A stretch of 64,000 bases of DNA. Origin: Lachnospiraceae bacterium MD308. Lineage in GTDB: Bacteria; Bacillota; Clostridia; Lachnospirales; Lachnospiraceae. Every line of letters starts with the position of its first letter. Within the stretch, counting starts at the first letter, position 1. Made by a program: the position numbers and the translations under genes. Positions 1 to 64,000 of the stretch are shown here, one piece after another. The notes under the pieces were generated by a model. That model searched no databases. It was given only the letters and a program-made list of their open reading frames with translations, and was not told where the DNA came from. The DNA is taken from contig KE159796.1 in assembly GCA_000403475.2 (NCBI GenBank), positions 405,736 to 469,735 of the forward strand, given 5' to 3'.

Positions 1-3000
1 AGGTACAGGAACCTGTATGTGGGGATGTGCTGCCATGTAGGCGATGACCTCGTGGAAGGCGAGAAGAAGAACCAGGTGTCCGTCCTTGAGAAAGGCGACG
101 GGTATGTGGTGCTTGGCTTGGCGCAGACAGCGGCAGGAACGGGCTTGGATGACCAGGCGGGCGCGACCATCATCAAGGTCATGACCAGCGGGAAAGCCAT
201 GCTGAAGAAGGTCTCTTCCGCTCCGGCAGTCACGGACGGAAATAAATGCTATTCTTTGGAGGGCGCGCAGTATGGCGTGTATTCTGACGCGGCTTGTACA
301 AAACAGGTGGCAACATTTACAACGAACGCAAAAGGCGAGTCTGGCGAGGCTGAACTTCCGGCTGGCGAGTACTATGTAAAAGAAATCAAAGCGTCTCCGG
401 GATACAAGCTTGATCCAGAACCGCATCCGATTACAGTAAAAAGCGGCGAAACTACCACCATTACCGTGCAGGAAGAGCCGGGGGACGACCCAATCAATAT
501 CATATTGAACAAGCTGGATAGCGTTACCGGAGCATTTACCCAAGGTGGAGCGGAGCTTGCGGGGGCAGAGTTCACCATTAAATATTACGATGGTTACTAC
601 AATAAGGGAAATCTCCCGGGAACAGCAAAGAAAACGTGGATTATCAAGACAGTAAAGCAGGAAGACGGAACTTATGTGGCAGACATGCACAATCCCGAAT
701 GTAGAGCTGGCGGAGATGATTACTATACGGATGACAGCGGAATTGTTATTCTTCCTCTCGGCACAGTCACCATCCAGGAGACAAAAGCACCTGCCGGCTA
801 TCTTTTAGAGGGCTCAATGCTGAAGAATGTAACAACAGGGGAGACCATCAATGACGGCGGCATATACTTAAGCCAGGTCGTGCAGGAGGCGAACGGCGGG
901 GAAGCACGTTTAGTCGGCGGCGGTGACCTTGTAGGCGGCAACCGGGCTGACAGAGTGGAGTTCCAGATCAACGAGGTCGTAAAGCGCGGGGACATCATGA
1001 TGCGGAAGCTGGATGCCGAGACGCAGAAGAAGATGGCAGGAGTGGAGTTCCGGCTGACCAACACGAAAACGGGCGAGTCGCATACGTTCGTGACGGACGA
1101 GAATGGCGAGTACAGCACGGAAAGCGCGTTCGCGAAACACTCCCATAACACGAACAAAGGCGGCGACGGAGACGGCATCTGGTTCAGCCAGACAGAAGGC
1201 GGCGGGGAGGCGCCGGTTGACGACAGCCTTGGCGCGCTCCAGTACGGGGAGTACAGGATTGAGGAGATCCCGGGCGAGAACAACGCCGGAAAGGTGATGT
1301 TCGAGGACACGTTCAAGCTGAGCCGCGACGGGTATACCATCAACTTAAACAGCGTGGAGAACCATGACGGCATCGCGATCATGACAGTCGCGAGGGACAA
1401 AGCGACCGGGACGCATTACGCACATGCGGGCGAGGGAACGGCGCTCATTGACACGGTGCAGATGGAGAACCTGAAGAAGGGCACGGCGTATAAGCTCGTC
1501 GCAAAGCTCGTGGATGCGGCAACCGGCGAAGAGATCCTGAAGGCGGACGGTACCCCGGTGACAGGGGAGGCGGAGTTCAAGGCCCTGACCACATCCCGGA
1601 CCGTGGAAGTGAAGCTTGATGAATTTGACTCGGCAGCCCTTGAAGGGAAGACAGCCGTCATTTATGAATACCTCTACGATACAGCTACCGGCGAAGAGGC
1701 CGCAAGGCATGAAGACCCGGAGGACAAGGACCAGATGGTGCATTTCGCACAGGCGATCAGCACGGACGCACAGGACGTGCAGACGGGTACGCATGTGGGG
1801 AGCAGCACGAAACTCAAGGACATTGTCTCATACAAAGGGCTGGAGCCCGGGGAGAAGTACACGCTGAAGGCAAGCCTTGTCAATAAGGAGACCGGGGAGG
1901 CCGAGGCGGAAGGCAGCAGCGAGTTCACCGCTGAAATGGAGGACGGGAAAGCGGAAGTCCTGCTTGATGCGCCTGCGGAGTACAAAGGGAAGACCTATGT
2001 GTTTTATGAAGAGCTGTATTACGGGGACGCGCTCCTTGCAGATCATAAGGACTTAAGCGACGAAGGCCAGTCCATCCACTACCCGGAGATCGGCACAAAA
2101 GCGGCTGACGGGCTCACAAAGACCCAGATCGGCGCAGGGGCATCCGGGAAGACCACCATCATTGACACGGTGGAATATAAGAACCTGATACCGGGCCAGG
2201 AATACACCATCACAGGGGTATTGATGGACAAGGAGACAGGCGGGGAGTTTGCCCAGAAGGTGGAAGAGAAGAGCGTCTTTGACAAAGCCGTGGATTTCTT
2301 CACTGGCGGGGACAAAGCGGTCGGCAAAGTGGTCGATAAAGTCGTGGACTTCTTCACTGGCGGGGATAAAGCAGAAGACAAGCAGGAAGATAAGACGGAA
2401 GACAAAGCGGAAGACAAAGCGGAAGATAAATCAGAAGATAAGTCGGAAGACAAGTCGGAAGATGAGACGGAAGACAAGACGGAAGATAAAGCGGAAGACA
2501 AGACGGAAGATAAAGCGGAAGACGAGACGGAAGGCAAAGACCAGAAAAAGGAACTGACATCATCCGTGACATTCACGCCGGAGAAGGCGGACGGCACGGT
2601 GGAGCTGGCCTATGAGGTTGGCACGGAGGACATCCAGGGCAGGACGCTTGTCGTGTTCGAGGACCTGATCGTGAAAGGCGTCGTGGTCACTTCACATGCG
2701 GACATCGAGGATGAAGGGCAGTCTGTATACTACCCGGGCGTGAAGACGACGGCGGTAGACACAAAGACGCAGGAGCATGTCAGCGAGCATTCAAAGACAG
2801 CGACCATCACGGACAGGGTAGAGTATACGAACCTGCTTGCAGGGCATGAGTATACCGTGACCGGGAAACTGATGGACCAGTCCACTGGGGAGCCGTTGCT
2901 TGACAAGGACGGGAAGGAGCATACCGCATCCGTGACGTTCAAGGCGGGCAGCACATCCGGCTATGAGACCCTCAAGGCACAGGATGGCTCGGAATACTTC

Positions 3001-3768
3001 CATGTATTTGACGGCGTGGACGGCAGCTTTTACTTCAAGGCGGTGGACGGCAAGTACCTAAGCTGCGACCAGTACGGCGCAGATGTGGAAAACCCCGTGG
3101 CCGTGGAGGAGGCCCAGGTGAAGGCAGAGAAAGCGGCGGAAGAAAAGACGGTCTCCGGCAGCGTAGACCTGGTCTATACCGTGGATGCCACACTGCTCAC
3201 CGGAAAGACGGTAGTCGTATTTGAGGACCTTTATTATGAGGACGTGAAGATCGCCACGCACAGCGACATCAAGGATGAGGCGCAGTCCGTGCATACGCCT
3301 GAGATCAGGACGAACGCGACCGTGGATGGGAAACATGCCGCGAAAGCGTCAGGGAAGACGAAGATCGTGGACAAGGTGACATACGAGAACCTTGTGCCGG
3401 GGCTTGAGTACACGGTGACAGGCACGCTGATGGACAAGAAGACCGGGGAGGCTGTGGACGCAGAGACAAAGCCGGTGACATTCACGCCAGAGGCGGCATC
3501 CGGCAGCGTGGACATTGAGTTCGTTGCCGATACCAGGGGCAGCTCGGCGCTCGTGGCGTTTGAAGAGCTTACATGCAAGGGAACGCTCGTGGCGCAGCAC
3601 AAGGACCTCAAGGATAAGGACCAGACGGTGACTTTCAAGAAAGGCACGAAGGGCACGAAAGGCGCGGAGTCCGTACAGACGGGCGACTATATCATGGGCA
3701 TCGTACTCCTGCTCATTGCGGGGGCTGCAGCCGGATTGATCGGCATTAGGCTGAGAAAGAAGAAATAA
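1..3768 (+). CDS. VaFE-repeat surface-anchored protein (5' partial)
   Basis: The reading frame is open from base 1, so the N-terminus lies outside the window; 1255 residues are visible. Three SpaA/prealbumin-like domains come first (about residues 70-160, 165-290 and 325-445 counted from codon 7), recognisable by KLD..T....AGaeF openings and LPAGEYYVKE-type ends. Five VaFE repeats follow, each opening T..IiDtV.Y.nL.pG.eY and ending VvFEeLy....hkDl.DegQsvhyP. Repeat 3 carries a long acidic EDK insert, and repeat 4 carries a module with FYFKAVDGKYLSC that recurs in the protein at 60482. The C-terminus has VQTGD, a membrane helix and RLRKKK, a sortase-type anchor without a classical LPXTG. Such proteins are cell-wall adhesins or pilin-like stalks with intramolecular isopeptide bonds. 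Function on this element (attachment or mating contact) is inferred. Confidence 0.9.
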   Translation, partial: RYRNLYVGMCCHVGDDLVEGEKKNQVSVLEKGDGYVVLGLAQTAAGTGLDDQAGATIIKVMTSGKAMLKKVSSAPAVTDGNKCYSLEGAQYGVYSDAACTKQVATFTTNAKGESGEAELPAGEYYVKEIKASPGYKLDPEPHPITVKSGETTTITVQEEPGDDPINIILNKLDSVTGAFTQGGAELAGAEFTIKYYDGYYNKGNLPGTAKKTWIIKTVKQEDGTYVADMHNPECRAGGDDYYTDDSGIVILPLGTVTIQETKAPAGYLLEGSMLKNVTTGETINDGGIYLSQVVQEANGGEARLVGGGDLVGGNRADRVEFQINEVVKRGDIMMRKLDAETQKKMAGVEFRLTNTKTGESHTFVTDENGEYSTESAFAKHSHNTNKGGDGDGIWFSQTEGGGEAPVDDSLGALQYGEYRIEEIPGENNAGKVMFEDTFKLSRDGYTINLNSVENHDGIAIMTVARDKATGTHYAHAGEGTALIDTVQMENLKKGTAYKLVAKLVDAATGEEILKADGTPVTGEAEFKALTTSRTVEVKLDEFDSAALEGKTAVIYEYLYDTATGEEAARHEDPEDKDQMVHFAQAISTDAQDVQTGTHVGSSTKLKDIVSYKGLEPGEKYTLKASLVNKETGEAEAEGSSEFTAEMEDGKAEVLLDAPAEYKGKTYVFYEELYYGDALLADHKDLSDEGQSIHYPEIGTKAADGLTKTQIGAGASGKTTIIDTVEYKNLIPGQEYTITGVLMDKETGGEFAQKVEEKSVFDKAVDFFTGGDKAVGKVVDKVVDFFTGGDKAEDKQEDKTEDKAEDKAEDKSEDKSEDKSEDETEDKTEDKAEDKTEDKAEDETEGKDQKKELTSSVTFTPEKADGTVELAYEVGTEDIQGRTLVVFEDLIVKGVVVTSHADIEDEGQSVYYPGVKTTAVDTKTQEHVSEHSKTATITDRVEYTNLLAGHEYTVTGKLMDQSTGEPLLDKDGKEHTASVTFKAGSTSGYETLKAQDGSEYFHVFDGVDGSFYFKAVDGKYLSCDQYGADVENPVAVEEAQVKAEKAAEEKTVSGSVDLVYTVDATLLTGKTVVVFEDLYYEDVKIATHSDIKDEAQSVHTPEIRTNATVDGKHAAKASGKTKIVDKVTYENLVPGLEYTVTGTLMDKKTGEAVDAETKPVTFTPEAASGSVDIEFVADTRGSSALVAFEELTCKGTLVAQHKDLKDKDQTVTFKKGTKGTKGAESVQTGDYIMGIVLLLIAGAAAGLIGIRLRKKK
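2374..2541 (+). repeat. 12-bp tandem array coding for EDK[A/T/S/Q]
   Basis: Fourteen in-frame 12-bp units (GAAGAYAARRCG-like) encode E-D-K-A/T/S/Q with a few E-D-E-T variants. It sits inside VaFE repeat 3. Just upstream, a short segment coding VDFFTGGDK occurs twice (about 2289 and 2346). Such arrays change length by slippage. Confidence 0.9.
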
Positions 3769-3780
3769 GAAATAAGAAAG

Positions 3781-3806
3781 GGCGGCGCGTAATGCGCCGT
3801 CTTTTT
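3781..3806 (+). terminator. Terminator of the surface-protein gene; copy 1 of a 24-bp repeat
   Basis: GGCGC-GTAAT-GCGCC hairpin extended by flanking pairs, followed by TCTTTTT, 13 bp after the stop codon. The first 24 bases are repeated exactly at 6973-6996. Confidence 0.8.
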
Positions 3807-3836
3807 GATAAGGTATCAGAAATTAGATAGGATGGG

Positions 3837-3849
3837 GGAACCAGGTTCC
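3837..3849. repeat. 13-bp palindrome GGAACCAGGTTCC, site 1
   Basis: Exact copy of the dispersed palindrome GGAACCRGGTTCC, lying between the surface-protein terminator and the next reading frame. Confidence 0.8.
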
Positions 3850-3902
3850 GGGCGTGCAGTGGCTTGCCCAAGCGGTTTCGCCCAAAGAAGGAGAAAACCG
3901 TC

Positions 3903-4232
3903 ATGTTACGAAATATTATTCCTACTTTATGCACATAGCCTACATGGCTGAAATGCATCATAATCATCATCTGCATCTGTATTATGCTTGTTATCACTTT
4001 CTATAACGTACAAAAGTGGAAACGCATTTATAAAGTCATTGGCTGTATCCTTGCATTTCCCATTATATATATCTGCTTTACCATATCTTTTCATACAACC
4101 ATCAGTATCTTTTGTAATACAGATGCCGTCTTAAATCTTTATAATGATATCACATCATTCTGGGTATATCTGTATGACATGGCAAAAAACAGCCTGCATC
4201 AGATGAAGACTATATGGAACAGCGCCGGATAA
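3903..4232 (+). pseudogene. Small membrane protein, interrupted by an in-frame TAG
   Basis: A Shine-Dalgarno (AAGGAG) precedes ATG 3903, which opens a frame of 11 codons, then TAG at 3936-3938. The same frame continues without another stop to 4232. The combined product would have hydrophobic segments around CIIIIICICIMLVITFY and IGCILAFPIIYICFTISF and a polar C-terminus. The later ATG at 3984 has no ribosome site. It may be a broken two-helix membrane protein or a gene read through at TAG; no family recognised. The rest of 3769-4399 holds only the terminator and palindrome. Confidence 0.4.
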
Positions 4233-4399
4233 CTTGACATTTTGTCAGAATGGATGTGGTTGAAATTCCTGTTGGATTATGTTACTATCTGTTTGGGACT
4301 ACCAGGATGGTAGGCGGTTAGCCCTCTCCGGAGGGACTGTGACCCTCCGTTTACATAATCCGTCTCTGAGCGGAAATACTGAAAGGGAGGGCGACGCTT

Positions 4400-4504
4400 A
4401 TGTTGACGTTGGAAGGACTTATTGCAGTAATCAGCCTTTGTGTTGGTTGCTTTAGCCTTGGATACGCCATGGGGCGTAACGATAATCACAAGACACAAAA
4501 ATAG
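4400..4504 (+). CDS. Type I toxin, putative holin-like toxin family
   Basis: Encodes 34 residues starting MLTLEGLIAVISLC, a single membrane helix followed by a short charged tail ending NDNHKTQK. Length, helix and tail match the Firmicutes putative holin-like toxin group, normally controlled by an antisense RNA. The start has an excellent ribosome site (GGGAGGGCGACGCTT). Several hairpins follow (4502-4705), as expected of a toxin/antitoxin RNA locus. The protein acts at the cell membrane. The antisense RNA cannot be placed with confidence; the opposite strand of 4505-4640 is the likeliest place. Confidence 0.7.
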   Translation: MLTLEGLIAVISLCVGCFSLGYAMGRNDNHKTQK

Positions 4505-4541
4505 CCGCCCCGGTCTGACAAACTGAGCAGCTATTTTGTTG
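4502..4541 (+). terminator. Hairpin after the holin-like toxin
   Basis: ATAGC pairs with GCTAT around a 28-base loop containing GTCTGACAAACTGAGC, followed by TTTTGTT. It overlaps the toxin stop codon, a usual arrangement in this toxin family. Confidence 0.5.
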
Positions 4542-4577
4542 ATCATATGTTGGGCTAACCGTCTATCGGTAGTCCAT

Positions 4578-4617
4578 GTGGGGCGTCTGTTGGTGCAGAC
4601 GTCCTTCTTTATCTAAA
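4578..4617 (+). terminator. Hairpin GGGGCGTCTG/CAGACGTCC with T-rich tail
   Basis: A 9-bp stem with one G-U pair and a TTGGTG loop is followed by TTCTTTAT. It is part of the toxin RNA region. Confidence 0.5.
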
Positions 4618-4668
4618 GGATAGCATAATCTGTGGGAAAGTTCAAGGATTTTCTTGCGTTGCCGGCGG

Positions 4669-4705
4669 CGTAGCTTGTGGGCTATGCCGTTTCTTTGTTT
4701 TGCAG
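4669..4705. terminator. Hairpin CGGCGTAGC/GCTATGCCG with T tract
   Basis: Nine paired bases with one G-U, a short loop, then TTTCTTTGTTTT. Probably the end of the toxin locus transcript. Confidence 0.55.
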
Positions 4706-4717
4706 GCTATTCAGTAA

Positions 4718-4760
4718 AAAATTTTACAAAAATTCAGTGGGACAGATATCTGCCCCACTG
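4718..4760 (-). terminator. Terminator of the kinase-GNAT-ASCH operon
   Basis: Read on the minus strand, CAGTGGG and CCCACTG form a 7-bp stem, followed by ATTTTTGTAAAATTTTTT. It lies 10 bases after the ASCH stop codon. Confidence 0.75.
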
Positions 4761-4769
4761 AGTAGGTAT

Positions 4770-5162
4770 TCACGCTTCAGCGGCAACTGGTACATATCGG
4801 AAAGACTGTGGAGCGCATGACACTCCGATATCCGCCAGAGTTTTTGGTTTGTCGTAAACAATTAGATTCTTGAGGTGATAAGCTACTGCTTTCTCCTTTC
4901 CTCTGTAATATTCCTGGAAAAACTGATAAGTTATCCCGGAATGGTCCTTGGTCATATCCCATACGGTCAGAGGGTCATCCTCCAAAATTTCTTCGATTTC
5001 GGCCTCGCCTACCACCTGTTTCTGGGGTGCGGTAGCATAAATTATGATTTTATCAACATCACTGCGGCAACGGGATTTCCGGTATTCATACAGCTTGGAA
5101 CCTTTGATAATGCTCGCGACATACTGCGGATTAATTGATAATAACATTTGACACATTGACAT
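4770..5162 (-). CDS. ASCH-domain protein
   Basis: 130 residues. The N-terminal pattern LLSINPQYVASIIKGSKLYEYRK is the classic opening of ASCH domains (a PUA-like RNA-binding fold), with the G-S-K...E.RK signature and a later IYATAPQKQVVGEAEI strand pair. Members bind or modify RNA or nucleosides. It is the last gene of three: its start overlaps the end of the GNAT gene by 32 bases, so translation is probably coupled. Inferred role: the nucleic-acid-recognition part of a kinase/acetyltransferase/ASCH system. The exact substrate cannot be told from sequence. Confidence 0.75.
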   Translation of the reverse strand: MSMCQMLLSINPQYVASIIKGSKLYEYRKSRCRSDVDKIIIYATAPQKQVVGEAEIEEILEDDPLTVWDMTKDHSGITYQFFQEYYRGKEKAVAYHLKNLIVYDKPKTLADIGVSCAPQSFRYVPVAAEA

Positions 5163-6234
5163 TTCCCTCCATTAGAATATTTGAAAACTGGCGTTCGGTC
5201 AGCTGGACAGCAGTAGGATATTGCCCATGAGCAGCCCAGTATCCGTGGTTGTCTAACCAATCCATATTTACATTGTTTCTAGCACCAAAATAGCCACAGT
5301 ACAGAAGTTCCATCACGGTCATATTCTTAAAACTTATATATTGCCGATACAATTCACTTTCATCGAAAACGGATTTGTTGCCGATGCGTTTTTTTAGTTC
5401 ATTGAAAGACATAAGGTAGCTGTTGTTTCGTTTCGCCTGAAAAGCCTTTGTGACAACACAATAGGAAGTGATGCATGAACGGAAACGTTTGCCGTTTCCT
5501 TTTGTGTATTTGCGGTAAATGAGAACCGGCTCACCGACTATGTAATGTAAGACGGGAGCCTGCCCGACATATATCTTGCTAAGTCCATTGCTTACGCTAC
5601 TGCCCACTTTATTCTGTAGGGCTATACTGTTATTTGCGAGTTCAGAGTAGGCAAACATAGTATCGTGATAATCATCGTCAATAATGACGTACCCAGCATG
5701 GTCAAAGCCTCCTTTAATAAAAGGAAATGCTTTGTAGGAATCGGAAAAATCAATGTGGCTCCGGCTTTTAACCATGACATTCTCGCCGTCTTTATTAAGC
5801 CCGTATTTCTCAAAACCGAATTTTTCGAACTGTGAGATTAAAGTTGCGTGCTTATCAAATACGGTGACATAAATTTCAGAAACGTCTGACTTTTGCCATT
5901 TCCACAAGAGAAGACCGATAGCACCTTCACCAATGCGCTGGCGGCGATACCGCTCTGCGATACGCATGGTGCTGATTTTGATGCGTTTCTTTGCAGGGAG
6001 AGAGAAATCCTGCAAATCAATAGGTTCTTCTTCCTGTTTCAGTACAATAAAAGCACCAACTCCGACCTCGTCTTCGAAAACAAGAGCTGTAGCTCCTGTA
6101 GCCGATTTTTTCTTGAACCAATCCACAAATCCGGTACTGTTCGCAGTTCCTGGATAGTCCAATTTGAGAGTATCGAAAAAAACATCTTCAAGGTCGATAT
6201 CTGTAAATTTCTTTAATGAGAATCGTCCTGCCAT
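5131..6234 (-). CDS. GNAT N-acetyltransferase with large C-terminal extension
   Basis: 367 residues. Residues 1-160 fit a GNAT fold: the acetyl-CoA loop is RRQRIGEGA (97-105), followed by the IYVTVFDKHATLISQFEKFGF strand-helix typical of motif B. Residues 165-367 are a separate domain I do not recognise, with a YCVVTKAFQAKR segment and a Trp-rich tail. It lies between the P-loop protein (1-bp gap) and the ASCH gene (32-bp overlap). GNAT enzymes acetylate proteins, small molecules or tRNA; the ASCH partner suggests RNA or a nucleotide-type substrate, which is inference. Confidence 0.75.
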   Translation of the reverse strand: MAGRFSLKKFTDIDLEDVFFDTLKLDYPGTANSTGFVDWFKKKSATGATALVFEDEVGVGAFIVLKQEEEPIDLQDFSLPAKKRIKISTMRIAERYRRQRIGEGAIGLLLWKWQKSDVSEIYVTVFDKHATLISQFEKFGFEKYGLNKDGENVMVKSRSHIDFSDSYKAFPFIKGGFDHAGYVIIDDDYHDTMFAYSELANNSIALQNKVGSSVSNGLSKIYVGQAPVLHYIVGEPVLIYRKYTKGNGKRFRSCITSYCVVTKAFQAKRNNSYLMSFNELKKRIGNKSVFDESELYRQYISFKNMTVMELLYCGYFGARNNVNMDWLDNHGYWAAHGQYPTAVQLTERQFSNILMEGNVNVSNVIIN

Positions 6235-6235
6235 A

Positions 6236-6757
6236 TTATTTTCCTCCTGTTCTGATTAGTTCCATTATGCGCTTTAAATCTGCGGCACCTTCTGATACAA
6301 TCAGTGGAATATGGAGTAGGGAAGAGATTTCGTGGGCATATTGGCGTTCGGCATTCTGGAATGCGGAGATTTCGCCGATATTTTGCTGAATGCCATCCCG
6401 CTGGAACCGGCGATTCGCGATGATTTCTGGTTTTTCCGTCAGCAGGACTATCATATCAGGATTTAGTGACGTATAAGTATCCTGGGGAATGCGGGTAATC
6501 TTGCCAACTTCATTTAAAAGGCAGAAATGACCGTCCAGGATGAATTCGTTGCTTTCCTGACGAAGAGTATGTATGGCTCCAATAAGCAAGGGCTGGTTGT
6601 CATCAATGTCTGGAACAAATTTATCAGAGGAGAATCCCTTTTTCCGTTGTTCCGTAATCAGCTTGCTAGCTGAATAGCTTTTGATCCCAAGCTGCTGTAA
6701 TGCCATACTACAGAAGTAGGACTTCCCTACACCATGTATGCCGCTTAAAAAAATCAT
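6236..6757 (-). CDS. P-loop ATPase/nucleoside-kinase-like protein
   Basis: 173 residues from ATG 6757. Walker A is GIHGVGKS at residues 6-13; FILDGHFCLL is a Walker-B-like strand, and FQRDGIQQNIGEI resembles the lid of small kinases (AAA_33/adenylate-kinase-like). A start at 6826 is possible, but that extension covers a good promoter, and ATG 6757 has its own AGAGGG site. It is the first gene of the three-gene operon. Likely an ATP-dependent kinase or motor supplying the GNAT/ASCH pair; substrate unknown. Confidence 0.7.
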   Translation of the reverse strand: MIFLSGIHGVGKSYFCSMALQQLGIKSYSASKLITEQRKKGFSSDKFVPDIDDNQPLLIGAIHTLRQESNEFILDGHFCLLNEVGKITRIPQDTYTSLNPDMIVLLTEKPEIIANRRFQRDGIQQNIGEISAFQNAERQYAHEISSLLHIPLIVSEGAADLKRIMELIRTGGK

Positions 6758-6789
6758 AGTATCCCTCTTTTCCAGAAATTCTTTTCTAC

Positions 6790-6818
6790 ATTGTATCACA
6801 ACGTAGCTGGTTTGTGAA
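6790..6818 (-). promoter_or_regulatory. Promoter of the kinase-GNAT-ASCH operon
   Basis: Minus strand: -35 TTCACA (6813-6818), 17-bp spacer, -10 TACAAT (6790-6795), 33 bases before ATG 6757. A house-keeping sigma-A type promoter, unlike the core-gene motif. Confidence 0.6.
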
Positions 6819-6972
6819 CTATTCATTGTCTAAAGCCAATGGGTCAATGGGTGGTTTATTTATGAAATAAAAGTTATTCGATGGAGTGAGCGAAACAAGG
6901 AAGATAATATCGTTTTACTTTCAGCGTGATAATTAAAATCCTTTTGGATGCCACGGGCGGAATCCCGCTGTC

Positions 6973-6996
6973 GGCGGCGCGTAATGCGCCGTCTTT
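6973..6996. repeat. 24-bp direct repeat, copy 2 of 3781-3804
   Basis: Identical to the first 24 bases of the surface-protein terminator but without the following T5. As at copy 1, the GGAACC palindrome follows about 60 bases later (here 7037). The two copies bracket the toxin and kinase-GNAT-ASCH cassette. Confidence 0.85.
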
Positions 6997-7036
6997 CGCG
7001 CTTGGAGGACGTTGCCTGTATTCTCTGCAATACGGG

Positions 7037-7049
7037 AGAACCGGGTTCC
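7037..7049. repeat. 13-bp palindrome, near copy (one mismatch)
   Basis: AGAACCGGGTTCC differs from GGAACCRGGTTCC only at the first base. It overlaps a second palindrome, GGGTTCCGAACCC (7043-7055). Confidence 0.6.
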
Positions 7050-7195
7050 GAACCCATATTCCCGCGCCAATAAAACACAAATTTATTCTCTTTGTGGATT
7101 TTTATTCTTGATAACGGTATAGCTAGAAAAGGAAAGGCAGATGCTATTCCTATGTCTGAATAAACTTGTGGAACAAGAAAATGGAGTTAAACAGA

Positions 7196-7224
7196 TTGAC
7201 GGATTAAAAAAAAAATCATATACT
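7196..7224 (+). promoter_or_regulatory. Promoter of the Panacea toxin-antitoxin pair
   Basis: TTGACG (7196-7201), 17-bp spacer, TATACT (7219-7224), 46 bases before the chosen start codon. Confidence 0.6.
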
Positions 7225-7269
7225 TATTATAATGGAAGGATACAATTTATAAGGAAGGGGGAAAAGCCC

Positions 7270-7764
7270 ATGATGAAAGGGATTGACGTTGCTCGGTATT
7301 TTCTTAGTCTTGATAAGAATGGCGAAATTTTCAACAAGATTCTTCGCACACAAAACGGAAGAACGTTTTATGAGGGAAATGCAAGGCTGAACAAGTATAT
7401 GCATTTGGCTCAGAATATTTATATTGCAAAATATGGCGCTCTGTTAATGGACTCGGTTTTCTACGCATATGACAATGGGGCAGTTGACCCTGTAGTACAG
7501 GAAAGCTATTCTGTACTTTTGGAGCGCCGGGATCAGGCGGTTTCCCTACAGGAAAGAGAACAACGATTTTTAGACAGTATATTCAAGGCTTTCTATAATG
7601 CGACGTTAGACGAACTGATTGAGTTATCCCATGAGGATTCAGAGTGGGTGGATAAACATGGGTATTACCGTAAGGAGGATCAGAAAATGGACTCCATGGC
7701 ACGGAAGGCAGAATATGAAAGACAGTATGCGGATATGATAAAAATTCTTGAGAGGATGGGTTGA
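7270..7764 (+). CDS. Panacea-domain (SocA/DUF4065-like) antitoxin
   Basis: 164 residues. Start 7270 (or 7273) follows GGAAGGGGG; an in-frame ATG at 7141 would add residues unlike the family and would include the promoter. The pattern GIDVARYFLSLD, then RLNKYMHLAQNIYIAKYGALLMDSVFYAYDNGAVDPVV is the Panacea core: a helical fold that neutralises many unrelated toxins. The gene downstream starts 3 bases after the stop, as in PanAT pairs. Expected role: antitoxin and autoregulator for the adjacent PemK/MazF-like protein. Confidence 0.8.
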   Translation: MMKGIDVARYFLSLDKNGEIFNKILRTQNGRTFYEGNARLNKYMHLAQNIYIAKYGALLMDSVFYAYDNGAVDPVVQESYSVLLERRDQAVSLQEREQRFLDSIFKAFYNATLDELIELSHEDSEWVDKHGYYRKEDQKMDSMARKAEYERQYADMIKILERMG

Positions 7765-7767
7765 TGA

Positions 7768-8199
7768 ATGGATTTAGAAATCGGTCAAGTGATCTCTGCA
7801 AGGATACGATTTAATAATTTTGGTTTGAAATCTTCTTCAAAGCACCCATATCTAATAGTAGGGATAGATGAAGAGCTTAGGACGGTTGAGATTGCACAGC
7901 TTGATTCCCTGCAAGGGAAGGAATACAAAGCTGCTATGCGTTGCAATAAGGTCATATTTTGCGATGAACCTATAGAGACTGTTATTGACAGGGACAGCTA
8001 TGTGCAATTAGACAATACGTTTCGCGTGGAACTATATGATGGATTGACGAGGTATAGAAGACAGACAGATAAATTGAGTGAAGAAAAGTTGAAGGATGTT
8101 TTGAAAAGTTATCGGTCTTACCATGAAGTTCACCATATTGATGAAAATAAACAGGTCTATATGGATAGGGGAGAGTTCGAAAATTTACAGAATACATAA
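7768..8199 (+). CDS. PemK/MazF-like toxin paired with Panacea antitoxin
   Basis: 143 residues. The start GQVISARIRF...SSSKHPYLIVG matches the first strands of the SH3-like PemK/MazF fold (G.v....f....K.RP.lIv), followed by VEIAQLDSLQGKEYKAAM and a conserved SYVQLDNTFRV strand. MazF-type toxins cleave RNA. The C-terminal half (about 90-143) is charged and helical, possibly the antitoxin contact. Start is 3 bases after the Panacea stop with no strong ribosome site, so translation is likely coupled. The toxin family call is by pattern and position. Confidence 0.6.
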   Translation: MDLEIGQVISARIRFNNFGLKSSSKHPYLIVGIDEELRTVEIAQLDSLQGKEYKAAMRCNKVIFCDEPIETVIDRDSYVQLDNTFRVELYDGLTRYRRQTDKLSEEKLKDVLKSYRSYHEVHHIDENKQVYMDRGEFENLQNT

Positions 8200-8332
8200 C
8201 AATGCCCAGGATATCATTTTTGACGATGTATTTGAGCTTGGACGCGCCGCAGATGGCATCCTGCCAGAGGAAATTGCCATCTGTAAAGCTGGAATGAAGT
8301 TGACGGAATGCTCACTTCTTTTAAAGGGGGTA
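8200..8332. other. Short unexplained protein-like frame, probably a remnant
   Basis: The plus strand has an open frame reading IIFDDVFELGRAADGILPEEIAICKAGMKLTE that looks protein-like but has no start or ribosome site of its own. It ends at 8353 and probably is the debris of another gene. No family recognised. Confidence 0.3.
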
Positions 8333-8566
8333 TCAGAAGGGTGCGGAGCGTAAAGATTGTTCTTGCTGATACCGGAAAAGGACTTCGATTTCCTTTAGTT
8401 CATCAAGTGATAATAACGGAACACACTCTGCAATTTCTTCAAGTGTCATTTTCCCCTTTTTTATTAATCTTTCTGCGGTTTCCCTCGCGTTGTTCAGTGC
8501 CGCTTCGTTCCTCATATCTTCCATAATTTTACACATGGTATATTGTTGCCAAATCAATCCCGTCAC
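8333..8566 (-). pseudogene. C-terminal remnant of Rpn-family nuclease/transposase
   Basis: The translated end (ARETAERLIKKGKMTLEEIA, then LSLDELKEIEVLFR) is typical of the C-terminus of Rpn recombination-promoting nucleases (PD-(D/E)XK transposase family). The catalytic part is absent. The last 45 bases recur in diverged form at 8703-8756, so two remnants lie side by side. Confidence 0.55.
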
Positions 8567-8702
8567 TTACTCGTGAGTTTATAGTGGAGTTAAGTAAAAA
8601 AATATTGCAGCCAAGCAATATTTAGTGGTTTCGGCAGCCAAAACTATCTGTAGGATTAAACTGTCTAATAAGCCGTGCTGGGTCTCGTCCTGCGCGGCTT
8701 AT

Positions 8703-8756
8703 GGAGGTATGGAGCGTAAAGCTTGTTCCTGCTGATTCCGGAAAAGGACTCCTTGG
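8703..8756 (-). repeat. Second diverged copy of the Rpn 3' end
   Basis: Minus-strand reading gives VLFRNQQEQALRSIP, matching VLFRYQQEQSLRSAP at 8336-8385. Between the copies (8567-8702) I see no gene. Confidence 0.6.
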
Positions 8757-8804
8757 ATGGGTTCTTTTTTTAGTTGCCGTTTTCAATCTTATTTTCACAA
8801 ATGA

Positions 8805-8813
8805 CCAAATTAT
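8805..8813 (+). promoter_or_regulatory. Core-gene motif CCAAATTAT
   Basis: 44 bases before ATG 8849. Similar motifs stand 30-48 bases before about twenty core genes. Here the whole leader up to AATCATTAAAGGAGGA is nearly the same as before 18186 and 18936. Confidence 0.6.
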
Positions 8814-8848
8814 CCTTGAAAAGAAAATCATTAAAGGAGGATTTTGTC

Positions 8849-9541
8849 ATGAATGGAAAAAAGAAATTTGACAGAAACAAGGTACAGGGATTGATTGACA
8901 TGAAAGACTGGAAAGGACTGCGGGAATATGATTTCCGTGGTGTGGATCTGAGCAGTATGTACTTTTGGCAGGCGGAGCTTGACGGCATGGATTTTAGCGG
9001 GGCTGACCTTTATTGTGTGACCTTTAGCGGCACAACCCTGAAAAACGCGAATTTCAGGAACGCTTCCTTACGATGCGTGGATTTATGCAGTTCAATTATT
9101 GGTGGCGCAGATTTCCGTGGTGCGGATATTGCTAGGGTGGAATTCCCCGACATGTATATGGACGGGGTCATCATGGATGAGACGACATCCCACTTCCATA
9201 CGCATTGCCCGGAAGAGGGCGGGTTTACCGGCTATAAAAAGGCGTGTACCCTCACGGAACATCCGTATATTGTCGAGCTGAAGATCCCGGCACATGCCTT
9301 ACGTTCCAGTGCAACAACAAATAAATGCCGCTGTTCGGAAGCGGAAGTGATGTCCGTTACCCGCCTGGATGGCACAGACGATGGCACAGATATTGTGAGG
9401 AGCTGGTGGAACCCATATTTTCTGTATAAAGCCGGGGAAACAGTCAAAGCAGATGGTTTTGATGAAAACCGCTGGAACGAATGTGCTCCTGGTATCCACT
9501 TCTTCATGACGAGGGAAGAGGCTGTAGATTATGTTTTCTGA
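8849..9541 (+). CDS. Pentapeptide-repeat protein with DUF5758-like C-terminus (copy 1)
   Basis: 230 residues from ATG 8849 (AAAGGAGG). Residues 27-120 are pentapeptide repeats of the A(D/N)LXX type (DFRGVDLSSMYF..., ADFRGADIARVEF), which build a right-handed beta helix. Residues about 130-230 form the domain with IPAHALRSSATTNKCRCSEAEVMSV and CAPGIHFFMTREEAVDY, known from phage and plasmid proteins (DUF5758). A paralogue at 18186 is almost identical in the C-terminal domain but much less alike in the repeats. Function unknown; a DNA-mimic or protein-binding role is possible. Confidence 0.8.
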   Translation: MNGKKKFDRNKVQGLIDMKDWKGLREYDFRGVDLSSMYFWQAELDGMDFSGADLYCVTFSGTTLKNANFRNASLRCVDLCSSIIGGADFRGADIARVEFPDMYMDGVIMDETTSHFHTHCPEEGGFTGYKKACTLTEHPYIVELKIPAHALRSSATTNKCRCSEAEVMSVTRLDGTDDGTDIVRSWWNPYFLYKAGETVKADGFDENRWNECAPGIHFFMTREEAVDYVF

Positions 9542-9547
9542 ACATGT

Positions 9548-9573
9548 AAAAGAAGCCGAGAGGCTTCTTTTTT
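9548..9573 (+). terminator. Terminator AAGAAGCC-GAGA-GGCTTCTT
   Basis: Eight-base-pair stem with GAGA loop and T6, directly after the DUF5758 gene. The same stem and loop recur after its paralogue (18854-18882). Confidence 0.85.
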
Positions 9574-9615
9574 GCGCTTTTTTACAGATTACATACGATA
9601 ACAACTTATAACAGG

Positions 9616-9649
9616 AGGCATACAGGCAGACTTCATTTTTTGTATGCCT
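9616..9649 (+). promoter_or_regulatory. Leader hairpin before the 9677 gene
   Basis: AGGCATAC (9616-9623) pairs with GTATGCCT (9642-9649), followed by CTTTCATTTC. It stands between the upstream terminator and the ribosome site. It could be an attenuator or a weak terminator. Confidence 0.35.
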
Positions 9650-9676
9650 CTTTCATTTCATGAAGGAGGAAGAAAC

Positions 9677-10951
9677 ATGAGATTATGGGAAGGGAAAGAA
9701 CCGCAGGAGTTATTAAAAAGGCTACATGAGCTGGATGAACTCACGGGGATCGATTCGGTCATCCAGCCGGGCCAGAAGGTCACGGTCACTGCTACTGCGT
9801 ATGGGAGCGGGCTGTCACGCTGGACGGTGGATGCGGATGATGCGGCTTACCGCGCGCCAAAGATTGCGTCAGGAAGTAAGTTCGATCAGTTCTGCGCTGC
9901 TTTTGAAGGCATGACAGAAGAACTGGAGGCGGATATCTATTCCGTCCGTGTGCTGGCGTATGCGGATACCCAGCCGTACAGGACCTATGACGGGAAATTC
10001 ACTACGCGCTGGTTCAGCATCGATCCGCTTGACCCGTATAACGTGGATAAAAAGACCGGGCAGCCGGTGTTTAAGTTCGAGGAGCTTGTCATCACGCAGG
10101 AAGAGTACAGGATGATGATGGGAACAAAGCTTGCGATCAGGGCAGGAGATGCCGTTTACGCACTGCTGCGGGATGCGCTGATGTCTACAGGGCGCCTGCT
10201 CCTGGATTCCAGCTCTGTATTCAAACGTTCAGACGAGAACGCCCTTGGCTGCGGGATGATGCTTGCGGAGGCGCTTGCAGACCGGGATTCCCTCAAGGCA
10301 CTGACGAGGGGCTCTGGCAGCGGGGTGCGCCCTCTGCTGGCAGTCATGGGCAGCCGTTACAGGTACATCCCGCAGAGCGAGTTTTTTAAGGAAGTGTTCA
10401 AAAATATCGCGGGCTTTGGCATCTACCTGATCGAGAAGTGGTCCATTACGGACGAGCTTACAACTGTGCAGGCCGTGTTGCAGGGAGATCCGGAATACCA
10501 GAAGGGATTCCTTATAACTGCGAGCGATTTTAATGGTACCCCGATGAAGGTATCGGCATTTGGGCGGTTCCCTAACGGTGCAATGGTCGTGCTGAAACAG
10601 AGCAGCATGCTCCATAACAAGGCATCTGTGGACCGCGGCGTAAAATGCCTGTTTGACGGCATGGAAGAAGCGTTTGGGGAATTCGACCAGTTTATTGAAG
10701 ACATGGATGTTGATGCAGTGTTTGACGCAAAGGCCCACAAGAAATGGCTGAGGAATGTCCAGGACCTTATCGGGATGCGGCGTTGCCGCGTGCCTGAAAC
10801 TTTGGAGTGCAACGGGCTTGCGCTGGCAATGACGCTGGCAAAAGATTTAGACGCGGATATCCGCGACAGGAACGGACTCCTGTACAGCATATGGAACCTC
10901 TTGCTGGACATCCGTGGAGGATGTACAGGGAAACGTAAAGCAGCAGTCTAA
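9677..10951 (+). CDS. Unrecognised 424-residue plasmid/phage-type protein
   Basis: Start 9677 follows GAAGGAGGAAGAAAC. The sequence is soluble, mixed alpha/beta, without membrane segments or a clear nucleotide-binding motif. Noticeable are WFSIDPLDPYNVDKKTGQPVF, FKNIAGFGIYLIEKWSITDEL and PMKVSAFGRFPNGAMVV. The general layout loosely recalls DUF932-type plasmid proteins but I cannot confirm it. It sits 46 bases before the DnaQ-like exonuclease and may share its transcript, so a role in DNA metabolism is possible but unproven. Confidence 0.7.
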   Translation: MRLWEGKEPQELLKRLHELDELTGIDSVIQPGQKVTVTATAYGSGLSRWTVDADDAAYRAPKIASGSKFDQFCAAFEGMTEELEADIYSVRVLAYADTQPYRTYDGKFTTRWFSIDPLDPYNVDKKTGQPVFKFEELVITQEEYRMMMGTKLAIRAGDAVYALLRDALMSTGRLLLDSSSVFKRSDENALGCGMMLAEALADRDSLKALTRGSGSGVRPLLAVMGSRYRYIPQSEFFKEVFKNIAGFGIYLIEKWSITDELTTVQAVLQGDPEYQKGFLITASDFNGTPMKVSAFGRFPNGAMVVLKQSSMLHNKASVDRGVKCLFDGMEEAFGEFDQFIEDMDVDAVFDAKAHKKWLRNVQDLIGMRRCRVPETLECNGLALAMTLAKDLDADIRDRNGLLYSIWNLLLDIRGGCTGKRKAAV

Positions 10952-10997
10952 GCAACGGGCCAGGGAATACCCGGCCTTCCCATGAAAGGAGAGCATT

Positions 10998-11909
10998 ATG
11001 AAGAATGAATGGAGAAACCAGAAAGAAAACGCACGGAAGATCCTTCCGCTTATCCACAAATACAGGGAAGTGCTCCTTTTTGACACGGAGACGACAGGCC
11101 TCGGGAAGACAGCCAAGATCATCCAGTTCTCAGCCGTGCATTATGCCGTGAAAGAAGGGTATGTTTTGGAGGAGGTCCGGAAACTGGATCTTTACATCAA
11201 TCCCCGTGAGCCTTTGGCGGAGAAGATCACAGAGATCACGGGCATTACGGATGCAATGCTGAAAGACGCGGTTCCGGAAGAGGAGGCTGCGCCGGTTATT
11301 TTTGGGCTCCTCGGATCCTGCGGGATATGGGCGGCATATAACAGCCCGTTTGACCTGCGTATGCTGGCACAGATGTCAGCGCGTACCGGGCAGCCATTTA
11401 AACAGCATCCCTGCGTGGATGTCCTTGAAATGGCAAGGGATTTTGTCAGCAAGGCGGATGCGGGTTCCCACAAATTGGGGGATGTCCTCGCAACCCTTTT
11501 CCCAGGCGAGGATTTCCAGTTCCACAGCGCCATTGAGGATGTGCGCGCGACCGCCAGGCTGCTCCCCGTATTCCTCACAGAGTACCGCAAGGTGTATTCC
11601 GCACCGGCAGAGCAGAAACGGCAGCTCAGGCTTGAATGGGCAAAGCCGTGGCAGAACCCCAAGATGCCGTCACAGCAGCGTATACGCCTGATGCTCAATG
11701 AAGGGCAGTACGGTGACATCTACTGGGATATCGTAGGGCACTGCTGGGGCTGCAAGGCGACAAAGAGTGCAAAGGCATTGTTCGGGAGCATAGACCTGGC
11801 GAACATCGAAACCCAGGTCCTTAACCGTTACGGATGGAAGTTCGACGCGAAGGATATGTCGGCATTGTCAAAAAACTGGCTGGCTGAACTCCGTAAAAAA
11901 TCTGCATGA
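10998..11909 (+). CDS. DnaQ-like DEDDh 3'-5' exonuclease
   Basis: 303 residues; ribosome site GAAAGGAG. The DEDDh motifs are complete: D29-T-E31 in LLFDTETTGLG, N115-SPF-D119 and H176-SAIE-D181. These are the catalytic residues of DNA polymerase III epsilon-type proofreaders. The C-terminal 100 residues are extra, with WAKPWQNPKMPSQQR and WDIVGHCWGCKATKSAK, probably a partner- or DNA-binding part. It may proofread for an element-encoded polymerase outside the window or degrade DNA ends. Confidence 0.85.
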   Translation: MKNEWRNQKENARKILPLIHKYREVLLFDTETTGLGKTAKIIQFSAVHYAVKEGYVLEEVRKLDLYINPREPLAEKITEITGITDAMLKDAVPEEEAAPVIFGLLGSCGIWAAYNSPFDLRMLAQMSARTGQPFKQHPCVDVLEMARDFVSKADAGSHKLGDVLATLFPGEDFQFHSAIEDVRATARLLPVFLTEYRKVYSAPAEQKRQLRLEWAKPWQNPKMPSQQRIRLMLNEGQYGDIYWDIVGHCWGCKATKSAKALFGSIDLANIETQVLNRYGWKFDAKDMSALSKNWLAELRKKSA

Positions 11910-11910
11910 A

Positions 11911-11934
11911 AAGAAGCCGGAAGGCTTCTTTTTG
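11911..11934 (+). terminator. Terminator AAGAAGCC-GGAA-GGCTTCTT
   Basis: Eight-base-pair stem with T5, immediately after the exonuclease stop codon. Confidence 0.85.
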
Positions 11935-11941
11935 TGTTCGG

Positions 11942-11950
11942 CCAAATTGT
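11942..11950 (+). promoter_or_regulatory. Core-gene motif CCAAATTGT
   Basis: 39 bases before ATG 11981, directly after a terminator T tract, as in several other copies. Confidence 0.5.
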
Positions 11951-11980
11951 GTAAAACAGTCAGTAAAGGAGGCTCTTATT

Positions 11981-12145
11981 ATGTCTGTGAAACAAGTATG
12001 CGGCACTGCGTTCGCCGCCCTTGCGTTTGTATTCTTCCTTGGGGCATTAGGAGGATATGAGGCAGGCAATTACGGATTTTTGTCCTTGGCCAGGCTGCTG
12101 GCCGTGCCGGGCATGTTTGCGTTCCTGGCTTTTTTGTGCAAATGA
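11981..12145 (+). CDS. Small two-helix membrane protein
   Basis: 54 residues with AAAGGAGG ribosome site. Hydrophobic segments FAALAFVFFLGALGG and LARLLAVPGMFAFLAFLC are separated by a short loop. No family recognised. It has its own motif upstream and terminator downstream, so it is a single-gene unit. Confidence 0.6.
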   Translation: MSVKQVCGTAFAALAFVFFLGALGGYEAGNYGFLSLARLLAVPGMFAFLAFLCK

Positions 12146-12149
12146 CTTT

Positions 12150-12187
12150 CAGTGTCTGGATTTTTCCTGACACTGATTTTTTTTCGC
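12150..12187 (+). terminator. Terminator CAGTGTC/GACACTG with T8
   Basis: Seven-base-pair stem followed by ATTTTTTTT, just after the small membrane protein. Confidence 0.8.
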
Positions 12188-12196
12188 CCAGATTGT
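12188..12196 (+). promoter_or_regulatory. Core-gene motif variant CCAGATTGT
   Basis: 44 bases before ATG 12232, again at the end of a terminator T tract. Confidence 0.45.
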
Positions 12197-12231
12197 AACT
12201 GTGCCTGCGGGCAGGGAAGGAGGGATGGAAA

Positions 12232-12454
12232 ATGGCGTGGACGGTTTATAACAAATACCATGCGCGGAAGGAATCGTTGGACGGGCATACGTTTGATTCC
12301 GCCAAGGGAGCGCGCCTATTTCGCGGATTTCGTATACCGGGACAAGGCTGGGAACTGCGTGGCAGAGGATGCCAAAGGGGTACGCACGAAGGAGTATGTC
12401 ATCAAGAGGAAACTCATGCTGCATGTCTACGGGATCCGGATCACGGAGATCTGA
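12232..12454 (+). pseudogene. DUF1064-family gene with internal deletion and frameshift
   Basis: The start frame reads [28 protein letters not shown], the standard N-terminus of DUF1064 (phage nuclease-like). The matching C-terminus, [20 protein letters not shown] then [20 protein letters not shown], follows directly but in another frame that stops at 12454. About 35-40 middle residues are missing at about 12308-12320. The motif and ribosome site (GGAAGGAGG) are intact. The unshifted frame runs on into the ClpX gene, which would give a chimeric protein if translated. Confidence 0.75.
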
Positions 12455-12546
12455 CATCCCAAAAGAAATGGGGCATGGACGTTTCCGGTACAATGCAGGA
12501 AACATTTAGGAAAGGAGACGGCGCGGGTGGATGCGCCGGTTGGATC

Positions 12547-13797
12547 ATGGATTACAGGAATGAAGAATATGCCTGCGCCCTGTGCGGCAGCAAGAAGAAA
12601 GTGTTCAGATACAGATATCACAGCACAGGATTTGCATTGTGCGCGCCATGTGCTGCGCTGCTGTACAACCAGACCCTGCAAAGGCTCCTGAAACAGGGGG
12701 AAGTGCCGGATGACGAGATGTTTCGCCAGAATGCGGCAGCAATCGCCGCCCGGAGCGGGGAATTGTTTGGGGTAATGGGAAAGCATACGGAGACTGCATG
12801 CCCGAAGGATATCCTGCAGCAGCTTGATGAATATGTGGTGGGGCAGACGAAAGCAAAGAAATCCCTTGCAATCGCGCTTTATAACCATATGAAACGGATT
12901 CGTTCCGCCGCTCCGGAAACGTTCACTAAGAGCAATATTCTGCTGCTGGGGCCGACAGGGAGCGGGAAAACGCTGCTTGCAAAAACGCTGGCACGGATTG
13001 CAGACGTGCCGTTCGTGTCTGCTGATGCCACGTCGCTGACACAGGCGGGGTATGTGGGCAATGACGTGGAAGACATCCTCGCACGCCTCTGGCAGAGTGC
13101 AAACAAGAATGTACAGGCGGCAGAACACGGCATTGTATATATCGACGAGATTGACAAGCTGCGGAAAACGGATCACAGGAGCCGTGACGGGGTCAGCAAT
13201 GAGGGCGTACAGCAGGCTCTCCTGAAGATTGTTGAAGGTTCGGAGGTGGATGTGCCGGTTGCGGGGAACCGTAAGATCACTATGCATACGGATAACATCC
13301 TCTTTATCTGCGGCGGGGCTTTCGTCGGCGCGGGAGAGCCAGACGTGCCGGAAGTGGGATTTACTGGCAGGGGAAAGGCGGCAAGCCAGCATCCGGAAAG
13401 TTTTTTGCTGGATTTTGGGATGATCCCCGAATTCCTCGGCAGGTTCCCGGTCGTGGAGTCTCTTGACGCGTTAGGCGAGGAAGATTTCATGCGCGTGCTG
13501 ACAGCGCCAAAGAATGCCATCCTGCGCCAGTACCAGCGACTGTTCTTACAGGATGGCATCCGCCTTGAGGTTCCCGAACCGGTGCTGCGGGAAATTGCCC
13601 ATATGGCCATGGCGAAGGGTACGGGGGCAAGGGGGCTTAAGGCAGTCATGGAATCTGTTTTAAAGGAGGCGATGTTCGGGCTCCCTTATGACGACACCGT
13701 GAATACATGTGAAGTAACCCCTGATACCCTGCGGACGGGAGCCGTAGATGTGTACTGGTCTGACAGATCTTGCACGAAACAGCGCGCATACAGGTAA
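12547..13797 (+). CDS. clpX: ClpX-like AAA+ unfoldase
   Basis: 416 residues from ATG 12547. A zinc-finger domain opens the protein (C10, C13, C32, C35), then GPTGSGKT Walker A (135-142), pore loop GYVG (168-171), VYIDE Walker B (197-201), GRF box (298-300) and sensor-2 GARGL (360-364). VGF (270-272) stands where ClpX has the IGF loop that docks ClpP, so protease partnership is plausible. ClpX unfolds tagged proteins or remodels replication and partition complexes. The start is uncertain: no good ribosome site is seen at 12547, and the frame is open upstream through the DUF1064 remnant. The host must have its own ClpX; this copy may be specialised. Confidence 0.88.
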
Positions 13798-13874
13798 ATA
13801 TTCCGGAAACCAACAGGCTGTGGCTGGGCCGCAGCTTGTTTTGCTCATATTGGCACCAGGAAAGGAAAAGTATT

Positions 13875-15914
13875 ATGAGTGAATGGTTTTGGGCAAAGAA
13901 AGAAAATTTAAGTAAGGTTTGGGGGATTCATTTCCGGAGGGCATCGGGGTATTCTTTTGTACAGTTTTATGCAAAACAGAATGGGTATACGGTTGTCACA
14001 TATGACAATCCAAAACTGCAGAAGGACCGCGAAGAGTTTTTAAAAGAAACTGGAATAGCGCAGGAAGCACAGAAAAATACAGAAGGGGAGCCCCAAGAGG
14101 AGTCCAAGCCGCTTACTTACTGGAACAGGCCGCAGTACAGCAAGCGGGCGGCACTGCCGCTGCGTCACCTGGGCTACATGCGGACGGACGGGGAGTGCGT
14201 CTTCGATTTCACGCAAAAGAAGGATTATTATATGACAGCCAACGGGTTCTGTGACAGCAGGAACCGTAACAGCGGGAAAGTGTCCACGCTGCACAATCTT
14301 GTGATTGATATTGACTGCCATAGCGGGGAGCGTTTTTCAAGGCAGGACATGCAGTTCATTGGAGACTGGCTCTTCCATTTCCTGGAAAAGGAATCAGAAG
14401 GAAACCCGTCTTTCCGTGTTCCGAACACCATCGTAAACACAGGCAGGGGTTTCCAGCTATGGTGGGCGCTGGAAGCATGCAGCGGGAAGAAACTCACATA
14501 TATGTGGAAAGCTGTAACCGGTCATTACATCAGCGTTTTGCAGGGAATGTTCGGGCGTATGGAGGAACTCACAAAAAAAGTTTACGATGATTTCTGCGGG
14601 ATCATGGAATTCAATAAATATGATGCATTCTCAGGGTTTTTGCAGAAGAAACTGGAGCATGTGAAATGGCTGTGCCATTTCAGTGTTGATGCCGCATCCT
14701 CTAAAAAGAAGAGCGGCTTGTTCCGTGTGCCCGGAACCTTTAATTCCCGGGCAGGGGATTTTGGCTCTTTCCGTATCTGCCATGACAGCCCCCTGGATCT
14801 TGTCGGGCTGTTTTTCGATTTCCACCCTGTGACCGGAGGCAGGTACACGCCATTCAAGCCGAGAAAGAAAGGTTCGTGTTGGGATGGGTTCGCGGATAAG
14901 CGCGAAAAAGACCTGACAAAACTTATCACCTACCGGCAGTCAAGAGGGCTTACCTCATGCGGATACCGTGACATCGTCTGCCTCCTGCTCTGCGGGGCAT
15001 ACTGTTCTTCCGGTGAGAGCGTGGATGCGGCGATTGGGGCGGTCAAGCGCATAAACCGTGTTTTTGATGTTCCTATGACGGAAAAAGAACTGCTCGCTTA
15101 TATGGGTGCCTGCCTGCACAAGAAATACAAGTTTGGGAATGACTATATGATCTCTGTGTTGGGAATTACGGAGGAAGAGCAGGGTTTGCTTGGCATCAGG
15201 GGAACAAAAAAAGCAGCAAGGCAGGCGGCACGGGATAAGAAGAAACAGAAGAAGGAAGAGCGCGATGCGCTGATCCTTGAGCTACATAAAGAGGGAATGA
15301 CACAGATGGAGATTGCCTCCCGCACGGGGGCATCCCAGCCTACAGTAAGCCGGATCATCAGATGCGCCGGCTCTGCTTGTGATGGGGATGAGACCTTGGA
15401 ATCCCCGGCTATATCTGTGACACCGGATGCTGTGCCTGATGACAGCGACAGCAAGGAAACTGCCCCCTGCTGCACGGAACTGGCGGTTTCTGGTCCGCCT
15501 ATGGATGGGCTTGCCCCGCGCCGGGGCGTTTATTCAAACCTGCCTTATATAATTTATTCTTATAGCATTGTTCAGCGGGCGCCTCTGGCGGCATCTTTGG
15601 GGCAGGCAGGGCTGGTGAGCGTCATGGAGCATTCCCTTTCCCCGAACGTTCCCTCTGCCAGTGCGCCTTTGCCCGAAGATGCAGGTTTCACGCTTTGCTG
15701 CTTGCCTGCCCCTGACGCTTTGGCTCACGGGCTGCGCCCATCCCCTTGCCCTGGCATTTATCCTGTGTCTTTGCATGTGCATTGTCCTGAAACAGGCGGC
15801 AAGGGCATACAGGCTGTATTTCAAGACATTCTGAACCCGGTTCCGCTGTATGGGGATGCAGGGCGCATCGTGGTGGGCCTTCGTTCCACGTCCTCATTGC
15901 TGCTGTTTCCGTAG
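13875..15914 (+). CDS. Replication protein: archaeo-eukaryotic-type primase domain with HTH
   Basis: 679 residues, ribosome site AGGAAAGGAAAAG. LVIDIDCHSG holds D145 and D147, the metal pair of AEP/PrimPol primases; NTIVNTGRGFQLWWAL and RVPGTFNSRAG are the other conserved strands of replication-initiator primases in Firmicutes plasmids and phages. About residues 470-497 form a helix-turn-helix (MTQMEIASRTGASQPTVSRI). The last 150 residues are low-complexity, rich in Pro, Ala and Ser. Probably primes or initiates element replication; it directly precedes the RecD2-like helicase (30-bp gap). Confidence 0.75.
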   Translation: MSEWFWAKKENLSKVWGIHFRRASGYSFVQFYAKQNGYTVVTYDNPKLQKDREEFLKETGIAQEAQKNTEGEPQEESKPLTYWNRPQYSKRAALPLRHLGYMRTDGECVFDFTQKKDYYMTANGFCDSRNRNSGKVSTLHNLVIDIDCHSGERFSRQDMQFIGDWLFHFLEKESEGNPSFRVPNTIVNTGRGFQLWWALEACSGKKLTYMWKAVTGHYISVLQGMFGRMEELTKKVYDDFCGIMEFNKYDAFSGFLQKKLEHVKWLCHFSVDAASSKKKSGLFRVPGTFNSRAGDFGSFRICHDSPLDLVGLFFDFHPVTGGRYTPFKPRKKGSCWDGFADKREKDLTKLITYRQSRGLTSCGYRDIVCLLLCGAYCSSGESVDAAIGAVKRINRVFDVPMTEKELLAYMGACLHKKYKFGNDYMISVLGITEEEQGLLGIRGTKKAARQAARDKKKQKKEERDALILELHKEGMTQMEIASRTGASQPTVSRIIRCAGSACDGDETLESPAISVTPDAVPDDSDSKETAPCCTELAVSGPPMDGLAPRRGVYSNLPYIIYSYSIVQRAPLAASLGQAGLVSVMEHSLSPNVPSASAPLPEDAGFTLCCLPAPDALAHGLRPSPCPGIYPVSLHVHCPETGGKGIQAVFQDILNPVPLYGDAGRIVVGLRSTSSLLLFP

Positions 15915-15944
15915 TAGACTGGCTGTGTAAAAGGAGAAAAAAGC

Positions 15945-18071
15945 ATGGAAAGCATTAAGTGTGTAATAAAGCGAATACGGCATCACAACCATGAAACAGG
16001 ATTCACCGTCGCCGTAGTCCAGCATGGGGAGGGCCGGCATACGGCAGTTGGCCTGTTTTCCGATATCCGGGAAGGCATGACTTTCCAAATGTCGGGTGAG
16101 TGGGCGGAGCATCCTGCTTATGGATGCCAGTTCAAATGCAGCTCTGCCATGGAAATCCGCCCGGAAACAAAGAAAGGGATGGAAACGTATTTAGGCAGCG
16201 GGCTGATCAAAGGCATCGGCCCCAGGTATGCCGGCGCGATTGTTGAAATGTTCGGCACGGATACCTTCGACGTGATCGACAATCATCCGGAAAAGCTGCT
16301 CAGTGTCCGGGGCATCGGAACAGGAAGGGTTAACCGTATCATCGAAAGCTGGAACGAGCAGAAGGAAGTCCGCAATATTATGATGTACCTGCAGTCGGTC
16401 GGGGTAAGTGCCGCATATGCTGTGAAAATATATAAAAAGTTTGGGAAATGGTCCATAGAACGTGTGAAAGAGAATCCCTACTGCCTTACGCAGATCTGGG
16501 GGATCGGTTTCAAGATTGCGGATGGCATTGCCCTTAACATGGGTTTCGCCCCAGACAGCGCAGAACGCTGTAAGAGCGGGATTTTATATGTAATGGATAC
16601 GTTTATGCAGCAGGGGCATGTGTACGCCGATAAGGGCGCCCTGGAGCGTCAGGCGCAGGCTGTCCTCGGTCTGCCTGATGCCGGGCCTGTGGCGGCTGCG
16701 CTGGAGATGCTGCTGGAGTCGGATGCGCTGGTTCGGGAAAGCATTAACCCGGATGCGGTATACCAGCCAAAGTTTCTCCGGGCGGAATCATATGTAGCGC
16801 GGAAACTGCGTGAGCTTGCAAAGCCCACCCGCATCTGCCCGCCGTCTGCACAGGCCATTGGGGCGATTGAGCGGAAACTGGGAGTTGTGTATGACGAGTG
16901 CCAGAGGGAGGCTATCCGGCAGGCGGCTGTTTCACGGCTCATGATACTGACAGGAGGGCCGGGAACCGGGAAGACAACGACGGTTAATGGAATCCTGGCA
17001 TATTACCAAGGGCGGCGGATCCTGCTTGCCGCACCGACGGGGCGCGCCGCAAAACGGATGTCTGAAGTTACGGGTGCGCCAGCACAGACCATACACCGCT
17101 TGCTGGAGTATGGCCCGGGTGGGATGTTCTCGCGGAATGAGGAGAATCCCCTTGAGGGGGATGTGCTGATCGTGGACGAGTCCTCCATGCTTGACATTCT
17201 GCTCATGGAAAGCCTGCTGCGTGCGGTGCCAAATAAAATGACAGTCGTTTTTGCAGGGGATGTGGATCAATTGCCGTCCGTAGGGCCTGGCGCTGTATTG
17301 AAGGATATGATCGACTCCCATGTGCTCCCGGTAGTACGACTGACGAAGATCTTCCGCCAGGCGCAGACAAGTGATATCGTCATGAACGCACACCGGATCA
17401 ACAGGGGGGAGCCACTTGTGATAACAAACAGAGCCGACAGTGATTTTTTCTGGTGCGTGAAGGATGACCCGCAGTCCGTGCAGGACGAAATCATCAGGTT
17501 CGTGTCAGTGAACCTTCCCCGGTATTACCATGTGAAACCCACGGATATCCAGGTGCTGTCGCCCATGCGGAAGGGCATGGAGGGAACAGACGCGCTGAAC
17601 CGGAGGCTGCAGGAGGCTGTAAATCCAGATGCAGAAGGTATCCCGTTTGGACAGGGCGTGCTCCGGGTAAATGACAAGGTGATGCAGCTTAAGAACAATT
17701 ATGAAAAAAATGTGTTTAACGGTGATGTAGGCTTTGTGTCAGGTTTTGACCATGAAGAGAACACGGTTTCAGTGAATTATGACGGGCATCTGGTGGAATA
17801 CGAACGCAGCAATCTTAATGAACTCACGCTTGCTTATGCCTGTACGGTACATAAGAGCCAGGGCAGTGAGTATCCCATTGTGGTCATGCCAGTTACAACT
17901 TCGCATACAGTCATGTTGGAAAGAAACCTCCTGTACACAGCGGTTACAAGGGCAAAGAAAGTGTTTGTTGCAGTTGGCAGCCAGATAGCTATGAATATGG
18001 CAATCAGCAGGATGCGGGCATCCAAAAGGAATACGCTGCTGACGGACAGGCTCAAATGGCAGCCGCAGTAA
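15945..18071 (+). CDS. recD2: RecD2-like ATP-dependent DNA helicase
   Basis: 708 residues. N-terminal OB-like and helix-hairpin-helix parts (GLIKGIGPRYAGAIVEMFG, VRGIGTGRVNRIIESW) match RecD2. Helicase motifs: I GGPGTGKTTT (about 336-345), Ia LLAAPTGRAAKRMSE, II VLIVDESSMLD, III FAGDVDQLPSVGPGA, V/VI YACTVHKSQGSEYP and LLYTAVTRAKK. Full family length. A 5'-3' superfamily 1B helicase for repair or replication. Good AAAGGAG site; probably cotranscribed with the primase. Confidence 0.93.
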   Translation: MESIKCVIKRIRHHNHETGFTVAVVQHGEGRHTAVGLFSDIREGMTFQMSGEWAEHPAYGCQFKCSSAMEIRPETKKGMETYLGSGLIKGIGPRYAGAIVEMFGTDTFDVIDNHPEKLLSVRGIGTGRVNRIIESWNEQKEVRNIMMYLQSVGVSAAYAVKIYKKFGKWSIERVKENPYCLTQIWGIGFKIADGIALNMGFAPDSAERCKSGILYVMDTFMQQGHVYADKGALERQAQAVLGLPDAGPVAAALEMLLESDALVRESINPDAVYQPKFLRAESYVARKLRELAKPTRICPPSAQAIGAIERKLGVVYDECQREAIRQAAVSRLMILTGGPGTGKTTTVNGILAYYQGRRILLAAPTGRAAKRMSEVTGAPAQTIHRLLEYGPGGMFSRNEENPLEGDVLIVDESSMLDILLMESLLRAVPNKMTVVFAGDVDQLPSVGPGAVLKDMIDSHVLPVVRLTKIFRQAQTSDIVMNAHRINRGEPLVITNRADSDFFWCVKDDPQSVQDEIIRFVSVNLPRYYHVKPTDIQVLSPMRKGMEGTDALNRRLQEAVNPDAEGIPFGQGVLRVNDKVMQLKNNYEKNVFNGDVGFVSGFDHEENTVSVNYDGHLVEYERSNLNELTLAYACTVHKSQGSEYPIVVMPVTTSHTVMLERNLLYTAVTRAKKVFVAVGSQIAMNMAISRMRASKRNTLLTDRLKWQPQ

Positions 18072-18144
18072 AGGCAATGGGGACTTTTGCTGTTTTCTCC
18101 ATCATTGCAGTGATGGGGAGTGGTACAGCTTTTCGCTTACATAT

Positions 18145-18153
18145 CCAAATTAT
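18145..18153 (+). promoter_or_regulatory. Core-gene motif CCAAATTAT
   Basis: 41 bases before ATG 18186; the leader to the start codon is almost that of 8849 and 18936. Confidence 0.6.
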
Positions 18154-18185
18154 CATTGAAAAACAATCATTAAAGGAGGATTATC

Positions 18186-18854
18186 ATGGATGAAAAAATG
18201 ACATTTGACAGGAACGAGGTAGAAAAACTGGTTGCGGCAAAAGACTGGAAAGGTCTGCTGGAATATGATTTCAGGGGTGCGGATCTAAGCGGAATGTGCT
18301 TTGGGGGTGCGGATCTTGCCGGTATAGATTTTAGCGGTGCCGATTTTAGTAATACGGATTTTCAGTGGGCATCTTTACGAAATGTAAATTTTTCGTCTTC
18401 ATTCCTTGAGGGTGCGGATTTCCGGGGCGCGGATATTACAGGCACATATTTCGCCGACGCATGCATGGACGGCATCATCATGGATGAAACGACATCTCAT
18501 TATCACACGCGTTGCCCGGAAGAGGGAGAATTTATTGGCTATAAACAAGTGCGTGACAATAAATACGGGCCATACATTGCTGAGCTGAAAATCCCAGCAC
18601 ATGCCTTGCGCTCCAGCGCAACCTCAAATAAATGCCGATGCTCGGAAGCAGAAGTGATGTCCATTACCCGTCTGGACGGTACAGACAATGGCATAGATAT
18701 TGTGAGGAGCTGGAGGAATCCAGATATTCTGTATAAAGTCGGGGAAATGGTCAAGGCAGACGGCTTTGATAGGAACCGCTGGCATGAATGCGCTCCTGGT
18801 ATCCATTTCTTCATGACCAGGGAAGAGGCTGTAGACTATATACTCTGGACATAA
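18186..18854 (+). CDS. Pentapeptide-repeat protein with DUF5758-like C-terminus (copy 2)
   Basis: 222 residues, AAAGGAGG site. Pentapeptide repeats at about 30-115 (GADLSGMCFGGADLAGIDFSG, GADFRGADITGTYF), then the same C-terminal domain as the 8849 protein: HALRSSATSNKCRCSEAEVM, RLDGTDNGIDIVRSWRNP and APGIHFFMTREEAVDYI. The shared leader, shared terminator and conserved C-terminus point to an old duplication. Different repeat faces suggest different binding partners. No proven function. Confidence 0.8.
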   Translation: MDEKMTFDRNEVEKLVAAKDWKGLLEYDFRGADLSGMCFGGADLAGIDFSGADFSNTDFQWASLRNVNFSSSFLEGADFRGADITGTYFADACMDGIIMDETTSHYHTRCPEEGEFIGYKQVRDNKYGPYIAELKIPAHALRSSATSNKCRCSEAEVMSITRLDGTDNGIDIVRSWRNPDILYKVGEMVKADGFDRNRWHECAPGIHFFMTREEAVDYILWT

Positions 18855-18882
18855 AAAAGAGAAGCCGAGAGGCTTCTTTTTT
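18854..18882 (+). terminator. Terminator GAAGCC-GAGA-GGCTTC with T6
   Basis: Same stem and loop as 9548-9573; immediately follows the second DUF5758 gene. Confidence 0.85.
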
Positions 18883-18892
18883 GCGGAAATAA

Positions 18893-18901
18893 CCAAATTA
18901 T
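18893..18901 (+). promoter_or_regulatory. Core-gene motif CCAAATTAT
   Basis: 43 bases before recJ; leader matches those of the two DUF5758 genes. Confidence 0.6.
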
Positions 18902-18935
18902 CCCTGAAAAAACAATCATTAAAGGAGGATTTGAT

Positions 18936-20540
18936 ATGAATTACAAACAGAGAAATGCAGCAGTGACGACAGTAGAAGAATGTGTGCTTATGCGCGCGGG
19001 CCTTGGCAGGCAAGATTTTTTTTGCCCGGAAGAAGAGCCGGAAATCCCGAATTTGAAGGAGGCAGTTGCTTTTTTTAGGGCAAATATGCAGCTTCCGGTT
19101 ACAGTAATCGGTGACTATGATGCAGACGGGATCTGCGGTACGGCAATCCTGTACCACGGGCTCAAACGGATGCAGAAAGAAGCGCGGCTCCGGATTCCGA
19201 AACGTTTCTCAGAAGGCTACGGTCTGTCGGAGAAGATCATAGACGAGATTGAGGCCCCTGGGCTTGTGATCACGGTAGATAACGGGATTGCCGCTTTGGA
19301 TGCGATAAAGAAAGCAAAAGAAAAAGGGCTTTCCGTTATCGTGATCGACCATCATGAGCCGGTCTGCAGGGATAACAAAGTAGTGCTGCCGTGCGCGGAT
19401 GTGGTTGTTGACCCAAAGACGGGCAATTCGTACAGGGATTACTGTGGAGCCGGGCTGGCATACCGGTTCGTGAAAGAACTCGTCGGCGGGGATATGAACA
19501 ACCTGCTTGTCCTTGCGGCAGTTGCAACGGTTGCGGATGTGATGCCCCTGACAGGCGCCAACCGTATCCTTGTGCGCCGCGGCATTGAGGCGCTTAACAA
19601 AGGCTATGGCGTTCCGGGGCTGAAAGCTCTGGCAGGAAACAACAAGAAAGAAGGGCATTTTGATGAGGGTGATTTCGGATTCTGGTTCGGTCCGATCTTT
19701 AACGCATACGGGCGATTGGAAGACGGTGGCGCGGCCAAGGTGCTGCGGTTGCTGACGATGGGGTACAATGACCCGAAAATGCCTGGCTGCGTCAGGATGC
19801 TGATGGAGATGAATGAACGCAGGAAAACACTTGCAAAAGAGCAGGCGGAGCTTGCCGAGGCGCTGATACAGGACATGGATGGAAACGCAGAACGCCCGAT
19901 CGTGGTTGGGGATTCCTTGTTCGATCCGGGAATTGTGGGTATCATTGCCGGGAAACTGGCAGAGAAATACTATTCCCCTGCAATCGTGTTCAGTGAAAAG
20001 GATGGGATGCTGAAAGGCTCCGGGCGCTCCATCCCAGGGGTGAGCCTTAAGGAAACGCTGGACCGGATCAGCGGCTTGATGCTCAGTTACGGCGGGCATA
20101 GTGGCGCTGCCGGACTTACAATACATGCTGAAGATTTTTTAAAGTTCAAAAGCGCGTTTGCAAAGAGCATTGGCAGGCTCCCAGATGTGCCGGATGTCAT
20201 GTATTATGACCTGGACCTTAAAAGGCATGAAATCCCTTATGTCATGGAACAGCAGAGGTCGCTCGCACCGTTTGGAGAGGGCAATCCGAAACCGGTGTTC
20301 CGCATAGTGTTCAATACAGCAGACTTCATTTATGCACGGATGGGCGATGGAACACACTTCTCACTGACGGAACGCAGCCAGGACGGTGCCCCGGCATTTT
20401 CTGTAGTCGGTTTTGGCATGGCAGGGATGTATGAAAAAATGAATCCCGAAAGGATTGAGTGCCTGGGATGCCTTAACGAAAACTGGTATAATGACAGGCT
20501 GTCCTATCAGTTTGAACTTGCGGCGTTTACTGGATTGTAA
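18936..20540 (+). CDS. recJ: RecJ-type single-strand DNA exonuclease
   Basis: 534 residues, close to family size. DHH motifs: VIGDYDADGICGTAILYHGL, LVITVDNGIA, VIVIDHHEP, and the DHHA1 part with RSIPGVSLKETLDRI and SYGGHSGAAGLT. The C-terminal OB-like domain begins near PFGEGNPKPVF. RecJ degrades single strands 5' to 3' and needs Mn/Mg bound by the DHH aspartates and histidines. Own motif and terminator, so a single-gene unit in the repair core. Confidence 0.93.
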   Translation: MNYKQRNAAVTTVEECVLMRAGLGRQDFFCPEEEPEIPNLKEAVAFFRANMQLPVTVIGDYDADGICGTAILYHGLKRMQKEARLRIPKRFSEGYGLSEKIIDEIEAPGLVITVDNGIAALDAIKKAKEKGLSVIVIDHHEPVCRDNKVVLPCADVVVDPKTGNSYRDYCGAGLAYRFVKELVGGDMNNLLVLAAVATVADVMPLTGANRILVRRGIEALNKGYGVPGLKALAGNNKKEGHFDEGDFGFWFGPIFNAYGRLEDGGAAKVLRLLTMGYNDPKMPGCVRMLMEMNERRKTLAKEQAELAEALIQDMDGNAERPIVVGDSLFDPGIVGIIAGKLAEKYYSPAIVFSEKDGMLKGSGRSIPGVSLKETLDRISGLMLSYGGHSGAAGLTIHAEDFLKFKSAFAKSIGRLPDVPDVMYYDLDLKRHEIPYVMEQQRSLAPFGEGNPKPVFRIVFNTADFIYARMGDGTHFSLTERSQDGAPAFSVVGFGMAGMYEKMNPERIECLGCLNENWYNDRLSYQFELAAFTGL

Positions 20541-20544
20541 AAAA

Positions 20545-20577
20545 GGTGCGGATGTTAAAGGACATCCGCCTTTTTTT
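20545..20577 (+). terminator. Terminator after recJ
   Basis: GCGGATGT/ACATCCGC stem followed by CTTTTTTT. Confidence 0.85.
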
Positions 20578-20579
20578 AG

Positions 20580-20588
20580 CCAAATTAT
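20580..20588 (+). promoter_or_regulatory. Core-gene motif CCAAATTAT
   Basis: Directly after the recJ terminator, 86 bases before ATG 20666, farther than in most copies. Confidence 0.45.
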
Positions 20589-20665
20589 ATTATGGCATGA
20601 AACATGCCTGAAAGTTCGGACGGCAGGTTGCAGGTCTGCTGCAGCTTGTAAGAGGGGGTGGGGAT

Positions 20666-20998
20666 ATGCTCATGCTATACCTCTGTGCAGAGGATGGGAA
20701 ACGGATGCGCCTGGTCCAGGGAAAGTTTGGATTGTTCTATCGATGCCCGGGCTACTTTGGCAAGCCTCCTTGTTACGGGAGGCTCGCACTTGGGGCGGCG
20801 GAACTGATCGCGCAGATGGCGGACCGGCTGCAGGAGCAGGGGGAACTTGACGGGGCGGTTTTGCATCTGCAGAAATGCGATGTGCGGTTAAGGAAACGCT
20901 CCGATACATTATGTGAGGCGGTTATCCGCAGGAAGGGGGCAGGCATCCGCAAGGTGCCGCAGGTTTATGGGAAACAAGATTGTGACAATGACGTTTGA
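20666..20998 (+). CDS. Small Cys-containing protein, unknown
   Basis: 110 residues; ribosome site AGAGGGGGTGGGG. YRCPGYFGKPPCYGRL may be part of a metal site; the middle is helical (ELIAQMADRLQEQGELDGAV). No family recognised. It overlaps the next start by 32 bases in another frame. Confidence 0.6.
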   Translation: MLMLYLCAEDGKRMRLVQGKFGLFYRCPGYFGKPPCYGRLALGAAELIAQMADRLQEQGELDGAVLHLQKCDVRLRKRSDTLCEAVIRRKGAGIRKVPQVYGKQDCDNDV

Positions 20999-21218
20999 TG
21001 AATATGACAGGATGATGGAAGAATTCCAAAAACTGCATCTTAAGACACGCTGGCCGGCGCTTGATGATATGGAGATCTTAGAGTCGGATATCCAGAGGTT
21101 CCTGCCTTATGCGTGTTATCTGGATGGATACGGGGAAACACCACGGAACAAGGATGAAGAATACAGGAAAAGGACGCTGCGCTTGTTCATACAGGAACAT
21201 TTGGAGCTTGTGGATTAA
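20967..21218 (+). CDS. Small hypothetical protein
   Basis: 83 residues, MGNKIVTMTFDEYDRMMEEF onward; acidic and helical, no motif. It starts inside the 20666 gene, so translation may be coupled. An alternative start is ATG 20988. Confidence 0.55.
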   Translation: MGNKIVTMTFDEYDRMMEEFQKLHLKTRWPALDDMEILESDIQRFLPYACYLDGYGETPRNKDEEYRKRTLRLFIQEHLELVD

Positions 21219-21225
21219 GAGGTTT

Positions 21226-21489
21226 ATGGGAGGAAAGAGATATTTAGCGGTCGCGGAGAAACCGTCTTTGTGCAAGGCAGCTAACGACTGCTGCCGGAAT
21301 CATCGGGCAGAGGTCGAGGCGGCAGTGGGGAGCATTGATTTTATCGCTTTGGCCGGGCATGTCTGCACATGGATGGAGCCGAACGACTATAAAGGCTGGG
21401 ATGGGAAATGTTTGTTTAGTCTTGTTCCACAGGCTCCTTGCAGCCGGCATCCAGCTAATATAAGCATTGGAGGTGTATGGAATGGATAA
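21226..21489 (+). pseudogene. Truncated type IA topoisomerase (TopB) N-terminus
   Basis: The first 60 codons read KRYLAVAEKPSLCKAANDCC...FIALAGHVCTWMEPNDYKGW, the Toprim start of topoisomerase III (AEKPS motif, then the GHV...P.DY pattern). The frame loses similarity near 21420 and stops at 21489, long before a functional enzyme. It probably records a lost topoisomerase or a deletion junction. A separate short Toprim-like protein is possible but unlikely. Confidence 0.65.
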
Positions 21490-21862
21490 CCTGACCAGGC
21501 TTGACAACCTGCTTGACATGGATCCGCTGCTATTGATGGAGCATCTGCGTAAAGAAGTGGATCTGCGGTTCCCTGACGGTATAGATACGGAAACAGGGAA
21601 AATGGAGGCGGTGCAGATGCTCAACAAAGCCGCCGCTTATGTATGTTACTTTAAGGAAATGGAAACATTGGCGCGGATTACGAAACGCGACAGGAAACGC
21701 CAAGGCTGCGGCAAGGAAGAGTTTGACCGGATACTGGGTGTTGAGGAGGTGATGGAAGCGTACAAGCGGATTGCGGAAATGCATTATGATGCAATTACAC
21801 GCATGCTGTATACGAAGAAACTGATGCTTGAGGAAACCCGGATGCTCGGGAAAACAGTATAG
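21482..21862 (+). CDS. Small helical protein, unknown
   Basis: 126 residues from ATG 21482, which has GGAGG eight bases upstream. Mostly helical and charged (KKLMLEETRMLGKTV end). No recognised domain. The good ribosome site overlaps the end of the TopB remnant. Confidence 0.6.
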   Translation: MDNLTRLDNLLDMDPLLLMEHLRKEVDLRFPDGIDTETGKMEAVQMLNKAAAYVCYFKEMETLARITKRDRKRQGCGKEEFDRILGVEEVMEAYKRIAEMHYDAITRMLYTKKLMLEETRMLGKTV

Positions 21863-21891
21863 GAACTAGAGAAACGACAGGAGGGATTTCC

Positions 21892-22092
21892 ATGACGAAT
21901 CTGGAATGGATCAGGAGCCTTGAGGCTCCGGAGCTTGCAAAGCATGTTATCAATCCATGCGATAATTTTTCCTGCCCGGGCTGCCCGTTGCGGGATAGGA
22001 AGAGAGACCGGTGCATATTAAATTCCGGTTTTGGGCAGGGTGACGGCTCGGCGATTGCATGGCTTGAAAGTGAACATACCTGGATAGAATAA
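21892..22092 (+). CDS. Small CxxC protein, unknown
   Basis: 66 residues, ribosome site AGGAGGGATTTCC. Four cysteines in CDNFSCPGCPLRDRKRDRC suggest a metal-binding or iron-sulphur knuckle. Last gene before a bidirectional terminator. Confidence 0.65.
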   Translation: MTNLEWIRSLEAPELAKHVINPCDNFSCPGCPLRDRKRDRCILNSGFGQGDGSAIAWLESEHTWIE

Positions 22093-22118
22093 GGCTGCCC
22101 AAAGGCAGCCTTATTTTT
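22090..22118. terminator. Bidirectional terminator between 21892 and the PARP gene
   Basis: AAGGCTGCC-CAAA-GGCAGCCTT stem with T5 on plus and the A/T-rich other side serving the convergent PARP gene. Confidence 0.85.
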
Positions 22119-23529
22119 AGCGGAACTCAACGATGTAATTCAGGACAGTTGCTGATTCGTCGTAAAAGACAATCTCGTCATTGCGTAGCGCATTTCCAGC
22201 ATGTGCATGGAGGCAGTCCGCGCCTTTGCCGAGAGTTTCCGTGCGGTAGTTTATGCTGCCGCTCCATGTATGCACATCCCACGGCGTGCCGTAAGCAGTT
22301 GCATACAGGCCCATAAACGCGCAGTCATCATGCCCGTTTGCCCATGACGTGCCATGATAGCTCGTATAGTTCCATGATTTCATGGATGAGGGGGCAAAAT
22401 AAATGCCGTCGGAGAACATCTTGCCGGTAATGATAGCGTCTGGTTTCAGGAGAAGGCCATTCCGGATAATGGATATCCAGTTCTGGTTCCTTGACCCGTG
22501 CCAGAGCTGTTTCACTGTCTTGATGCCGTGCTTTTTCAGATATTGGTCGAAACGTGCCTGCTGTGCCTTCGGAATCACACGGTAAATGTTCTTCACTTTT
22601 GGACGAAGGGAGTCGGAAAGCTTTGAAAGCACCTGTTTTTTCTGTTTTTCCGTTGCCTCGTATACTTCAATGCCTGATGATTCGAAATCGTTTGGCATTG
22701 AGCCTTGATGCGTGGTCATGCCGTCCATGGCCATCAATAAGTCGCTTTCCCTCTGTAGGATTCGAGGGAAGTCGTTTGTGCTTTTTGCCATCAGGTCTCG
22801 GACTCCTGAACCGTCGCCTGTGCGTACAGGACGCTGCAGGATTGCGATCAGCTGCAGCAGTGAATCATTGAATTCTTCCGTGGTCTTCGCCGTCCGCATT
22901 TTCCCGATCAGTGATTCTGATTTTTTGAGGATTGCATGGGTGATCGGCACGCTGACACGCGCTTCCCTGACTGCTGTTTTGGAAAAACGCTGCAGGATTG
23001 CAAACAGTCTGGCAGATGCGCTTTCTGCCTGTTTCTCACATGTTTCTTCCGGCTTTTCAGGCTTGCGTGTCGTTGCATCAGGGGTAAGGTAGACATCTGA
23101 GTTGTCTATATACCCTTTGGAAAGTTTCTCATAATACTTGACCCAGAACATACTGAGAGGGTACATATAAGAGCGCTCTCCGAATAACGCACCTTTCGCT
23201 ACTCCCATGCGCCCGTATGATGCCTTGACTTCGTTGCCGCATGGCTCAAGCTTGTAGAACTTGTATGCATTCCGCCCTTCATCCACACAGGTCAGGTACC
23301 GGCTTGGGTATGAATCGTCAAGGATGCTGTCAGGGAGCGTGTTGCAGTTTTCGGTAATGAAACGTGTCCCGCTCCGTTCCCTGATTGAGTAATTGACTTC
23401 GCCTGCTGTGCCGCAGATTACCTTTACTGTTCCTGATGGCTCTTTGCTGAGCATGGCAGCAACATCTTTGTAAAAGTCCGTTACGTCCACTGTTTTCTGA
23501 GTTCCTTGTGTCTGGTAATAGATTTCCAT
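22117..23529 (-). CDS. Bacterial PARP with WGR-like domain
   Basis: 470 residues from ATG 23529 (AAAGGAGG). Residues about 74-140 resemble a WGR domain, with YGRMG (105-109) where W-G-R is usual. Residues 176-320 resemble the helical PARP regulatory region. The C-terminal catalytic domain has QLWHGSRNQNW (H344), SDGIYFAPS (Y377) and NDEIVFYDESATVLNYIVEF (E452), the complete H-Y-E triad of DNA-dependent poly(ADP-ribose) polymerases. It should use NAD to ADP-ribosylate targets on sensing DNA ends. Such enzymes are uncommon in bacteria. Its leader keeps TCAGATTC and the ATCATTAAAGGAGG segment of the core genes, so it is native to the element, not recent cargo. Confidence 0.9.
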   Translation of the reverse strand: MEIYYQTQGTQKTVDVTDFYKDVAAMLSKEPSGTVKVICGTAGEVNYSIRERSGTRFITENCNTLPDSILDDSYPSRYLTCVDEGRNAYKFYKLEPCGNEVKASYGRMGVAKGALFGERSYMYPLSMFWVKYYEKLSKGYIDNSDVYLTPDATTRKPEKPEETCEKQAESASARLFAILQRFSKTAVREARVSVPITHAILKKSESLIGKMRTAKTTEEFNDSLLQLIAILQRPVRTGDGSGVRDLMAKSTNDFPRILQRESDLLMAMDGMTTHQGSMPNDFESSGIEVYEATEKQKKQVLSKLSDSLRPKVKNIYRVIPKAQQARFDQYLKKHGIKTVKQLWHGSRNQNWISIIRNGLLLKPDAIITGKMFSDGIYFAPSSMKSWNYTSYHGTSWANGHDDCAFMGLYATAYGTPWDVHTWSGSINYRTETLGKGADCLHAHAGNALRNDEIVFYDESATVLNYIVEFR

Positions 23530-23562
23530 TTTCTTTTCCTCCTTTAATGATGTTTTTCTCTT

Positions 23563-23571
23563 CGAATCTGA
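23563..23571 (-). promoter_or_regulatory. Core-gene motif variant TCAGATTCG before PARP
   Basis: 42 bases before the PARP start, followed by a leader ending CATCATTAAAGGAGG like those of the DUF5758 and recJ genes. Confidence 0.45.
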
Positions 23572-23799
23572 GTACAGGCAGACATTAAGATTCCCAAAAA
23601 AGAGCTGATCCAGGAATATGAAAACCGGGGAACGACGGACAGGATACGCAGCCTGCTCTATGCAGCAAAGGCATATTGGGATGAGCAGGGCATAGAACCG
23701 GGGAACACGGAGGATGTGATCCATGAAATCAACCGTCTGCATCCGGACTGGAAACTACATAAGGAAACGGAATGCAAGGTGTTCCCTGTGTGGATGTAG
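23572..23799 (+). pseudogene. 5'-truncated small gene abutting the PARP leader
   Basis: An open plus frame ending at 23799 reads IPKKELIQEYENRGTTDRIR and later VIHEINRLHPDWKLHKETEC. It is clearly protein-like, but no start codon or ribosome site exists; upstream a stop is met where the PARP leader begins (opposite strand). The 5' end was probably lost when PARP arrived or by deletion. Family not recognised. Confidence 0.45.
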
Positions 23800-23875
23800 C
23801 GTCATTGGGGATGATTCGGCGCAGAAAGCGCGCCCTTTATATATCTGTGATATCCTCTGAACAAAGGGAGTTTAT

Positions 23876-23959
23876 ATGGACGGGGAAATAACATCCGCCA
23901 TAGACGTACAGGGGTCCGTGAACCGGACGGAAAGGAGAACAAATGGAGATTGTCCTTGA
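23876..23959 (+). CDS. Possible 27-residue leader peptide
   Basis: ATG 23876 with AAAGGGAG site; the frame overlaps the start of the next gene by 17 bases. It may couple translation of 23943, or be chance. Confidence 0.3.
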   Translation: MDGEITSAIDVQGSVNRTERRTNGDCP

Positions 23960-24125
23960 TGAAATTATGGATGCATATGGACGCGCTGATGGGCGTGCTG
24001 ACAGCCCGGATGATGGAAATGAATGGATTGGCCTGGAGAACGGCAGGCTTGTGAAATACCGCTATGCAGATGGGAAATACCACAAAACAGGGTATCTGCT
24101 TGACGAGGGGGAACATAAGGAGTGA
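23943..24125 (+). CDS. Small acidic protein, unknown
   Basis: 60 residues, ribosome site GGAAAGGAG. Short acidic start then GLENGRLVKYRYADGKYHKTGY beta-rich part. No family recognised. Terminator follows. Confidence 0.55.
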   Translation: MEIVLDEIMDAYGRADGRADSPDDGNEWIGLENGRLVKYRYADGKYHKTGYLLDEGEHKE

Positions 24126-24136
24126 ATTTTCCCGCA

Positions 24137-24168
24137 AAAAAGAAGAGGCGTTATGCCCCTTCTTTTTG
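24137..24168. terminator. Bidirectional terminator
   Basis: AAGAAGAGGC/GCCCCTTCTT stem with one mismatch and T5; between convergent genes 23943 and 24180. Confidence 0.75.
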
Positions 24169-24179
24169 TTCGCCAAAAT

Positions 24180-24815
24180 TCAGTCTTCCGTGCCATCCCA
24201 GGTTTCATCCAGGAGGCAGCCTCCTTGAGCAGTGAGATGGCATCGGCCTTCCCCGCCTTCATAATCAGACTCCATGAAAAATGTGGTATCTGGAAATTTT
24301 TTCGATAATGCCAGAAATACAGGTATTGGCGCGCTCCATGCTGTTAAAAAGCTCAGTGTGGAACCATCGACATAAGTTTCGCAGGCGTTCCATTTCGTGC
24401 CCCACTTATCACAGCACCAGTCATACCATGTTGAATATCCATAATCTTCCATGTTTTTAACATATTGCTGTCCGTCCTTGTATAGCTTGTCAGATTTCAC
24501 ATAATCACATGCTCCATTGGTCAGTTGAACAAAAACGGTTTCCGGATCCCATATGCCCATTCGCCCTATCATGGCTTTTGCGTCGGATGATAAGTTGCGG
24601 ATGGACGTTTTGCATTTCCCTGTCAGGTAATAAATAACAGCGTATCTTTTTTGTGAGCCTTCCGTGATGCTGAGACTTTTGGGCATCGGAATCAGCTTAT
24701 TGAAATCGAACTGTAAGCCCTTCTCCCCAGCCTTAAATAAATCATGGTCGAGGAAAACGAAGTTCCCTCTCTTTTTGCCCTCCACTGCTATTGTGTTGAT
24801 TGTCCAGTTTGGCAT
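24180..24815 (-). CDS. Api92-like ferredoxin-fold protein
   Basis: 211 residues. MPNWTINTIAVEG, FDFNKLIPMPKSL, WGTKWNACETYVDGSTLSF and TAWSAPIPVFLALSKKFPDTTF are the conserved blocks of Api92-like phage/plasmid proteins. Members are small, soluble and of unknown function; they are frequent on conjugative elements. Ribosome site AGGAGG. Motif CCATATTAT 42 bases upstream. Confidence 0.85.
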   Translation of the reverse strand: MPNWTINTIAVEGKKRGNFVFLDHDLFKAGEKGLQFDFNKLIPMPKSLSITEGSQKRYAVIYYLTGKCKTSIRNLSSDAKAMIGRMGIWDPETVFVQLTNGACDYVKSDKLYKDGQQYVKNMEDYGYSTWYDWCCDKWGTKWNACETYVDGSTLSFLTAWSAPIPVFLALSKKFPDTTFFMESDYEGGEGRCHLTAQGGCLLDETWDGTED

Positions 24816-24848
24816 AGTCTTGTCCTCCTATTTTTCTTATTTCCGCTC

Positions 24849-24857
24849 ATAATATGG
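24849..24857 (-). promoter_or_regulatory. Core-gene motif CCATATTAT
   Basis: Minus strand, 42 bases before the Api92-like start. Confidence 0.5.
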
Positions 24858-24902
24858 AGGGTGCCGGGAATTTTCTTTTTTCCTGTAAAAAGCAGAGAGA
24901 AA

Positions 24903-26045
24903 TTAACGGGCCGGCTCTTCTGAAATCTCTTCTTCCGGCTGCTCTTCGGTAACTTCAATCTCTATTTCCGGCATCAGGAGTTCCTCAACCCGTTCGGCAA
25001 GTTCGGGGGATTCCCCGCGCAGCAGCTCAAGGTTCTCCTGGATGCGGTCATATTCCTGGGATTTCCATGAAGAATCCTTTAATACCTGTAAGTCAAACTC
25101 GGCATCATGGATATCCCCGCGCAGGCTGTTCCGCTTTTTTTGAAGGAGTTCAATCTCGTATTCAATGTCAGCTCGTTTCTGTTTTAGTTTTGTGGAAGAA
25201 TCATGCAGTTCGCGCATGGTTTCATAAGCAAGCCGCTGTGTCGCATCCAGCTCCTTTTTAATCGCCTCCTGCTCCATGTTCCGCTGCCGTGCAAGCGTCT
25301 CCTGACCTTTCCTGCGCTCATCCAGTTCTTTTTTATAGGCTGCTGCCATCTGCGTTTTAAAATAATCTTTGGTGCGCTCAATATAATCCCCAAATCGTTC
25401 CCCTTGTTTTATGGCGGGTGCCTCAATGTTTTTATTGAGTGCGGCATAAAAACGCTTGATGTCCGTATGTTTGGCCCGGCTGTTCTGGATTCCGCGCTCA
25501 AGCCCGAACCTTTCCATATCCCTTGCGTAGGAACTCTGCATTTCAGTCAACTGGCTCGGCTTGCCCGTGAACCGCCTCGCGTTTAGTTTTCCCTGCTCGT
25601 CGATTGGCATGACCAGTGCATGGCAGTGGACATTTCCAGCCTCATCCCCGTGGTATACCATGCTCAGTACATTGCTCTTGCCGTCCGGGGCTACATCAAA
25701 AGTTTTTTTCAGCCATTCCGCATTCTGCTTTTTCCAATCTTCTACGTTTACTTCATTGATCCTCCCGCGGGAGAATGTTGTGACAATTTCGTAGGCGAGG
25801 ACAGCATTCTTGCGTACACTGTGTGTTTTGTAATAGTCCAGTTCCTTTATGCGCTGCTCCCATGCCTGTTTATAGCTCATCTGTTCTCCGTTCTCATTGG
25901 ATGGGAGGGGAATCACTTCGTGGTTCTGGTCCATCAGGCTTTTGTCTGCGTTTTTTACTTCTACTGTCCGATAGTTGTGCCGGTATCTGGCGCCCATATT
26001 TGAGAATGATTTTATCTTTTCGGTATGCATGAAACAATATGCCAT
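24903..26045 (-). CDS. mobV: MobV-family relaxase (Pre/Mob)
   Basis: 380 residues from ATG 26045 (GAAAGGAGGCGGC). N-terminal KSFSNMGARYRHNYR matches the R/H-rich motif I of MobV, and VYHGDEAGNVHCHALVMPIDEQGKLNARRF is the metal-binding H-DE-HCHA motif III. Residues about 230-360 are a long coiled coil (RKGQETLARQRNMEQEAIKK...), then an acidic tail. The enzyme nicks oriT and pilots the strand during mobilization. The upstream region (26265-27160) has hairpins fit for oriT. No type IV secretion gene is visible in the window, so transfer helpers lie elsewhere. Confidence 0.9.
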   Translation of the reverse strand: MAYCFMHTEKIKSFSNMGARYRHNYRTVEVKNADKSLMDQNHEVIPLPSNENGEQMSYKQAWEQRIKELDYYKTHSVRKNAVLAYEIVTTFSRGRINEVNVEDWKKQNAEWLKKTFDVAPDGKSNVLSMVYHGDEAGNVHCHALVMPIDEQGKLNARRFTGKPSQLTEMQSSYARDMERFGLERGIQNSRAKHTDIKRFYAALNKNIEAPAIKQGERFGDYIERTKDYFKTQMAAAYKKELDERRKGQETLARQRNMEQEAIKKELDATQRLAYETMRELHDSSTKLKQKRADIEYEIELLQKKRNSLRGDIHDAEFDLQVLKDSSWKSQEYDRIQENLELLRGESPELAERVEELLMPEIEIEVTEEQPEEEISEEPAR

Positions 26046-26072
26046 TGATGCCGCCTCCTTTCCTCTGCGTTT

Positions 26073-26081
26073 AAAATATGG
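26073..26081 (-). promoter_or_regulatory. Core-gene motif variant CCATATTTT
   Basis: Minus strand, 36 bases before the relaxase start. Confidence 0.4.
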
Positions 26082-26299
26082 TGATTCCCAAAAACTAAAA
26101 TGTGTAGTAAGTAACAATACACAATTTATTCCTTTTGTTGTATTCTCTGCAACGCCCGGCTCATAACCTGTAACTTTGCCCTGCGTCTGTATTTTTACAT
26201 ATCCCGTATTTGCTGTCGCTTTTTGAATGCCCGATTCCTGTCCGTGTTTTGTTTCTAATATCATCCATCCTTATTCGCGCCCGGCATCTGCTCCGTGCC

Positions 26300-26345
26300 C
26301 GGTTTCCAAAAGTGATGACTTTTGGCAGAAGTGCCCGTCGTTTGC
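26300..26345. other. Candidate oriT of the MobV relaxase
   Basis: Perfect inverted repeat CCAAAAGT-GATG-ACTTTTGG (26307-26326) followed by CAGAAGTGCCC, about 260 bases upstream of the relaxase gene, the usual place for a MobV origin. It shares GGTTTCCAAAAG with the oriT-like region of the nested element at 31708. The nick site is not identified. Confidence 0.45.
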
Positions 26346-26349
26346 GGTA

Positions 26350-27120
26350 TCATAGTACCCATTAAGGTGTCACGTCGATTTTCTTCTTGTGTGGAACGAG
26401 TGTACTTGCATTGTAAAGTGACCCAGCAAGGCGTCATTGTGTCTGTACGCATGTAGATTTTTCGCTGACAACAACGACACTGTAAGATGGCATCGCAACC
26501 ATAAACCAGTGACCCAATAAGGCGGGTTAACAGAATTGCAAAATAAGGATATCAGTCAGTCGAACGCACCCGGTAATGCGGGATAGCGAAAGCTATGAAT
26601 CCGGGCGTTGGGGTGAGAAAACTGACCCGGCAAGCTGGGGCAGGAACACAAGAATGGAACTGTTTTGCAACCCAACAAGACGGGATATGATTTTTGTCAA
26701 GCACATTCAAAAAGGTGGGGATTTGCCGGGAAACCCGGTACTTGCTGCCGAATTCGAGCCTCGGTTTGTAATGGCTGGTACGGTGATGTGGCAGACAGCT
26801 AACGGCTCCGTTCCCTGCTGATGAATATGCGCCTTAGTTTCCAACGGCGGCTCTGGTAATGTGGCAGTCTGTTGGCGAACCCGTGTCATGCTGTCGAATC
26901 TAGTTTTTGACATTCGGCATCGGAGCGCATGGAGTTTCACTGACTGGGGGATAACGGGATTCGCCGTAAGGCGCAGATGCCAGTGCCGGCTAGGACTGAT
27001 GATTGGGTCTCTGGAGATATCTGCCGGGCTGACAAGAGAGGCTGCATTTGGGCGAGAGGAAGAATCGGAACCAGGTTCCGGCAGAGGGCTGCTGGGCAGG
27101 GAACGAAAGAAAAAAGAAAT
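26350..27120 (+). other. Long structured non-coding stretch (possible large RNA or iteron region)
   Basis: No credible gene; apparent reading frames lack starts and family patterns. Five loose copies of TGACCCAAYAAGGCGGG occur at about 26356, 26417, 26511, 26622 and 26673. CCCGG (26570) pairs with CCGGG (26602) around an ATAGC-GAAA-GCTAT hairpin; CCGGG-AAA-CCCGG follows near 26729. GGTRATGTGGCAG occurs at 26779 and 26850. The stretch ends with the GGAACC palindrome. It could be a structured RNA, a replication origin or an extended transfer region. Confidence 0.45.
27067..27079. repeat. 13-bp palindrome GGAACCAGGTTCC, site 2
   Basis: Exact copy; the preceding bases GAATC are shared with the copy at 54827. 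Confidence 0.8.
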
Positions 27121-27122
27121 CC

Positions 27123-27131
27123 GCATATTTG
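27123..27131 (+). promoter_or_regulatory. Core-gene motif variant GCATATTTG
   Basis: 41 bases before ATG 27164. Confidence 0.35.
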
Positions 27132-27163
27132 GAGAGGAAGAATATATAAGAGGAGGTTTTATC

Positions 27164-27430
27164 ATGAAGTATCTTATGATCATCACAGCGGAAGACGAGC
27201 GCTATATGCGGGGCGAGGTACAACTGGATTTTTTCAGCAGCCATCCGTGGGAGGGGCTGTTCGTGGATGTCGTAAAAGGGAACACGTTCGAAGAGCTTTA
27301 CGGAGATGGCAATTATGAGGGGCTGTTCTACCAGCTTTATGAGACAGATACTGGGCACCGGATAGGATGTGGGATTTTTGATCCAGACGCACCAAAGGAA
27401 GAGATCCGCGAGTGGGAAACAAAAGTTTAA
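27164..27430 (+). CDS. Small hypothetical protein
   Basis: 88 residues, ribosome site AAGAGGAGG. The frame is open upstream, but the family-like, well-translated part begins at MKYLMIITAEDERYMRGEVQ. Acidic alpha/beta protein, no domain recognised. Confidence 0.65.
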   Translation: MKYLMIITAEDERYMRGEVQLDFFSSHPWEGLFVDVVKGNTFEELYGDGNYEGLFYQLYETDTGHRIGCGIFDPDAPKEEIREWETKV

Positions 27431-27455
27431 AGAGGGGCAAAAGCCCCTCTTTTTG
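27430..27455. terminator. Bidirectional terminator
   Basis: AGAGGGGC-AAAA-GCCCCTCT with T5, between the convergent 27164 gene and the Uma2-type gene. Confidence 0.85.
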
Positions 27456-27468
27456 CTTAAAGGCAATA

Positions 27469-28023
27469 TTATTCTAATCCTTTAAATATCTCACCCAATG
27501 TCATTTTTATATGTGGAAATGTCTTTAAAGCAACTGCCTGTTCCACATTATAATCTTCGTCTTCTTTATCAGCCTGCAACATGTAACTATGTTCCAAGAC
27601 ATACCGCTTGTTTTCCAAATAATAAATTTCGACAGACCCCTGGGGTGAAACAATCCAATATTCCTCCACGCCCGATTGCTCATAAATGTCTTTTTTTATG
27701 GTCTTGTCGCGTTTTGCGGTAGAAGGGCTCAATGTCTCGGCAATAAATTTAGGGATTCCGCTATAAAAGCTGCCCTTCAGATGTTTCCTGTCACAAACGA
27801 CCATGATGTCTGGGCACAGATAGTCGTCGCTGATGCTTGGGTTATATTTAAAATCCAAATTCTCCATAAATACCAGGCAGAGACTATCTTTTAAGCCATT
27901 TCCGATAATTCTATGAAGATTACTGTTGATGATCCCATGCTTAAACCCTGGTGTTGGCGACATGTCATAAACCACACCATTAATTTTTTCATCTTTCTTC
28001 CGCTCGAATTCAGCTAATCCCAT
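27469..28023 (-). CDS. Uma2-family (DUF820) putative restriction-type endonuclease
   Basis: 184 residues. INGVVYDMSPTPGFKHGIINSNLHRII, then YLCPDIMVVCDRK and KFIAETLSPSTAKRDKTIKKDIYEQSGVEEYWIV are the family blocks: a PD-(D/E)XK fold with D in PDIMVV, E in AETLSP and K in RDKTIKK. Uma2 proteins are abundant in Clostridia and cyanobacteria, with unproven function. Base composition is more AT-rich than the core, so this may be where the accessory island begins. Confidence 0.85.
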   Translation of the reverse strand: MGLAEFERKKDEKINGVVYDMSPTPGFKHGIINSNLHRIIGNGLKDSLCLVFMENLDFKYNPSISDDYLCPDIMVVCDRKHLKGSFYSGIPKFIAETLSPSTAKRDKTIKKDIYEQSGVEEYWIVSPQGSVEIYYLENKRYVLEHSYMLQADKEDEDYNVEQAVALKTFPHIKMTLGEIFKGLE

Positions 28024-28136
28024 GTGTTCACATCCTTTCTGGCTAAATTATACCATATCGGCATCTGTATTGAAAGATTTATCTAATGGATTGTCGGGAT
28101 GCGCGGTGAGGCTCTTAGCTTGCGAAACCAAACTTC

Positions 28137-28173
28137 GTTTCAGGACTGCACATAAATGTCTGCCGTGCCATGA
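28137..28173. repeat. 37-bp direct repeat, left copy
   Basis: GTTTCAG then a variable stretch and TAAATGTCTGCCGTGCCATG; 32 of 37 positions match the right copy at 35375-35411. Bracket the AT-rich island. Confidence 0.8.
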
Positions 28174-28255
28174 ATTGAAGAATTGTATATATTCGGCAAA
28201 TATGCTATTATGTCAGTAACCTTATTGTGCCTATTAAAACAAAGATGGTGATGAT

Positions 28256-28936
28256 GTGAAACAAAATAATATGACGATTGGTAAAGTTTCCGCTATAATA
28301 GCATTAATTTCAGCAATAATTGGCATATTAGCGAATTTAGCAGGAATAACAGAGTTTGTGTTAAAAATGAGGGATAGATATGGGCCAGGCTCAGCGCAGA
28401 CATCGGAAATATCAGAAGAAGAGCCGGGAAAAAAGCAAACAGATGATATTAAAAGGAATGTATACAGTATTGACGAGAATGGGAAAATAACGTTTGTTCA
28501 AGGAACAGAGATTGTTTTAAGAGTGAAGAATAATGAGGGACTTGTAACGACAGATAGTAGAGGTTATCTACAAGGGAAAGGCTCTGAAATAAATTCTGAC
28601 AGTATTTATCAAATACACAATACGCCAGATGATTATAGCGGGTTACAAGGTGTATATGGATTTGTCAGGGTGGCGGCAGATGAAGATAATGCGCCTGTTT
28701 ATGAAAATGCTGATGAAATCCAGTCATGGGAATGCTTTGAATTTTTCAAACATAATGAATATGTTTATATTAAGAGCCAGGCGAATGATAAATACATAAC
28801 ATGCGTTCTGGATGAAGAGGGAGACAGGCTTTGTGCGAGGGGGGAAGAGGTACAGGAGTGGGAATTGTTTTCTGTGTACATACGGGATAAAAAGAAATGG
28901 AAGAATATTTTTACTGATGAAAAAATGGAGTTTTAG
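28256..28936 (+). CDS. Membrane-anchored fascin-like beta-trefoil protein
   Basis: 226 residues from GTG 28256. Hydrophobic helix at about 10-30 (VSAIIALISAIIGILANLAGI), a charged linker, then repeats resembling fascin/beta-trefoil strands: EIVLRVKNNEGLVTTDSRGYL and YVYIKSQANDKYITCVLDEEGD. The second is faintly like the FYFKAVDGKYLSC module of the surface proteins. Probably anchored at the membrane with the trefoil outside or inside. AT-rich, unlike the core. No partner gene is next to it. Confidence 0.5.
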   Translation: MKQNNMTIGKVSAIIALISAIIGILANLAGITEFVLKMRDRYGPGSAQTSEISEEEPGKKQTDDIKRNVYSIDENGKITFVQGTEIVLRVKNNEGLVTTDSRGYLQGKGSEINSDSIYQIHNTPDDYSGLQGVYGFVRVAADEDNAPVYENADEIQSWECFEFFKHNEYVYIKSQANDKYITCVLDEEGDRLCARGEEVQEWELFSVYIRDKKKWKNIFTDEKMEF

Positions 28937-28947
28937 GACATTTTTGC

Positions 28948-28978
28948 CAACCGTCAATATCTGATGGTTGTTTTTTTG
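28948..28978 (+). terminator. Terminator CAACC/GGTTG with T7
   Basis: Short stem with internal pairs followed by TTTTTTT, right after the fascin-like gene. Confidence 0.7.
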
Positions 28979-29026
28979 TCCGAATTTGTAATTCATGCTG
29001 TACCATTGTCCGGATTTGTTTCTCAA

Positions 29027-29161
29027 TTAAATATGTTTTAATTCCACATCTTTAAAAGTAGGATGTTTCGCCCACGGAATAGCACCAAAAGCTACCGTAG
29101 CATCTGGTAAAAGTAGCTATCCTCTCTCGTTGAATTTTTTAAACAGATTTTTATAATCCAT
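29027..29161 (-). pseudogene. 5' remnant of a cupin-type gene
   Basis: ATG 29161 with GAAAGGATG site reads MDYKNLFKKFNERG, TAG, then LPDATVAFGAIPWAKHPTFKDVELKHI and TAA. The pattern AIPW.KHPTF.GVELKHI is the N-terminus of a small cupin protein common in Clostridia. It has a nonsense codon and lacks the cupin barrel. Confidence 0.55.
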
Positions 29162-29261
29162 TCTCAGCACATCCTTTCAAATTTTATTGACAGTGTTCCT
29201 GCCTACTAATATCACAATAATAAGCACAAAATTTGAATTATAAAAAATCGCTGAATAAATA

Positions 29262-29315
29262 ACAGAGCCAGTAAGCAGTGAGGGATTCTCACTTGCTACT
29301 GGCTCTGCGTTCTTT
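29262..29315. terminator. Long perfect hairpin with T tail
   Basis: CAGAGCCAGTA and TACTGGCTCTG arms extended inward by GCAGTGAG/CTCACTTGC, about 19 pairs, followed by CGTTCTTTT. Strong terminator close to the left end of the nested element. Confidence 0.75.
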
Positions 29316-29702
29316 TAATGGGGTATTAGGGGCAAAAGTCCCTAACAAGCGAATTTGGATAACCAAATTCAGTGTTTGGTAAGACAAAACTTATTCAACT
29401 ATTGTTAGCTATTTTTTCAGAAATATCATGTGCGATTACATTATAAACCCACCTTTTACCTTTGTTTCTCGTCGCAATATTTGATATTATAATCATAATA
29501 ATTAAAAATCCAATATAATATATGTTGAATAAAACTATTTCAGAAATAATACACAATGTAATGTAAATTAAATTTTATATCTATTTTTAGATTATCCACA
29601 TAAATACTATGTTTTCAAGTATTTTGAAGTATAGAAAATCATTCATTTTACCACGAATTTACCACGATTGATTGAGCCTTGATATGACAATAAAATAGCG
29701 CT
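29316..29702. other. AT-rich left arm of nested element, no firm gene
   Basis: Holds an inverted repeat GAATTTGG-ATAA-CCAAATTC near 29352. A weak minus frame (about 29399-29555) codes a possible membrane peptide (YYIGFLIIMIIISNIATRNKG) without a good start. Integrase arm-type repeats TTTACCACGA stand at 29646-29669. Confidence 0.4.
29646..29669. other. Integrase arm-type repeats, left
   Basis: TTTTACCACGAATTTACCACG: two direct copies of TTTACCACGA. Counterpart at 34505-34526. Confidence 0.55.
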
Positions 29703-29736
29703 AAAAAGACACCCTTAACTTAAGCGGTGTCTTTTT
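29703..29736. terminator. Hairpin AAAAAGACACC/GGTGTCTTTTT
   Basis: Eleven-base-pair symmetric stem with T5 or A5 on either strand; probably ends the leftward transcript of the nested element. Confidence 0.75.
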
Positions 29737-29794
29737 ATGTACGGATATGAAATTGTCAAACTGAGATTTGTACTTCTGAACAGCTTGGATTTAT

Positions 29795-29938
29795 CTATTT
29801 CACGATAAATCTATAAATTGCATAGGCAACCCATATAATCCAAGAAAAAAACCACAAATCAAAGAGAATACTTATTGTTAAATAAACGATAGCAACAGCG
29901 ATTGCTATTATCCAATTTTTCTTTTTAGTATATTCCAT
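29795..29938 (-). CDS. Small two-helix membrane protein
   Basis: 47 residues, ribosome site GGAGGTGGTT. MEYTKKKNWIIAIAVAIVYL starts with a basic patch followed by hydrophobic segments, ending YRFIVK. No family. Last gene of the leftward operon of the nested element. Confidence 0.55.
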   Translation of the reverse strand: MEYTKKKNWIIAIAVAIVYLTISILFDLWFFSWIIWVAYAIYRFIVK

Positions 29939-29992
29939 AATCAACCACCTCCACAACTGCAAATCTATCCCAGTTATATAAACTGGGATTTG

Positions 29993-30673
29993 TCAATGAA
30001 TCACCTCATAGCGTAATCTAAGATACGAGTTCTCCAAAACTACACATTCTTGCAACTTCACAACACCCAATTTTGATAATTCGCATTCTTCTGTCAAAGA
30101 CTTTCCATCAATTAGAGTAGAAGTATCCTTGCCGCCAATCAAAACAGGTGCAATAATAATATCTACATAATCAAACAGCTTTTCACGAAGAAATAAGTTA
30201 TTCAATGTTCCTCCAGTCTGGATTGTTATTCTCTCACAACCATATTCCGATTTAAGTTTTATAAGTGCATCTTTTAAGGATAATTCATTTTGGTATATGA
30301 TATGAAGATTTTCATCCTCTACGTTAAAGGCAGGATGTCTTGTATTCGTCGTAATCAGCACAAACTCTTTTGATAAAGCACAAAAATAGCGAATACCATT
30401 TTCATTCAAATGTTTATTATCAATTACAACAAAGGAAACCGGTGTTTTCCTTGGTATTTTCTTTTTATTTACTCCCATTTTTTCTTGCACTCTACCCGAG
30501 TTGAAAGACCACAAATCTGTTGTCTGCTCTATTTCGTAATATTGGTGTAATCCCTCATTAACGCCTTTAATTTTAGGAAAATCCTTATCTACATCCAAAT
30601 CATCTGTTGCACCAGTACTTATTTTCCCATCAACAGACATTAGCATAAACAATGTTGTAATAGGTCTATCCAT
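29993..30673 (-). CDS. RibD-C/dihydrofolate-reductase-family oxidoreductase
   Basis: 226 residues from ATG 30673 (GTGGAGGAAAG). RPITTLFMLMSVDGKIS and ITIQTGGTLNNLFLREKLFDYVDIIIAPVLIGG are the nucleotide-binding blocks of the RibD C-terminal domain, which reduces pteridine or flavin precursors with NADPH. A frequent passenger on Clostridial integrative elements; not the trimethoprim-resistant DHFR type. It is downstream of the XRE regulator on the same strand. Confidence 0.8.
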   Translation of the reverse strand: MDRPITTLFMLMSVDGKISTGATDDLDVDKDFPKIKGVNEGLHQYYEIEQTTDLWSFNSGRVQEKMGVNKKKIPRKTPVSFVVIDNKHLNENGIRYFCALSKEFVLITTNTRHPAFNVEDENLHIIYQNELSLKDALIKLKSEYGCERITIQTGGTLNNLFLREKLFDYVDIIIAPVLIGGKDTSTLIDGKSLTEECELSKLGVVKLQECVVLENSYLRLRYEVIH

Positions 30674-30838
30674 TTTATCTTTCCTCCACAAATTCCAATT
30701 CGCTTTCTTCATATCCATATTATAACAGTTCCATATATCCGCCACAACAAAAATCAGCATACCCTTTGATATTTTTCTGCCTTGAAAATGCACACTTCTT
30801 TCTTCCTCTTGATTACCCAACACAGAAAAGAAAAAAGG

Positions 30839-31474
30839 CTACTCGTCCTCATTATCAAAATGATTATTCCTTAATACTTCCCGTAACAGTTCCATATCTT
30901 CTTTTGAATTGGGGTTTATCATTTTTACAACCTGATAAGGCGTACCGTACTTGTGTCCGTCTGTGCTTTCCCCAAACATATCCATGCTGTATAAATCATC
31001 ATAGCGGTTTAATATTTTCTGAAATTTCAAGTGCTGGATAAATTCCTTGATAGGGTAAAGGTCGGACGCTTGTATCTCCGTTCCGTTGATATAGTCTGTG
31101 ATGTATTTCCGCAACTGTTCCAGCTCATACTCCAGCCATTCTTCTTCGCTGTCAAAGAAGTTATCATAGTGTCCATGTTTCAACTCTGCATTTAGGCGTT
31201 CTTCCGTCCTTAAAAACTGGCAGACTTCCTTTTCGGCTTGATTAACATACTTCCATTTTCCCGACAATAATTCATTGGGCGTTACTCCCAGCACGTCCAT
31301 TATCTTTTCCAGCGTATCAAAGGTAGGATAGTTTACCCCTCTTTCAATCTTGGAAAGGCTCTGCATATTGATACCGATTTTGTCCGCAAGCTCCTGCTGT
31401 TTCATTTTCCTGTGTTTTCTTATGGTCTGTATGTTCTCTCCTAAGAAAATCATTTTCTTTATATAACCCTCCAT
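30839..31474 (-). CDS. XRE-family transcriptional regulator
   Basis: 211 residues. Residues about 10-70 are a Cro/C1-type helix-turn-helix (NIQTIRKHRKMKQQELADKI, MQSLSKIERGVNYPTFDTLEKI). The C-terminal two thirds are acidic and helical without a known domain. An ATG eight codons downstream (before IFLGENIQ) is an alternative start. Its divergent promoter pair with the Rep side suggests it controls excision or transfer. Confidence 0.85.
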   Translation of the reverse strand: MEGYIKKMIFLGENIQTIRKHRKMKQQELADKIGINMQSLSKIERGVNYPTFDTLEKIMDVLGVTPNELLSGKWKYVNQAEKEVCQFLRTEERLNAELKHGHYDNFFDSEEEWLEYELEQLRKYITDYINGTEIQASDLYPIKEFIQHLKFQKILNRYDDLYSMDMFGESTDGHKYGTPYQVVKMINPNSKEDMELLREVLRNNHFDNEDE

Positions 31475-31524
31475 AACTTAGTATAACCGCTCCTTTCGTT
31501 GCTTTTCTTTCTGTTTATAAGCCT

Positions 31525-31553
31525 ATCATACTTATTTTATTTTGAAAAGTCAA
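31525..31553 (-). promoter_or_regulatory. Promoter of the XRE regulator
   Basis: Minus strand TTGACT (31548-31553), 17-bp spacer, TATGAT (31525-31530). Confidence 0.65.
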
Positions 31554-31563
31554 TAAAAACTTC

Positions 31564-31592
31564 TTGACAAGTAATCCTGCTGGCGTTATTAT
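31564..31592 (+). promoter_or_regulatory. Divergent promoter toward Rep/Xis/Int
   Basis: TTGACA (31564-31569), 17-bp spacer, TATTAT (31587-31592). It is 10 bases from the leftward -35, so one regulator could control both. Confidence 0.7.
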
Positions 31593-31689
31593 CGTATCAG
31601 ATGAAGTGATTAAGCACGCTAGGGTCAATCACACACTTGAGTAAGCATATAGATGAGTTGTTTTCGCTTTGACAGCATGAACAGGCATG

Positions 31690-31838
31690 GACTATCAGAC
31701 CGAAAATCATGGTTTCCAAAAGGGGCTGGCTGGACGGGACACGTCCCCCAGACGTGTTTCGGACAGACAGTTCCTTTTGGAAAGGGAACGCCTTTAGGCG
31801 TTCGCAGAGGGCGTATATGTAACACCGCCCTGCGTATA
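31690..31838. other. Candidate oriT of the nested element
   Basis: Non-coding, with three nested inverted repeats: CCAAAAGG...CCTTTTGG, ACACGTC-CCCCA-GACGTGT, and AACGCCTTTAGGCGTT. It lies just before the MobT-type gene, as oriT does in Tn916. Confidence 0.5.
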
Positions 31839-31839
31839 C

Positions 31840-33024
31840 ATGTCATGGTACCTAGAAACTGTGATAAATAAAGGAAAAAATGCAATTTATACCCCGCAAA
31901 AAAATCGGGAAGTACGAAAGGAGAAATGCACTATAACTACACACGAAAATTTATCCGTTAAGATTGATTACATCAGCATTGTATTTGAAACTACAACAGC
32001 AGAAGATGTTATCATGCACATTTTAGGTTTACCGACTGATATTTTCAATGTCTATCCAGCAACCGTAAAATTCAAGACCTATCAGACACGCTGGGAGATT
32101 GGGGATATTTATGTATCGGGGGACGCAAAAAAGACAGAGGACAACCCACAGGGACTTGGCTGTTATCTCGTCATGACAGGAAAAGGCTGTGATGATATTT
32201 TCCGTATCCTTGAAGATAAGGGCTTGACCTTTGGAGATATGTTCGGACGCTGTGAGCGAAGATATGGACTGGATAACTTCCATTTCACAAGACTTGATAT
32301 TGCCATTGACGATAAGAACGAAAATCCATTCTTTACCATTGAGCAGATAAAGAAGAAATGCGAAAAAGAGGAATTTATCTCAAACAGTGAGGGCTATAAG
32401 TTTGACGAAAGCAAGTTTGATGATTTCGACACCGCAAAGACTGTCTATATCGGAGCTGGAAAATCGGGATTGTCCTACCGCTTTTATGACAAGGATAAGG
32501 AAGTCTGTTCCAAGTATAATAAGTCGCTTGATGAAGTGGGGAGCTGGAAACGGACAGAAATGCAACTGCGTGACGAAAAGGCTCATGCCTTTGCCATGAC
32601 ATTCAAGGACAGACCGCTGGAACTTGGGGAACTGGCTTTCGGACTGCTGGCAAACAACCTGCGCTTTGTCGTGCCAAACAGAAATGAAAGCAATAAGAGC
32701 AGATGGAAAACGTGTCGGTTTTGGGAACGCTTTTTAGGGGCTGTGGAAGTCTTGAAACTGCAAGTACCAAAACAGCATAATTCCCTTGAAGAAACACAGC
32801 AATGGCTCACAGAGGGTGGCGTGATTTCAGCGGTCAAAAGTTTTTACTTCTTGGAAGAACATGACGCATTAGGTGGACTGGAAAAAGTGGGAACTATGCT
32901 GGATAAGGCAAGATACAGCAACTCCCTTTCCAGTAAACTAACTGCTCATTTACAGAGGATTGACCGCACCGACCTTATCCCCTATATCCAGTATGACACG
33001 AAACATGGGAAAGGGGGTATCTGA
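31840..33024 (+). CDS. Rep_trans/MobT-type relaxase (Tn916 Orf20 family)
   Basis: 394 residues as drawn; the true start is uncertain. The conserved part begins at [16 protein letters not shown] (about 31930) and includes [29 protein letters not shown] and [16 protein letters not shown], the catalytic blocks of rolling-circle Rep/MobT relaxases. An overlapping frame at ATG 31879 ([18 protein letters not shown]) looks like the usual N-terminus but stops at 31935, so a frameshift near 31930 is possible. The protein nicks oriT for mobilization by a host conjugative element. Confidence 0.85.
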
Positions 33025-33227
33025 TGAACAGCAACGATATTCCTGTATGGGAAAAATACACCCTTACCATTGAAGAAGCGTCAAAGTATTTCCGTATCGG
33101 AGAAAACAAGTTAAGACGCTTGGCAGAGGAAAACAAGGACGCTGGCTGGCTCATTATGAACGGCAACCGCATACAGATTAAACGCCGACAGTTTGAACAA
33201 GTTATTGACAAACTGGAGGCAATCTAA
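33024..33227 (+). CDS. xis: Excisionase, Tn916 Xis family
   Basis: 67 residues: [28 protein letters not shown] is the winged-helix start of Tn916 Xis. Overlaps the Rep stop by one base. It bends DNA at the element ends to favour excision by Int. Confidence 0.92.
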
Positions 33228-33305
33228 TGCAAATGAGCCTTGTATGTGTTATGATGAGCACAAGTCATATCAAGGCTCTTTCCAACAGGGAAAGGAGCAG
33301 ACACC

Positions 33306-34499
33306 ATGAAAGAAAAAAGACGGGATAGCAAAGGACGTATCCTGCATACTGGAGAGAGCCAACGAACAGACGGGAAATACTTATATAAATATGTGGACGC
33401 ATTTGGAAACACAAAATATGTGTATGCCTGGAGATTGACACCCACAGACCCGACACCAAAGGGAAAACGGGAAAAACCCTCGCTCCGAGAACTGGAACAG
33501 CAGATAAGACGGGATATGGAGGACGGTATCGACAGCACAGGCAAGAAAATGACGCTTTGCCAGCTCTACGCCAAACAGAACGCACAGAGGGCAAACGTGA
33601 AGAAAAGCACACAGAAACAACGGGAACAGCTCATGCGGTTATTGAAAGAGGACAAGCTGGGTGCTAGGAGCATTGATACGATAAAACCCTCTGACGCTAA
33701 GGAATGGGCGTTACGCATGAAAGAAAAGGGCTTTTCCTACAATACCATTAACAACCATAAACGCTCGTTAAAAGCGTCATTCTATATCGCCATACAGGAC
33801 GATTGTGTGAGGAAGAACCCTTTTGATTTCAAGCTGAGTGAAGTCCTAGAAAATGATACGAAAGAGAAAGTCGCATTGACAGAGGAACAGGAACAAGCCT
33901 TACTGTCATTCATCAAAACGGACAACGTGTATCACAAGTATTATGATGATGTGCTGATACTGTTAAAGACTGGACTTCGTATCTCGGAATTGTGCGGACT
34001 GACAGTAGCCGATATTGATTTCAAGAATGAGGTTGTGGTTATCGACCACCAGTTATTAAAAAGCAAGGAACAGGGCTATTATATTGAAACGCCTAAGACA
34101 AAGAACGGAATAAGGCAAGTTCCATTAAGCAGAGAAACGATACAGGCATTTCAACGGGTCATAAGGAAACGCACAAAAGGGAAACTGATAGAGATAGACG
34201 GATACAAAGATTTTCTGTTCATCAATCCGAAAGGCAATCCCAAAGTGGCGATTGATTACAACGCCTTATTTGTCCGTATGGTAAAGAAATACAACAAACA
34301 CCACGAGGACAATCCCCTGCCACATATCACACCGCATACGCTACGCCATACGTTCTGCACGAGATTGGCAGGCAGGAACATGAACCCGAAAGATTTACAG
34401 TATATCATGGGGCATTCAAACATCAGTATCACAATGAACTGGTACGCTCATGCGTCCATAGATACCGCAAAATCAGAGGTTCAGCGTCTAATCGCATAG
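33306..34499 (+). CDS. int: Tyrosine integrase, Tn916 family
   Basis: 397 residues. N-terminal AT-dependent arm-binding domain (KYLYKYVDAFGNTKYVYAWRL), core-binding domain, then the catalytic domain with R in TGLRISELCGL, HTLRHTF, MGHSNI and the nucleophile Tyr in WYAHASID. Intact and full length, so the nested element should be able to excise together with Xis. Confidence 0.95.
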   Translation: MKEKRRDSKGRILHTGESQRTDGKYLYKYVDAFGNTKYVYAWRLTPTDPTPKGKREKPSLRELEQQIRRDMEDGIDSTGKKMTLCQLYAKQNAQRANVKKSTQKQREQLMRLLKEDKLGARSIDTIKPSDAKEWALRMKEKGFSYNTINNHKRSLKASFYIAIQDDCVRKNPFDFKLSEVLENDTKEKVALTEEQEQALLSFIKTDNVYHKYYDDVLILLKTGLRISELCGLTVADIDFKNEVVVIDHQLLKSKEQGYYIETPKTKNGIRQVPLSRETIQAFQRVIRKRTKGKLIEIDGYKDFLFINPKGNPKVAIDYNALFVRMVKKYNKHHEDNPLPHITPHTLRHTFCTRLAGRNMNPKDLQYIMGHSNISITMNWYAHASIDTAKSEVQRLIA

Positions 34500-34504
34500 A
34501 AGTA

Positions 34505-34526
34505 TTTACCACGATTTTAACCACGT
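34505..34526. other. Integrase arm-type repeats, right
   Basis: TTTACCACGATTTTAACCACG immediately after the int stop codon; matches the left arm repeats at 29646. Between 34527 and 34645 there is no gene. Confidence 0.55.
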
Positions 34527-34645
34527 TTGATAGAGAAAATATAAGAAGATAGACCTAGATATATGAGGTTTACCGCAAATGCAAAATGCCCGTAGAGCCC
34601 ATAAAATAAGGCTTTGCGGACATTTGAGAAGATATAAAAAGATAG

Positions 34646-35167
34646 TCAAAAAGACATATATAATTTGTAATTGAAAAATATATTAATAGTTGATATAAAA
34701 ATATCTCTACATAATCTAAAATCCTTGGCAGAAGTTGTGACCATTTCTATATCTCTGTACTGGTGATATATATGATACCATTGCTGATTTTGGTATATCT
34801 TTCTCCCCTTTTTATCTTCGGGCATCTGTGCAAAAACATCTTTATAATATTTTTCTACATCAGTATTGGAAAATCTTATATCACTTTTTTTCTTTTTAAT
34901 AGAATCAAAAATGGTTTGCCCTGGTTCATCGGTAAATAGAAATACAAGAGTTCTTTTTAAATCACTTCCGTAAACTGAATCAAGGACAAATACAAAGGCA
35001 TAAATTGATGAAGAAATAATGGCAACATTCAATAAATCTATAACAAATTGTAAGATGCTAATATCATCTTTGTTAAGAATACCGCTAATTCCATTAGTTG
35101 TAATAAAATACATTAAAATGGCGGCAATAACATAACTTTTTAATTCGTTATCTCTATAATTTTTCAT
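34646..35167 (-). CDS. Membrane protein, unknown
   Basis: 173 residues from ATG 35167 (GGAGG 12 bases upstream). Two hydrophobic segments, YVIAAILMYFITTNGISGIL and FVIDLLNVAIISSSIYAFVFVL, are followed by a soluble, charged part with KKKKSDIRFSNTDVEKYY and QQWYHIYHQYRDIEMV. The layout of two helices plus cytosolic domain is like some 2TM effector proteins, but I cannot assign it. AT-rich; part of the accessory island. Confidence 0.5.
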   Translation of the reverse strand: MKNYRDNELKSYVIAAILMYFITTNGISGILNKDDISILQFVIDLLNVAIISSSIYAFVFVLDSVYGSDLKRTLVFLFTDEPGQTIFDSIKKKKSDIRFSNTDVEKYYKDVFAQMPEDKKGRKIYQNQQWYHIYHQYRDIEMVTTSAKDFRLCRDIFISTINIFFNYKLYMSF

Positions 35168-35374
35168 AATATATAGCAACCTCCATCACTATTTTTAACA
35201 TAAGTATATTATATTTTTTCTACAAATTCTATACGTTATAAAAAAATTTTAAAATTCATTTTCTACAAAAAATCATATCCAACCATCTTCACAAATCTTC
35301 TAAAACGTCACAAGGAACACTTCCTTATGTGAAGCGTCTCTTCGGGCGTCTCTTTTTTTTGCAGAAAAAATCTT

Positions 35375-35411
35375 GTTTCAGAGCTGTATGTAAATGTCTG
35401 CCGTGCCATGA
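35375..35411. repeat. 37-bp direct repeat, right copy
   Basis: Matches 28137-28173 at 32 of 37 positions, including TAAATGTCTGCCGTGCCATG exactly. Confidence 0.8.
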
Positions 35412-35433
35412 TAAGGAAAAAGGAGGCAGGCAA

Positions 35434-35649
35434 ATGAAAGAATATAAACTGACAAGCAAACATGCGGATGTATCGGTCCGTGTGTCAGATGTGATGGAAC
35501 AGGATATGAAAGCGTGCTGGAAAGAAGCGCTGGGTGCTGGGAAGGAGTGCGGGAAGTGCAGCTGGAGGGATGCGGAAGTGTTTGGCGTGCGCCTGTGCGA
35601 AGTTCCTGAAATAGTTGGTTTTGTAATGCCTAAAGACATCCAAAGTTAA
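35434..35649 (+). CDS. Small Cys-containing protein, unknown
   Basis: 71 residues from ATG 35434 (AAAGGAGG). KECGKCSWRD suggests a metal-binding knuckle. First gene after the right island repeat; leads the modification operon. Confidence 0.6.
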   Translation: MKEYKLTSKHADVSVRVSDVMEQDMKACWKEALGAGKECGKCSWRDAEVFGVRLCEVPEIVGFVMPKDIQS

Positions 35650-35695
35650 AGGTGGGTCGGTGCGTGTGGCAGAAGAATGGAGGTAAGGTGAGAAA

Positions 35696-37105
35696 ATGTA
35701 CGGAAATATAGGCGGGGTAGCGGACGGAACAAATTTCTGCCCATATTGTGGTGTGGGAGGGCAATTGAATTTATTTGAACCGGAGTTTATTAAAGACAGG
35801 GATTGCACGAAGGATACCCCGGTGATTTACGGGGTGCCGGACAGCCCTGTATATGGAACCGGGGAAAGGATCCTGCCGAGGATTCCCGGCAGGGAAGATT
35901 CAGAGCACATGAAGGGCATTTTCCTCCCAAAGCTCCTGCCGCTTGAGGAATACGACCTGTTCGCCATCCTGCTGTCAGGCGGCAAAGACAGCATCGCATG
36001 TTATTATAAGCTGCTGGAGCTGGGAGTGCCGAAAGAGAAGATGGAGTTCTGGCACCATGATATAGACGGAGGGCATCCGCTGCGTAGGATGGACTGGAAA
36101 TGCACGCAGAATTACGTCAGGGCTTTTTCGGAAGCGGAGGGAGTTCCTCTCAGGCTGTCATGGCGCGTGAATGGATTTTTTGGCGAACTGTACCGGGTAG
36201 GTGCCAGTGAGCCGGTTGAGTGGATGGAGCCTGGCACGGGGGAGATTAAGCGGTGCCGGCTGTTCCGGAACTATATCCAGTGCCAGAAACTGAAAGAACA
36301 GGCGACGGGGCAGATGGAAGAGGAATTAAAAAAGTACGGGTACCGGATGAAGTTCCCCGCAAAGTCCGGTGACCTGAGCCGCCGATGGTGTTCAGCATAT
36401 TTAAAGATAGCAGTGGCAGATTCCGTGATCAGCAACCTTGACCGGCTGGAAGAATTGGAGAAACTGGGAGGGAAACGCCACAAATTCCCGGCCAAGGGCA
36501 GTACGCACCAAGGGAGATGGTGCAGCGGCAGCTTGAAAGCGGCAGTCCAGGACAGCGTAACTTCAAACCTGGATAGCACAAAGAGAGATGTAAAAGTCTT
36601 GGTCGTTTCCGGAGAACGCCGCGGGGAGTCCGCAGGGCGGGCGAGGTATAATGAGATGGAGCTCCATCGGACAAATGCGGAGAAGAAAGCGCACCGGACC
36701 GTACACCAATGGCGGCCAGTGATTGATTATTCAGAAAGGGATGTATGGGAAGTCCTGAAAAGGCATAAGGTCAATCCCCATCCCTGTTACCGGGCAGGGT
36801 GGAACCGCTGCTCATGCGCGGCATGCATTTTTTCCACGCCGAAGTTGTTTGCCGGGTTCAAAGAACTGTACCCGGAAGAGTTTGAGCTGCTAAAGCAGGA
36901 TGAAAAAATCCTTGGGTTTACGCTGGACAATAAATGCGACTTGGAAACTTTTATAGATGGAGCGGAGTCCTGCGTATACCGGGGCGATAAGTCGGCGATA
37001 CACAGCCTTGTCTCCGGCGAGTTTACGGTGGGCGATGTGTATGTGAAAGGCGACTGGAGGTATCCAGCAGGGGCATTCCATGGGGCGGAAGGAGGGCCAT
37101 GTTAA
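35696..37105 (+). CDS. PAPS-reductase/ATP-pyrophosphatase family enzyme
   Basis: 469 residues. NFCPYCG at 13-19 may bind zinc. LLSGGKDSIACYY (94-99 SGGKDS) is the PP-loop that adenylates a substrate. WCSAYLK and WCSGSLK occur in two tandem copies of a 31-residue unit, KFPAK...RWCS..LK.AV.DSV.SNLD (about 217-247 and 262-292). VLVVSGERRGESAGRA and RPVIDYSERDVWEVLKRHKV are further family blocks, with CSCAACIF near 375. Phage and plasmid members may take part in sulphur-based DNA or RNA modification. It is upstream of two DNA methyltransferases. Confidence 0.85.
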   Translation: MYGNIGGVADGTNFCPYCGVGGQLNLFEPEFIKDRDCTKDTPVIYGVPDSPVYGTGERILPRIPGREDSEHMKGIFLPKLLPLEEYDLFAILLSGGKDSIACYYKLLELGVPKEKMEFWHHDIDGGHPLRRMDWKCTQNYVRAFSEAEGVPLRLSWRVNGFFGELYRVGASEPVEWMEPGTGEIKRCRLFRNYIQCQKLKEQATGQMEEELKKYGYRMKFPAKSGDLSRRWCSAYLKIAVADSVISNLDRLEELEKLGGKRHKFPAKGSTHQGRWCSGSLKAAVQDSVTSNLDSTKRDVKVLVVSGERRGESAGRARYNEMELHRTNAEKKAHRTVHQWRPVIDYSERDVWEVLKRHKVNPHPCYRAGWNRCSCAACIFSTPKLFAGFKELYPEEFELLKQDEKILGFTLDNKCDLETFIDGAESCVYRGDKSAIHSLVSGEFTVGDVYVKGDWRYPAGAFHGAEGGPC

Positions 37106-37806
37106 GTATGAACGGTGCAGAGGATATGAAAAGATTTAAGGCAAAACAACTGCGGTATAAAAAGCCGATAGTTAAAGACCTGAATTTGGAGGCCATCCAA
37201 CAGCAATTGTGGGATATCCAGGAAGAATGCGAGAATGTCCGTTACTATTTTGACGCAGATGATGAAACCTTGCTCAATGCGCTGGATGGGGATGAAGACG
37301 AAACATATGAATTTAAAATGATGTTCGCCGATCTGTGTGCGGAATGCGAGAGGATGCAAGCGGATTTAAGAGAGGAGTGGGTTCCGGAGTGTTTTGACAG
37401 GTTCTTTGTGGCTGCCGGAGCTGGTGAAGATTTTGGAGGGCTCTTTGGATATGATGCATATGAGCAGGATTATTTTGGGCTGTCATGTGAAGGGGCATGG
37501 GCCGAAGATGAAAGCAAGAAAGTGCTGAAACGGATGACAAAGGATGAACTGATAGCGGCATCCAGGCAATGTTTCCGTGTATACCAGTCATTTGTAGCAT
37601 TAAGCTATCGGTATGGCTGCCTGAAGGCGGGCATGGACATCCTGCGCGATCAGAATTCCGGGTACCTGCAGATGGTAAAGCGGATAGAAGACGTGTATGA
37701 AAAAGCAGAGAAAGAATCATTAGGGTTTAAGTATCTGTGGGGGAAGGGGGTAAATGAGCTGGACAGGATCCTGGAAAATCTGCCACAGGAGGCTTGGGTT
37801 CAATGA
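37099..37806 (+). CDS. Unknown protein coupled to the PAPS-reductase-like enzyme
   Basis: 235 residues; GAAGGAGGG site; overlaps the enzyme stop by 7 bases (ATG 37108 is an alternative). Mostly helical and acidic (YYFDADDETLLNALDGDEDETYEF), with GGLFGYDAYEQDYFGLSCEGAW in the middle. No family recognised. Tight coupling suggests it is a partner of the upstream enzyme. Confidence 0.65.
   Translation: MLSMNGAEDMKRFKAKQLRYKKPIVKDLNLEAIQQQLWDIQEECENVRYYFDADDETLLNALDGDEDETYEFKMMFADLCAECERMQADLREEWVPECFDRFFVAAGAGEDFGGLFGYDAYEQDYFGLSCEGAWAEDESKKVLKRMTKDELIAASRQCFRVYQSFVALSYRYGCLKAGMDILRDQNSGYLQMVKRIEDVYEKAEKESLGFKYLWGKGVNELDRILENLPQEAWVQ
37732..37768 (+). repeat. 37-bp segment repeated at 38150-38186
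   Basis: Part of the 37099 gene (YLWGKGVNELDR). 33 of 37 bases match the later non-coding copy. Confidence 0.75.
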
Positions 37807-38135
37807 AAGCAATTAGAAAGATGACGGAAAATTGGATACTTATAAAAGTAAGTTTATTTGGAAAACAAGAGAAAATTATTTACAAAAAGAAAGGAGGCAG
37901 CGGTTTTCCCCCGGCTTGTAGAAAGGGAGGAATCGCTGGAACAGGGATGAAAAGAGATAAAACAGATTCTGATATAGATGATGGAACCTTGCACGATGCA
38001 CCGAGATGGTATGAAGACGAGACAGGGGCATTGTTCTGTCAGAACGACCTTCCTATGCAGGCATTGCATAACGCTGTACATTCCAAGCCTCTTAAGACAG
38101 TACGCATCCCGTACCTCGTTCCTTCGGAAAAATGA
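37803..38135 (+). CDS. Small hypothetical protein
   Basis: 110 residues; ATG 37803 overlaps the previous TGA as ATGA. Basic first half (KQEKIIYKKKGGSG), then RWYEDETGALFCQNDLPMQALH. An internal start at 37947 is possible. No family. Confidence 0.45.
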   Translation: MKAIRKMTENWILIKVSLFGKQEKIIYKKKGGSGFPPACRKGGIAGTGMKRDKTDSDIDDGTLHDAPRWYEDETGALFCQNDLPMQALHNAVHSKPLKTVRIPYLVPSEK

Positions 38136-38149
38136 CATGCCTCTTCCCG

Positions 38150-38186
38150 TATCTATGGGTGAAAGGGATAAATGAGCTGGACAGGA
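38150..38186 (+). repeat. Remnant copy of the 37099 gene end
   Basis: Diverged duplicate of 37732-37768, here without an open frame; debris of a second copy of that gene. Confidence 0.65.
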
Positions 38187-38223
38187 GAGGTTCGGGAAAG
38201 CAGAATAGAGGGCCTTAAGCCCC

Positions 38224-38379
38224 CTATTCCCTGCCAGGATTATCCTGCTCCCTGTGCCTTACAGGCGGGAACGACGTGTCGTCTTGATAGCTCGCGGTCT
38301 CACGGTTGCCATCGTAAGCGTCCTTGGATGCAGTATAATCAATCGGTTTTTCGGTTGTAAATGAAGACTTTTCTTTCAT
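38224..38379 (-). CDS. Small acidic protein, unknown
   Basis: 51 residues, MKEKSSFTTEKPIDYTASKD onward, ribosome site AAAGGAG. Hydrophilic and probably unstructured. Terminator GAATAG.GGGC/GCCC.CTATTC follows at 38200-38227. Confidence 0.55.
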   Translation of the reverse strand: MKEKSSFTTEKPIDYTASKDAYDGNRETASYQDDTSFPPVRHREQDNPGRE

Positions 38380-38405
38380 GTGCATGCACTCCTTTCAGAT
38401 GCCCT

Positions 38406-38594
38406 CTAAGAGAGCTTTTGCTGGAACATATTTTCCACATACTCACGCATCTCGTTATGGGATCTGACGTTTCTTGCGCCGTCTACGATGGGCTTTTGCT
38501 CGGATTCAGGCAGCTGCGCGAAACGGCTCAGTATATCTGAGTGCTGCGCGAGTTCCATCGTGAAACCGATGGGAAGTTTTTTATTATCTATCAC
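38406..38594 (-). CDS. Small helical protein, plasmid type
   Basis: 62 residues if GTG 38594 is used; ATG 38558 is an alternative. KLPIGFTMELAQHSDILSRF and VDGARNVRSHNEMREYVENM match a short family I have seen on Clostridial mobile elements, function unknown. Same strand as 38224. Confidence 0.5.
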   Translation of the reverse strand: MIDNKKLPIGFTMELAQHSDILSRFAQLPESEQKPIVDGARNVRSHNEMREYVENMFQQKLS

Positions 38595-38671
38595 ACTATC
38601 ACCCCGGATGTAGGATGTGCAGAAGTGGCAGGGAATATACAAAAAATAAGCAGGAACAGGAGGATTTGAGG

Positions 38672-38824
38672 ATGTATGGATATATCGCGGGAGTGACCGA
38701 TGCGGGGGAAATAAATTATTGCCCGTATTGCGGCGAGGAAATAATAATGATGCACGCGGGCGGAACTGTGACGTGTAGTTCATGTAAAAGAAGATTTGGT
38801 GTCGTAGAGATAGATGAAGAATAA
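38672..38824 (+). CDS. Zinc-ribbon protein
   Basis: 50 residues, ribosome site AGGAGG. Two CxxC pairs, YCPYCGEE and CSSCKRRF, form a zinc ribbon. The start MYGYIAGVTDAGEINYCPYCG resembles MYGNIGGVADGTNFCPYCG of the 35696 enzyme, so both come from one ancestral N-terminal module. Confidence 0.7.
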   Translation: MYGYIAGVTDAGEINYCPYCGEEIIMMHAGGTVTCSSCKRRFGVVEIDEE

Positions 38825-38842
38825 CAGGAAGAGGTGGTTGAT

Positions 38843-39658
38843 GTGAGAGCGATATTCAAATACCCAGGCAGCAAGTGGGGCATAGCCAGATGGATTATAA
38901 GCTTTTTCCCAGAGCACCACAGCTACCTTGAGCCTTTCGCAGGGAGCCTGGCGGTGCTGATGAACAAGGAGAGGAGCAACATAGAGACGGTCAATGACCT
39001 TGACGGGAACGTTGTCAACCTGTTTGAATGGATCCGCAGAGACCCGGAACGGCTGGCGCGGGAGATTTATTATACACCGTATGCCAGGCAAGTTTATGAG
39101 GATGCATTTTCAGCAGAGCCAGAAGACGGGTTCCGGAGGGCGGTAGATTTCTCCATCTGCCTGAACATGGGGCATGGATTCCGGACGAATGGGGAGAAGG
39201 TAGGATGGAAGAATGACGTGCGGGGGCGGGAGCGCGCCTATGCGGCGCAGGACTGGCGCAGCCTTCCGGAAAGGATCATGGAGGCCGCCGAACGGCTCCG
39301 GGGAGTGCAGATTGAGAACAGGCCGGCGGCAGAGCTTATAAAGCGGTTCAACTATGAGAATGTCCTGGTATACTGCGACCCTCCGTACATGCTGGAGACC
39401 CGGCACGGGAAGCAGTACCGGCATGAGATGGACGACAGAGACCACGAAGAGCTGCTGGAGGCAGTGCTGGGGCATAAGGGGAAGGTCATATTGAGCGGGT
39501 ATGACACAGCGCTGTACAACAGCCGGCTAAAAGGCTGGCACAGGGAAGAGACGGACTGCCGCTCACAGGTCGGCAGCAGGAAGAGGGAAGTGCTGTGGAT
39601 GAACTTCGAGCCAGCGCAGCAGATGACCTTACAGGACTATGGGGAGAAATTGGAATGA
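38843..39658 (+). CDS. Dam-type adenine-N6 DNA methyltransferase
   Basis: 271 residues from GTG 38843 (GAGG site); GTG 38834 is an alternative. FKYPGSKWGIARWI is motif X, YLEPFAGSLAVL motif I (AdoMet binding), and YCDPPYMLETR the catalytic DPPY. D12-class family. Target sequence unknown. Overlaps the following 29-codon gene by 4 bases. Confidence 0.9.
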   Translation: MRAIFKYPGSKWGIARWIISFFPEHHSYLEPFAGSLAVLMNKERSNIETVNDLDGNVVNLFEWIRRDPERLAREIYYTPYARQVYEDAFSAEPEDGFRRAVDFSICLNMGHGFRTNGEKVGWKNDVRGRERAYAAQDWRSLPERIMEAAERLRGVQIENRPAAELIKRFNYENVLVYCDPPYMLETRHGKQYRHEMDDRDHEELLEAVLGHKGKVILSGYDTALYNSRLKGWHREETDCRSQVGSRKREVLWMNFEPAQQMTLQDYGEKLE

Positions 39659-39744
39659 AAAGGTTTTATTTTGAGGAAATGGAAGAAAGCGGGAATGCAG
39701 AAGGGCAAATGGGTTTTGAGGATTTCCCGGAGGTGATGCCATGA
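39655..39744 (+). CDS. 29-residue acidic micro-protein between two methyltransferases
   Basis: ATG 39655 overlaps the Dam-type stop as ATGA, and its own TGA overlaps ATG 39741 of the next gene as ATGA. It encodes MKRFYFEEMEESGNAEGQ..., ending FPEVMP. The precise double overlap favours real translation. Confidence 0.5.
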   Translation: MKRFYFEEMEESGNAEGQMGFEDFPEVMP

Positions 39745-41255
39745 AAGACGGACTGATCATAGACTGTTTCGCCGGGGGCGGCGGGGCGAGCGTAGGCATA
39801 GAGATGGCATTAGGGAGGCAGGTGGACATAGCAGTCAACCATGACCCGGACGCCATCCGGATGCACAAAACGAACCACCCGGACACCCTGCACCTGACGG
39901 AAGACATCTTCAAGGTGGATTTGCAGAAATATGTAAAAGGCAGGCATGTGGCATTGATGTGGGCGAGCCCGGACTGCACCAGCCACAGCAAGGCAAAGGG
40001 CGGGCAGCCCAGAAAGCGGGGGTTACGTATACTCCCATGGGCGGTATATAAGCATGCGAAAACGCTCCTCCCGGATGTGGTCATCATGGAGAATGTGGAG
40101 GAGATACAGCAGTGGGGCCCGCTTGACAGGGAGGGGCATCCCGTGCCGGAGCGGAAAGGGGAAGACTATAAGAAGTTCATTGCGGCGATGAAGTCGCTGG
40201 GATACGCATTTGACAGCCGGGAGCTTATAGCGGCGGACTATGGTGCGCCTACGACACGCAAACGCTGGTATGCCGTCTTCCGCAGGGATGGCCAGGAAAT
40301 TGCCTGGCCGGAGCCAACCCACAGCAAAGGCGGCATGGGCGGGCTGGAACCCTGGGAGCCAATCTGCAGCTATCTGGACTTGCAGGACTTGGGGAAGTCC
40401 ATCTTTGGGCGCAAGAGACCGCTGGTGGAGAATACCATGCGGCGGATTGCTCGGGGGCTGGAAAAGTTCGTGTTCAACTGCCCAGAGCCGTTCATCATCA
40501 AAGTGACGCACGGTCATGACCAGTTCCGGGGGCATTCCATACATGACCCATTGCAGACCATAACATCAAAGAATGATGTCGCGCTGGTGACTCCGTTGTT
40601 AATCCAGTACCACTCCGAGACCACGAAAAATGGTGTCAGGGGGCAGCAGGCCACAGAGCCGCTGCAGACGATCGATACGAGCAACCGCTATGGGCTTGTA
40701 ACATCATATGTGACAAAGTTCTATAAAAGCGGAACGGGGCAGAGCCTTAAGGAGCCGATACATACCATCACCACTTCGCCGGGGCATTTCGGAACAGTGT
40801 CCGTCTTGGCGGTTGGATGCGAGGAGCTGAAAGAATCCGGGATTGATGCGGACATGGCGCAGAGATGCATCTGGGTAAGCCAGTTTATCATGGAGTATTA
40901 TGGATGCGGAACGGGGCAGAGCCTTAAGGAACCCCTGCATACAGTAGTGACGAAGGATAGGTTCGCGCTCATTACGGTTCTGGGGAATGAATATGTAATA
41001 CTGGACATCTTCCTGCGGATGCTGACCCCAGAGGAGCTGAAACTGGGGCAGGGATTCCCAAGGGATTATATCATTGACCGGGATTACAAGGGTAACAAGT
41101 ACCCGGTCAGCAAGCAGGTGGCGCGGATCGGGAACAGTGTGGTGCCGGTCATGGCGCAAAAGTTGGTGGAGTGTAACTGCGGATACTTGAAAGCCGGGGA
41201 GCGGATGCCGAACATGAGGATAGATTACAGCGGAGGGCAGTTGAGGTTTGCATGA
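39741..41255 (+). CDS. Cytosine-C5 DNA methyltransferase
   Basis: 504 residues. Motif I IIDCFAGGGGASVG (6-19), motif IV ASPDCTSHSKA with catalytic Cys about 79 (PC replaced by DC), motif VI MENVEEI, motif VIII ADYGAPTTRKRWY, and IX/X near KQVARIGNSVVPVMAQ. The recognition region (about 250-410) contains about four related units ending EPLHTI/VTT..., for example GTGQSLKEPIHTITTSPG and GTGQSLKEPLHTVVTKDR. Modifies the element DNA, probably against host restriction. Cotranscribed with the Dam-type enzyme. Confidence 0.9.
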   Translation: MKDGLIIDCFAGGGGASVGIEMALGRQVDIAVNHDPDAIRMHKTNHPDTLHLTEDIFKVDLQKYVKGRHVALMWASPDCTSHSKAKGGQPRKRGLRILPWAVYKHAKTLLPDVVIMENVEEIQQWGPLDREGHPVPERKGEDYKKFIAAMKSLGYAFDSRELIAADYGAPTTRKRWYAVFRRDGQEIAWPEPTHSKGGMGGLEPWEPICSYLDLQDLGKSIFGRKRPLVENTMRRIARGLEKFVFNCPEPFIIKVTHGHDQFRGHSIHDPLQTITSKNDVALVTPLLIQYHSETTKNGVRGQQATEPLQTIDTSNRYGLVTSYVTKFYKSGTGQSLKEPIHTITTSPGHFGTVSVLAVGCEELKESGIDADMAQRCIWVSQFIMEYYGCGTGQSLKEPLHTVVTKDRFALITVLGNEYVILDIFLRMLTPEELKLGQGFPRDYIIDRDYKGNKYPVSKQVARIGNSVVPVMAQKLVECNCGYLKAGERMPNMRIDYSGGQLRFA

Positions 41256-41306
41256 TGGAGCAGATGAATATTCAGATATGTGTTTTAGCTTGAAAAAAAC
41301 AAAAAA

Positions 41307-41380
41307 TGGAAGCAATGGGGCTCGAACCCATGACCTCTCGCGTGTGAGGCGAACGCTCATCCCGGCTGAGCTATGCTTCC
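41307..41380 (-). tRNA. tRNA-Val, anticodon CAC
   Basis: 74 nt on the minus strand with perfect acceptor stem GGAAGCA/TGCTTCC, D stem GCTC/GAGC, anticodon stem TTCGC/GCGAG with loop CTCACAC, T stem ATGGG/CCCAT with TTCGAGC loop, and A as discriminator; CCA not encoded. It reads GTG codons. A reading frame crossing it on the plus strand is not a gene. Confidence 0.95.
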
Positions 41381-41389
41381 ATACCTGTA

Positions 41390-41417
41390 ATTATAGCACT
41401 ATGCGCCGGGATTGCAA
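41390..41417 (-). promoter_or_regulatory. Promoter of tRNA-Val
   Basis: TTGCAA (41412-41417), 16-bp spacer, TATAAT (41390-41395), nine bases before the tRNA 5' end. Confidence 0.75.
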
Positions 41418-41445
41418 GAGGTTTGGAAAATTAGTGGAGGGAAAT

Positions 41446-41833
41446 ATGGAAAGAGAAATAGAGAAAGATTTAATACAGATTGAAAGCGCTATAAAGAGCC
41501 AGACAGAAAAAGATAATATGTTTACGGTGGCGGTCTTGCAGAGATGCTACAGGCTGGTATCAGAATTGAAGGAATACAAGGGCTTAGAAGAACAAGGGAA
41601 ACTGCTGAAACTGCCCTGTGCGGTGGGGGGATGCAGCATACCGGGTAAATATAGCAATGAGGGTACAGGATATCAAGGTGTTTGAAACAGGAGGGACCTT
41701 GTCGATGAAGATAGGATGCGTTGAAGACATCTATGGCGGGGAATGCATCTACCTGGCTGGCGAGATTGGGGGAATGGTTTTCCTCACTCGTGAAGATGCA
41801 GAAACCGCATTGAAAGGAGAGGATGAAGAATGA
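41446..41833 (+). pseudogene. Small phage-type gene split by a frameshift in a G6 run
   Basis: ATG 41446 (GGAGGGAAAT) codes MEREIEKDLIQIESAIKSQT ... EEQGKLLKLPCAVG and stops at 41685. Removing one G from 41625-41630 gives a continuous frame GDAAYRVNIAMRVQDIKVFE ... VFLTREDAETALKGEDEE to 41833. That matches the layout of a common Clostridial phage protein. It may be a true mutation, a phase-variable switch or a sequencing error. The stop overlaps the YopX start (ATGA). Confidence 0.65.
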
Positions 41834-42210
41834 GGGAAATATTGTTCAGGGCAAAGAGGAGCGATAACGGAGAATGGGTGGAAGGACTCTTGATACGTTG
41901 CGTTGTCGGGGAAATCCATATACAGAGGGTTGAGGACAACCTTTCCACAACCACGCATAAGGTAAACCCTGAGACGGTCTGCCAGTATACAGGATTGACT
42001 GACAAGGAGGGGAGGAAGATTTTTGAGGGGGATATCCTGAAACTGGAAGACTACCACGGGCAAAGGATGGTCCGTGTGTTTTACGGGGATTGCGGTTCCT
42101 GGTGTTACGGCGGTGACGGATTCTCTGATGAATACATATGGAATGGCAGCGGGAAGGAGGCTATCGGAAATATCTTTGATGAAATTTTCCCGATAACTGG
42201 TAAGAGCTAG
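41830..42210 (+). CDS. YopX-family phage protein
   Basis: 126 residues: ILFRAKRSDNGEWVEGLLI, TVCQYTGLTDKEGRKIFEGDIL and GNIFDEIF are the YopX blocks. Function unknown; very common in Firmicutes phages and prophages. Confidence 0.9.
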   Translation: MREILFRAKRSDNGEWVEGLLIRCVVGEIHIQRVEDNLSTTTHKVNPETVCQYTGLTDKEGRKIFEGDILKLEDYHGQRMVRVFYGDCGSWCYGGDGFSDEYIWNGSGKEAIGNIFDEIFPITGKS

Positions 42211-42522
42211 CATGACTTTTCAAGGCCTTCCCGTTTTTGGAACCGGGTTCCGGTTTGTAACAAGCATAGGAACACATAAATTGGGATTCTGGCATATAAC
42301 TGCAAAACGTGCCACATGTCCTTTAAAAGGCCGTGATGTTTGCAATGCATTATGGCGCAATCATGAGGGCATAGTTTTGCTCCACAAAACAGGCATCATA
42401 TCGTTTTTGGCTATACTATTGGAGGATTTAGGAATAAAGACCATATTCATAAATGATAGGAACATTAAGAAGTATCCCTTGTGGGGAACGGACAATGTCT
42501 AACATGCATAGGAGGTAGGAAG
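42211..42522. other. Intergenic region with palindrome, no convincing gene
   Basis: A plus frame of 96 codons exists but has no ribosome site and contains the palindrome GGAACCGGGTTCC. GGCTATACTATTGG near 42408 could hold a -10 box for the following genes. Confidence 0.4.
42239..42251. repeat. 13-bp palindrome GGAACCGGGTTCC, site 3
   Basis: Exact copy in an intergenic region, followed by CGGTTTGTAA, which also occurs near 26762. Confidence 0.8.
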
Positions 42523-42768
42523 ATGGGCACAAAGACAACTTTAAATGATCTGAATGAATATCTGTTCCAGGAGATGGACCGGCTCACGAATGAGGACTTA
42601 TCCGCGGAGGAGCTGGATAAGGAGATCAAACGCAGTGATGCCTTGCAGAAGGTAGCCAAAACGATAATTGACAATGGAACCCTTGCATTGCAGGCAAAGA
42701 AACATTTGGATGAATACGGGCAGGGAGACAGGGTGGAGATTCCCCTGCTTGGAGTTACGGATAAATGA
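42523..42768 (+). CDS. Small helical phage-type protein
   Basis: 81 residues, GGAGG site. LNDLNEYLFQEMDRLTNEDL, EELDKEIKRSDALQKVAKTIIDNGTLALQ is a typical short phage protein, function unknown. After TGA the same frame continues as LAEENKALRETVRNLHKRVK...WD to 42849, a coiled-coil peptide without its own start. Confidence 0.7.
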   Translation: MGTKTTLNDLNEYLFQEMDRLTNEDLSAEELDKEIKRSDALQKVAKTIIDNGTLALQAKKHLDEYGQGDRVEIPLLGVTDK

Positions 42769-42848
42769 CTGGCTGAGGAGAATAAGGCACTTCGGGAAAC
42801 GGTACGGAATTTGCATAAAAGGGTCAAAAAACTGGAGGATTGGGATTG

Positions 42849-43463
42849 ATGTCTGGACACCGCTATACAGCAGAAGAACAAAAGTTTATGGAAGAATATG
42901 TTCCAGGGCACAGCTATAAAGAAATCCAAAAAGCGTTCACGGAGAAATTCGGGTGGGGGATTTCCCTTGGACAGGTCAATGCCTATATAGGGAACCATCA
43001 TCTGAATACAGGGCGGACGGGGCGGTTCCCCAAAGGGCATGAGCCTGTGAATAAAGGGAAGAAAGGAACTTGTGCTGCAGGATGCGAAAGGACCTGGTTC
43101 AAAAAAGGGCATGTGCCGGCAGGGCACAGGCCGGTAGGCAGTGAACGGGTAAACGTGGACGGGTACATTGAAATCAAAGTGGCAGAACCCAACATATGGA
43201 AACTAAAGCATAGGGTCGTGTGGGAATCGGCAAACGGCAGGATACCAAAGGGCTGCATTATCCTATTCCGTGATAATGATAAGACAAATACGGAAATAGA
43301 CAACCTGTTGCTTGTCAGGCGTAGCACACACGCGGTATTGAACCATACCGGCCTTAGCGGGTACAGCGGGGAACTTAAAAACACGGCCATTCGCCTTGCG
43401 GAACTGAAAGAGGCCACTTCCAAGGCAAGGAAACGGAATGGAGGGGGAGGGCATGACAGTTAA
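42849..43463 (+). CDS. HNH endonuclease, phage type
   Basis: 204 residues from ATG 42849. An N-terminal HTH-like part (FMEEYVPGHSYKEIQKAFTEKF) is followed by GRFPKGHEPVNKGKK repeats and the HNH core GYIEIKV...LKHRVVWESANGRIPKGCII...DNDKTNTEIDNL. Free-standing homing-type nucleases of this kind bind and nick DNA. The C-terminus is basic. Confidence 0.88.
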   Translation: MSGHRYTAEEQKFMEEYVPGHSYKEIQKAFTEKFGWGISLGQVNAYIGNHHLNTGRTGRFPKGHEPVNKGKKGTCAAGCERTWFKKGHVPAGHRPVGSERVNVDGYIEIKVAEPNIWKLKHRVVWESANGRIPKGCIILFRDNDKTNTEIDNLLLVRRSTHAVLNHTGLSGYSGELKNTAIRLAELKEATSKARKRNGGGGHDS

Positions 43464-43662
43464 TGTCGTTGTAATAACAGAACAAAGCTATACGGTCGAG
43501 ATTGACGAGCCGGAAGGCATGGAAGATGAAATATTCCAGGAATTGTCCTGCGAGCCATGCATGGATGACATTATGGATGTGGAATCATTCCTTGACGATA
43601 AAGGACTGGATTACAGTATGGCAGCAGGGGAAAGCGATTCAAGAATAGAAATATGGAGATGA
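43453..43662 (+). CDS. Small acidic protein, unknown
   Basis: 69 residues; GGAGGGGGAGGG site; overlaps the HNH stop. Acidic with two cysteines (SCEPCMDDIMD). No family. Confidence 0.6.
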   Translation: MTVNVVVITEQSYTVEIDEPEGMEDEIFQELSCEPCMDDIMDVESFLDDKGLDYSMAAGESDSRIEIWR

Positions 43663-43754
43663 AGATAAGAATGCGGCTGATTGATGCAGACAGGATTAAA
43701 CAAAGTGTAACAAATCCTTTGGATTGGGCAGGTATTGGGCGAAGAAGAAAATAA
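43659..43754 (+). CDS. 31-residue peptide, probably a truncated phage gene
   Basis: ATGA overlap with the previous stop. MKIRMRLIDADRIKQSVTNP resembles the N-terminus of longer phage proteins (M.LIDAD.), cut off by TAA. Confidence 0.4.
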   Translation: MKIRMRLIDADRIKQSVTNPLDWAGIGRRRK

Positions 43755-43767
43755 AGGAGATGGGAGA

Positions 43768-43971
43768 ATGAACAATAATATAAGCTGGCTTACAACAGTT
43801 CCTGCAACGGATATAAATTTTAAGAGTCACTTGCAGCATGCGACGGTTGAGGAGATTAAAGAGGCACTCTTTGTTTTGGCTGAGAAAGAAGAAAAGGGAA
43901 ACAAATCACGGGTTACGGCTTTATCAAGGGAACTGCGGAAAAGGGAGAGAGCCGAAAGCAAGGAAAAATAA
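43768..43971 (+). CDS. Small phage-type protein
   Basis: 67 residues, AAAGGAG site. HATVEEIKEALFVLAEKEEKGNKSRVTALSRELRKRE; helical and charged, unknown function. Confidence 0.6.
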   Translation: MNNNISWLTTVPATDINFKSHLQHATVEEIKEALFVLAEKEEKGNKSRVTALSRELRKRERAESKEK

Positions 43972-43990
43972 AATGGAAAGGTAGGAGAAT

Positions 43991-44269
43991 ATGAAAGTAA
44001 ATGGAATTATTCGTAGAGTTGATGATTTGGGAAGAGTCACAATTCCAAAAGAGGTAAGAAGAAAATTCAGTATTACAGATGGTACTCCGATGGAGATATT
44101 TACTAATTCTGACGGAATAATTTTAAGGAAATACAGCGCAGGGGAAGAATTGCTGAATATGGTTTCTGTTTTGGCAGAGGCTGTTGATGATTCTGTTGAT
44201 GATTTAGAAAGAGAAAAGGTATCTGCAATTCGTGAACATATCAAAGAGATAAGAAATGTCTTGAAATAG
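43991..44269 (+). CDS. AbrB/SpoVT-family regulator
   Basis: 92 residues. GIIRRVDDLGRVTIPKEVRRKFSITDGTPMEIF is the swapped-hairpin DNA-binding domain of AbrB. The C-terminal half is helical. Probably a transition-state-type repressor controlling this operon. Confidence 0.9.
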   Translation: MKVNGIIRRVDDLGRVTIPKEVRRKFSITDGTPMEIFTNSDGIILRKYSAGEELLNMVSVLAEAVDDSVDDLEREKVSAIREHIKEIRNVLK

Positions 44270-44287
44270 GGGATTGTGGAGGGAAAT

Positions 44288-45019
44288 ATGAAGAACATAA
44301 ATCTTTATCAGGAAATGAACGATAAAATCGCAGATTTGCTTTTAGGTTGTGAGGATAATGGAATGTGCCTTTATGCCGGAGCATACATAAAGAGCCTTGA
44401 AGAACAGATTGAAAAATATAAAGACTTAGAGGAAAAGGGAAAGCTGCTGGAATTGGACAGTCATGAGGACAAAGGAAAAACAACATTAATTGATAAAGAG
44501 CTGGTAAAGGCATTAAGATGCTTGTCCAGTCAGGATGGAAACGGAGATTGCCATATAGAGCATCACAATGTCATGCATATGAATGGCGGTACTCCTGAGA
44601 TATATTGCGGAAACGAGCCGCATGATGGAAGAATCCAATGCCCATATTACCAAAACAAATATGATGTATGCTTTGAGGATGGAGAGTGCTGTGAATGGCT
44701 TAGGGCGGCCGCGGATAAATTAGAGAAAATGTCCGGGCGGTTAGACGAACTGGAGGGGCGTAAAGAAGATATTAAATGGCTGGAATGGGAAAACGGAAAG
44801 GAATGGGGAGAGATAGAGTGCCCTATGTTAGGCGGCAAAAGCGTCATGACGTACTATCCGGAAGGAGCTCCATGCTATTACTCCTATACGGCGCCCTTCG
44901 TAAGCGACGGGGATACCTGCTATTACAGATATGACCATGACGAGGGCTGCTGGGATGGGGATACATTATTCTGCATGGGTGAATATAAGGAGGGCGCAGT
45001 AATTAAATTCAGTGAATGA
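44288..45019 (+). CDS. Unknown phage-type protein with Cys/His-rich middle
   Basis: 243 residues, GGAGGGAAAT site. The N-terminus (QIEKYKDLEEKGKLLELDS) resembles that of the 41446 gene. The middle CHIEHHNVMHM...CPYYQNKYDVCFEDGECCEW is Cys/His-rich. The C-terminus is acidic and aromatic. No family recognised. Confidence 0.65.
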   Translation: MKNINLYQEMNDKIADLLLGCEDNGMCLYAGAYIKSLEEQIEKYKDLEEKGKLLELDSHEDKGKTTLIDKELVKALRCLSSQDGNGDCHIEHHNVMHMNGGTPEIYCGNEPHDGRIQCPYYQNKYDVCFEDGECCEWLRAAADKLEKMSGRLDELEGRKEDIKWLEWENGKEWGEIECPMLGGKSVMTYYPEGAPCYYSYTAPFVSDGDTCYYRYDHDEGCWDGDTLFCMGEYKEGAVIKFSE

Positions 45020-45126
45020 GAGGAGAAGCGGAAGCCGCATTGGAGAGGCAGCAGGAAACAGAATGGGAGAAAGCAAAAAGTGAGAAGAAAACTAACCAAG
45101 ACAGAAAGAAAGATTGTATACGATAA
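45016..45126 (+). CDS. 36-residue peptide, end of a phage-type gene
   Basis: ATGA overlap with 45019. MRGEAEAALERQQETEWEKA looks like the C-terminus of proteins ending ...EEAEAALE. Overlaps the HNH gene in another frame; likely debris. Confidence 0.35.
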   Translation: MRGEAEAALERQQETEWEKAKSEKKTNQDRKKDCIR

Positions 45127-45472
45127 ATGCAGCGGACATTGTGCGTACTGCGGATGTGAGATTCCTTTTAAAGGCTTTCATGTAGATCATGTGCGCTGCA
45201 TGAGAAACTTTGAGTATATGGACGAAAGCATTGATACAGTTGAAAATATGCTCCCATCCTGCGGTAGCTGTAACCGGTATAAATCAACCTATGACTTGGA
45301 AACCTTCCGTAAAATGCTCTCTGGCATACCTCAGAGGCTTGCGAGGGATGTCAGCACATATAATATTGCGATAAGGTATGGAATGGTGGAAGAACACCAC
45401 GAGCCGATACGGTTTTACTTTGAAAAGATACAAGCGATGGCCAGAGAAGTGGAAAGGAGTAAGGGAAAATGA
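45080..45472 (+). CDS. HNH endonuclease with CxxC zinc site
   Basis: 130 residues from GTG 45080. CSGHCAYCGCEIPFKGFHVDHV holds CxxC and the D-H pair; MLPSCGSCNRYKSTYDLE holds the second CxxC and the N. A McrA/HNH-type nuclease. Confidence 0.85.
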   Translation: MRRKLTKTERKIVYDKCSGHCAYCGCEIPFKGFHVDHVRCMRNFEYMDESIDTVENMLPSCGSCNRYKSTYDLETFRKMLSGIPQRLARDVSTYNIAIRYGMVEEHHEPIRFYFEKIQAMAREVERSKGK

Positions 45473-46017
45473 GAGAAATATTTGACAATCCCGACCTAAT
45501 ATGGAGAACAGCCATGACACAATACCAATGGTTACTCTGCCCATCCGCGGAGGAAAACCCGAACAAAAATCAGATCAGACATGGAGGCGAAAACCTGCCG
45601 ATTTTGTGTCGTTTGTACAAGAATGAGGCTGTGGTGGATATTAAGAATATGGAAGTTAAAAAGCAGAGGTATAGTATGGGTTGGAATGCTGGATATACAA
45701 TTATGGAAAATACGGTTGTCACTTTGTATGACAGTGGAATGCTTACAAGTGACCTTTTGAATGAAATCATGGAGCCGTACAAGGGGACTGACTGTGATTC
45801 TGGTGGTTCACATGATTTGAAAGCGAAGGATGGTTTAGGTGTCGAAGAAATTATCTGCAAGACCATGAAACCGGAAGAATACAAAGAAACGGTTGAAAAT
45901 CCCAAGTGGTATGAGGGAGAAGAACCAGAAACGGAATACCATGATAAATGGCGTTCTAATGAAAAGGCTTATAATTTATTTTCTTCCATATGGCGTGATA
46001 TATGGGGGATATGGTAA
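45469..46017 (+). CDS. Unknown protein
   Basis: 182 residues; ATGA overlap with the HNH stop. Acidic, Trp-rich end (WRSNEKAYNLFSSIWRDIWGIW). No domain recognised. Confidence 0.55.
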   Translation: MREIFDNPDLIWRTAMTQYQWLLCPSAEENPNKNQIRHGGENLPILCRLYKNEAVVDIKNMEVKKQRYSMGWNAGYTIMENTVVTLYDSGMLTSDLLNEIMEPYKGTDCDSGGSHDLKAKDGLGVEEIICKTMKPEEYKETVENPKWYEGEEPETEYHDKWRSNEKAYNLFSSIWRDIWGIW

Positions 46018-46403
46018 GTAAGACGGTGGTCGAATGTTGATATGGGGGAATGTTCAAAGTTGAATTTTCCAAAGGAGGAAAAGCAGTCATTAAATGTTGC
46101 GGAAAAATTTTTGACAAAAGGGAACCAGATGCTGTTATAGCTATTCAAAGAAATGCTGTAGTGGAATGGCGGCAATAGAATTTATGGAAAGCCTTGCAGA
46201 TGTGATTGACGAAGAGGTAAGGATGCCGGAGTTTTGTGAGGAATATTACTGTCCGAACTGTGGAACACGGTATTTGTAGGGGAGATGCGCCAGCAGGGAT
46301 AAAGCAGTAGCTAAAAAATATCATGTTGAGAATGTAGCGGAAACATACCCGTGCCTCCTAATTAAGGAAATGGGTAAGAAACTTGACAAAGAAAGGAGTT
46401 TTT
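46018..46403 (+). other. Degenerate stretch with Cys-rich fragments
   Basis: Frames without proper starts read VIKCCGKIFDKREPDAVIA (ends 46175) and, from ATG 46166, MAAIEFMESLADVIDEEVRM...CPNCGTRYL (ends 46279). These look like pieces of zinc-binding phage genes. A variant motif CCTAATTAA lies 47 bases before the next gene. Confidence 0.4.
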
Positions 46404-47453
46404 ATGGACAAGAAAGAAATAAGTGAAATTAAGAAACAGTTTAAATTGGAAAACAATAGCGTGATACGGATCGCGTCGTGCCATGTGTCACAGGATGGAT
46501 GCAGCATCCAGCCGCCGACAGAATTTTTGAGGTTAACGGAAGACAGCGAGTCCAGATATCTTGCTCTTTTCTGCAAAGCTCTTTCCGGGAAAATTGGGAA
46601 TACGTTATTTAATATGGAATTCCCTCCCAAGGACGGGGCGGAGGATGCTTTATACAGGCTGCGTGATGGGCACCTGAAAGAGCAGGCATACGTGGAAGAG
46701 TTTTTTGGTATGGTGGCAAACAGCTATCAATGCGACGAAGATTATACGGTTATCCTTGCATATGGTTGCTATGATGCCCCGTCTGCCGACCCGTTTGAGT
46801 ACATCCTTTGCTGCATGTGTCCTGTTCGCCCGTCTAAGCCAGGGCTGTCTTATGATTCACAGAATGCCTCCCTCAAGATCCGGGATAAGGAACTGTGGGT
46901 AAGCCCGCCGGCGGATGCATTCCTGTACCCGGCGTTCAATGACCGGAAAGAAGATCTGCATGGACTTCTCTATTTTTCTAAAAAGGGCGCGCAGGAAGAA
47001 TTCCTGCGGCGGCTTGTAGGCAAGAACCGTCCGTTGTCGGAGAAAGAAGAGCGGGAGTGGATTTCAGGCACACTGGCAGATATCACTGATGGAGCCTGTA
47101 CCTTTACACAGGTCCGTGCTGTCCAGGAGTTGGCAGAAGAATGGATGGGCGAGGATGGAGCGCGGCAGGTTGGAAAAAAGGAGCTGGAATATATGCTTGA
47201 GGAGGCGGGATTCAGTGAAGAACAGGTGGATGCGTTTGACCAGGAATATGACAGGAAGTGTGCTGGAACGTCCCTGTCGCTGTCAAGCCTGGCTGATGAA
47301 AATGCGGTTGTCGTGAAAACAGGCGGCCTGCATATAAAGGCAGAAAACGGTACGGATATCCAAACAAAGACCGTAGACGGCAGGCTGTGTATCGTTATCC
47401 CCGTGGGCACGGGCATTGCAGAGGTCAATGGTATGGCATGTAAGCTCGGTTAA
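46404..47453 (+). CDS. DUF4317-family protein
   Basis: 349 residues, GAAAGGAG site. MDKKEISEIKKQFKLENNSV, FCKALSGKIGNTLFNMEFP and YTVILAYGCYDAP are the DUF4317 blocks. Family is widespread in Lachnospiraceae; no known function. Confidence 0.88.
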   Translation: MDKKEISEIKKQFKLENNSVIRIASCHVSQDGCSIQPPTEFLRLTEDSESRYLALFCKALSGKIGNTLFNMEFPPKDGAEDALYRLRDGHLKEQAYVEEFFGMVANSYQCDEDYTVILAYGCYDAPSADPFEYILCCMCPVRPSKPGLSYDSQNASLKIRDKELWVSPPADAFLYPAFNDRKEDLHGLLYFSKKGAQEEFLRRLVGKNRPLSEKEEREWISGTLADITDGACTFTQVRAVQELAEEWMGEDGARQVGKKELEYMLEEAGFSEEQVDAFDQEYDRKCAGTSLSLSSLADENAVVVKTGGLHIKAENGTDIQTKTVDGRLCIVIPVGTGIAEVNGMACKLG

Positions 47454-47545
47454 TGCCCTTTTGAGCATCTAAAAGAGGACGCATTATAGAAATAGTGAGG
47501 GAGTCCATAGGCAGAGGCGTGGACTCCTGTAAAATGATAGGGATC

Positions 47546-47944
47546 CTAACTGGATTGCCCAGTGGCTAGGTCAAAATATTTCCAAATGCATTTTGCATCG
47601 TCTTCCGATTTTGAAAACAGGTAGGGTTCCCGTTTGTCGTTGAATACTAAAAGGGTGTCGTCAAATTGATACATATGATACCGGTTCCCCCTTCGGAAAA
47701 TATATTTTTGGCCAGTATCAAATATGTTGTGGATGCATTTGATATCCATATGTTCCAGGATTGGGCTCCCCTTCCGTATTTGCCGTTCTAAAACGCACAT
47801 CCAATACGTGCAGCTGGCGCGGTATGGATTGCTGTGTGCAGCGCCGGATTGCCGCTCCTGATCCATGTAAGCAAGCAGCTGCCTTAACTCTTCATCAGTA
47901 TATTCCCGTAGTTCTGTCAAAGTCATATTATATATAGGATTCAT
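47546..47944 (-). CDS. Unknown small protein
   Basis: 132 residues from ATG 47944 (AGAGGGG). MTLTELREYTDEELRQLLAY start, then basic/aromatic strands (YIFRRGNRYHMYQFDDTLLV). No family. Convergent with DUF4317. Confidence 0.6.
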   Translation of the reverse strand: MNPIYNMTLTELREYTDEELRQLLAYMDQERQSGAAHSNPYRASCTYWMCVLERQIRKGSPILEHMDIKCIHNIFDTGQKYIFRRGNRYHMYQFDDTLLVFNDKREPYLFSKSEDDAKCIWKYFDLATGQSS

Positions 47945-48187
47945 AGTTTCCCCTCTGGTATTAATAAGTAGGATATATTTTAGCACAACCGTAACGCCCC
48001 ATCAACAGATTGTTGGCGACCGTAGGTGACTTCAGGGGGATTGTGCTGGAAGAAAGCAAAAAGAGCGGCGCTGATGCCGCTTTTTTGCATGGAACCGCTG
48101 GAATATGAGGCGCTTTCCAAATGTTCCTGTTCTATTGTAGCAGGAAGAGCTTTGGCACACAAGGAGGTATTTCTGTTTTCCAAAAAC

Positions 48188-48196
48188 CCATATTAA
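48188..48196 (+). promoter_or_regulatory. Core-gene motif CCATATTAA
   Basis: 38 bases before GTG 48226. First copy of the second core block. Confidence 0.45.
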
Positions 48197-48225
48197 GGAT
48201 GATTCCAATGGAGGGGGAAGGGGAA

Positions 48226-48918
48226 GTGAAAAAAATTTTGCCTATCATATTGCTGGTCATAACTACAATCACTACTACTGGGAACAAGGCAGATAGCAGA
48301 GCGCCTGATCCACCCGGAGAAAAAGTGCTGTATGGGCGGGTGTATGAACGTGTAGGCGAGACGGTTTCTGGAGCGGGCATCTATTCCAATCCTGAGAATA
48401 ACCGGGCAAAGCACTATGTCCTTGCAGCTATCGAAGATGCGGGGCTCCACGATGGGATGAGTGACTTTGAAAAAGCATGCGCGGTCAATGCGTATCTGGT
48501 GGACGAGCTTTCTTATGCGGATTATGCGACAGTGGAGGGGTATCCATATAAAGAAGACTATGTGCCGTTCACGGACTACTGCTTGCTTTCGGACCATGCG
48601 GTATGTGCCGGGTATGCGGAAGCGTTCCAGTCCATGTGCTGTGCGCTGGGGATTGAATGCTGGTATGTGACCGGATATGTCAGCAAAAGAGGGGAAATCT
48701 GTTATCACGCATGGAACTGCGTTGTGATCGGAGGCATGAGATATTATATGGATCCGTGCCTCAATGACGGATCAGATAATGCTTTCTGCATGTCCGAAAC
48801 ACTGTGGGCGACCCATGCAGTAGAGAAGGAGCACGAGATTTTCCGGATCAGCGGGCAGCGGCTGCCGTTCCCGGATTTGGTTCAGGAAAGACACCTGTCC
48901 GGGTGTGTGGTATACTGA
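48226..48918 (+). CDS. Secreted transglutaminase-like protein
   Basis: 230 residues from GTG 48226 (GGAGGGGGAAGGGG); ATG 48208 is an alternative. Signal peptide KKILPIILLVITTITTTG. The transglutaminase core: VCAGYAEAFQSMCCALGIECWYVTGYV (catalytic Cys), CYHAWNCVVIGG (His) and RYYMDPCLND (Asp). Probably a cell-surface protein cross-linker or protease-like enzyme. Could act on surface proteins of the element. Confidence 0.85.
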   Translation: MKKILPIILLVITTITTTGNKADSRAPDPPGEKVLYGRVYERVGETVSGAGIYSNPENNRAKHYVLAAIEDAGLHDGMSDFEKACAVNAYLVDELSYADYATVEGYPYKEDYVPFTDYCLLSDHAVCAGYAEAFQSMCCALGIECWYVTGYVSKRGEICYHAWNCVVIGGMRYYMDPCLNDGSDNAFCMSETLWATHAVEKEHEIFRISGQRLPFPDLVQERHLSGCVVY

Positions 48919-49171
48919 CGCCAGAGTTAAGGACGGACGGGCGGTAAGCCCTTTACGATAGATTTTTCCTCCTATCAGGAGCCGTAGGAAAGCCTGCGGC
49001 TCTGGATATTGACGAGACGGGGCCTTTGCCCCTATACATAAATTGACTACTCCTATTAATGATCGGAAAGGCGGGGCTTGGCAGATGGCTGGTCCCGTTT
49101 TTCCGTGAATGGGATTTCACGAATTCCTCAAATTAACTATGGAAAATATTCATTATAAGGAGGAAAGGAAT
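48919..49171. other. Intergenic leader with two hairpins
   Basis: GGAGCCGTAGG...CCTGCGGCTC near 48980 and GGGGCCTTTGCCCC near 49020 are hairpins; the T tail is weak. No gene seen. Motif TCAAATTAA at 49128. Confidence 0.45.
49128..49136 (+). promoter_or_regulatory. Core-gene motif variant TCAAATTAA
   Basis: 44 bases before ATG 49172. Confidence 0.4.
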
Positions 49172-49864
49172 ATGAACAGATACTATTACACTTATGGGAA
49201 CGGGAACGGGAGCGATGGCGGGGGATGGACTGAGGTTGTCGCACAGGACATGCGGGAGGCTCATGAAGTTTTCAAAAAACACCATCCGTGCCTTTCCCAC
49301 GGAGTCCTCAATTGTGCGGATTATTATACGGAGGCGACATTTAGGGGAACCGGAATGCGGGAAGGGAATTTCGGCAGGAAATGCAGGGAAGTCCTTTTTT
49401 CAGAAACAGCGCAGAAAGAAGGTGCGCTTATCCGTTATCGGTTTTTGACAAAAGCAGAGGACTATCGCCCGTTAAAGGATATGGAAAAAATCCGGATGCC
49501 GTGGTGGTGCACTGCGGAAGGAACCGGGGTTTCCATTATCGTCTGCTATCTGCCCCTGATGTTGGCACTCCACGATTTCTGGCCGGATGCTTTTGACATT
49601 GAATGGGAAGATAAAACGGAGATTGAGTACACAGACCGGTTTGTAAAGCCGGACTGGATGCCGGAGCCGACAGAAAAGGAAACGCTATGGGCGTATGAAA
49701 TCCTTGATCTTGCAAAAGGCATCGTGTGGGCTCCGGACAGGGAGGCGGCAGAGGTAAGGGTACGCAGACACTATGAAAATTACCCGTCTTATAGCCGGCA
49801 TACCCAAGTCCGTATCAACGTTCCTGCTTGCGACTATGAGAATGGCGTATATGAGTGGAGGTGA
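49172..49864 (+). CDS. Unknown protein
   Basis: 230 residues, AAGGAGG site. Gly-rich start (YYTYGNGNGSDGGGWTEVVA), repeated in weak form near 165-225 (IVWAPDREAAEVRVRRHYEN). One hydrophobic segment, VSIIVCYLPLMLAL, within a WWCTAEG context. Family unknown. Confidence 0.6.
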   Translation: MNRYYYTYGNGNGSDGGGWTEVVAQDMREAHEVFKKHHPCLSHGVLNCADYYTEATFRGTGMREGNFGRKCREVLFSETAQKEGALIRYRFLTKAEDYRPLKDMEKIRMPWWCTAEGTGVSIIVCYLPLMLALHDFWPDAFDIEWEDKTEIEYTDRFVKPDWMPEPTEKETLWAYEILDLAKGIVWAPDREAAEVRVRRHYENYPSYSRHTQVRINVPACDYENGVYEWR

Positions 49865-49868
49865 CCGT

Positions 49869-50216
49869 ATGAGAGATTCAAGGTTTTTAGAGGACATTGA
49901 AGACGCTGCCCTTTTGATGCAATACTTATATGAAGGGAATACGGTTACGGTAAAGAATGCCATCGGAGTGCCATTGGAGATAACCATGGATGAAGAAGGG
50001 TACATTTTCCAAAAGAACTTGAATTTCCCAGAGTCTCCCAGGCATTTGAAAGCCTACCAGCTTCCGGAATGGCTGGGGATCATTGACCAGTTGAAAGGAC
50101 AGCCAGAGGAAAATCTGGCGGATGCGAACACCGGAAATGGGTTCCAAAATCAATGGGATGAAATACGTTTCATTACCCTTGCAAACCGTTCCCTACGCAA
50201 AGTGAAAAATCGCTGA
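49869..50216 (+). CDS. Unknown small protein
   Basis: 115 residues from ATG 49869 (GGAGGTG), 4 bases after the previous stop; probably cotranscribed with it. Acidic, helical; no domain. Confidence 0.6.
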   Translation: MRDSRFLEDIEDAALLMQYLYEGNTVTVKNAIGVPLEITMDEEGYIFQKNLNFPESPRHLKAYQLPEWLGIIDQLKGQPEENLADANTGNGFQNQWDEIRFITLANRSLRKVKNR

Positions 50217-50229
50217 CTGGCGATAGGTA

Positions 50230-50257
50230 AAAGAAGCCATCCTTGGCTTCTTTTTTT
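50230..50257 (+). terminator. Terminator AAGAAGCC/GGCTTCTT with T7
   Basis: Same style of stem as after the DUF5758 genes. Confidence 0.85.
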
Positions 50258-50287
50258 AAGCAGTGGCCCAATGCTCCGGGATGAAAA

Positions 50288-50296
50288 CCATATTAT
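50288..50296 (+). promoter_or_regulatory. Core-gene motif CCATATTAT
   Basis: 81 bases before ATG 50369. A separate TATAAT at 50341-50346 is also close to the gene. Confidence 0.4.
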
Positions 50297-50368
50297 TGAT
50301 AACACTTCGTGCCACATGAAGGCGGATATGCCTGGGTTTGTATAATTAAGGAAAAAGGAGGATTTTTT

Positions 50369-51256
50369 ATGCTCATTATTATTGACGGGAGTTCTATGCT
50401 GTCATCGGCATATTATGCCACGCTGCCTAAAGGCGGCGCAGGCGAGATCATGCACACAAGGGATGGGGTATATACGAACGGTGTCCTTGGCATGTTACGT
50501 TCCATATTTAAGATCATCAGGGAGCAGAAACCGGAGTACCTCGCATTCGCATTTGACCAGACTCGGAATACGTTCCGGCGTGAGATATACCCTGCCTATA
50601 AGGCGACCCGGAAGGAAACCCCGGAACCGTTAAAGCAGCAGTTTGCCACTATGCAGCATATCTTGGAAATCTTCGGTTTCCGTATTTTCTGTTCCGGGTG
50701 TTATGAGGCGGACGATTACGCGGCAAGCCTTGCAGAGCGTTTCTGCAGGAAGGTGCCGGAAACATTGCTGGTCACACGGGATATGGACTATCTGCAGCTT
50801 GTGGACGACGCAAGACGGATACGGGTACAGTTAAAGAAAGTGTACACGGAGAAGGAACTGAAGGAGGATTACGGCCTGTCTGAAGGAAGGCAAGTCGTGG
50901 AGTATAAGGCGCTGGTAGGGGACAAGTCAGATAACATTCCCGGCGTGAAAGGGATAGGGCCAAAAGCGGCTGTGCCGCTGTTACAGAAATACGGGTCAGT
51001 CACTGCGCTTTATCAGGCAGTGGATGCGGGTACGCTTAACTGCAGAACCCTTGGCATTCGGAAGGACGTTTTCCGCTGCCTGGAAAAGGGGCGGGAATCC
51101 GCATTCCTATCCCTGCGCCTGGCGGAAACAAAGCGGGATATCGACCTTGGCGTATCACTTTCCGACCTCCGATACTGCATCAGCCAGGACACCGTGCGCG
51201 AGGTCATACGCAGCTATGAGCTGGATTCACTAAAAAATGTTATGGGAGGGAAATAA
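50369..51256 (+). CDS. 5'-3' exonuclease (PolA N-terminal/FEN type)
   Basis: 295 residues, AAAGGAGG site. LIIIDGSSMLSSAYYA, FAFDQTRNTFRREIYPAYKATR, CYEADDYAASLA, VTRDMDYLQLV and VGDKSDNIPGVKGIGPKAA are the metal-binding Asp blocks and helix-3-turn. No polymerase domain follows, so it is a free-standing flap nuclease, useful for primer removal. Confidence 0.93.
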   Translation: MLIIIDGSSMLSSAYYATLPKGGAGEIMHTRDGVYTNGVLGMLRSIFKIIREQKPEYLAFAFDQTRNTFRREIYPAYKATRKETPEPLKQQFATMQHILEIFGFRIFCSGCYEADDYAASLAERFCRKVPETLLVTRDMDYLQLVDDARRIRVQLKKVYTEKELKEDYGLSEGRQVVEYKALVGDKSDNIPGVKGIGPKAAVPLLQKYGSVTALYQAVDAGTLNCRTLGIRKDVFRCLEKGRESAFLSLRLAETKRDIDLGVSLSDLRYCISQDTVREVIRSYELDSLKNVMGGK

Positions 51257-52201
51257 ATGCGGGAAATAATAGTTGCCCTGTTGGTGGGGCTTGCCCTGTG
51301 CGGGTGTTCCAGGGCGGAGTATGAAGACGAAAATATCCGGATCACACAGTATACAGGAGTAGAATCAGGAGCGCTATCGCCTACGGCGATCACAGATGCG
51401 GATGTAGATGCAGAAATTGGTGAAATCCTGGATGCGAACGCAGAAAAGGCCGAGACATCACGGGCGGCCGGGAAAGGGGATATTGTTGTAATCGACTACA
51501 CGTCGGAAACGGACAGCAGTCTGGATCTTGAGCTGCCAGTCACCGCGGACGGAGGGCTCCAGGAAAGCCTTGCCGGGCATAAGAAAGGGGAGCGCTATGA
51601 ATGGGTGGATCCGGTTGGCAATATATATACGGTTACCGTAAAAATGGTCATGGAAAAACATGTGCCGGAGCTTACGGATGCATTTGTGAAAACAGTGTCC
51701 CGAACAACAGGAACGGTAAAAGAATTCCGGGGGGAAGTCAAAAAGCAGCTTGAGGATAGGGCGGAAAGGGAGTATCGGGCGCAGCTGGCGGACGGGGCTT
51801 TTGATGCGGTCCTCGCGAATACCGAGGTCCTGCAGTATCCGGATTTGACGGACATAGAGAATGAAATAAAGAGTCAGTACCAGGAGGCTGCAAACGATAG
51901 CGGCGTGGATTATGAGACATATATCCGGGATTATATCGGACAGAGCTTGGATAAATTCGATGAAGGGATTCAGGAGGCGTCAAAGGCGCAGGCGAAAGAA
52001 ACCATGGCTGTGCGCGCAATCGCGGACCAGGAAAAACTGATTCAGACGGAAAAGGAGCAGGCAACAGCATTGGAGGCGCTTGCCAAGGAATACGGGTATG
52101 AAGATGCCGCTGCGATGGAGAAAGATATCGGCAGGGACCGGGCGCTGAGCTATGCCATGGCATACGCTGTCAGGGAATGGCTCGCAGACCATGCAAAATA
52201 G
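51257..52201 (+). CDS. Trigger-factor-like lipoprotein
   Basis: 314 residues; starts at the base after the exonuclease stop. Signal with lipobox-like GLALCGCS. GDIVVIDYTSETDSSLDLEL and LAGHKKGERYEWV fit the FKBP-type domain of trigger factor, and ELTDAFVKTVS...KEFRGEVKKQLEDRAEREY fits its C-terminal arm. A membrane-tethered chaperone/isomerase outside the cytoplasm is likely. It may fold the element surface proteins. Confidence 0.8.
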   Translation: MREIIVALLVGLALCGCSRAEYEDENIRITQYTGVESGALSPTAITDADVDAEIGEILDANAEKAETSRAAGKGDIVVIDYTSETDSSLDLELPVTADGGLQESLAGHKKGERYEWVDPVGNIYTVTVKMVMEKHVPELTDAFVKTVSRTTGTVKEFRGEVKKQLEDRAEREYRAQLADGAFDAVLANTEVLQYPDLTDIENEIKSQYQEAANDSGVDYETYIRDYIGQSLDKFDEGIQEASKAQAKETMAVRAIADQEKLIQTEKEQATALEALAKEYGYEDAAAMEKDIGRDRALSYAMAYAVREWLADHAK

Positions 52202-52285
52202 AATTCGGCTCAGGAAAATGACGCATGCGGGAATATGATAAACTAAAGACATAGACGAGATTGGCGTAAGCCGTATACGAATAGA

Positions 52286-52990
52286 TTGTCCTCTTTTAAT
52301 GAAATGGGAAACGGCGGGGCCTTGCGGCTCCGCTTTTTCCTGCCAAATTTTTGGGTTGCTGACAGCACCGTGCCGGAGGCTGTTGTAGACCGCATGCGTA
52401 TGGAATCACACCTGACCGTCCGCAAGACGTGTGACAAAGCGGTACGTCTGATGTACTGCGAGCTTTTGGCGGCGGAGCATGGCGTTGACAGGGAGTTCGT
52501 GAAACGTGCGATGGACGTGTTCGGGTGTTCTGACCGCTACTGCCGCCAGTTCCGTGATGTCATAGTGAACGGAACGCCGTATCTGAAACAATGCCTGTAT
52601 ATGGGCGAGAAGATTCGGGTCGGTGAGGCTGCACATATCGCGAATACCGCTCCGGGGGACGAGGCCATGCAGAAAGTTCTTCTGAAAGAACATCTGGAAA
52701 AGCGTGAGATGAAACGCAAGCTTTCGGCAAGGAGCGTGACGTTCCCATCCATGGGAGCCAATACAATGCCGTGCAAGCCACCGGCATCTATTACGGCGGC
52801 GTCTGATTCAGAGATGCCCTGTAAGCCAGCAATTCCTGAAATGCCGTGCGAGGAATCCCCGGCTGTCGGGATGCTGCTCCAGAGTATGCGGCAGTTCTGC
52901 GCGAACGGCAAGTTAAACCTGCCGGATGTTTCCAAACAGGAACTTTTGTCACTATGCCACAAGCTGATGTCCATGTATGGGGAGGTGTAG
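52286..52990 (+). CDS. Unknown protein with CKP/Pro repeats
   Basis: 234 residues if TTG 52286 is the start; ATG 52396 is an alternative. Helical N-terminus (LTVRKTCDKAVRLMYCELLAAE), then repeats MPCKPPA, MPCKPAI, MPCEESP, then a short helical end. Unknown role; 3 bases before the next gene. Confidence 0.5.
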   Translation: MSSFNEMGNGGALRLRFFLPNFWVADSTVPEAVVDRMRMESHLTVRKTCDKAVRLMYCELLAAEHGVDREFVKRAMDVFGCSDRYCRQFRDVIVNGTPYLKQCLYMGEKIRVGEAAHIANTAPGDEAMQKVLLKEHLEKREMKRKLSARSVTFPSMGANTMPCKPPASITAASDSEMPCKPAIPEMPCEESPAVGMLLQSMRQFCANGKLNLPDVSKQELLSLCHKLMSMYGEV

Positions 52991-52992
52991 GA

Positions 52993-53373
52993 ATGAAAGC
53001 AGGATGTTATCTGATCTTCGTCCGCAACGAAGCCACGGGCTGTCTCCGGCTTGCTGCGACAGGGAATCCCCAGGCATGTGTGGAGAAAATGGAAAACATG
53101 TCGGGATGCGATATGAGCATCGTGTTCCAGATTGGCTATCCCAGCGTGGAGGAAGCGACGGAACGCAAGGATGTGATGAAAGTAGCGCTTGCGCCATACA
53201 AAATAAAGGCGGCAGTGAACGGGAAGAAACGTTCGCGGTTTGGAAGCTGGTTCCTCCCCGAGGCATGGGGGCATCTGGCCGTTGCGCCTGAAGTGCTGGA
53301 AGAGGCAGTTGAAGAACTGTATAATTTTTACGATGGCGAGTTATGGATGCTGCAGGATTCCCTCCCTGTCTGA
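52993..53373 (+). CDS. Possible GIY-YIG/T5orf172-like protein
   Basis: 126 residues, GGAGGTG site. AGCYLIFVRNEATGCLRLAATGNPQACVEKMENM resembles the start of T5orf172/Mug113-type GIY-YIG domains, but the classic residues are not all there. Cotranscribed with 52286. Confidence 0.45.
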   Translation: MKAGCYLIFVRNEATGCLRLAATGNPQACVEKMENMSGCDMSIVFQIGYPSVEEATERKDVMKVALAPYKIKAAVNGKKRSRFGSWFLPEAWGHLAVAPEVLEEAVEELYNFYDGELWMLQDSLPV

Positions 53374-53379
53374 TGGGTT

Positions 53380-53410
53380 AAAAAAGAGACGCTTTGGCGT
53401 CTCTTTTTTA
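53380..53410. terminator. Bidirectional terminator
   Basis: AAAAAAGAGACGC-TTTG-GCGTCTCTTTTTT, symmetric, between convergent genes. Confidence 0.9.
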
Positions 53411-53437
53411 GACGGCAATACAGGAAACACGTCCTGT

Positions 53438-54319
53438 TTACTCATTCTGGGCTTTTAATAATGTATTATCGGAATCCTTAAAAAGGGCGGCCAGCATTTC
53501 CGGCATATAGTAGCGCCCTTCCAGGATTTGTGTGTATTCGCCTGCCTTGCTGACCAGTTCAGGGGAAATGTTGTTTAGGAAAGCATGGGTGACGACAAGC
53601 TCGTCCTTACATTTGCGCCTGCGCCGTCTGAGACATCGGATCATCTGTATCAGCTTATGTTCCGTTGTGTCATCATATTCATTGAATTCGATTGCATGTT
53701 CGATGATCGTGATTAGTTTCTCCGTTTTCCTGCACTCTTCATTCAGCGCCTTTTCGCGTTGGCCAATCCCGTCATAAAAGAGAACGAGGGCATGTATCAG
53801 ACCCAGGGAGCTGTTTATAGCTGACGGCTGCGCGAAAGGGATGAGAGCCAGCATGTCCGGCGCGTTTTCTGAATATATGGCGGGATCGATATCCGTGTAT
53901 GATATTTCTTCCGGCAGGGGGTCAGGAATGTCATCCTCTTCAATGGGCACAGTCATCCATGTGTATTTCCGGAGCAGCGGATGGGTGGAACATTGGTTGT
54001 TAAGGACATTTTTTGCTTTTTCCTCTTCCCACTTCCCGGCATGTGCGGGGTTTGATGTCAATGACAGGTCATTTGCCAGGTATCCGCGTTCGCACTTGAT
54101 TTGCAGCATTATGGGTTCCGTGTACTCTTCGTCCCGTGCCTCAATCCGCCATTTCATCTGTGCTTTTTGGGGAAACTTCGAACGGAACGCCAGCAGGACA
54201 GGGAATGCACGGGTTTCTGATGCGAATTTCAGGGCGCACCCGCTGTCTTTCGTCATTTTTGTGCTGTCAGGGTCTTCGCTTGACAGATAATTGATGCCAT
54301 CTGTAATGTAATAAACCAT
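53438..54319 (-). CDS. Unknown protein
   Basis: 293 residues from ATG 54319 (AAAGGAG). VYYITDGINYLSS start, KMKWRIEARDEEYTEPIMLQ strands and a long basic helix CLRRRRRKCKDELVV. No domain recognised. Motif CCATATTAT 37 bases upstream. Confidence 0.6.
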   Translation of the reverse strand: MVYYITDGINYLSSEDPDSTKMTKDSGCALKFASETRAFPVLLAFRSKFPQKAQMKWRIEARDEEYTEPIMLQIKCERGYLANDLSLTSNPAHAGKWEEEKAKNVLNNQCSTHPLLRKYTWMTVPIEEDDIPDPLPEEISYTDIDPAIYSENAPDMLALIPFAQPSAINSSLGLIHALVLFYDGIGQREKALNEECRKTEKLITIIEHAIEFNEYDDTTEHKLIQMIRCLRRRRRKCKDELVVTHAFLNNISPELVSKAGEYTQILEGRYYMPEMLAALFKDSDNTLLKAQNE

Positions 54320-54347
54320 AAAAATCTCCTTTCTGTGTTTTTCAGGC

Positions 54348-54356
54348 ATAATATGG
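54348..54356 (-). promoter_or_regulatory. Core-gene motif CCATATTAT
   Basis: Minus strand, 37 bases before the start at 54319; 32 bases away from the plus-strand copy at 54388. Confidence 0.5.
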
Positions 54357-54387
54357 GGGATTTGTTCCATAAAGCGGCTTTTTTTCG

Positions 54388-54396
54388 CCAAACTGT
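54388..54396 (+). promoter_or_regulatory. Core-gene motif variant CCAAACTGT
   Basis: 38 bases before ATG 54426, after a T7 run. Confidence 0.45.
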
Positions 54397-54425
54397 ATAA
54401 TGTAGCCATAGGAGGAGAAAAGCAT

Positions 54426-54617
54426 ATGAGAGATCTTTCAGAGATGCTGCAGGAGTTTGACGGCATCTGCCGGAGGTATCCAAAGCAGCATGTGGTCACG
54501 CTGTGTAACCGTTATTTGGGGTTGCTGAATGAAGAGGAGTTTCAGGTGGCAGACAAATATTATTACTGGTTCGTAATGGTTGGTGATGCCTCCCGGAGCA
54601 AAGATTTGATTTATTAG
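54426..54617 (+). CDS. Small protein before the UvrD-like helicase
   Basis: 63 residues, AGGAGG site. Helical, with NRYLGLLNEEEFQVADKYYYWF. Nine bases before the helicase gene, so same operon. No family. Confidence 0.6.
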   Translation: MRDLSEMLQEFDGICRRYPKQHVVTLCNRYLGLLNEEEFQVADKYYYWFVMVGDASRSKDLIY

Positions 54618-54626
54618 GAGGTTTTT

Positions 54627-56510
54627 ATGAACGAGGCACAATTGGAATGCGTACATACGATAAATGGACAGGTAATCGTAATTGCCTGTCCAGGAGCAGG
54701 CAAGACGACGACACTGCTTGCGAGGATAAATCACATGGTGAAAGAGGCAGGGATAGATCCGGAACATATTTTGATGATGACATTTACACGTTCGGCAGCA
54801 GCAGAAATGCGTAAACGTTACGAATCGGAACCGGGTTCCAAAAAGGGCGTGACATTTTCCACGATCCATGCGCTTTGCCTGGCAATCCTGATCCGCTACA
54901 GAGGAAGGCCGGAGATTATGAGTGATGATGAAGAACGTGATTTCTTTTTCTCCATGCTCCGGGACAGTGCGGCAAAGTACCCGTCAATGGACATCCCCAA
55001 GGGATACCGGACGATGCTCGCGGCGGTTAGTGACCGTGACCAGTTTATCAATGACCTTGTTCTTGATATCGGGATGCACAAAAACAATCCAGGCAAAAAG
55101 TTCAAACTGAACAGCACTCCCGACAAGGCGCTGTTCCAGTTCCTGTGGGACCGCTACGAGACCCTGAAAAAGCAGCAAGGGAAGATTGACTTTGATGATA
55201 TGCTGACACAGGCATATGAAGTCCTTCTTAATGACAAGCGGGCTCTTGCCGAGCTTAGGGATAAATACCGGTATATCCAGGTGGACGAGTACCAGGATAC
55301 CAATTATGTGCAGCGCGACATTGTTTACCTGCTTGCCGGCGAGAATGGGAATCTTGCTGTTGTGGGCGATGATGACCAGTCTATTTATGGGTTCAGGGGT
55401 GCGTGCCCGGAAGTGATGCTGGGTTTCCCCGACGATTATCCGAGGGCGAAGGTCATCCGCATGGGTACGAATTACCGATCCGCAAGGAACATCATCGCGT
55501 GTGCAGGGCAGATGATCGCAAAAAATCGCAACCGGTATGCGAAAGATTTCATTGCGGCCAGGCCGGAGGCGGGCGAGATTGAACTTACCCTTGGCGAGAC
55601 AAAAGCAGAAACGCACAGGATCATTGCAGGCCGCGTGGAAAGCCTGTTAAAGTCAGGGATGCAGGATAGGGATATTGCGGTTTTATACCGCACGAACAAG
55701 GAAACGGAAGGGATTGCGGGCGCGCTGATCCGGCGCGGGATTGAAGTACAGGTTGCGGACGGGGTTACGAACAGGTATGAACATTGGATCTACCGTGATA
55801 TCTGTTCCTATTACCGGCTGGCAAATGAAATCGGCGGGGAGGGTGATCTGGCGAGGATCCTTAACCATCCCCAGCGGTACCTGCAGTCGGACAGGTATGT
55901 ATGGATGCAGACGCTGGCGGAGACAGAACAGCAGATGTGCCAGGCAGCGTATGAAATGAACGGTGAATTTTGGAAGGTGAAGGGTGCAGTCAAAGAGATT
56001 GAAGACTTGTTCCGGCTCCTGCGGAGCCTGAAAGGCAAACCGCCCAGGACATACATGAGCACGCTGTATGTGGCTTACCGCAGATATCTGAAGGATTATG
56101 CGAATTTCAGGGGCATGGACATGGAAGAGCTGACATCTGTATGGGAATCATATCTGTCTGATGTGAAAAGCCTGCCGTCAGGCGCGGAGCCGTGGCGGGA
56201 GTGGGAGGCATATGTAAAGAGGTATGAGCATGCAATCCGCCAGGCCCGGAAGTCCCAGGCGGGAGTGCTGCTGTCCAGCATGCATAAAGCGAAGGGACTT
56301 GAATGGGAACATGTGATCGTGGCAAACTGCGTTGAGGGGAATATCCCGTACCAGAACGAGAAACGCCCCTGTGACATAGAAGAGGAGCGCCGTTTGTTCT
56401 ATGTGGCATGTACGCGGGCAAAGAAACATCTTGAGCTGGTCGGGTATAAGAGCAGGAGCGGGAAACATGTGAATATCAGCCCGTTCATCCGGGAACTGAC
56501 AAAGGCGTAA
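54627..56510 (+). CDS. UvrD/PcrA-type DNA helicase
   Basis: 627 residues. Motifs: I ACPGAGKTTTLLARI, Ia MMTFTRSAAAEMR, II YRYIQVDEYQDTNYVQ, III AVVGDDDQSIYGFRGA, IV GTNYRSARNIIACAG, V SSMHKAKGLEWEHVIV, VI RRLFYVACTRAKKHLEL. Superfamily 1A, 3'-5'. Carries the palindrome GGAACCGGGTTCC in codons for SEPGSK. Confidence 0.93.
   Translation: MNEAQLECVHTINGQVIVIACPGAGKTTTLLARINHMVKEAGIDPEHILMMTFTRSAAAEMRKRYESEPGSKKGVTFSTIHALCLAILIRYRGRPEIMSDDEERDFFFSMLRDSAAKYPSMDIPKGYRTMLAAVSDRDQFINDLVLDIGMHKNNPGKKFKLNSTPDKALFQFLWDRYETLKKQQGKIDFDDMLTQAYEVLLNDKRALAELRDKYRYIQVDEYQDTNYVQRDIVYLLAGENGNLAVVGDDDQSIYGFRGACPEVMLGFPDDYPRAKVIRMGTNYRSARNIIACAGQMIAKNRNRYAKDFIAARPEAGEIELTLGETKAETHRIIAGRVESLLKSGMQDRDIAVLYRTNKETEGIAGALIRRGIEVQVADGVTNRYEHWIYRDICSYYRLANEIGGEGDLARILNHPQRYLQSDRYVWMQTLAETEQQMCQAAYEMNGEFWKVKGAVKEIEDLFRLLRSLKGKPPRTYMSTLYVAYRRYLKDYANFRGMDMEELTSVWESYLSDVKSLPSGAEPWREWEAYVKRYEHAIRQARKSQAGVLLSSMHKAKGLEWEHVIVANCVEGNIPYQNEKRPCDIEEERRLFYVACTRAKKHLELVGYKSRSGKHVNISPFIRELTKA
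54827..54839. repeat. 13-bp palindrome GGAACCGGGTTCC, site 4
   Basis: Exact copy inside the helicase gene. Confidence 0.8.
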
Positions 56511-56515
56511 TTGAA

Positions 56516-56544
56516 ACACCCAGGAGGAATCCTCCTGGGTGTTT
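56516..56544. terminator. Bidirectional terminator
   Basis: ACACCCAGGAGG and CCTCCTGGGTGT with AAT loop, between convergent helicase and sigma-factor genes. Confidence 0.8.
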
Positions 56545-56546
56545 GG

Positions 56547-57488
56547 TTAATCCTGTGCAAAAATCTGGCTGTGCAGGATACGGGAAGTATCTTCCTGAAA
56601 TACGACATTTCCGGCCTTTTGGCGTTTTGTGTGGGTTTTATTGAAGAGACGTTGTATATCTTTGCTGCTGCCCAGTTTTACAATTGCACGGTTATAGATG
56701 GATTTGACTTCCTTTAAGGGAATCCCGGTTTCCAAATGGATGTTTTCAAAAGATTTTTCCTTATGCCCGTCCAGATTGATGCGCCTTTTGAGAATATCCC
56801 ATTCCTCTGGCTCCAAAACCTCAATTACAGCTCTGCTTATTACTTCCTCCCGCTCCTGTGCAAGCATCATATCTTCCGGATTCGGTATTTTGGATACGAT
56901 TTGCGTACAGCTCTCATCGTCATCTACCGCGACATAATTTGTGTTATACCGGTATTGGAGCGTTGACCGTACTACTTTTGGGGAAAGCCCCGTGCGCGTT
57001 GCGACCATGTCGTCCGTCCATTGGATTCCCTTCGATTCGTAATGCTGGATTGCAGCTATGACCTTCCGCGAATTCTTGATGTCGTATGGGGAGAGGTGCA
57101 GGGTGTTCTTGGAAAGATATGTAGATATCACCTCCCTGAAATGCCGGACATAGAAGGTGGTAGGCGTGGAGCGCAGCGGATCATAAGAATCCAATTTTTC
57201 GTAGAATTTCTCCGCAAGCCCCTGCTGGATATCCTTCCATGCGTCTGAATCTACGCGGTAGCGGACGAGGATCTGTTTCGCCTCCTTCATGCCGAATTTG
57301 AGGACAGATGCAAATAAGTCGGCTTTGATCTTGTCCTCGTACTGTTCCTCTTCATAAGTGAGTGCCTGTCCGGAAGCACGTTTTTCCTTAAATGTTTCCA
57401 GTTTCTTTTTGCGTAGGTAGAACACAACCTGTTCCTTCGTCAGTGTGAGCTGTCCATAGTCGCCAATTTTTGCTGTTTCGTTTGCCAT
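56547..57488 (-). CDS. Sigma-70-family RNA polymerase sigma factor
   Basis: 313 residues, GAAAGGAG site. Region-2-like FYEKLDSYDPLRSTPTTFYVRHFREVIS, a region-3 helix-turn-helix (WTDDMVATRTGLSPKVVRSTL) and region 4 (EEWDILKRRINLDGHKEKSFENIHLETGIPLKEVKSIYNRAIVKL). The N-terminal 60 residues are charged and not family-like. The core-gene motif is not seen before this gene, so it could be made early and then read the motif genes. That link is inference. Confidence 0.8.
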   Translation of the reverse strand: MANETAKIGDYGQLTLTKEQVVFYLRKKKLETFKEKRASGQALTYEEEQYEDKIKADLFASVLKFGMKEAKQILVRYRVDSDAWKDIQQGLAEKFYEKLDSYDPLRSTPTTFYVRHFREVISTYLSKNTLHLSPYDIKNSRKVIAAIQHYESKGIQWTDDMVATRTGLSPKVVRSTLQYRYNTNYVAVDDDESCTQIVSKIPNPEDMMLAQEREEVISRAVIEVLEPEEWDILKRRINLDGHKEKSFENIHLETGIPLKEVKSIYNRAIVKLGSSKDIQRLFNKTHTKRQKAGNVVFQEDTSRILHSQIFAQD

Positions 57489-57640
57489 AAAACATGTCTC
57501 CTTTCGATTTTTTGCCGCAACATATCCATAGCGTGTTGTGAAGAGGCCCGATAAACATGGAATGAAACTCGCCCTCTCTGTTTAATCTGAGTGAACTTTG
57601 TCTTTTTGGTGCGGATTCTCCGGTTTTCTGTAAGAGAATC

Positions 57641-57649
57641 CCATATTGT
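57641..57649 (+). promoter_or_regulatory. Core-gene motif CCATATTGT
   Basis: 31 bases before ATG 57672. Confidence 0.45.
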
Positions 57650-57671
57650 GGATATTGAAAGGAGGGATTGC

Positions 57672-58829
57672 ATGAAACGATGGAAAAGGATGCTTGCCGC
57701 ATTGTCTGCATGCGTAATGCTGGCAGGAGGGGCTGTGCAGGCATCGGGGGATATGGACCAGGATGTATTTGACGGATGGAATGAAGACAACAGGGAGGCA
57801 GCGCTTGCATCTTTTGAGGCAACGGACTGGGAGGCGCTTGCCGACCAGCTCATCCTTGACGGGAAGATTTCCAAAGGGATACAGACGCGTGATATTTCCC
57901 AAAACGTGGAGGCGCTCAGGCCGCTGGTGAAGGAAACACTGAAAGGCTGCAGCAGCAGGACGAAAGCACCGTCCAGCCAATATGCGCCCCTGATCCTCGC
58001 TATGATAGAAGTCCTCTCGGACGGGAACCCATCAGCGACGGATCCATGCGGTGTGACACAATATTTCTTGACATCCGCGTCTATCAGCAGCCCGGCCTCG
58101 TCTGTCAGGTTCCTGTTCAACCGTCTGCAGGTGATGGAAATAGCATATAACGGGGCACATCAGACGCCTGTGAGCCTCAAAAAGAAAAATGACGGGCTGG
58201 ACGTGGCAGTTGAGGCGGTCATGCTCAGGTCGGATTATGCAAAATCAACAGAGAAGTATTCGAAAAAGGATGCACAGAAGTATTACGAAACGAATAAAGA
58301 GGCTGTTTTTGACCCCATCGGCATTGTGCCGATGACAGATTTTGCTGAACAGGTCGGAAAGCATATTACGGCCGTGGAGACCACTACATCTGCCTCGGTC
58401 ACGTGGAACGGGAAAATGACATCGGCAATGCAGAAAGTCTGTGATGCGGCAAGAAACGGGAAATCCACACGCTCCGCAAAGGCGGGGTACTGTGCCGCGT
58501 GGGTGTCGGGCGTGTATCAGTATGCGCTTGGGTATTACCCGGGGCATAATGCGATTGACTATTGGAAACTGTGGAGTTCCAGCGGCTCAAGGGATTCAAA
58601 GAATATCCCGCCCGGAGCGGCGGTCGTAGGCACGGGATCCGGGACGCAGTGGGGGCATGTAGGGATCTATGTCGGGAATGGACAGGTCGCAGAGAATATT
58701 GGAGGATACCGGGTGATCAGCCTGGAACGCTGGATATCATGGCAGAATAGCAAGCCGTCAAGGATTGCCGGCGAGAAAGGGTGGATTGGCTGGGTATGGC
58801 CTTGTAAAAAAGACTTGAGCAGATCGTAG
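57672..58829 (+). CDS. Secreted CHAP/NlpC-type cell-wall hydrolase
   Basis: 385 residues, AAAGGAGGG site. Signal peptide KRWKRMLAALSACVMLAGGAVQA. Large N-terminal helical part; C-terminal catalytic domain with AKAGYCAAWVSGVYQYALG (Cys), TQWGHVGIYVGNGQVAENIGG (His) and GWIGWVWP end. Cuts peptidoglycan peptides, as wanted for DNA transfer or surface assembly. Confidence 0.85.
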   Translation: MKRWKRMLAALSACVMLAGGAVQASGDMDQDVFDGWNEDNREAALASFEATDWEALADQLILDGKISKGIQTRDISQNVEALRPLVKETLKGCSSRTKAPSSQYAPLILAMIEVLSDGNPSATDPCGVTQYFLTSASISSPASSVRFLFNRLQVMEIAYNGAHQTPVSLKKKNDGLDVAVEAVMLRSDYAKSTEKYSKKDAQKYYETNKEAVFDPIGIVPMTDFAEQVGKHITAVETTTSASVTWNGKMTSAMQKVCDAARNGKSTRSAKAGYCAAWVSGVYQYALGYYPGHNAIDYWKLWSSSGSRDSKNIPPGAAVVGTGSGTQWGHVGIYVGNGQVAENIGGYRVISLERWISWQNSKPSRIAGEKGWIGWVWPCKKDLSRS

Positions 58830-58915
58830 GCACATGCCGGGCTTTGCCTCAAAAAAACAAGGAGCCTCCAGGGCGTGGTATACTGAACCCATCATAAAAG
58901 AGGAGGAACCACAAA

Positions 58916-59815
58916 ATGAGGAATAGTATTATGGAACTGGCGGCTGAGACCCAGCAGGAAATAGAAATCATGGTGAAGGACGTGAAGGGGAGCATGACAT
59001 CCAACGGGGCGCCGTACCAGCGGCTTTCCGTGCAGGACAAGGAGGGGAATATGGCTACATTTCTGCGTTTTGATGAGCCGGTCGATGTGAACGGCCCGGC
59101 AGTGTGCCGGATGCTCGTAGAGGCATCCACATATAACAATAAGCCGTCCTACAAGATCCTGCGTTCAGAAATCCTTCCAGACGCGGATCTTACATGCTTT
59201 TATCCGAAAGCGGAGATTGATGAAAGGTCAGGTTTTGCGGAAATCAACGCCTATTACAAGCGGATCAGGCACCCTGGCTACCGTAAGCTGGTGGGGAACG
59301 TGCTGACGAAAGATGCAGTGAAGTTCCGGACGAAACCTCTGACGGCAGCAGGGGCATTTTCAAGGCAATGCGGGATTATGGAAGCAACCTTGGCACTCTT
59401 ACGCATGGCAGATCATGCAGTTGCAATATTCGGGCTGAATGCGGACCTGATGTATGCGGCAGGACTTTTGTATTATGTGGGCAACATTGATCTTGTGTCT
59501 GATGGATATGCTCCTACAGAAGACGATCTGCTTGCGGGTGAGGGCAATGCGGCTGTGAGGCGGCTTTTAGAGGTGGAAATGGCACTCCGTGCGGACGGGA
59601 TGACAGAGGAAATGCTCCCGAAACGCGATGTGAATGTCCTGCTGCATATGCTGACTTCCCGTTATGGAGGGGTCAAGAGCGCAGTTCCGGAATCAGTGGC
59701 CCTGCGGGATCTCGGGCACATGCTCAAACGCACAGAGGAGGCGAAACAGTTAGTGAAAGGAGCTGTGCCGGGAACGGTTGTGTGCAGCCAAGGCTCGCAA
59801 TTCTTAAGATTATAA
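58916..59815 (+). CDS. YhaM-like OB + degenerate HD protein
   Basis: 299 residues, AGAGGAGG site. OB part (IMVKDVKGSMTSNGAPYQRLSVQDKEGN) as in the YhaM 3'-5' exoribonuclease, followed by an HD-like part in which H...H-D signatures are changed: SRQCGIMEATLALLRMADHAV where HH is expected and AAGLLYYVGNIDLV in place of LLHDIGK. The metal site is probably lost, so it may bind single strands without cutting. Confidence 0.75.
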   Translation: MRNSIMELAAETQQEIEIMVKDVKGSMTSNGAPYQRLSVQDKEGNMATFLRFDEPVDVNGPAVCRMLVEASTYNNKPSYKILRSEILPDADLTCFYPKAEIDERSGFAEINAYYKRIRHPGYRKLVGNVLTKDAVKFRTKPLTAAGAFSRQCGIMEATLALLRMADHAVAIFGLNADLMYAAGLLYYVGNIDLVSDGYAPTEDDLLAGEGNAAVRRLLEVEMALRADGMTEEMLPKRDVNVLLHMLTSRYGGVKSAVPESVALRDLGHMLKRTEEAKQLVKGAVPGTVVCSQGSQFLRL

Positions 59816-59857
59816 GGGAAGGAGGCGCAGGGGCAGGATGCCCCTGCATAAGTACAG

Positions 59858-60373
59858 ATGCTTGTGTTGAAGGAAAACCGGATCAGCTTTATCCAGGCTG
59901 CCATCGTACTTGTGATCATTCTCGCGGAAATCTTTCTCTTCCGTAAAGTGCTGATGAATGCATATATCCCGAGCGAGTCGATGGAACCGACGTTCACGGA
60001 AGGGATGCGGCTGATTGCGACGAGGGAGGATAAAGTGGGGCGAGGGGATGTTATCATCTTCCGGTTTCCGGGAGACCCGTCCGTGCATTACATCAAACGC
60101 GTGATCGGGCTGCCGGGAGACACGGTGGAGATTAAGGAGGACGGGGTATATGTCAATGGGGAAACGCTTGAGGAACCGTATCTCAAGGAACGGATGAAAG
60201 TGCAGGATGAACAGATCTTCGTCGTGCCGGAAGATTCCTATTTCCTCATGGGTGATAACCGGAACAACTCTTACGACAGCCGGGCATGGAAGGAGCCGTA
60301 TGTGGACAAGAAATATGTCGAGGGGCATCCGAGGCTGGTTTACTGGCCGTTAAGCAAGGCGGGCGCAATCTAG
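59858..60373 (+). CDS. lepB: Signal peptidase I
   Basis: 171 residues. One N-terminal membrane helix (FIQAAIVLVIILAEIFLF), PSESMEPTF with the catalytic Ser, HYIKRVIGLPGD with the Lys, and GDNRNNSYDSR. Cleaves signal peptides of exported proteins, likely including the surface protein that follows. Confidence 0.95.
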   Translation: MLVLKENRISFIQAAIVLVIILAEIFLFRKVLMNAYIPSESMEPTFTEGMRLIATREDKVGRGDVIIFRFPGDPSVHYIKRVIGLPGDTVEIKEDGVYVNGETLEEPYLKERMKVQDEQIFVVPEDSYFLMGDNRNNSYDSRAWKEPYVDKKYVEGHPRLVYWPLSKAGAI

Positions 60374-60381
60374 CACGGAAG

Positions 60382-60405
60382 ACAGGCGGAAACGCCTGTT
60401 TTTTG
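60382..60405 (+). terminator. Terminator ACAGGCG-GAAA-CGCCTGT
   Basis: Seven-base-pair stem with T6, after signal peptidase. Confidence 0.85.
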
Positions 60406-60410
60406 TTCCC

Positions 60411-60419
60411 CCATATTAA
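60411..60419 (+). promoter_or_regulatory. Core-gene motif CCATATTAA
   Basis: 48 bases before the leader peptide ATG 60459 and 71 before ATG 60482. Confidence 0.45.
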
Positions 60420-60458
60420 ATACAGCGGCAGAGGCCGCGCAGGAAGGAGGAGGCGGGG

Positions 60459-60515
60459 ATGGCATCCCTGCGAAAACAGCTATGGTTAAAAAGAAACAGA
60501 AGTTCCGGTACATGA
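60459..60515 (+). CDS. Possible 18-residue leader peptide overlapping the surface-protein start
   Basis: ATG 60459 has the best ribosome site here (AAGGAGGAGGCGGGG); the frame MASLRKQLWLKRNRSSGT stops at 60515, covering the start of the 60482 gene. It suggests translational control of the surface protein. Confidence 0.4.
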   Translation: MASLRKQLWLKRNRSSGT

Positions 60516-62242
60516 TACCGGCAGTCCTGCTCGCTTGTTCATCACCTGTCATGGGGGCGGTGCTATGTCCGGCAGCGGAAGTGCTGGCAGCGGCGGAGAC
60601 AGGGCAAATCTTTGAGCTGGTTGACGGCATTGATTTTTCAAAGCCCTTGGATGGGCAGGGATTTAACCGGATCATGACAAGCAGTTCCTCCGCTTTGCTG
60701 GAAGGCGATATCATTGTCGCCGGGGCGCGTCATTATGGATGGATCGGTGACGGCCGGGTTGTTGACCTTGATACAAAAGCAGAGGGTGTTTACGGTTTCA
60801 ACCAGGAGGATGCTTTTTACAGGTTCAAGAAACTGGATCCTGTTTATGAGGTGCCTGTAAACTTGACGGCAGTTTATCATGATGAACTCCAGAGTGTGAT
60901 CCTGCCGGACGGTTTCTCATGGACAGACACCGGGAAGATTGAACAGGTGGGAGAGGCAGTCTATAAAGCAATGTATACGCCGACGAACACGCTGAAGTAC
61001 CATACTGTGGAGGATATCCCTGTCATGGTCATGGTAGGCAAAAAAACAGTTTCCCCATCAATGCCGGATAATGCCTATACCGTGCAGTATAAAGCCGGAC
61101 TGAAACTGGGGGATGTAAAATTGCCGGATGGGTGGTCATTTGCGGAACCGGGTTCCGGATTAAGTGTCGGCGAGGGCATGTATCAGGCAGTCTTTCGGGG
61201 TGATACGGAACATTATGAGTATGATGTCACGCAGAAAGATGTGACAGTGCGTGTAGAAAAGGGGTTCTTGCCCCATCCGTCCCTGACGTACATCCGTGTT
61301 CCGGCTGGCACATATCTCAGCGATGACCTCCTGCCCAATACGGCAGATGGTTCCTATTCATGGGATTCGTCTGTAATAGTCAATAAATCCGGGAGCTATG
61401 GCGTGACTTTCCATCCCAGTGACAAGGTGTCCTATAATGACGAGCCCGGACTGAAGATTTATGTTTATGTCAGTTCGGCACTCAAGGTGCAGAAACCGTC
61501 AGGCAGCAATGGGAACAAGGGAAATACAAGCCATACAGGAAGTACAGGAAATGCGGGCGGTGTAAAAACCCCGGTACAGACGGCGCCCCGTGCGCCCAGC
61601 ACATCTGGCACATTGAAGTCTGAGCCTGTCCAGACAGAAAAAGGCTCTACCCGGATCAGGAAGAATACCAGCGGCTCATATTTGACGGCAAAGACGCTTG
61701 CTGCGACAAATAAAAGCAGCTCGGACATGGTCGTAAAGAAGGATGATGCTGTTAAGGTTACAAGGAAAACGCGGCCAAATGCGTCATCAGCATCCAGAGG
61801 CGGCGCGAATTATGAAAAATTGGAAGACGAGGATGGCAAAGAGTATTATCACTTGTTTGATCCGGCGCTTGGCGCGTTTTATTTCCGCTATGATGACGCT
61901 TTAGGGAAATACCTGAGCTGCAACGCGGACGGAACAGAAATCACAGAAAACCGGGTGGAAATCGAAAGGGCAGAATTTGAGTCATTCCTTAAGGATGCAT
62001 CCCAAACGGCAGCTAGGGCGGGAAGTGATAAGGAGGATACGGACGAAACGGATGAGGCATCAGGGAAAGAAACGGCAGGGCAGGAAGATAGGGAAACAGA
62101 GGCTGAAACTGAGAAAACAGGAATCCCGCTGATTATAAAAATGCTTGCGGTGGTTGCCGCCGCTGCGGTGGCGATATTTGTGGGAAAGAAAAGATCCCAG
62201 ACGGCAGAAGAGCCAGAGACAGGGGAAAACGATCCGCTATAG
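60482..62242 (+). CDS. Secreted, membrane-anchored surface protein sharing a module with the VaFE protein
   Basis: 586 residues. Signal peptide (KKQKFRYMIPAVLLACSS...). Three Ig-like repeats at about 120-330, each with iLPDGfSw...VGEa.YkA. A Ser/Thr/Pro/Gly-rich stalk (330-440), then at about 443-500 the module YEKLEDEDGKEYYHLFDPAL...FYFRYDD..KYLSC that recurs in the VaFE protein (2959-3130). An acidic tail, a membrane helix (IPLIIKMLAVVAAAAVAIFVG) and KKRSQ end the protein. Likely exposed on the cell surface and processed by the adjacent signal peptidase. Confidence 0.8.
   Translation: MVKKKQKFRYMIPAVLLACSSPVMGAVLCPAAEVLAAAETGQIFELVDGIDFSKPLDGQGFNRIMTSSSSALLEGDIIVAGARHYGWIGDGRVVDLDTKAEGVYGFNQEDAFYRFKKLDPVYEVPVNLTAVYHDELQSVILPDGFSWTDTGKIEQVGEAVYKAMYTPTNTLKYHTVEDIPVMVMVGKKTVSPSMPDNAYTVQYKAGLKLGDVKLPDGWSFAEPGSGLSVGEGMYQAVFRGDTEHYEYDVTQKDVTVRVEKGFLPHPSLTYIRVPAGTYLSDDLLPNTADGSYSWDSSVIVNKSGSYGVTFHPSDKVSYNDEPGLKIYVYVSSALKVQKPSGSNGNKGNTSHTGSTGNAGGVKTPVQTAPRAPSTSGTLKSEPVQTEKGSTRIRKNTSGSYLTAKTLAATNKSSSDMVVKKDDAVKVTRKTRPNASSASRGGANYEKLEDEDGKEYYHLFDPALGAFYFRYDDALGKYLSCNADGTEITENRVEIERAEFESFLKDASQTAARAGSDKEDTDETDEASGKETAGQEDRETEAETEKTGIPLIIKMLAVVAAAAVAIFVGKKRSQTAEEPETGENDPL
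61144..61156. repeat. 13-bp palindrome GGAACCGGGTTCC, site 5
   Basis: Exact copy inside the surface-protein gene (codons for EPGSG). Confidence 0.8.
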
Positions 62243-62243
62243 G

Positions 62244-62280
62244 AAGAAACGTCCTTTTTGCTTAAAGAAGGACGTTTCTT
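62244..62280 (+). terminator. Terminator AAGAAACGTCC/GGACGTTTCTT
   Basis: Eleven-base-pair stem, T-rich tail, directly after the surface protein. Confidence 0.8.
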
Positions 62281-62376
62281 TGCCTGTACAGCCAGGAGAG
62301 ATAAGGCTGTGCAATCCCACTGGCTGTGAATGCCTGGAAAGGTGGTCGGGCCTGTAAATTTTGTTTTTCAGGTTCT

Positions 62377-62385
62377 TCATATTAA
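62377..62385 (+). promoter_or_regulatory. Core-gene motif TCATATTAA
   Basis: 48 bases before ATG 62425. Confidence 0.45.
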
Positions 62386-62424
62386 GTTCGTAAAAAACAT
62401 TTCAATATAAGGAGGAAGAATTTT

Positions 62425-63339
62425 ATGTTTACAGCAATCAAGGGAAACAACGGAAGAACTATTTATGTGGGGATGGTTGGGGAAAAAGATGACACATCAC
62501 TGCGCCTTGAAGGAACAGAATGGGATGCGAACATCCAGATGCAGGTGCCGAGGATGATTGAGTGCACGCTCACGGCAGAAACGGCAGAAAAGACAAAAAA
62601 TGTCCGCGTGGGCCATTATCTGATGGTAATGCTGATGCCGTCCAAGGATAATCCGGATGTCGGGATTGCAGAAGAAGTTGGGGCGATCGGCGATATCCTG
62701 TCGATTACAAACATCAAAAATAATCCTAAAAAAATCGTACTGGGTGTTATCCGGTCTGCAAAGCGTTCCGAATCGGGTTCATCTATGATCATCGGCATGA
62801 CAGGGCTCAAGGAATATGGCAAAGAGATTGGACATGCGTCATCCTATATCGGGAGTGACGGCGAGACGCGAGAGTCATACTGGACGAGTTTCGTTGGCTG
62901 TAATTCCACGAAATATCAGAATATGGTGGCGGACAGATTGGAGCGCTCGCTGAAAAAAATGGATCTGGTTACAATGATTTTCCATGAAACAGAGGGTGAA
63001 TACAATGGGCAGCCGGATACAACGAGGTTCATTGACAGATTCGCAGTTGTTTACAGGAACCGCGCGGCAAGTGAGGCAACTGCTCCGGCAACCGCACAGC
63101 AGCCGCAACCACAACAGCCGCAGTGCCAGCAGCCGCAACAACCACGACAGTCGGCAGCACCACAACAGCCGCAACAGCCGCAGTATCAGTCAGCGCAGCA
63201 GCCGCAACAGCCGGCAGTAGTCCAGCAACCGCAATACCAGCAACCACAACAGCCGCAGTACCAGCAGCAGAGTGGGGTAGACAATGGCGGGTATTATGAG
63301 CTGCCGGATGATATGCTTGACGACCTCCCGTTTGCGTAA
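62425..63339 (+). CDS. SSB-like single-strand DNA-binding protein with Q/P-rich linker
   Basis: 304 residues, AAGGAGG site. An OB-like N-terminal domain (residues 1-200) has no clear classic SSB signature, but the tail is diagnostic: a long QPQQPQ linker and an acidic tip ELPDDMLDDLPFA, like the DDxPF tip of SSB that recruits repair proteins. Directly upstream of the clamp gene. Likely the element SSB. Confidence 0.7.
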   Translation: MFTAIKGNNGRTIYVGMVGEKDDTSLRLEGTEWDANIQMQVPRMIECTLTAETAEKTKNVRVGHYLMVMLMPSKDNPDVGIAEEVGAIGDILSITNIKNNPKKIVLGVIRSAKRSESGSSMIIGMTGLKEYGKEIGHASSYIGSDGETRESYWTSFVGCNSTKYQNMVADRLERSLKKMDLVTMIFHETEGEYNGQPDTTRFIDRFAVVYRNRAASEATAPATAQQPQPQQPQCQQPQQPRQSAAPQQPQQPQYQSAQQPQQPAVVQQPQYQQPQQPQYQQQSGVDNGGYYELPDDMLDDLPFA

Positions 63340-63345
63340 AGTCCT

Positions 63346-63379
63346 AATAAGCAGTTGGAAACCCAGCTGCTTATTTTTT
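63346..63379 (+). terminator. Terminator AATAAGCAG/CTGCTTATT
   Basis: Thirteen-pair stem with AAAC loop and T6. Confidence 0.85.
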
Positions 63380-63448
63380 GGGAAACTTTTGCGTGCATTT
63401 TACAGATATTGGGGATGAAAAGATTTTCATTATAAGGAGGAAAAGAAC

Positions 63449-64000
63449 ATGAAAGCAGTAGTTGACAGAAACGAATTCGCGGAGGCGTTAAGGAAAGCAG
63501 GCAGAGCATTGAGCATGAAAACGGTGGGTACGCTGAATGGATACCGCATTTCATTCCGGAGCGACGGGAAAAGCTATATCACGGGTACATCCGGCATATG
63601 CAGGGTGCGTGCCTTGTTTGAGGCAGACGTGGAAACAGAATTTGAGATTGTGGTAGCCCAGGAAGTATGCGAAATCGCAAGCCGGCTGGCAGGTGCTGAC
63701 ATTGCCATTGAGGAATCGGGGGATGAGCTGAATATACGGAGCGGGAAGACCCGCGTGAAAATTCCGGTTTTAGAAATGGAACCCCCGGATTACCGTACAG
63801 CTTATGGCGAAGGCGGGTTTGAGGCTGAGGCTTTGGCTGCGGCAGTGCACGGAGTTGAACACGCGCTTGCGCCGGAAGCAGCCCAGAATGTCATGCTGAC
63901 AAGCATAAAGCTGAATATCAGTAATGATGGGCTTCGCATGGAGGCTCTCGATGGAATCCGTATCGCTGTGCGCGGCGAGGCAGAGGGAAATGAACTCTTG
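63449..64000 (+). CDS. dnaN: DNA polymerase III beta sliding clamp (3' partial)
   Basis: 184 residues visible; cut by the window end. AAGGAGG site. FAEALRKAGRALSMKTVGTL opening, IVVAQEVCEIASRL, and GLRMEALDGIRIAVR match the DnaN fold (A-T/L-DG.R.A). It clamps the polymerase on DNA. An element-borne clamp with SSB and primase suggests an own replisome. Confidence 0.8.
   Translation, partial: MKAVVDRNEFAEALRKAGRALSMKTVGTLNGYRISFRSDGKSYITGTSGICRVRALFEADVETEFEIVVAQEVCEIASRLAGADIAIEESGDELNIRSGKTRVKIPVLEMEPPDYRTAYGEGGFEAEALAAAVHGVEHALAPEAAQNVMLTSIKLNISNDGLRMEALDGIRIAVRGEAEGNELL

Follow-up and report, generated by a model that had tools for sequence, protein, structure and literature searches.

The element and its sigma-like genes

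The window, i.e., the whole stretch of 64,000 nucleotides that was analysed, sits inside an element of approximately 168 kb that harbors replication genes of its own, as well as genes encoding a Tn916-type integrase, a Mob_Pre relaxase, a T4SS coupling protein, and a TraG P-loop protein, with AAATGGGGTACAAAA present at both ends. The combination of an integrase, a relaxase, a coupling protein, and defined ends points to an integrative conjugative element (ICE). Short boxes precede many genes of its core (Table 1) and extend approximately 79 kb to the left and 20 kb to the right of the window. The division between core and cargo was drawn only after the first box map had been seen.

The ICE contained three sigma-like genes, namely an RpoD-like sigma, a divergent sigma, and a paralog of the latter. 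The RpoD-like sigma scored 206 bits against TIGR02393 (positions 3-229 of 238; RpoD cut-off, 354 bits) and was 41% identical to the host SigA. Its predicted regions 2, 3, and 4 align with the RpoD C-terminal model (group 1/2). The host sequence WWIRQAITR is replaced by HWIRQAIGR, i.e., T440 to G, and the -35 reading helix VTRERIRQIENKAL is nearly that of SigA. The divergent pair was 17-21% identical to SigA and matched region 4 in Pfam (E 4e-4), with region 2 weak (best 0.011). The protein at 56547-57488 reached 4e-10 against NCBIfam sigma70-ECF, just below the cut-off (39.5 of 42.9 bits), and its single-sequence structure model was poor (mean pLDDT 55.9), with fold matches to sigma factors that are indicative only.

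Table 1. Boxes and sigma-like genes of the ICE (window coordinates; offsets are counted behind the box).
Feature	Position	Strand	Gene and remarks
Box CCAAATTAT, then CCTTGAAAA	8805..8813	+	Pentapeptide/DUF5758 gene 8849; predicted start G 8818
Box CCAAATTGT	11942..11950	+	Gene 11981; behind terminator-like hairpin and T-run; offset 5 not G
Box CCAGATTGT + AACTG	12188..12196	+	ClpX-like gene 12232; behind T-run; not among the 27 because the gene caller took a later start for 12232
Box TCATATTGG	13845..13853	+	Gene 13875; 9 nt to ribosome site; A at offset 5
Box CCAAATTAT + CATTGAAAA	18145..18153	+	DUF5758 paralog 18186
Box CCAAATTAT + CCCTGAAAA	18893..18901	+	RecJ-like gene 18936; behind terminator-like hairpin and T-run
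Box CCATATTAT + GAGCG	24849..24857	-	Gene 24815; not among the 27 because 24815 is absent from the gene call set
Box CCATATTTT + AAACG	26073..26081	-	Mob_Pre relaxase gene 26045
Doubtful box CCATATTAA	48188..48196	+	Gene 48208/48226; found by the 12-mer search alone
Box TCAAATTAA + CTATGGAAA	49128..49136	+	Gene 49172
Doubtful distant CCATATTAT	50288..50296	+	5'-3' exonuclease gene 50369; 59 nt to its ribosome site; lacks a downstream T-G
Box CCATATTAT + GCCTGAAAA	54348..54356	-	Gene 54319; 106 bp gap between divergent genes
Doubtful, weaker box CCAAACTGT	54388..54396	+	Divergent partner 54426; TATAAT overlaps last box base
Box CCATATTGT	57641..57649	+	Gene 57672; gap divergent from sigma gene 57488; offset 5 not G
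Box TCATATTAA + GTTCG	62377..62385	+	Gene 62425
Divergent sigma-70-like protein	56547..57488	-	Rival reader
Paralog of divergent sigma	-48574..-47672		Same ICE; 56-58% identical
RpoD-like sigma	72417..73238	+	Right of window; preferred candidate reader

Placement of the box before core genes

The first-pass annotation had described a motif, YCAWATTRT, before about twenty start codons and had proposed a motif search there. A de novo search of the upstream regions of 63 core genes ranked the box first (CCAtATTgT, or CCAWATTRT), with an LLR of 93.3; the maximum was 53.6 among 20 host samples and 51.1 among 20 shuffled sets. The LLR was 82.0 after the removal of four of the five DUF5758 paralogs, which have a common leader (52.4 in 30 host samples), and 65.8 when the 19-24 nt class was taken out entirely (50.2 in 30 host samples). 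When core and cargo were not divided, the top motif of the 95 ICE upstream regions was a terminator T-run (LLR 89), and the seeded box reached 83. EM applied to the full set of 408 host upstream regions yielded GC- or T-rich motifs and no sigma-A motif, and TggTATaAT was recovered in one of 20 host samples; the statement on sigma-A promoters below rests on a paired-hexamer test and not on the EM motif search.

As a string, exact YCAWATTRT was mildly enriched in the window (14 copies vs. a shuffle mean of 6.6, with 14 reached in one of 100 shuffles), and one-mismatch copies were not enriched (113 vs. 130). Per kb, the motif was about as dense in the ICE core as in the host (1.27 vs. 1.48 at 8 bits, and 0.78 vs. 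0.77 at 9 bits). Position before genes, rather than string frequency, is what exceeds chance by far. Counted if located 4-40 nt before the ribosome site, a weight-matrix box at 8 bits preceded 27 of 69 core genes (a fraction inflated because the matrix was trained on core upstream regions), none of 35 cargo genes, and 16 of 512 host genes; 42 core genes had no box at this threshold. In a control interval of 44-80 nt, boxes were found before five core, two cargo, and 25 host genes. Relative to the gene, 27 boxes were forward vs. three reverse. The strict unit YCAWATTRTNNNTGRA had 10 matches in the 4.46 Mb genome (reversed control, two), of which six were inside the ICE, which makes up 3.8% of the genome, and four were beyond it. 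The consensus shows enrichment on the element but none in the host.

Nine of the 19 copies claimed earlier are exact and eight carry one mismatch, whereas those at 27123 and 23563, with three mismatches, are not credible. ORF 60482 starts 71 nt from the copy at 60411, and an ATG 48 nt away is, by our count, out of frame with it. The fixed distance to start codons was retained in part: 16 of 33 matches at 6.5 bits stand 20-22 nt before the ribosome site, whereas the others are spread over 7-33 nt. The supposed absence of the motif from 28-46 kb holds for placed boxes (0/35 cargo genes) but not for the string, which occurs at 28266, 30715, and 35741.

Proposed promoter architecture and candidate readers

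The motif is real but forms one portion of a longer signal. A G was present at offset 5 behind 22 of the 27 boxes, compared with 354 of 1563 background matches (23%), and T-G behind 17 of 27, compared with 110 of 1563; this downstream G is a signal outside the trained matrix. A pyrimidine-purine step at offsets 4-5, exactly six bases downstream of CAWATT, was found in 22 of 27 boxes. Outside the 19-24 nt class, only seven of 12 boxes had the G (p 0.011); within that class, the whole leader up to the ribosome site was conserved (17 rows). A terminator was located within 45 bp upstream of 14/27 boxes, compared with 32/427 host genes and 4/31 box-less core genes. Four of the nine divergent gaps shorter than 500 bp in the ICE were boxed at 6.5 bits and five were without a box; two of the nine lie in cargo, and a 40-aa gene call underlies one of the four with a box. 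Boxes in these gaps count for a promoter because a promoter is needed there.

Sigma-A pairs (TTGACA N16-18 TATAAT) with 10 or more of 12 matches were detected before 94 of 427 host genes (shuffle, 13.6), and in the core they were at chance level (1/64 vs. 0.5 in shuffles). This result, together with the lack of a conserved -35 at the boxes, confirmed the earlier observation that no normal -35 box accompanies the motif. The companion claim that cargo genes have standard sigma-A promoters was unsupported for the group (1/33 at the same threshold vs. 1.0 in shuffles). The proposed orthogonal promoter that defines the element core receives good support from the de novo recovery, the orientation, the fixed G, the upstream terminators, and the absence of a sigma-A excess.

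We infer that the box is the -10 portion of a private promoter without a -35 element, comprising C(-13), CAWATT at -12 to -7, and RTNNNT, with the start at G(+1). Registration of the -10 as WATTRT was abandoned in favor of CAWATT because the conserved G then falls six bases downstream. Leaders would start approximately 3 to 20 nt before the ribosome site (29 nt for the farthest match), and due to the lack of a -35 element the promoter would fit directly behind the terminator of the preceding gene. The reader would most likely be the RpoD-like sigma, with an altered -10 reading helix that may favor C over T at -12; in sigma-70, the substitutions T440I and Q437H act as suppressors of a -12 T to C change (PMC2613000). 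The gene of this sigma is preceded by a hairpin and T-run, and then by the box TCATATTAA + ACAGG, with G at offset 5; since the ribosome site is weak, this box was identified by visual inspection and falls outside the 27. Since the RpoD-like gene itself has both a terminator-like hairpin and a box ahead of it, a positive-feedback switch is suggested, which would govern many replication, transfer, and maintenance genes of the ICE, with the inserted cargo having no box. Counting against this reader, a -35 would be expected because its -35 helix is close to that of SigA, yet none was seen. The 42 core genes and five divergent gaps that lack a box also weigh against the proposed promoter. On balance, we lean toward a private, -10-only ICE promoter that is probably read by the RpoD-like sigma with positive feedback.

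A promoter read instead by the 56547-57488 sigma or its paralog, or two box classes read by different ICE sigmas in a cascade, appears unlikely. Both proteins are sigma-like according to Pfam, NCBIfam, and the low-confidence model, and the classes CCAAATT (20-22 nt) and CCATATT (nearer) differ at position 4 with spacing (11 A/4 T vs. 4 A/11 T, p 0.027), but this test is weak, being one of several tried with paralogs included, and the -10 helix of the divergent sigmas is too divergent for prediction. Within 40 nt of either gene there is no box at 6.5 bits, as the first-pass annotation had stated for 56547-57488, where the motif search put a poor CCATGTTTA 49 nt away. The suggestion that this protein possibly reads the motif is upheld insofar as it is a real sigma-like protein; it is, however, very divergent and has a paralog, and the RpoD-like sigma is probably the better candidate. 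A host sigma as the reader, be it activator-assisted SigA or a sigma of the sporulation type, is improbable. The host genome has several further sigma-70-like loci, sporulation-type sigma -10 elements begin with CATA, and CATATT resembles SigE/SigK -10 elements, but the host part of the contig showed no such regulon (16/512 genes boxed, G at offset 5 in 3/16), only four strict-unit matches fall outside the ICE genome-wide, and there is no conserved -35.

The terminators ahead of 14/27 boxes and the leader conserved in its entirety in the 19-24 nt class would also suit a leader that acts as RNA (in processing, translation, or antitermination) in transcripts crossing intergenic terminators. This is decidedly improbable, given boxes in 4/9 short divergent gaps, where readthrough is not needed, and a G that stays at offset 5 in 22/27 boxes while spacing to the ribosome site varies over 7-33 nt. 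That the box serves as an operator for a repressor or activator acting across the element, as its element-wide occurrence and an encoded HTH protein would allow, is very improbable, as the box is non-palindromic, oriented (27 vs. three), and not accompanied by a sigma-A promoter excess. Chance, or one leader copied along with duplicated genes, has next to no likelihood: the five DUF5758 paralogs with a common leader and the unenriched one-mismatch copies speak for it, but the motif signal persists without the paralogs and without the whole 19-24 nt class.

The preferred reading, a private promoter read by the RpoD-like sigma, predicts promoter and candidate sigma jointly, down to one residue (the T440 position) and one base (the -12 C), and this residue-to-base match makes the question directly testable. 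A broader view, virus-like transcriptional autonomy with three sigmas, own replication genes, core sigma-A promoters lost, and autoactivated private -10-only C(-12) promoters that are often behind a terminator, is plausible, although we stop short of calling it probable. If the preferred reading is true, conjugative elements can be insulated from the transcription of their host in the manner of some phages, and promoter type can separate inserted cargo from backbone.

Relatives and known systems

No close relative for conservation tests was found in family, genus, class, plasmid, phage, and viral-contig searches. Among 299 family and six genus genomes (each set including the own genome), the 56547-57488 sigma matched the ICE copy, its paralog, and, weakly, nine other genomes (E 2e-7 to 9e-4). 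It had no match in genome contigs (single protein; two-row alignment) or in plasmids and phages, and among the matches listed for viral contigs only the IMG/VR copy of the same sequence appeared, as was the case for three further ICE proteins. ORF 13875-15914 matched itself and, weakly, one other sequence in 397 family genomes. At E 1e-65, the RpoD-like sigma had no match other than itself among 391 class genomes, and its best places in 505 plasmid and 287 phage records were all below 60% identity (best listed, approximately 41%). DUF5758 homologs occurred in eight other of 115 genomes, seven of which score like a chromosomal copy of the host genome. The leader pattern matched the own genome and six others among 397 family genomes (reversed control, three genomes); the six foreign matches were taken as chance because, by eye, none was directly followed by a start codon with its ribosome site. 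A class search with DnaE as a route to relatives was swamped by ordinary DnaE (346/391).

Private promoters read by sigma factors of plasmids or phages are already on record (PMC6751061, PMC4331800), and no case from an ICE was listed in searches of one open-access library. The Ruminococcus albus 7 megaplasmid pRUMAL01, a distant relative, resembles the ICE in its DnaE (35.6% identity), adjoining CHC2 gene, DHH/RecJ-like protein, sortase, and plasmid sigma, but its upstream motif is an ordinary TGnTATAAT, an extended -10 (200 of 421 kb); this motif result doubled as a positive control. Conjugative transposons of C. difficile likewise show sigma-like genes on Gram-positive conjugative elements, with consensus sequences that "remain to be identified" (PMC7438776). 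These belong to the Tn916, Tn1549, or Tn5397 families, and the available sections of that source describe no element-wide promoter set (PMC7438776). For phages 7-11 and phiEco32, too, conserved intergenic motifs of a single genome served to predict the promoters of an element-encoded sigma (PMC4331800). These phages are lytic and possess an anti-sigma factor along with host-type early promoters (PMC4331800), whereas host-type promoters in the ICE core are at chance level. SigN (ZpdN) of the Bacillus subtilis plasmid pBS32 is alike in being a mobile-element sigma with a regulon mostly on its own element, a distinct MEME consensus, and autoactivation (PMC6751061). SigN resembles ECF sigmas weakly, has a consensus made up of -35 and -10 elements, and is switched on from a SigA promoter under LexA control (PMC6751061); in contrast, the candidate proposed here is RpoD-like, its box has no -35, and its carrier is an integrated conjugative element.

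The conjugative element and its gene content

The whole of contig C2 was analyzed (genome, 4.46 Mb), and the window (C2:405736-469735) was enclosed by an integrative conjugative element (ICE) of ~168 kb. AAATGGGGTACAAAA was found at both ICE ends; at the left end it adjoins the end of a metA-like gene, and at the right end a stretch resembling that gene end (metA name and similarity judged by eye); the 3' end of metA was apparently the integration site. The ICE encoded a coupling protein, a TraG-type P-loop protein, an actin-like protein, a Mob_Pre relaxase, a DnaE-type polymerase, a CHC2 primase domain, SecY, a ParB-like protein, and RecJ-like, RecD2-like, UvrD-like, and 5'-3' exonuclease proteins. 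An IMG/VR piece of 92.7 kb, which showed 100% identity to the ICE in the four genes tested, was filed as a viral genome, whereas the gene content is that of a conjugative element. Two tyrosine-recombinase-like genes (by eye) shared their first 60 residues in opposite orientation, and the ~6 kb between them is a possible invertible segment. Sortase- and signal-peptidase-like genes (by eye) were located close to the SecY gene, perhaps constituting with it an element-borne secretion set.

Features of the ICE, with positions counted from the first base of the window (negative to the left)
Feature	Position	Strand	Remark
ICE	about -79.0 kb to +89.3 kb		
AAATGGGGTACAAAA	-79.0 kb; about +89.2 kb		both ends
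DUF5758/pentapeptide-repeat paralogs	-71167; -52004; -51222; 8849; 18186		five genes
Paralog of divergent sigma	near -48.5 kb		
Paired gene 1	-30223 to -29306	+	305 aa
Paired gene 2	-23478 to -22561	-	305 aa
IMG/VR UViG_2600255140_000004	1-64000 and on to 92657		
PARP catalytic domain protein	22117-23742	-	
Divergent sigma-70-like protein	56547-57488	-	
SecY	66443-67747		
Fused deoxynucleotidase (NT5C) + guanylate kinase	71290-72336		typical leader; adjoins RpoD-like sigma
RpoD-like sigma	72417-73238		
Tn916-type integrase	87998-89206		right end of ICE

Recovery and placement of the box

The first-pass annotation had described a YCAWATTRT box before start codons and proposed a motif search upstream of starts across the element. 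Genes were called with a simple dicodon and ribosome-site script (915 on C2), which gave 63 upstream regions for the core, i.e., the ICE outside -46 to 8 kb and 27.4-48 kb, a split that was drawn after the first box map. Expectation-maximization with random seeds on these regions recovered the box as CCAtATTgT (LLR 93.3; at most 53.6 in 20 samples from the host, the rest of C2, and 51.1 in 20 dinucleotide shuffles). In 95 ICE regions without the split, a terminator T-run ranked first (LLR 89), and seeding brought the box to 83; none of 20 host samples exceeded 58.3. The box persisted after removal of four of the five DUF5758 paralogs (n = 59; 82.0 vs. 52.4 in 30 host samples), or of every gene with a box 19-24 nt before the ribosome site (n = 46; 65.8 vs. 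50.2 in 30 host samples). As a string, YCAWATTRT was in mild excess for exact copies (14 in the window; shuffle mean, 6.6), but not for one-mismatch copies.

With the learned matrix (8 bits), 27/69 core, 0/35 cargo (inserted), and 16/512 host genes had a box at a distance of 4-40 nt upstream of the ribosome site, counts that are biased toward the core because the matrix was trained on core regions; without partition, 27 of 106 ICE genes had one. In a control interval of 44-80 nt, boxes were counted for 5 core genes, 2 cargo genes, and 25 genes of the host. Box density at 9 bits was not raised (0.78 per kb in the core vs. 0.77 in the host), and the signal is therefore one of position rather than number. 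Boxes mostly shared the orientation of the gene (27 same strand, 3 reverse). The fixed distance claimed earlier applied to 16 of 33 boxes (6.5 bits; 20-22 nt before the ribosome site), whereas the others spread over 7-33 nt. All five DUF5758 paralogs had a nearly identical leader consisting of a CCAAATTAT-like box, TGAAAA or TGAATA, CATTA, and AGGAGG.

Promoter context and candidate sigma factors

Paired sigma-A hexamers (at least 10/12) preceded 94 of 427 host genes (shuffles, 13.6), none of the 27 core genes with a box, and 1 of the 37 without one. Standard sigma-A promoters had also been ascribed to cargo genes, which was not borne out for them as a group (1/33). The same motif search, applied to 94 upstream regions in 200 kb of the distant megaplasmid pRUMAL01 (421 kb in total), recovered TG.TATAAT (LLR 80.4; at most 31.6 in eight shuffles), thus indicating that it detects ordinary promoters where present. 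No sigma-A motif was returned from all 408 host regions.

Conservation extended past the nine trained positions. G occupied the fifth base behind the box in 22/27 boxes (15/15 in the 19-24 nt class, 7/12 elsewhere) vs. 354/1563 other box hits, and a downstream T-G was present in 17/27 vs. 110/1563. The strict unit YCAWATTRTNNNTGRA had 10 matches genome-wide, six of them in the ICE (reversed control, 2). As noted earlier, no -35 hexamer was found upstream; there were A/T at -5 to -3 of the box, T-richness around -16 to -11, which is the T-run of terminators, and only scattered columns at 0.25-0.45 bits. By a rule devised for this analysis, a terminator lay within 45 bp upstream of 14/27 boxes, 32/427 host genes at the matching place, and 4/31 box-less core genes. 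Four of nine divergent gaps contained a box.

If CAWATT is set at -12 to -7, transcription would start after six further bases, at the conserved G; a pyrimidine-purine pair ended on this predicted base in 22/27 boxes. The base at -12 would then be a near-invariant C, and sigma-70 Q437H and T440I are described as suppressing T to C at -12 (PMC2613000). In an RpoD model search of the genome, host SigA ranked first (411 bits) and an ICE protein, the RpoD-like sigma, second (206 bits). Its -10 helix read STYACHWIRQAIGRS vs. STYATWWIRQAITRA in host SigA, with G at the T440 position and Q437 kept. A hairpin, a T-run, and then TCATATTAAACAGG lay upstream of its gene (by eye), which has a weak ribosome site and is outside the 27 boxed genes.

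An ICE-encoded sigma factor is probably the reader of the box, as suggested previously, but the divergent sigma-70-like protein named for it is less preferred, as is its paralog. Both were far more divergent than the RpoD-like sigma, and neither gene was preceded by a box at 6.5 bits, in agreement with the earlier observation on the former. The -35 helix of the RpoD-like sigma was nearly the same as that of host SigA, which is the main point against it. The RpoD-like sigma is nevertheless the preferred candidate because of its changed -10 helix and the box at its own gene.

Comparison with known systems

Sigma regulons restricted to their own element are described for plasmid pBS32 (PMC6751061) and for phages (PMC4331800), and C. 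difficile mobile-element sigma factors are described as lacking an identified consensus (PMC7438776). Among the papers listed from mostly open-access literature on conjugative-element sigma factors, screened by title and abstract start, none described a private set of promoters on an ICE.
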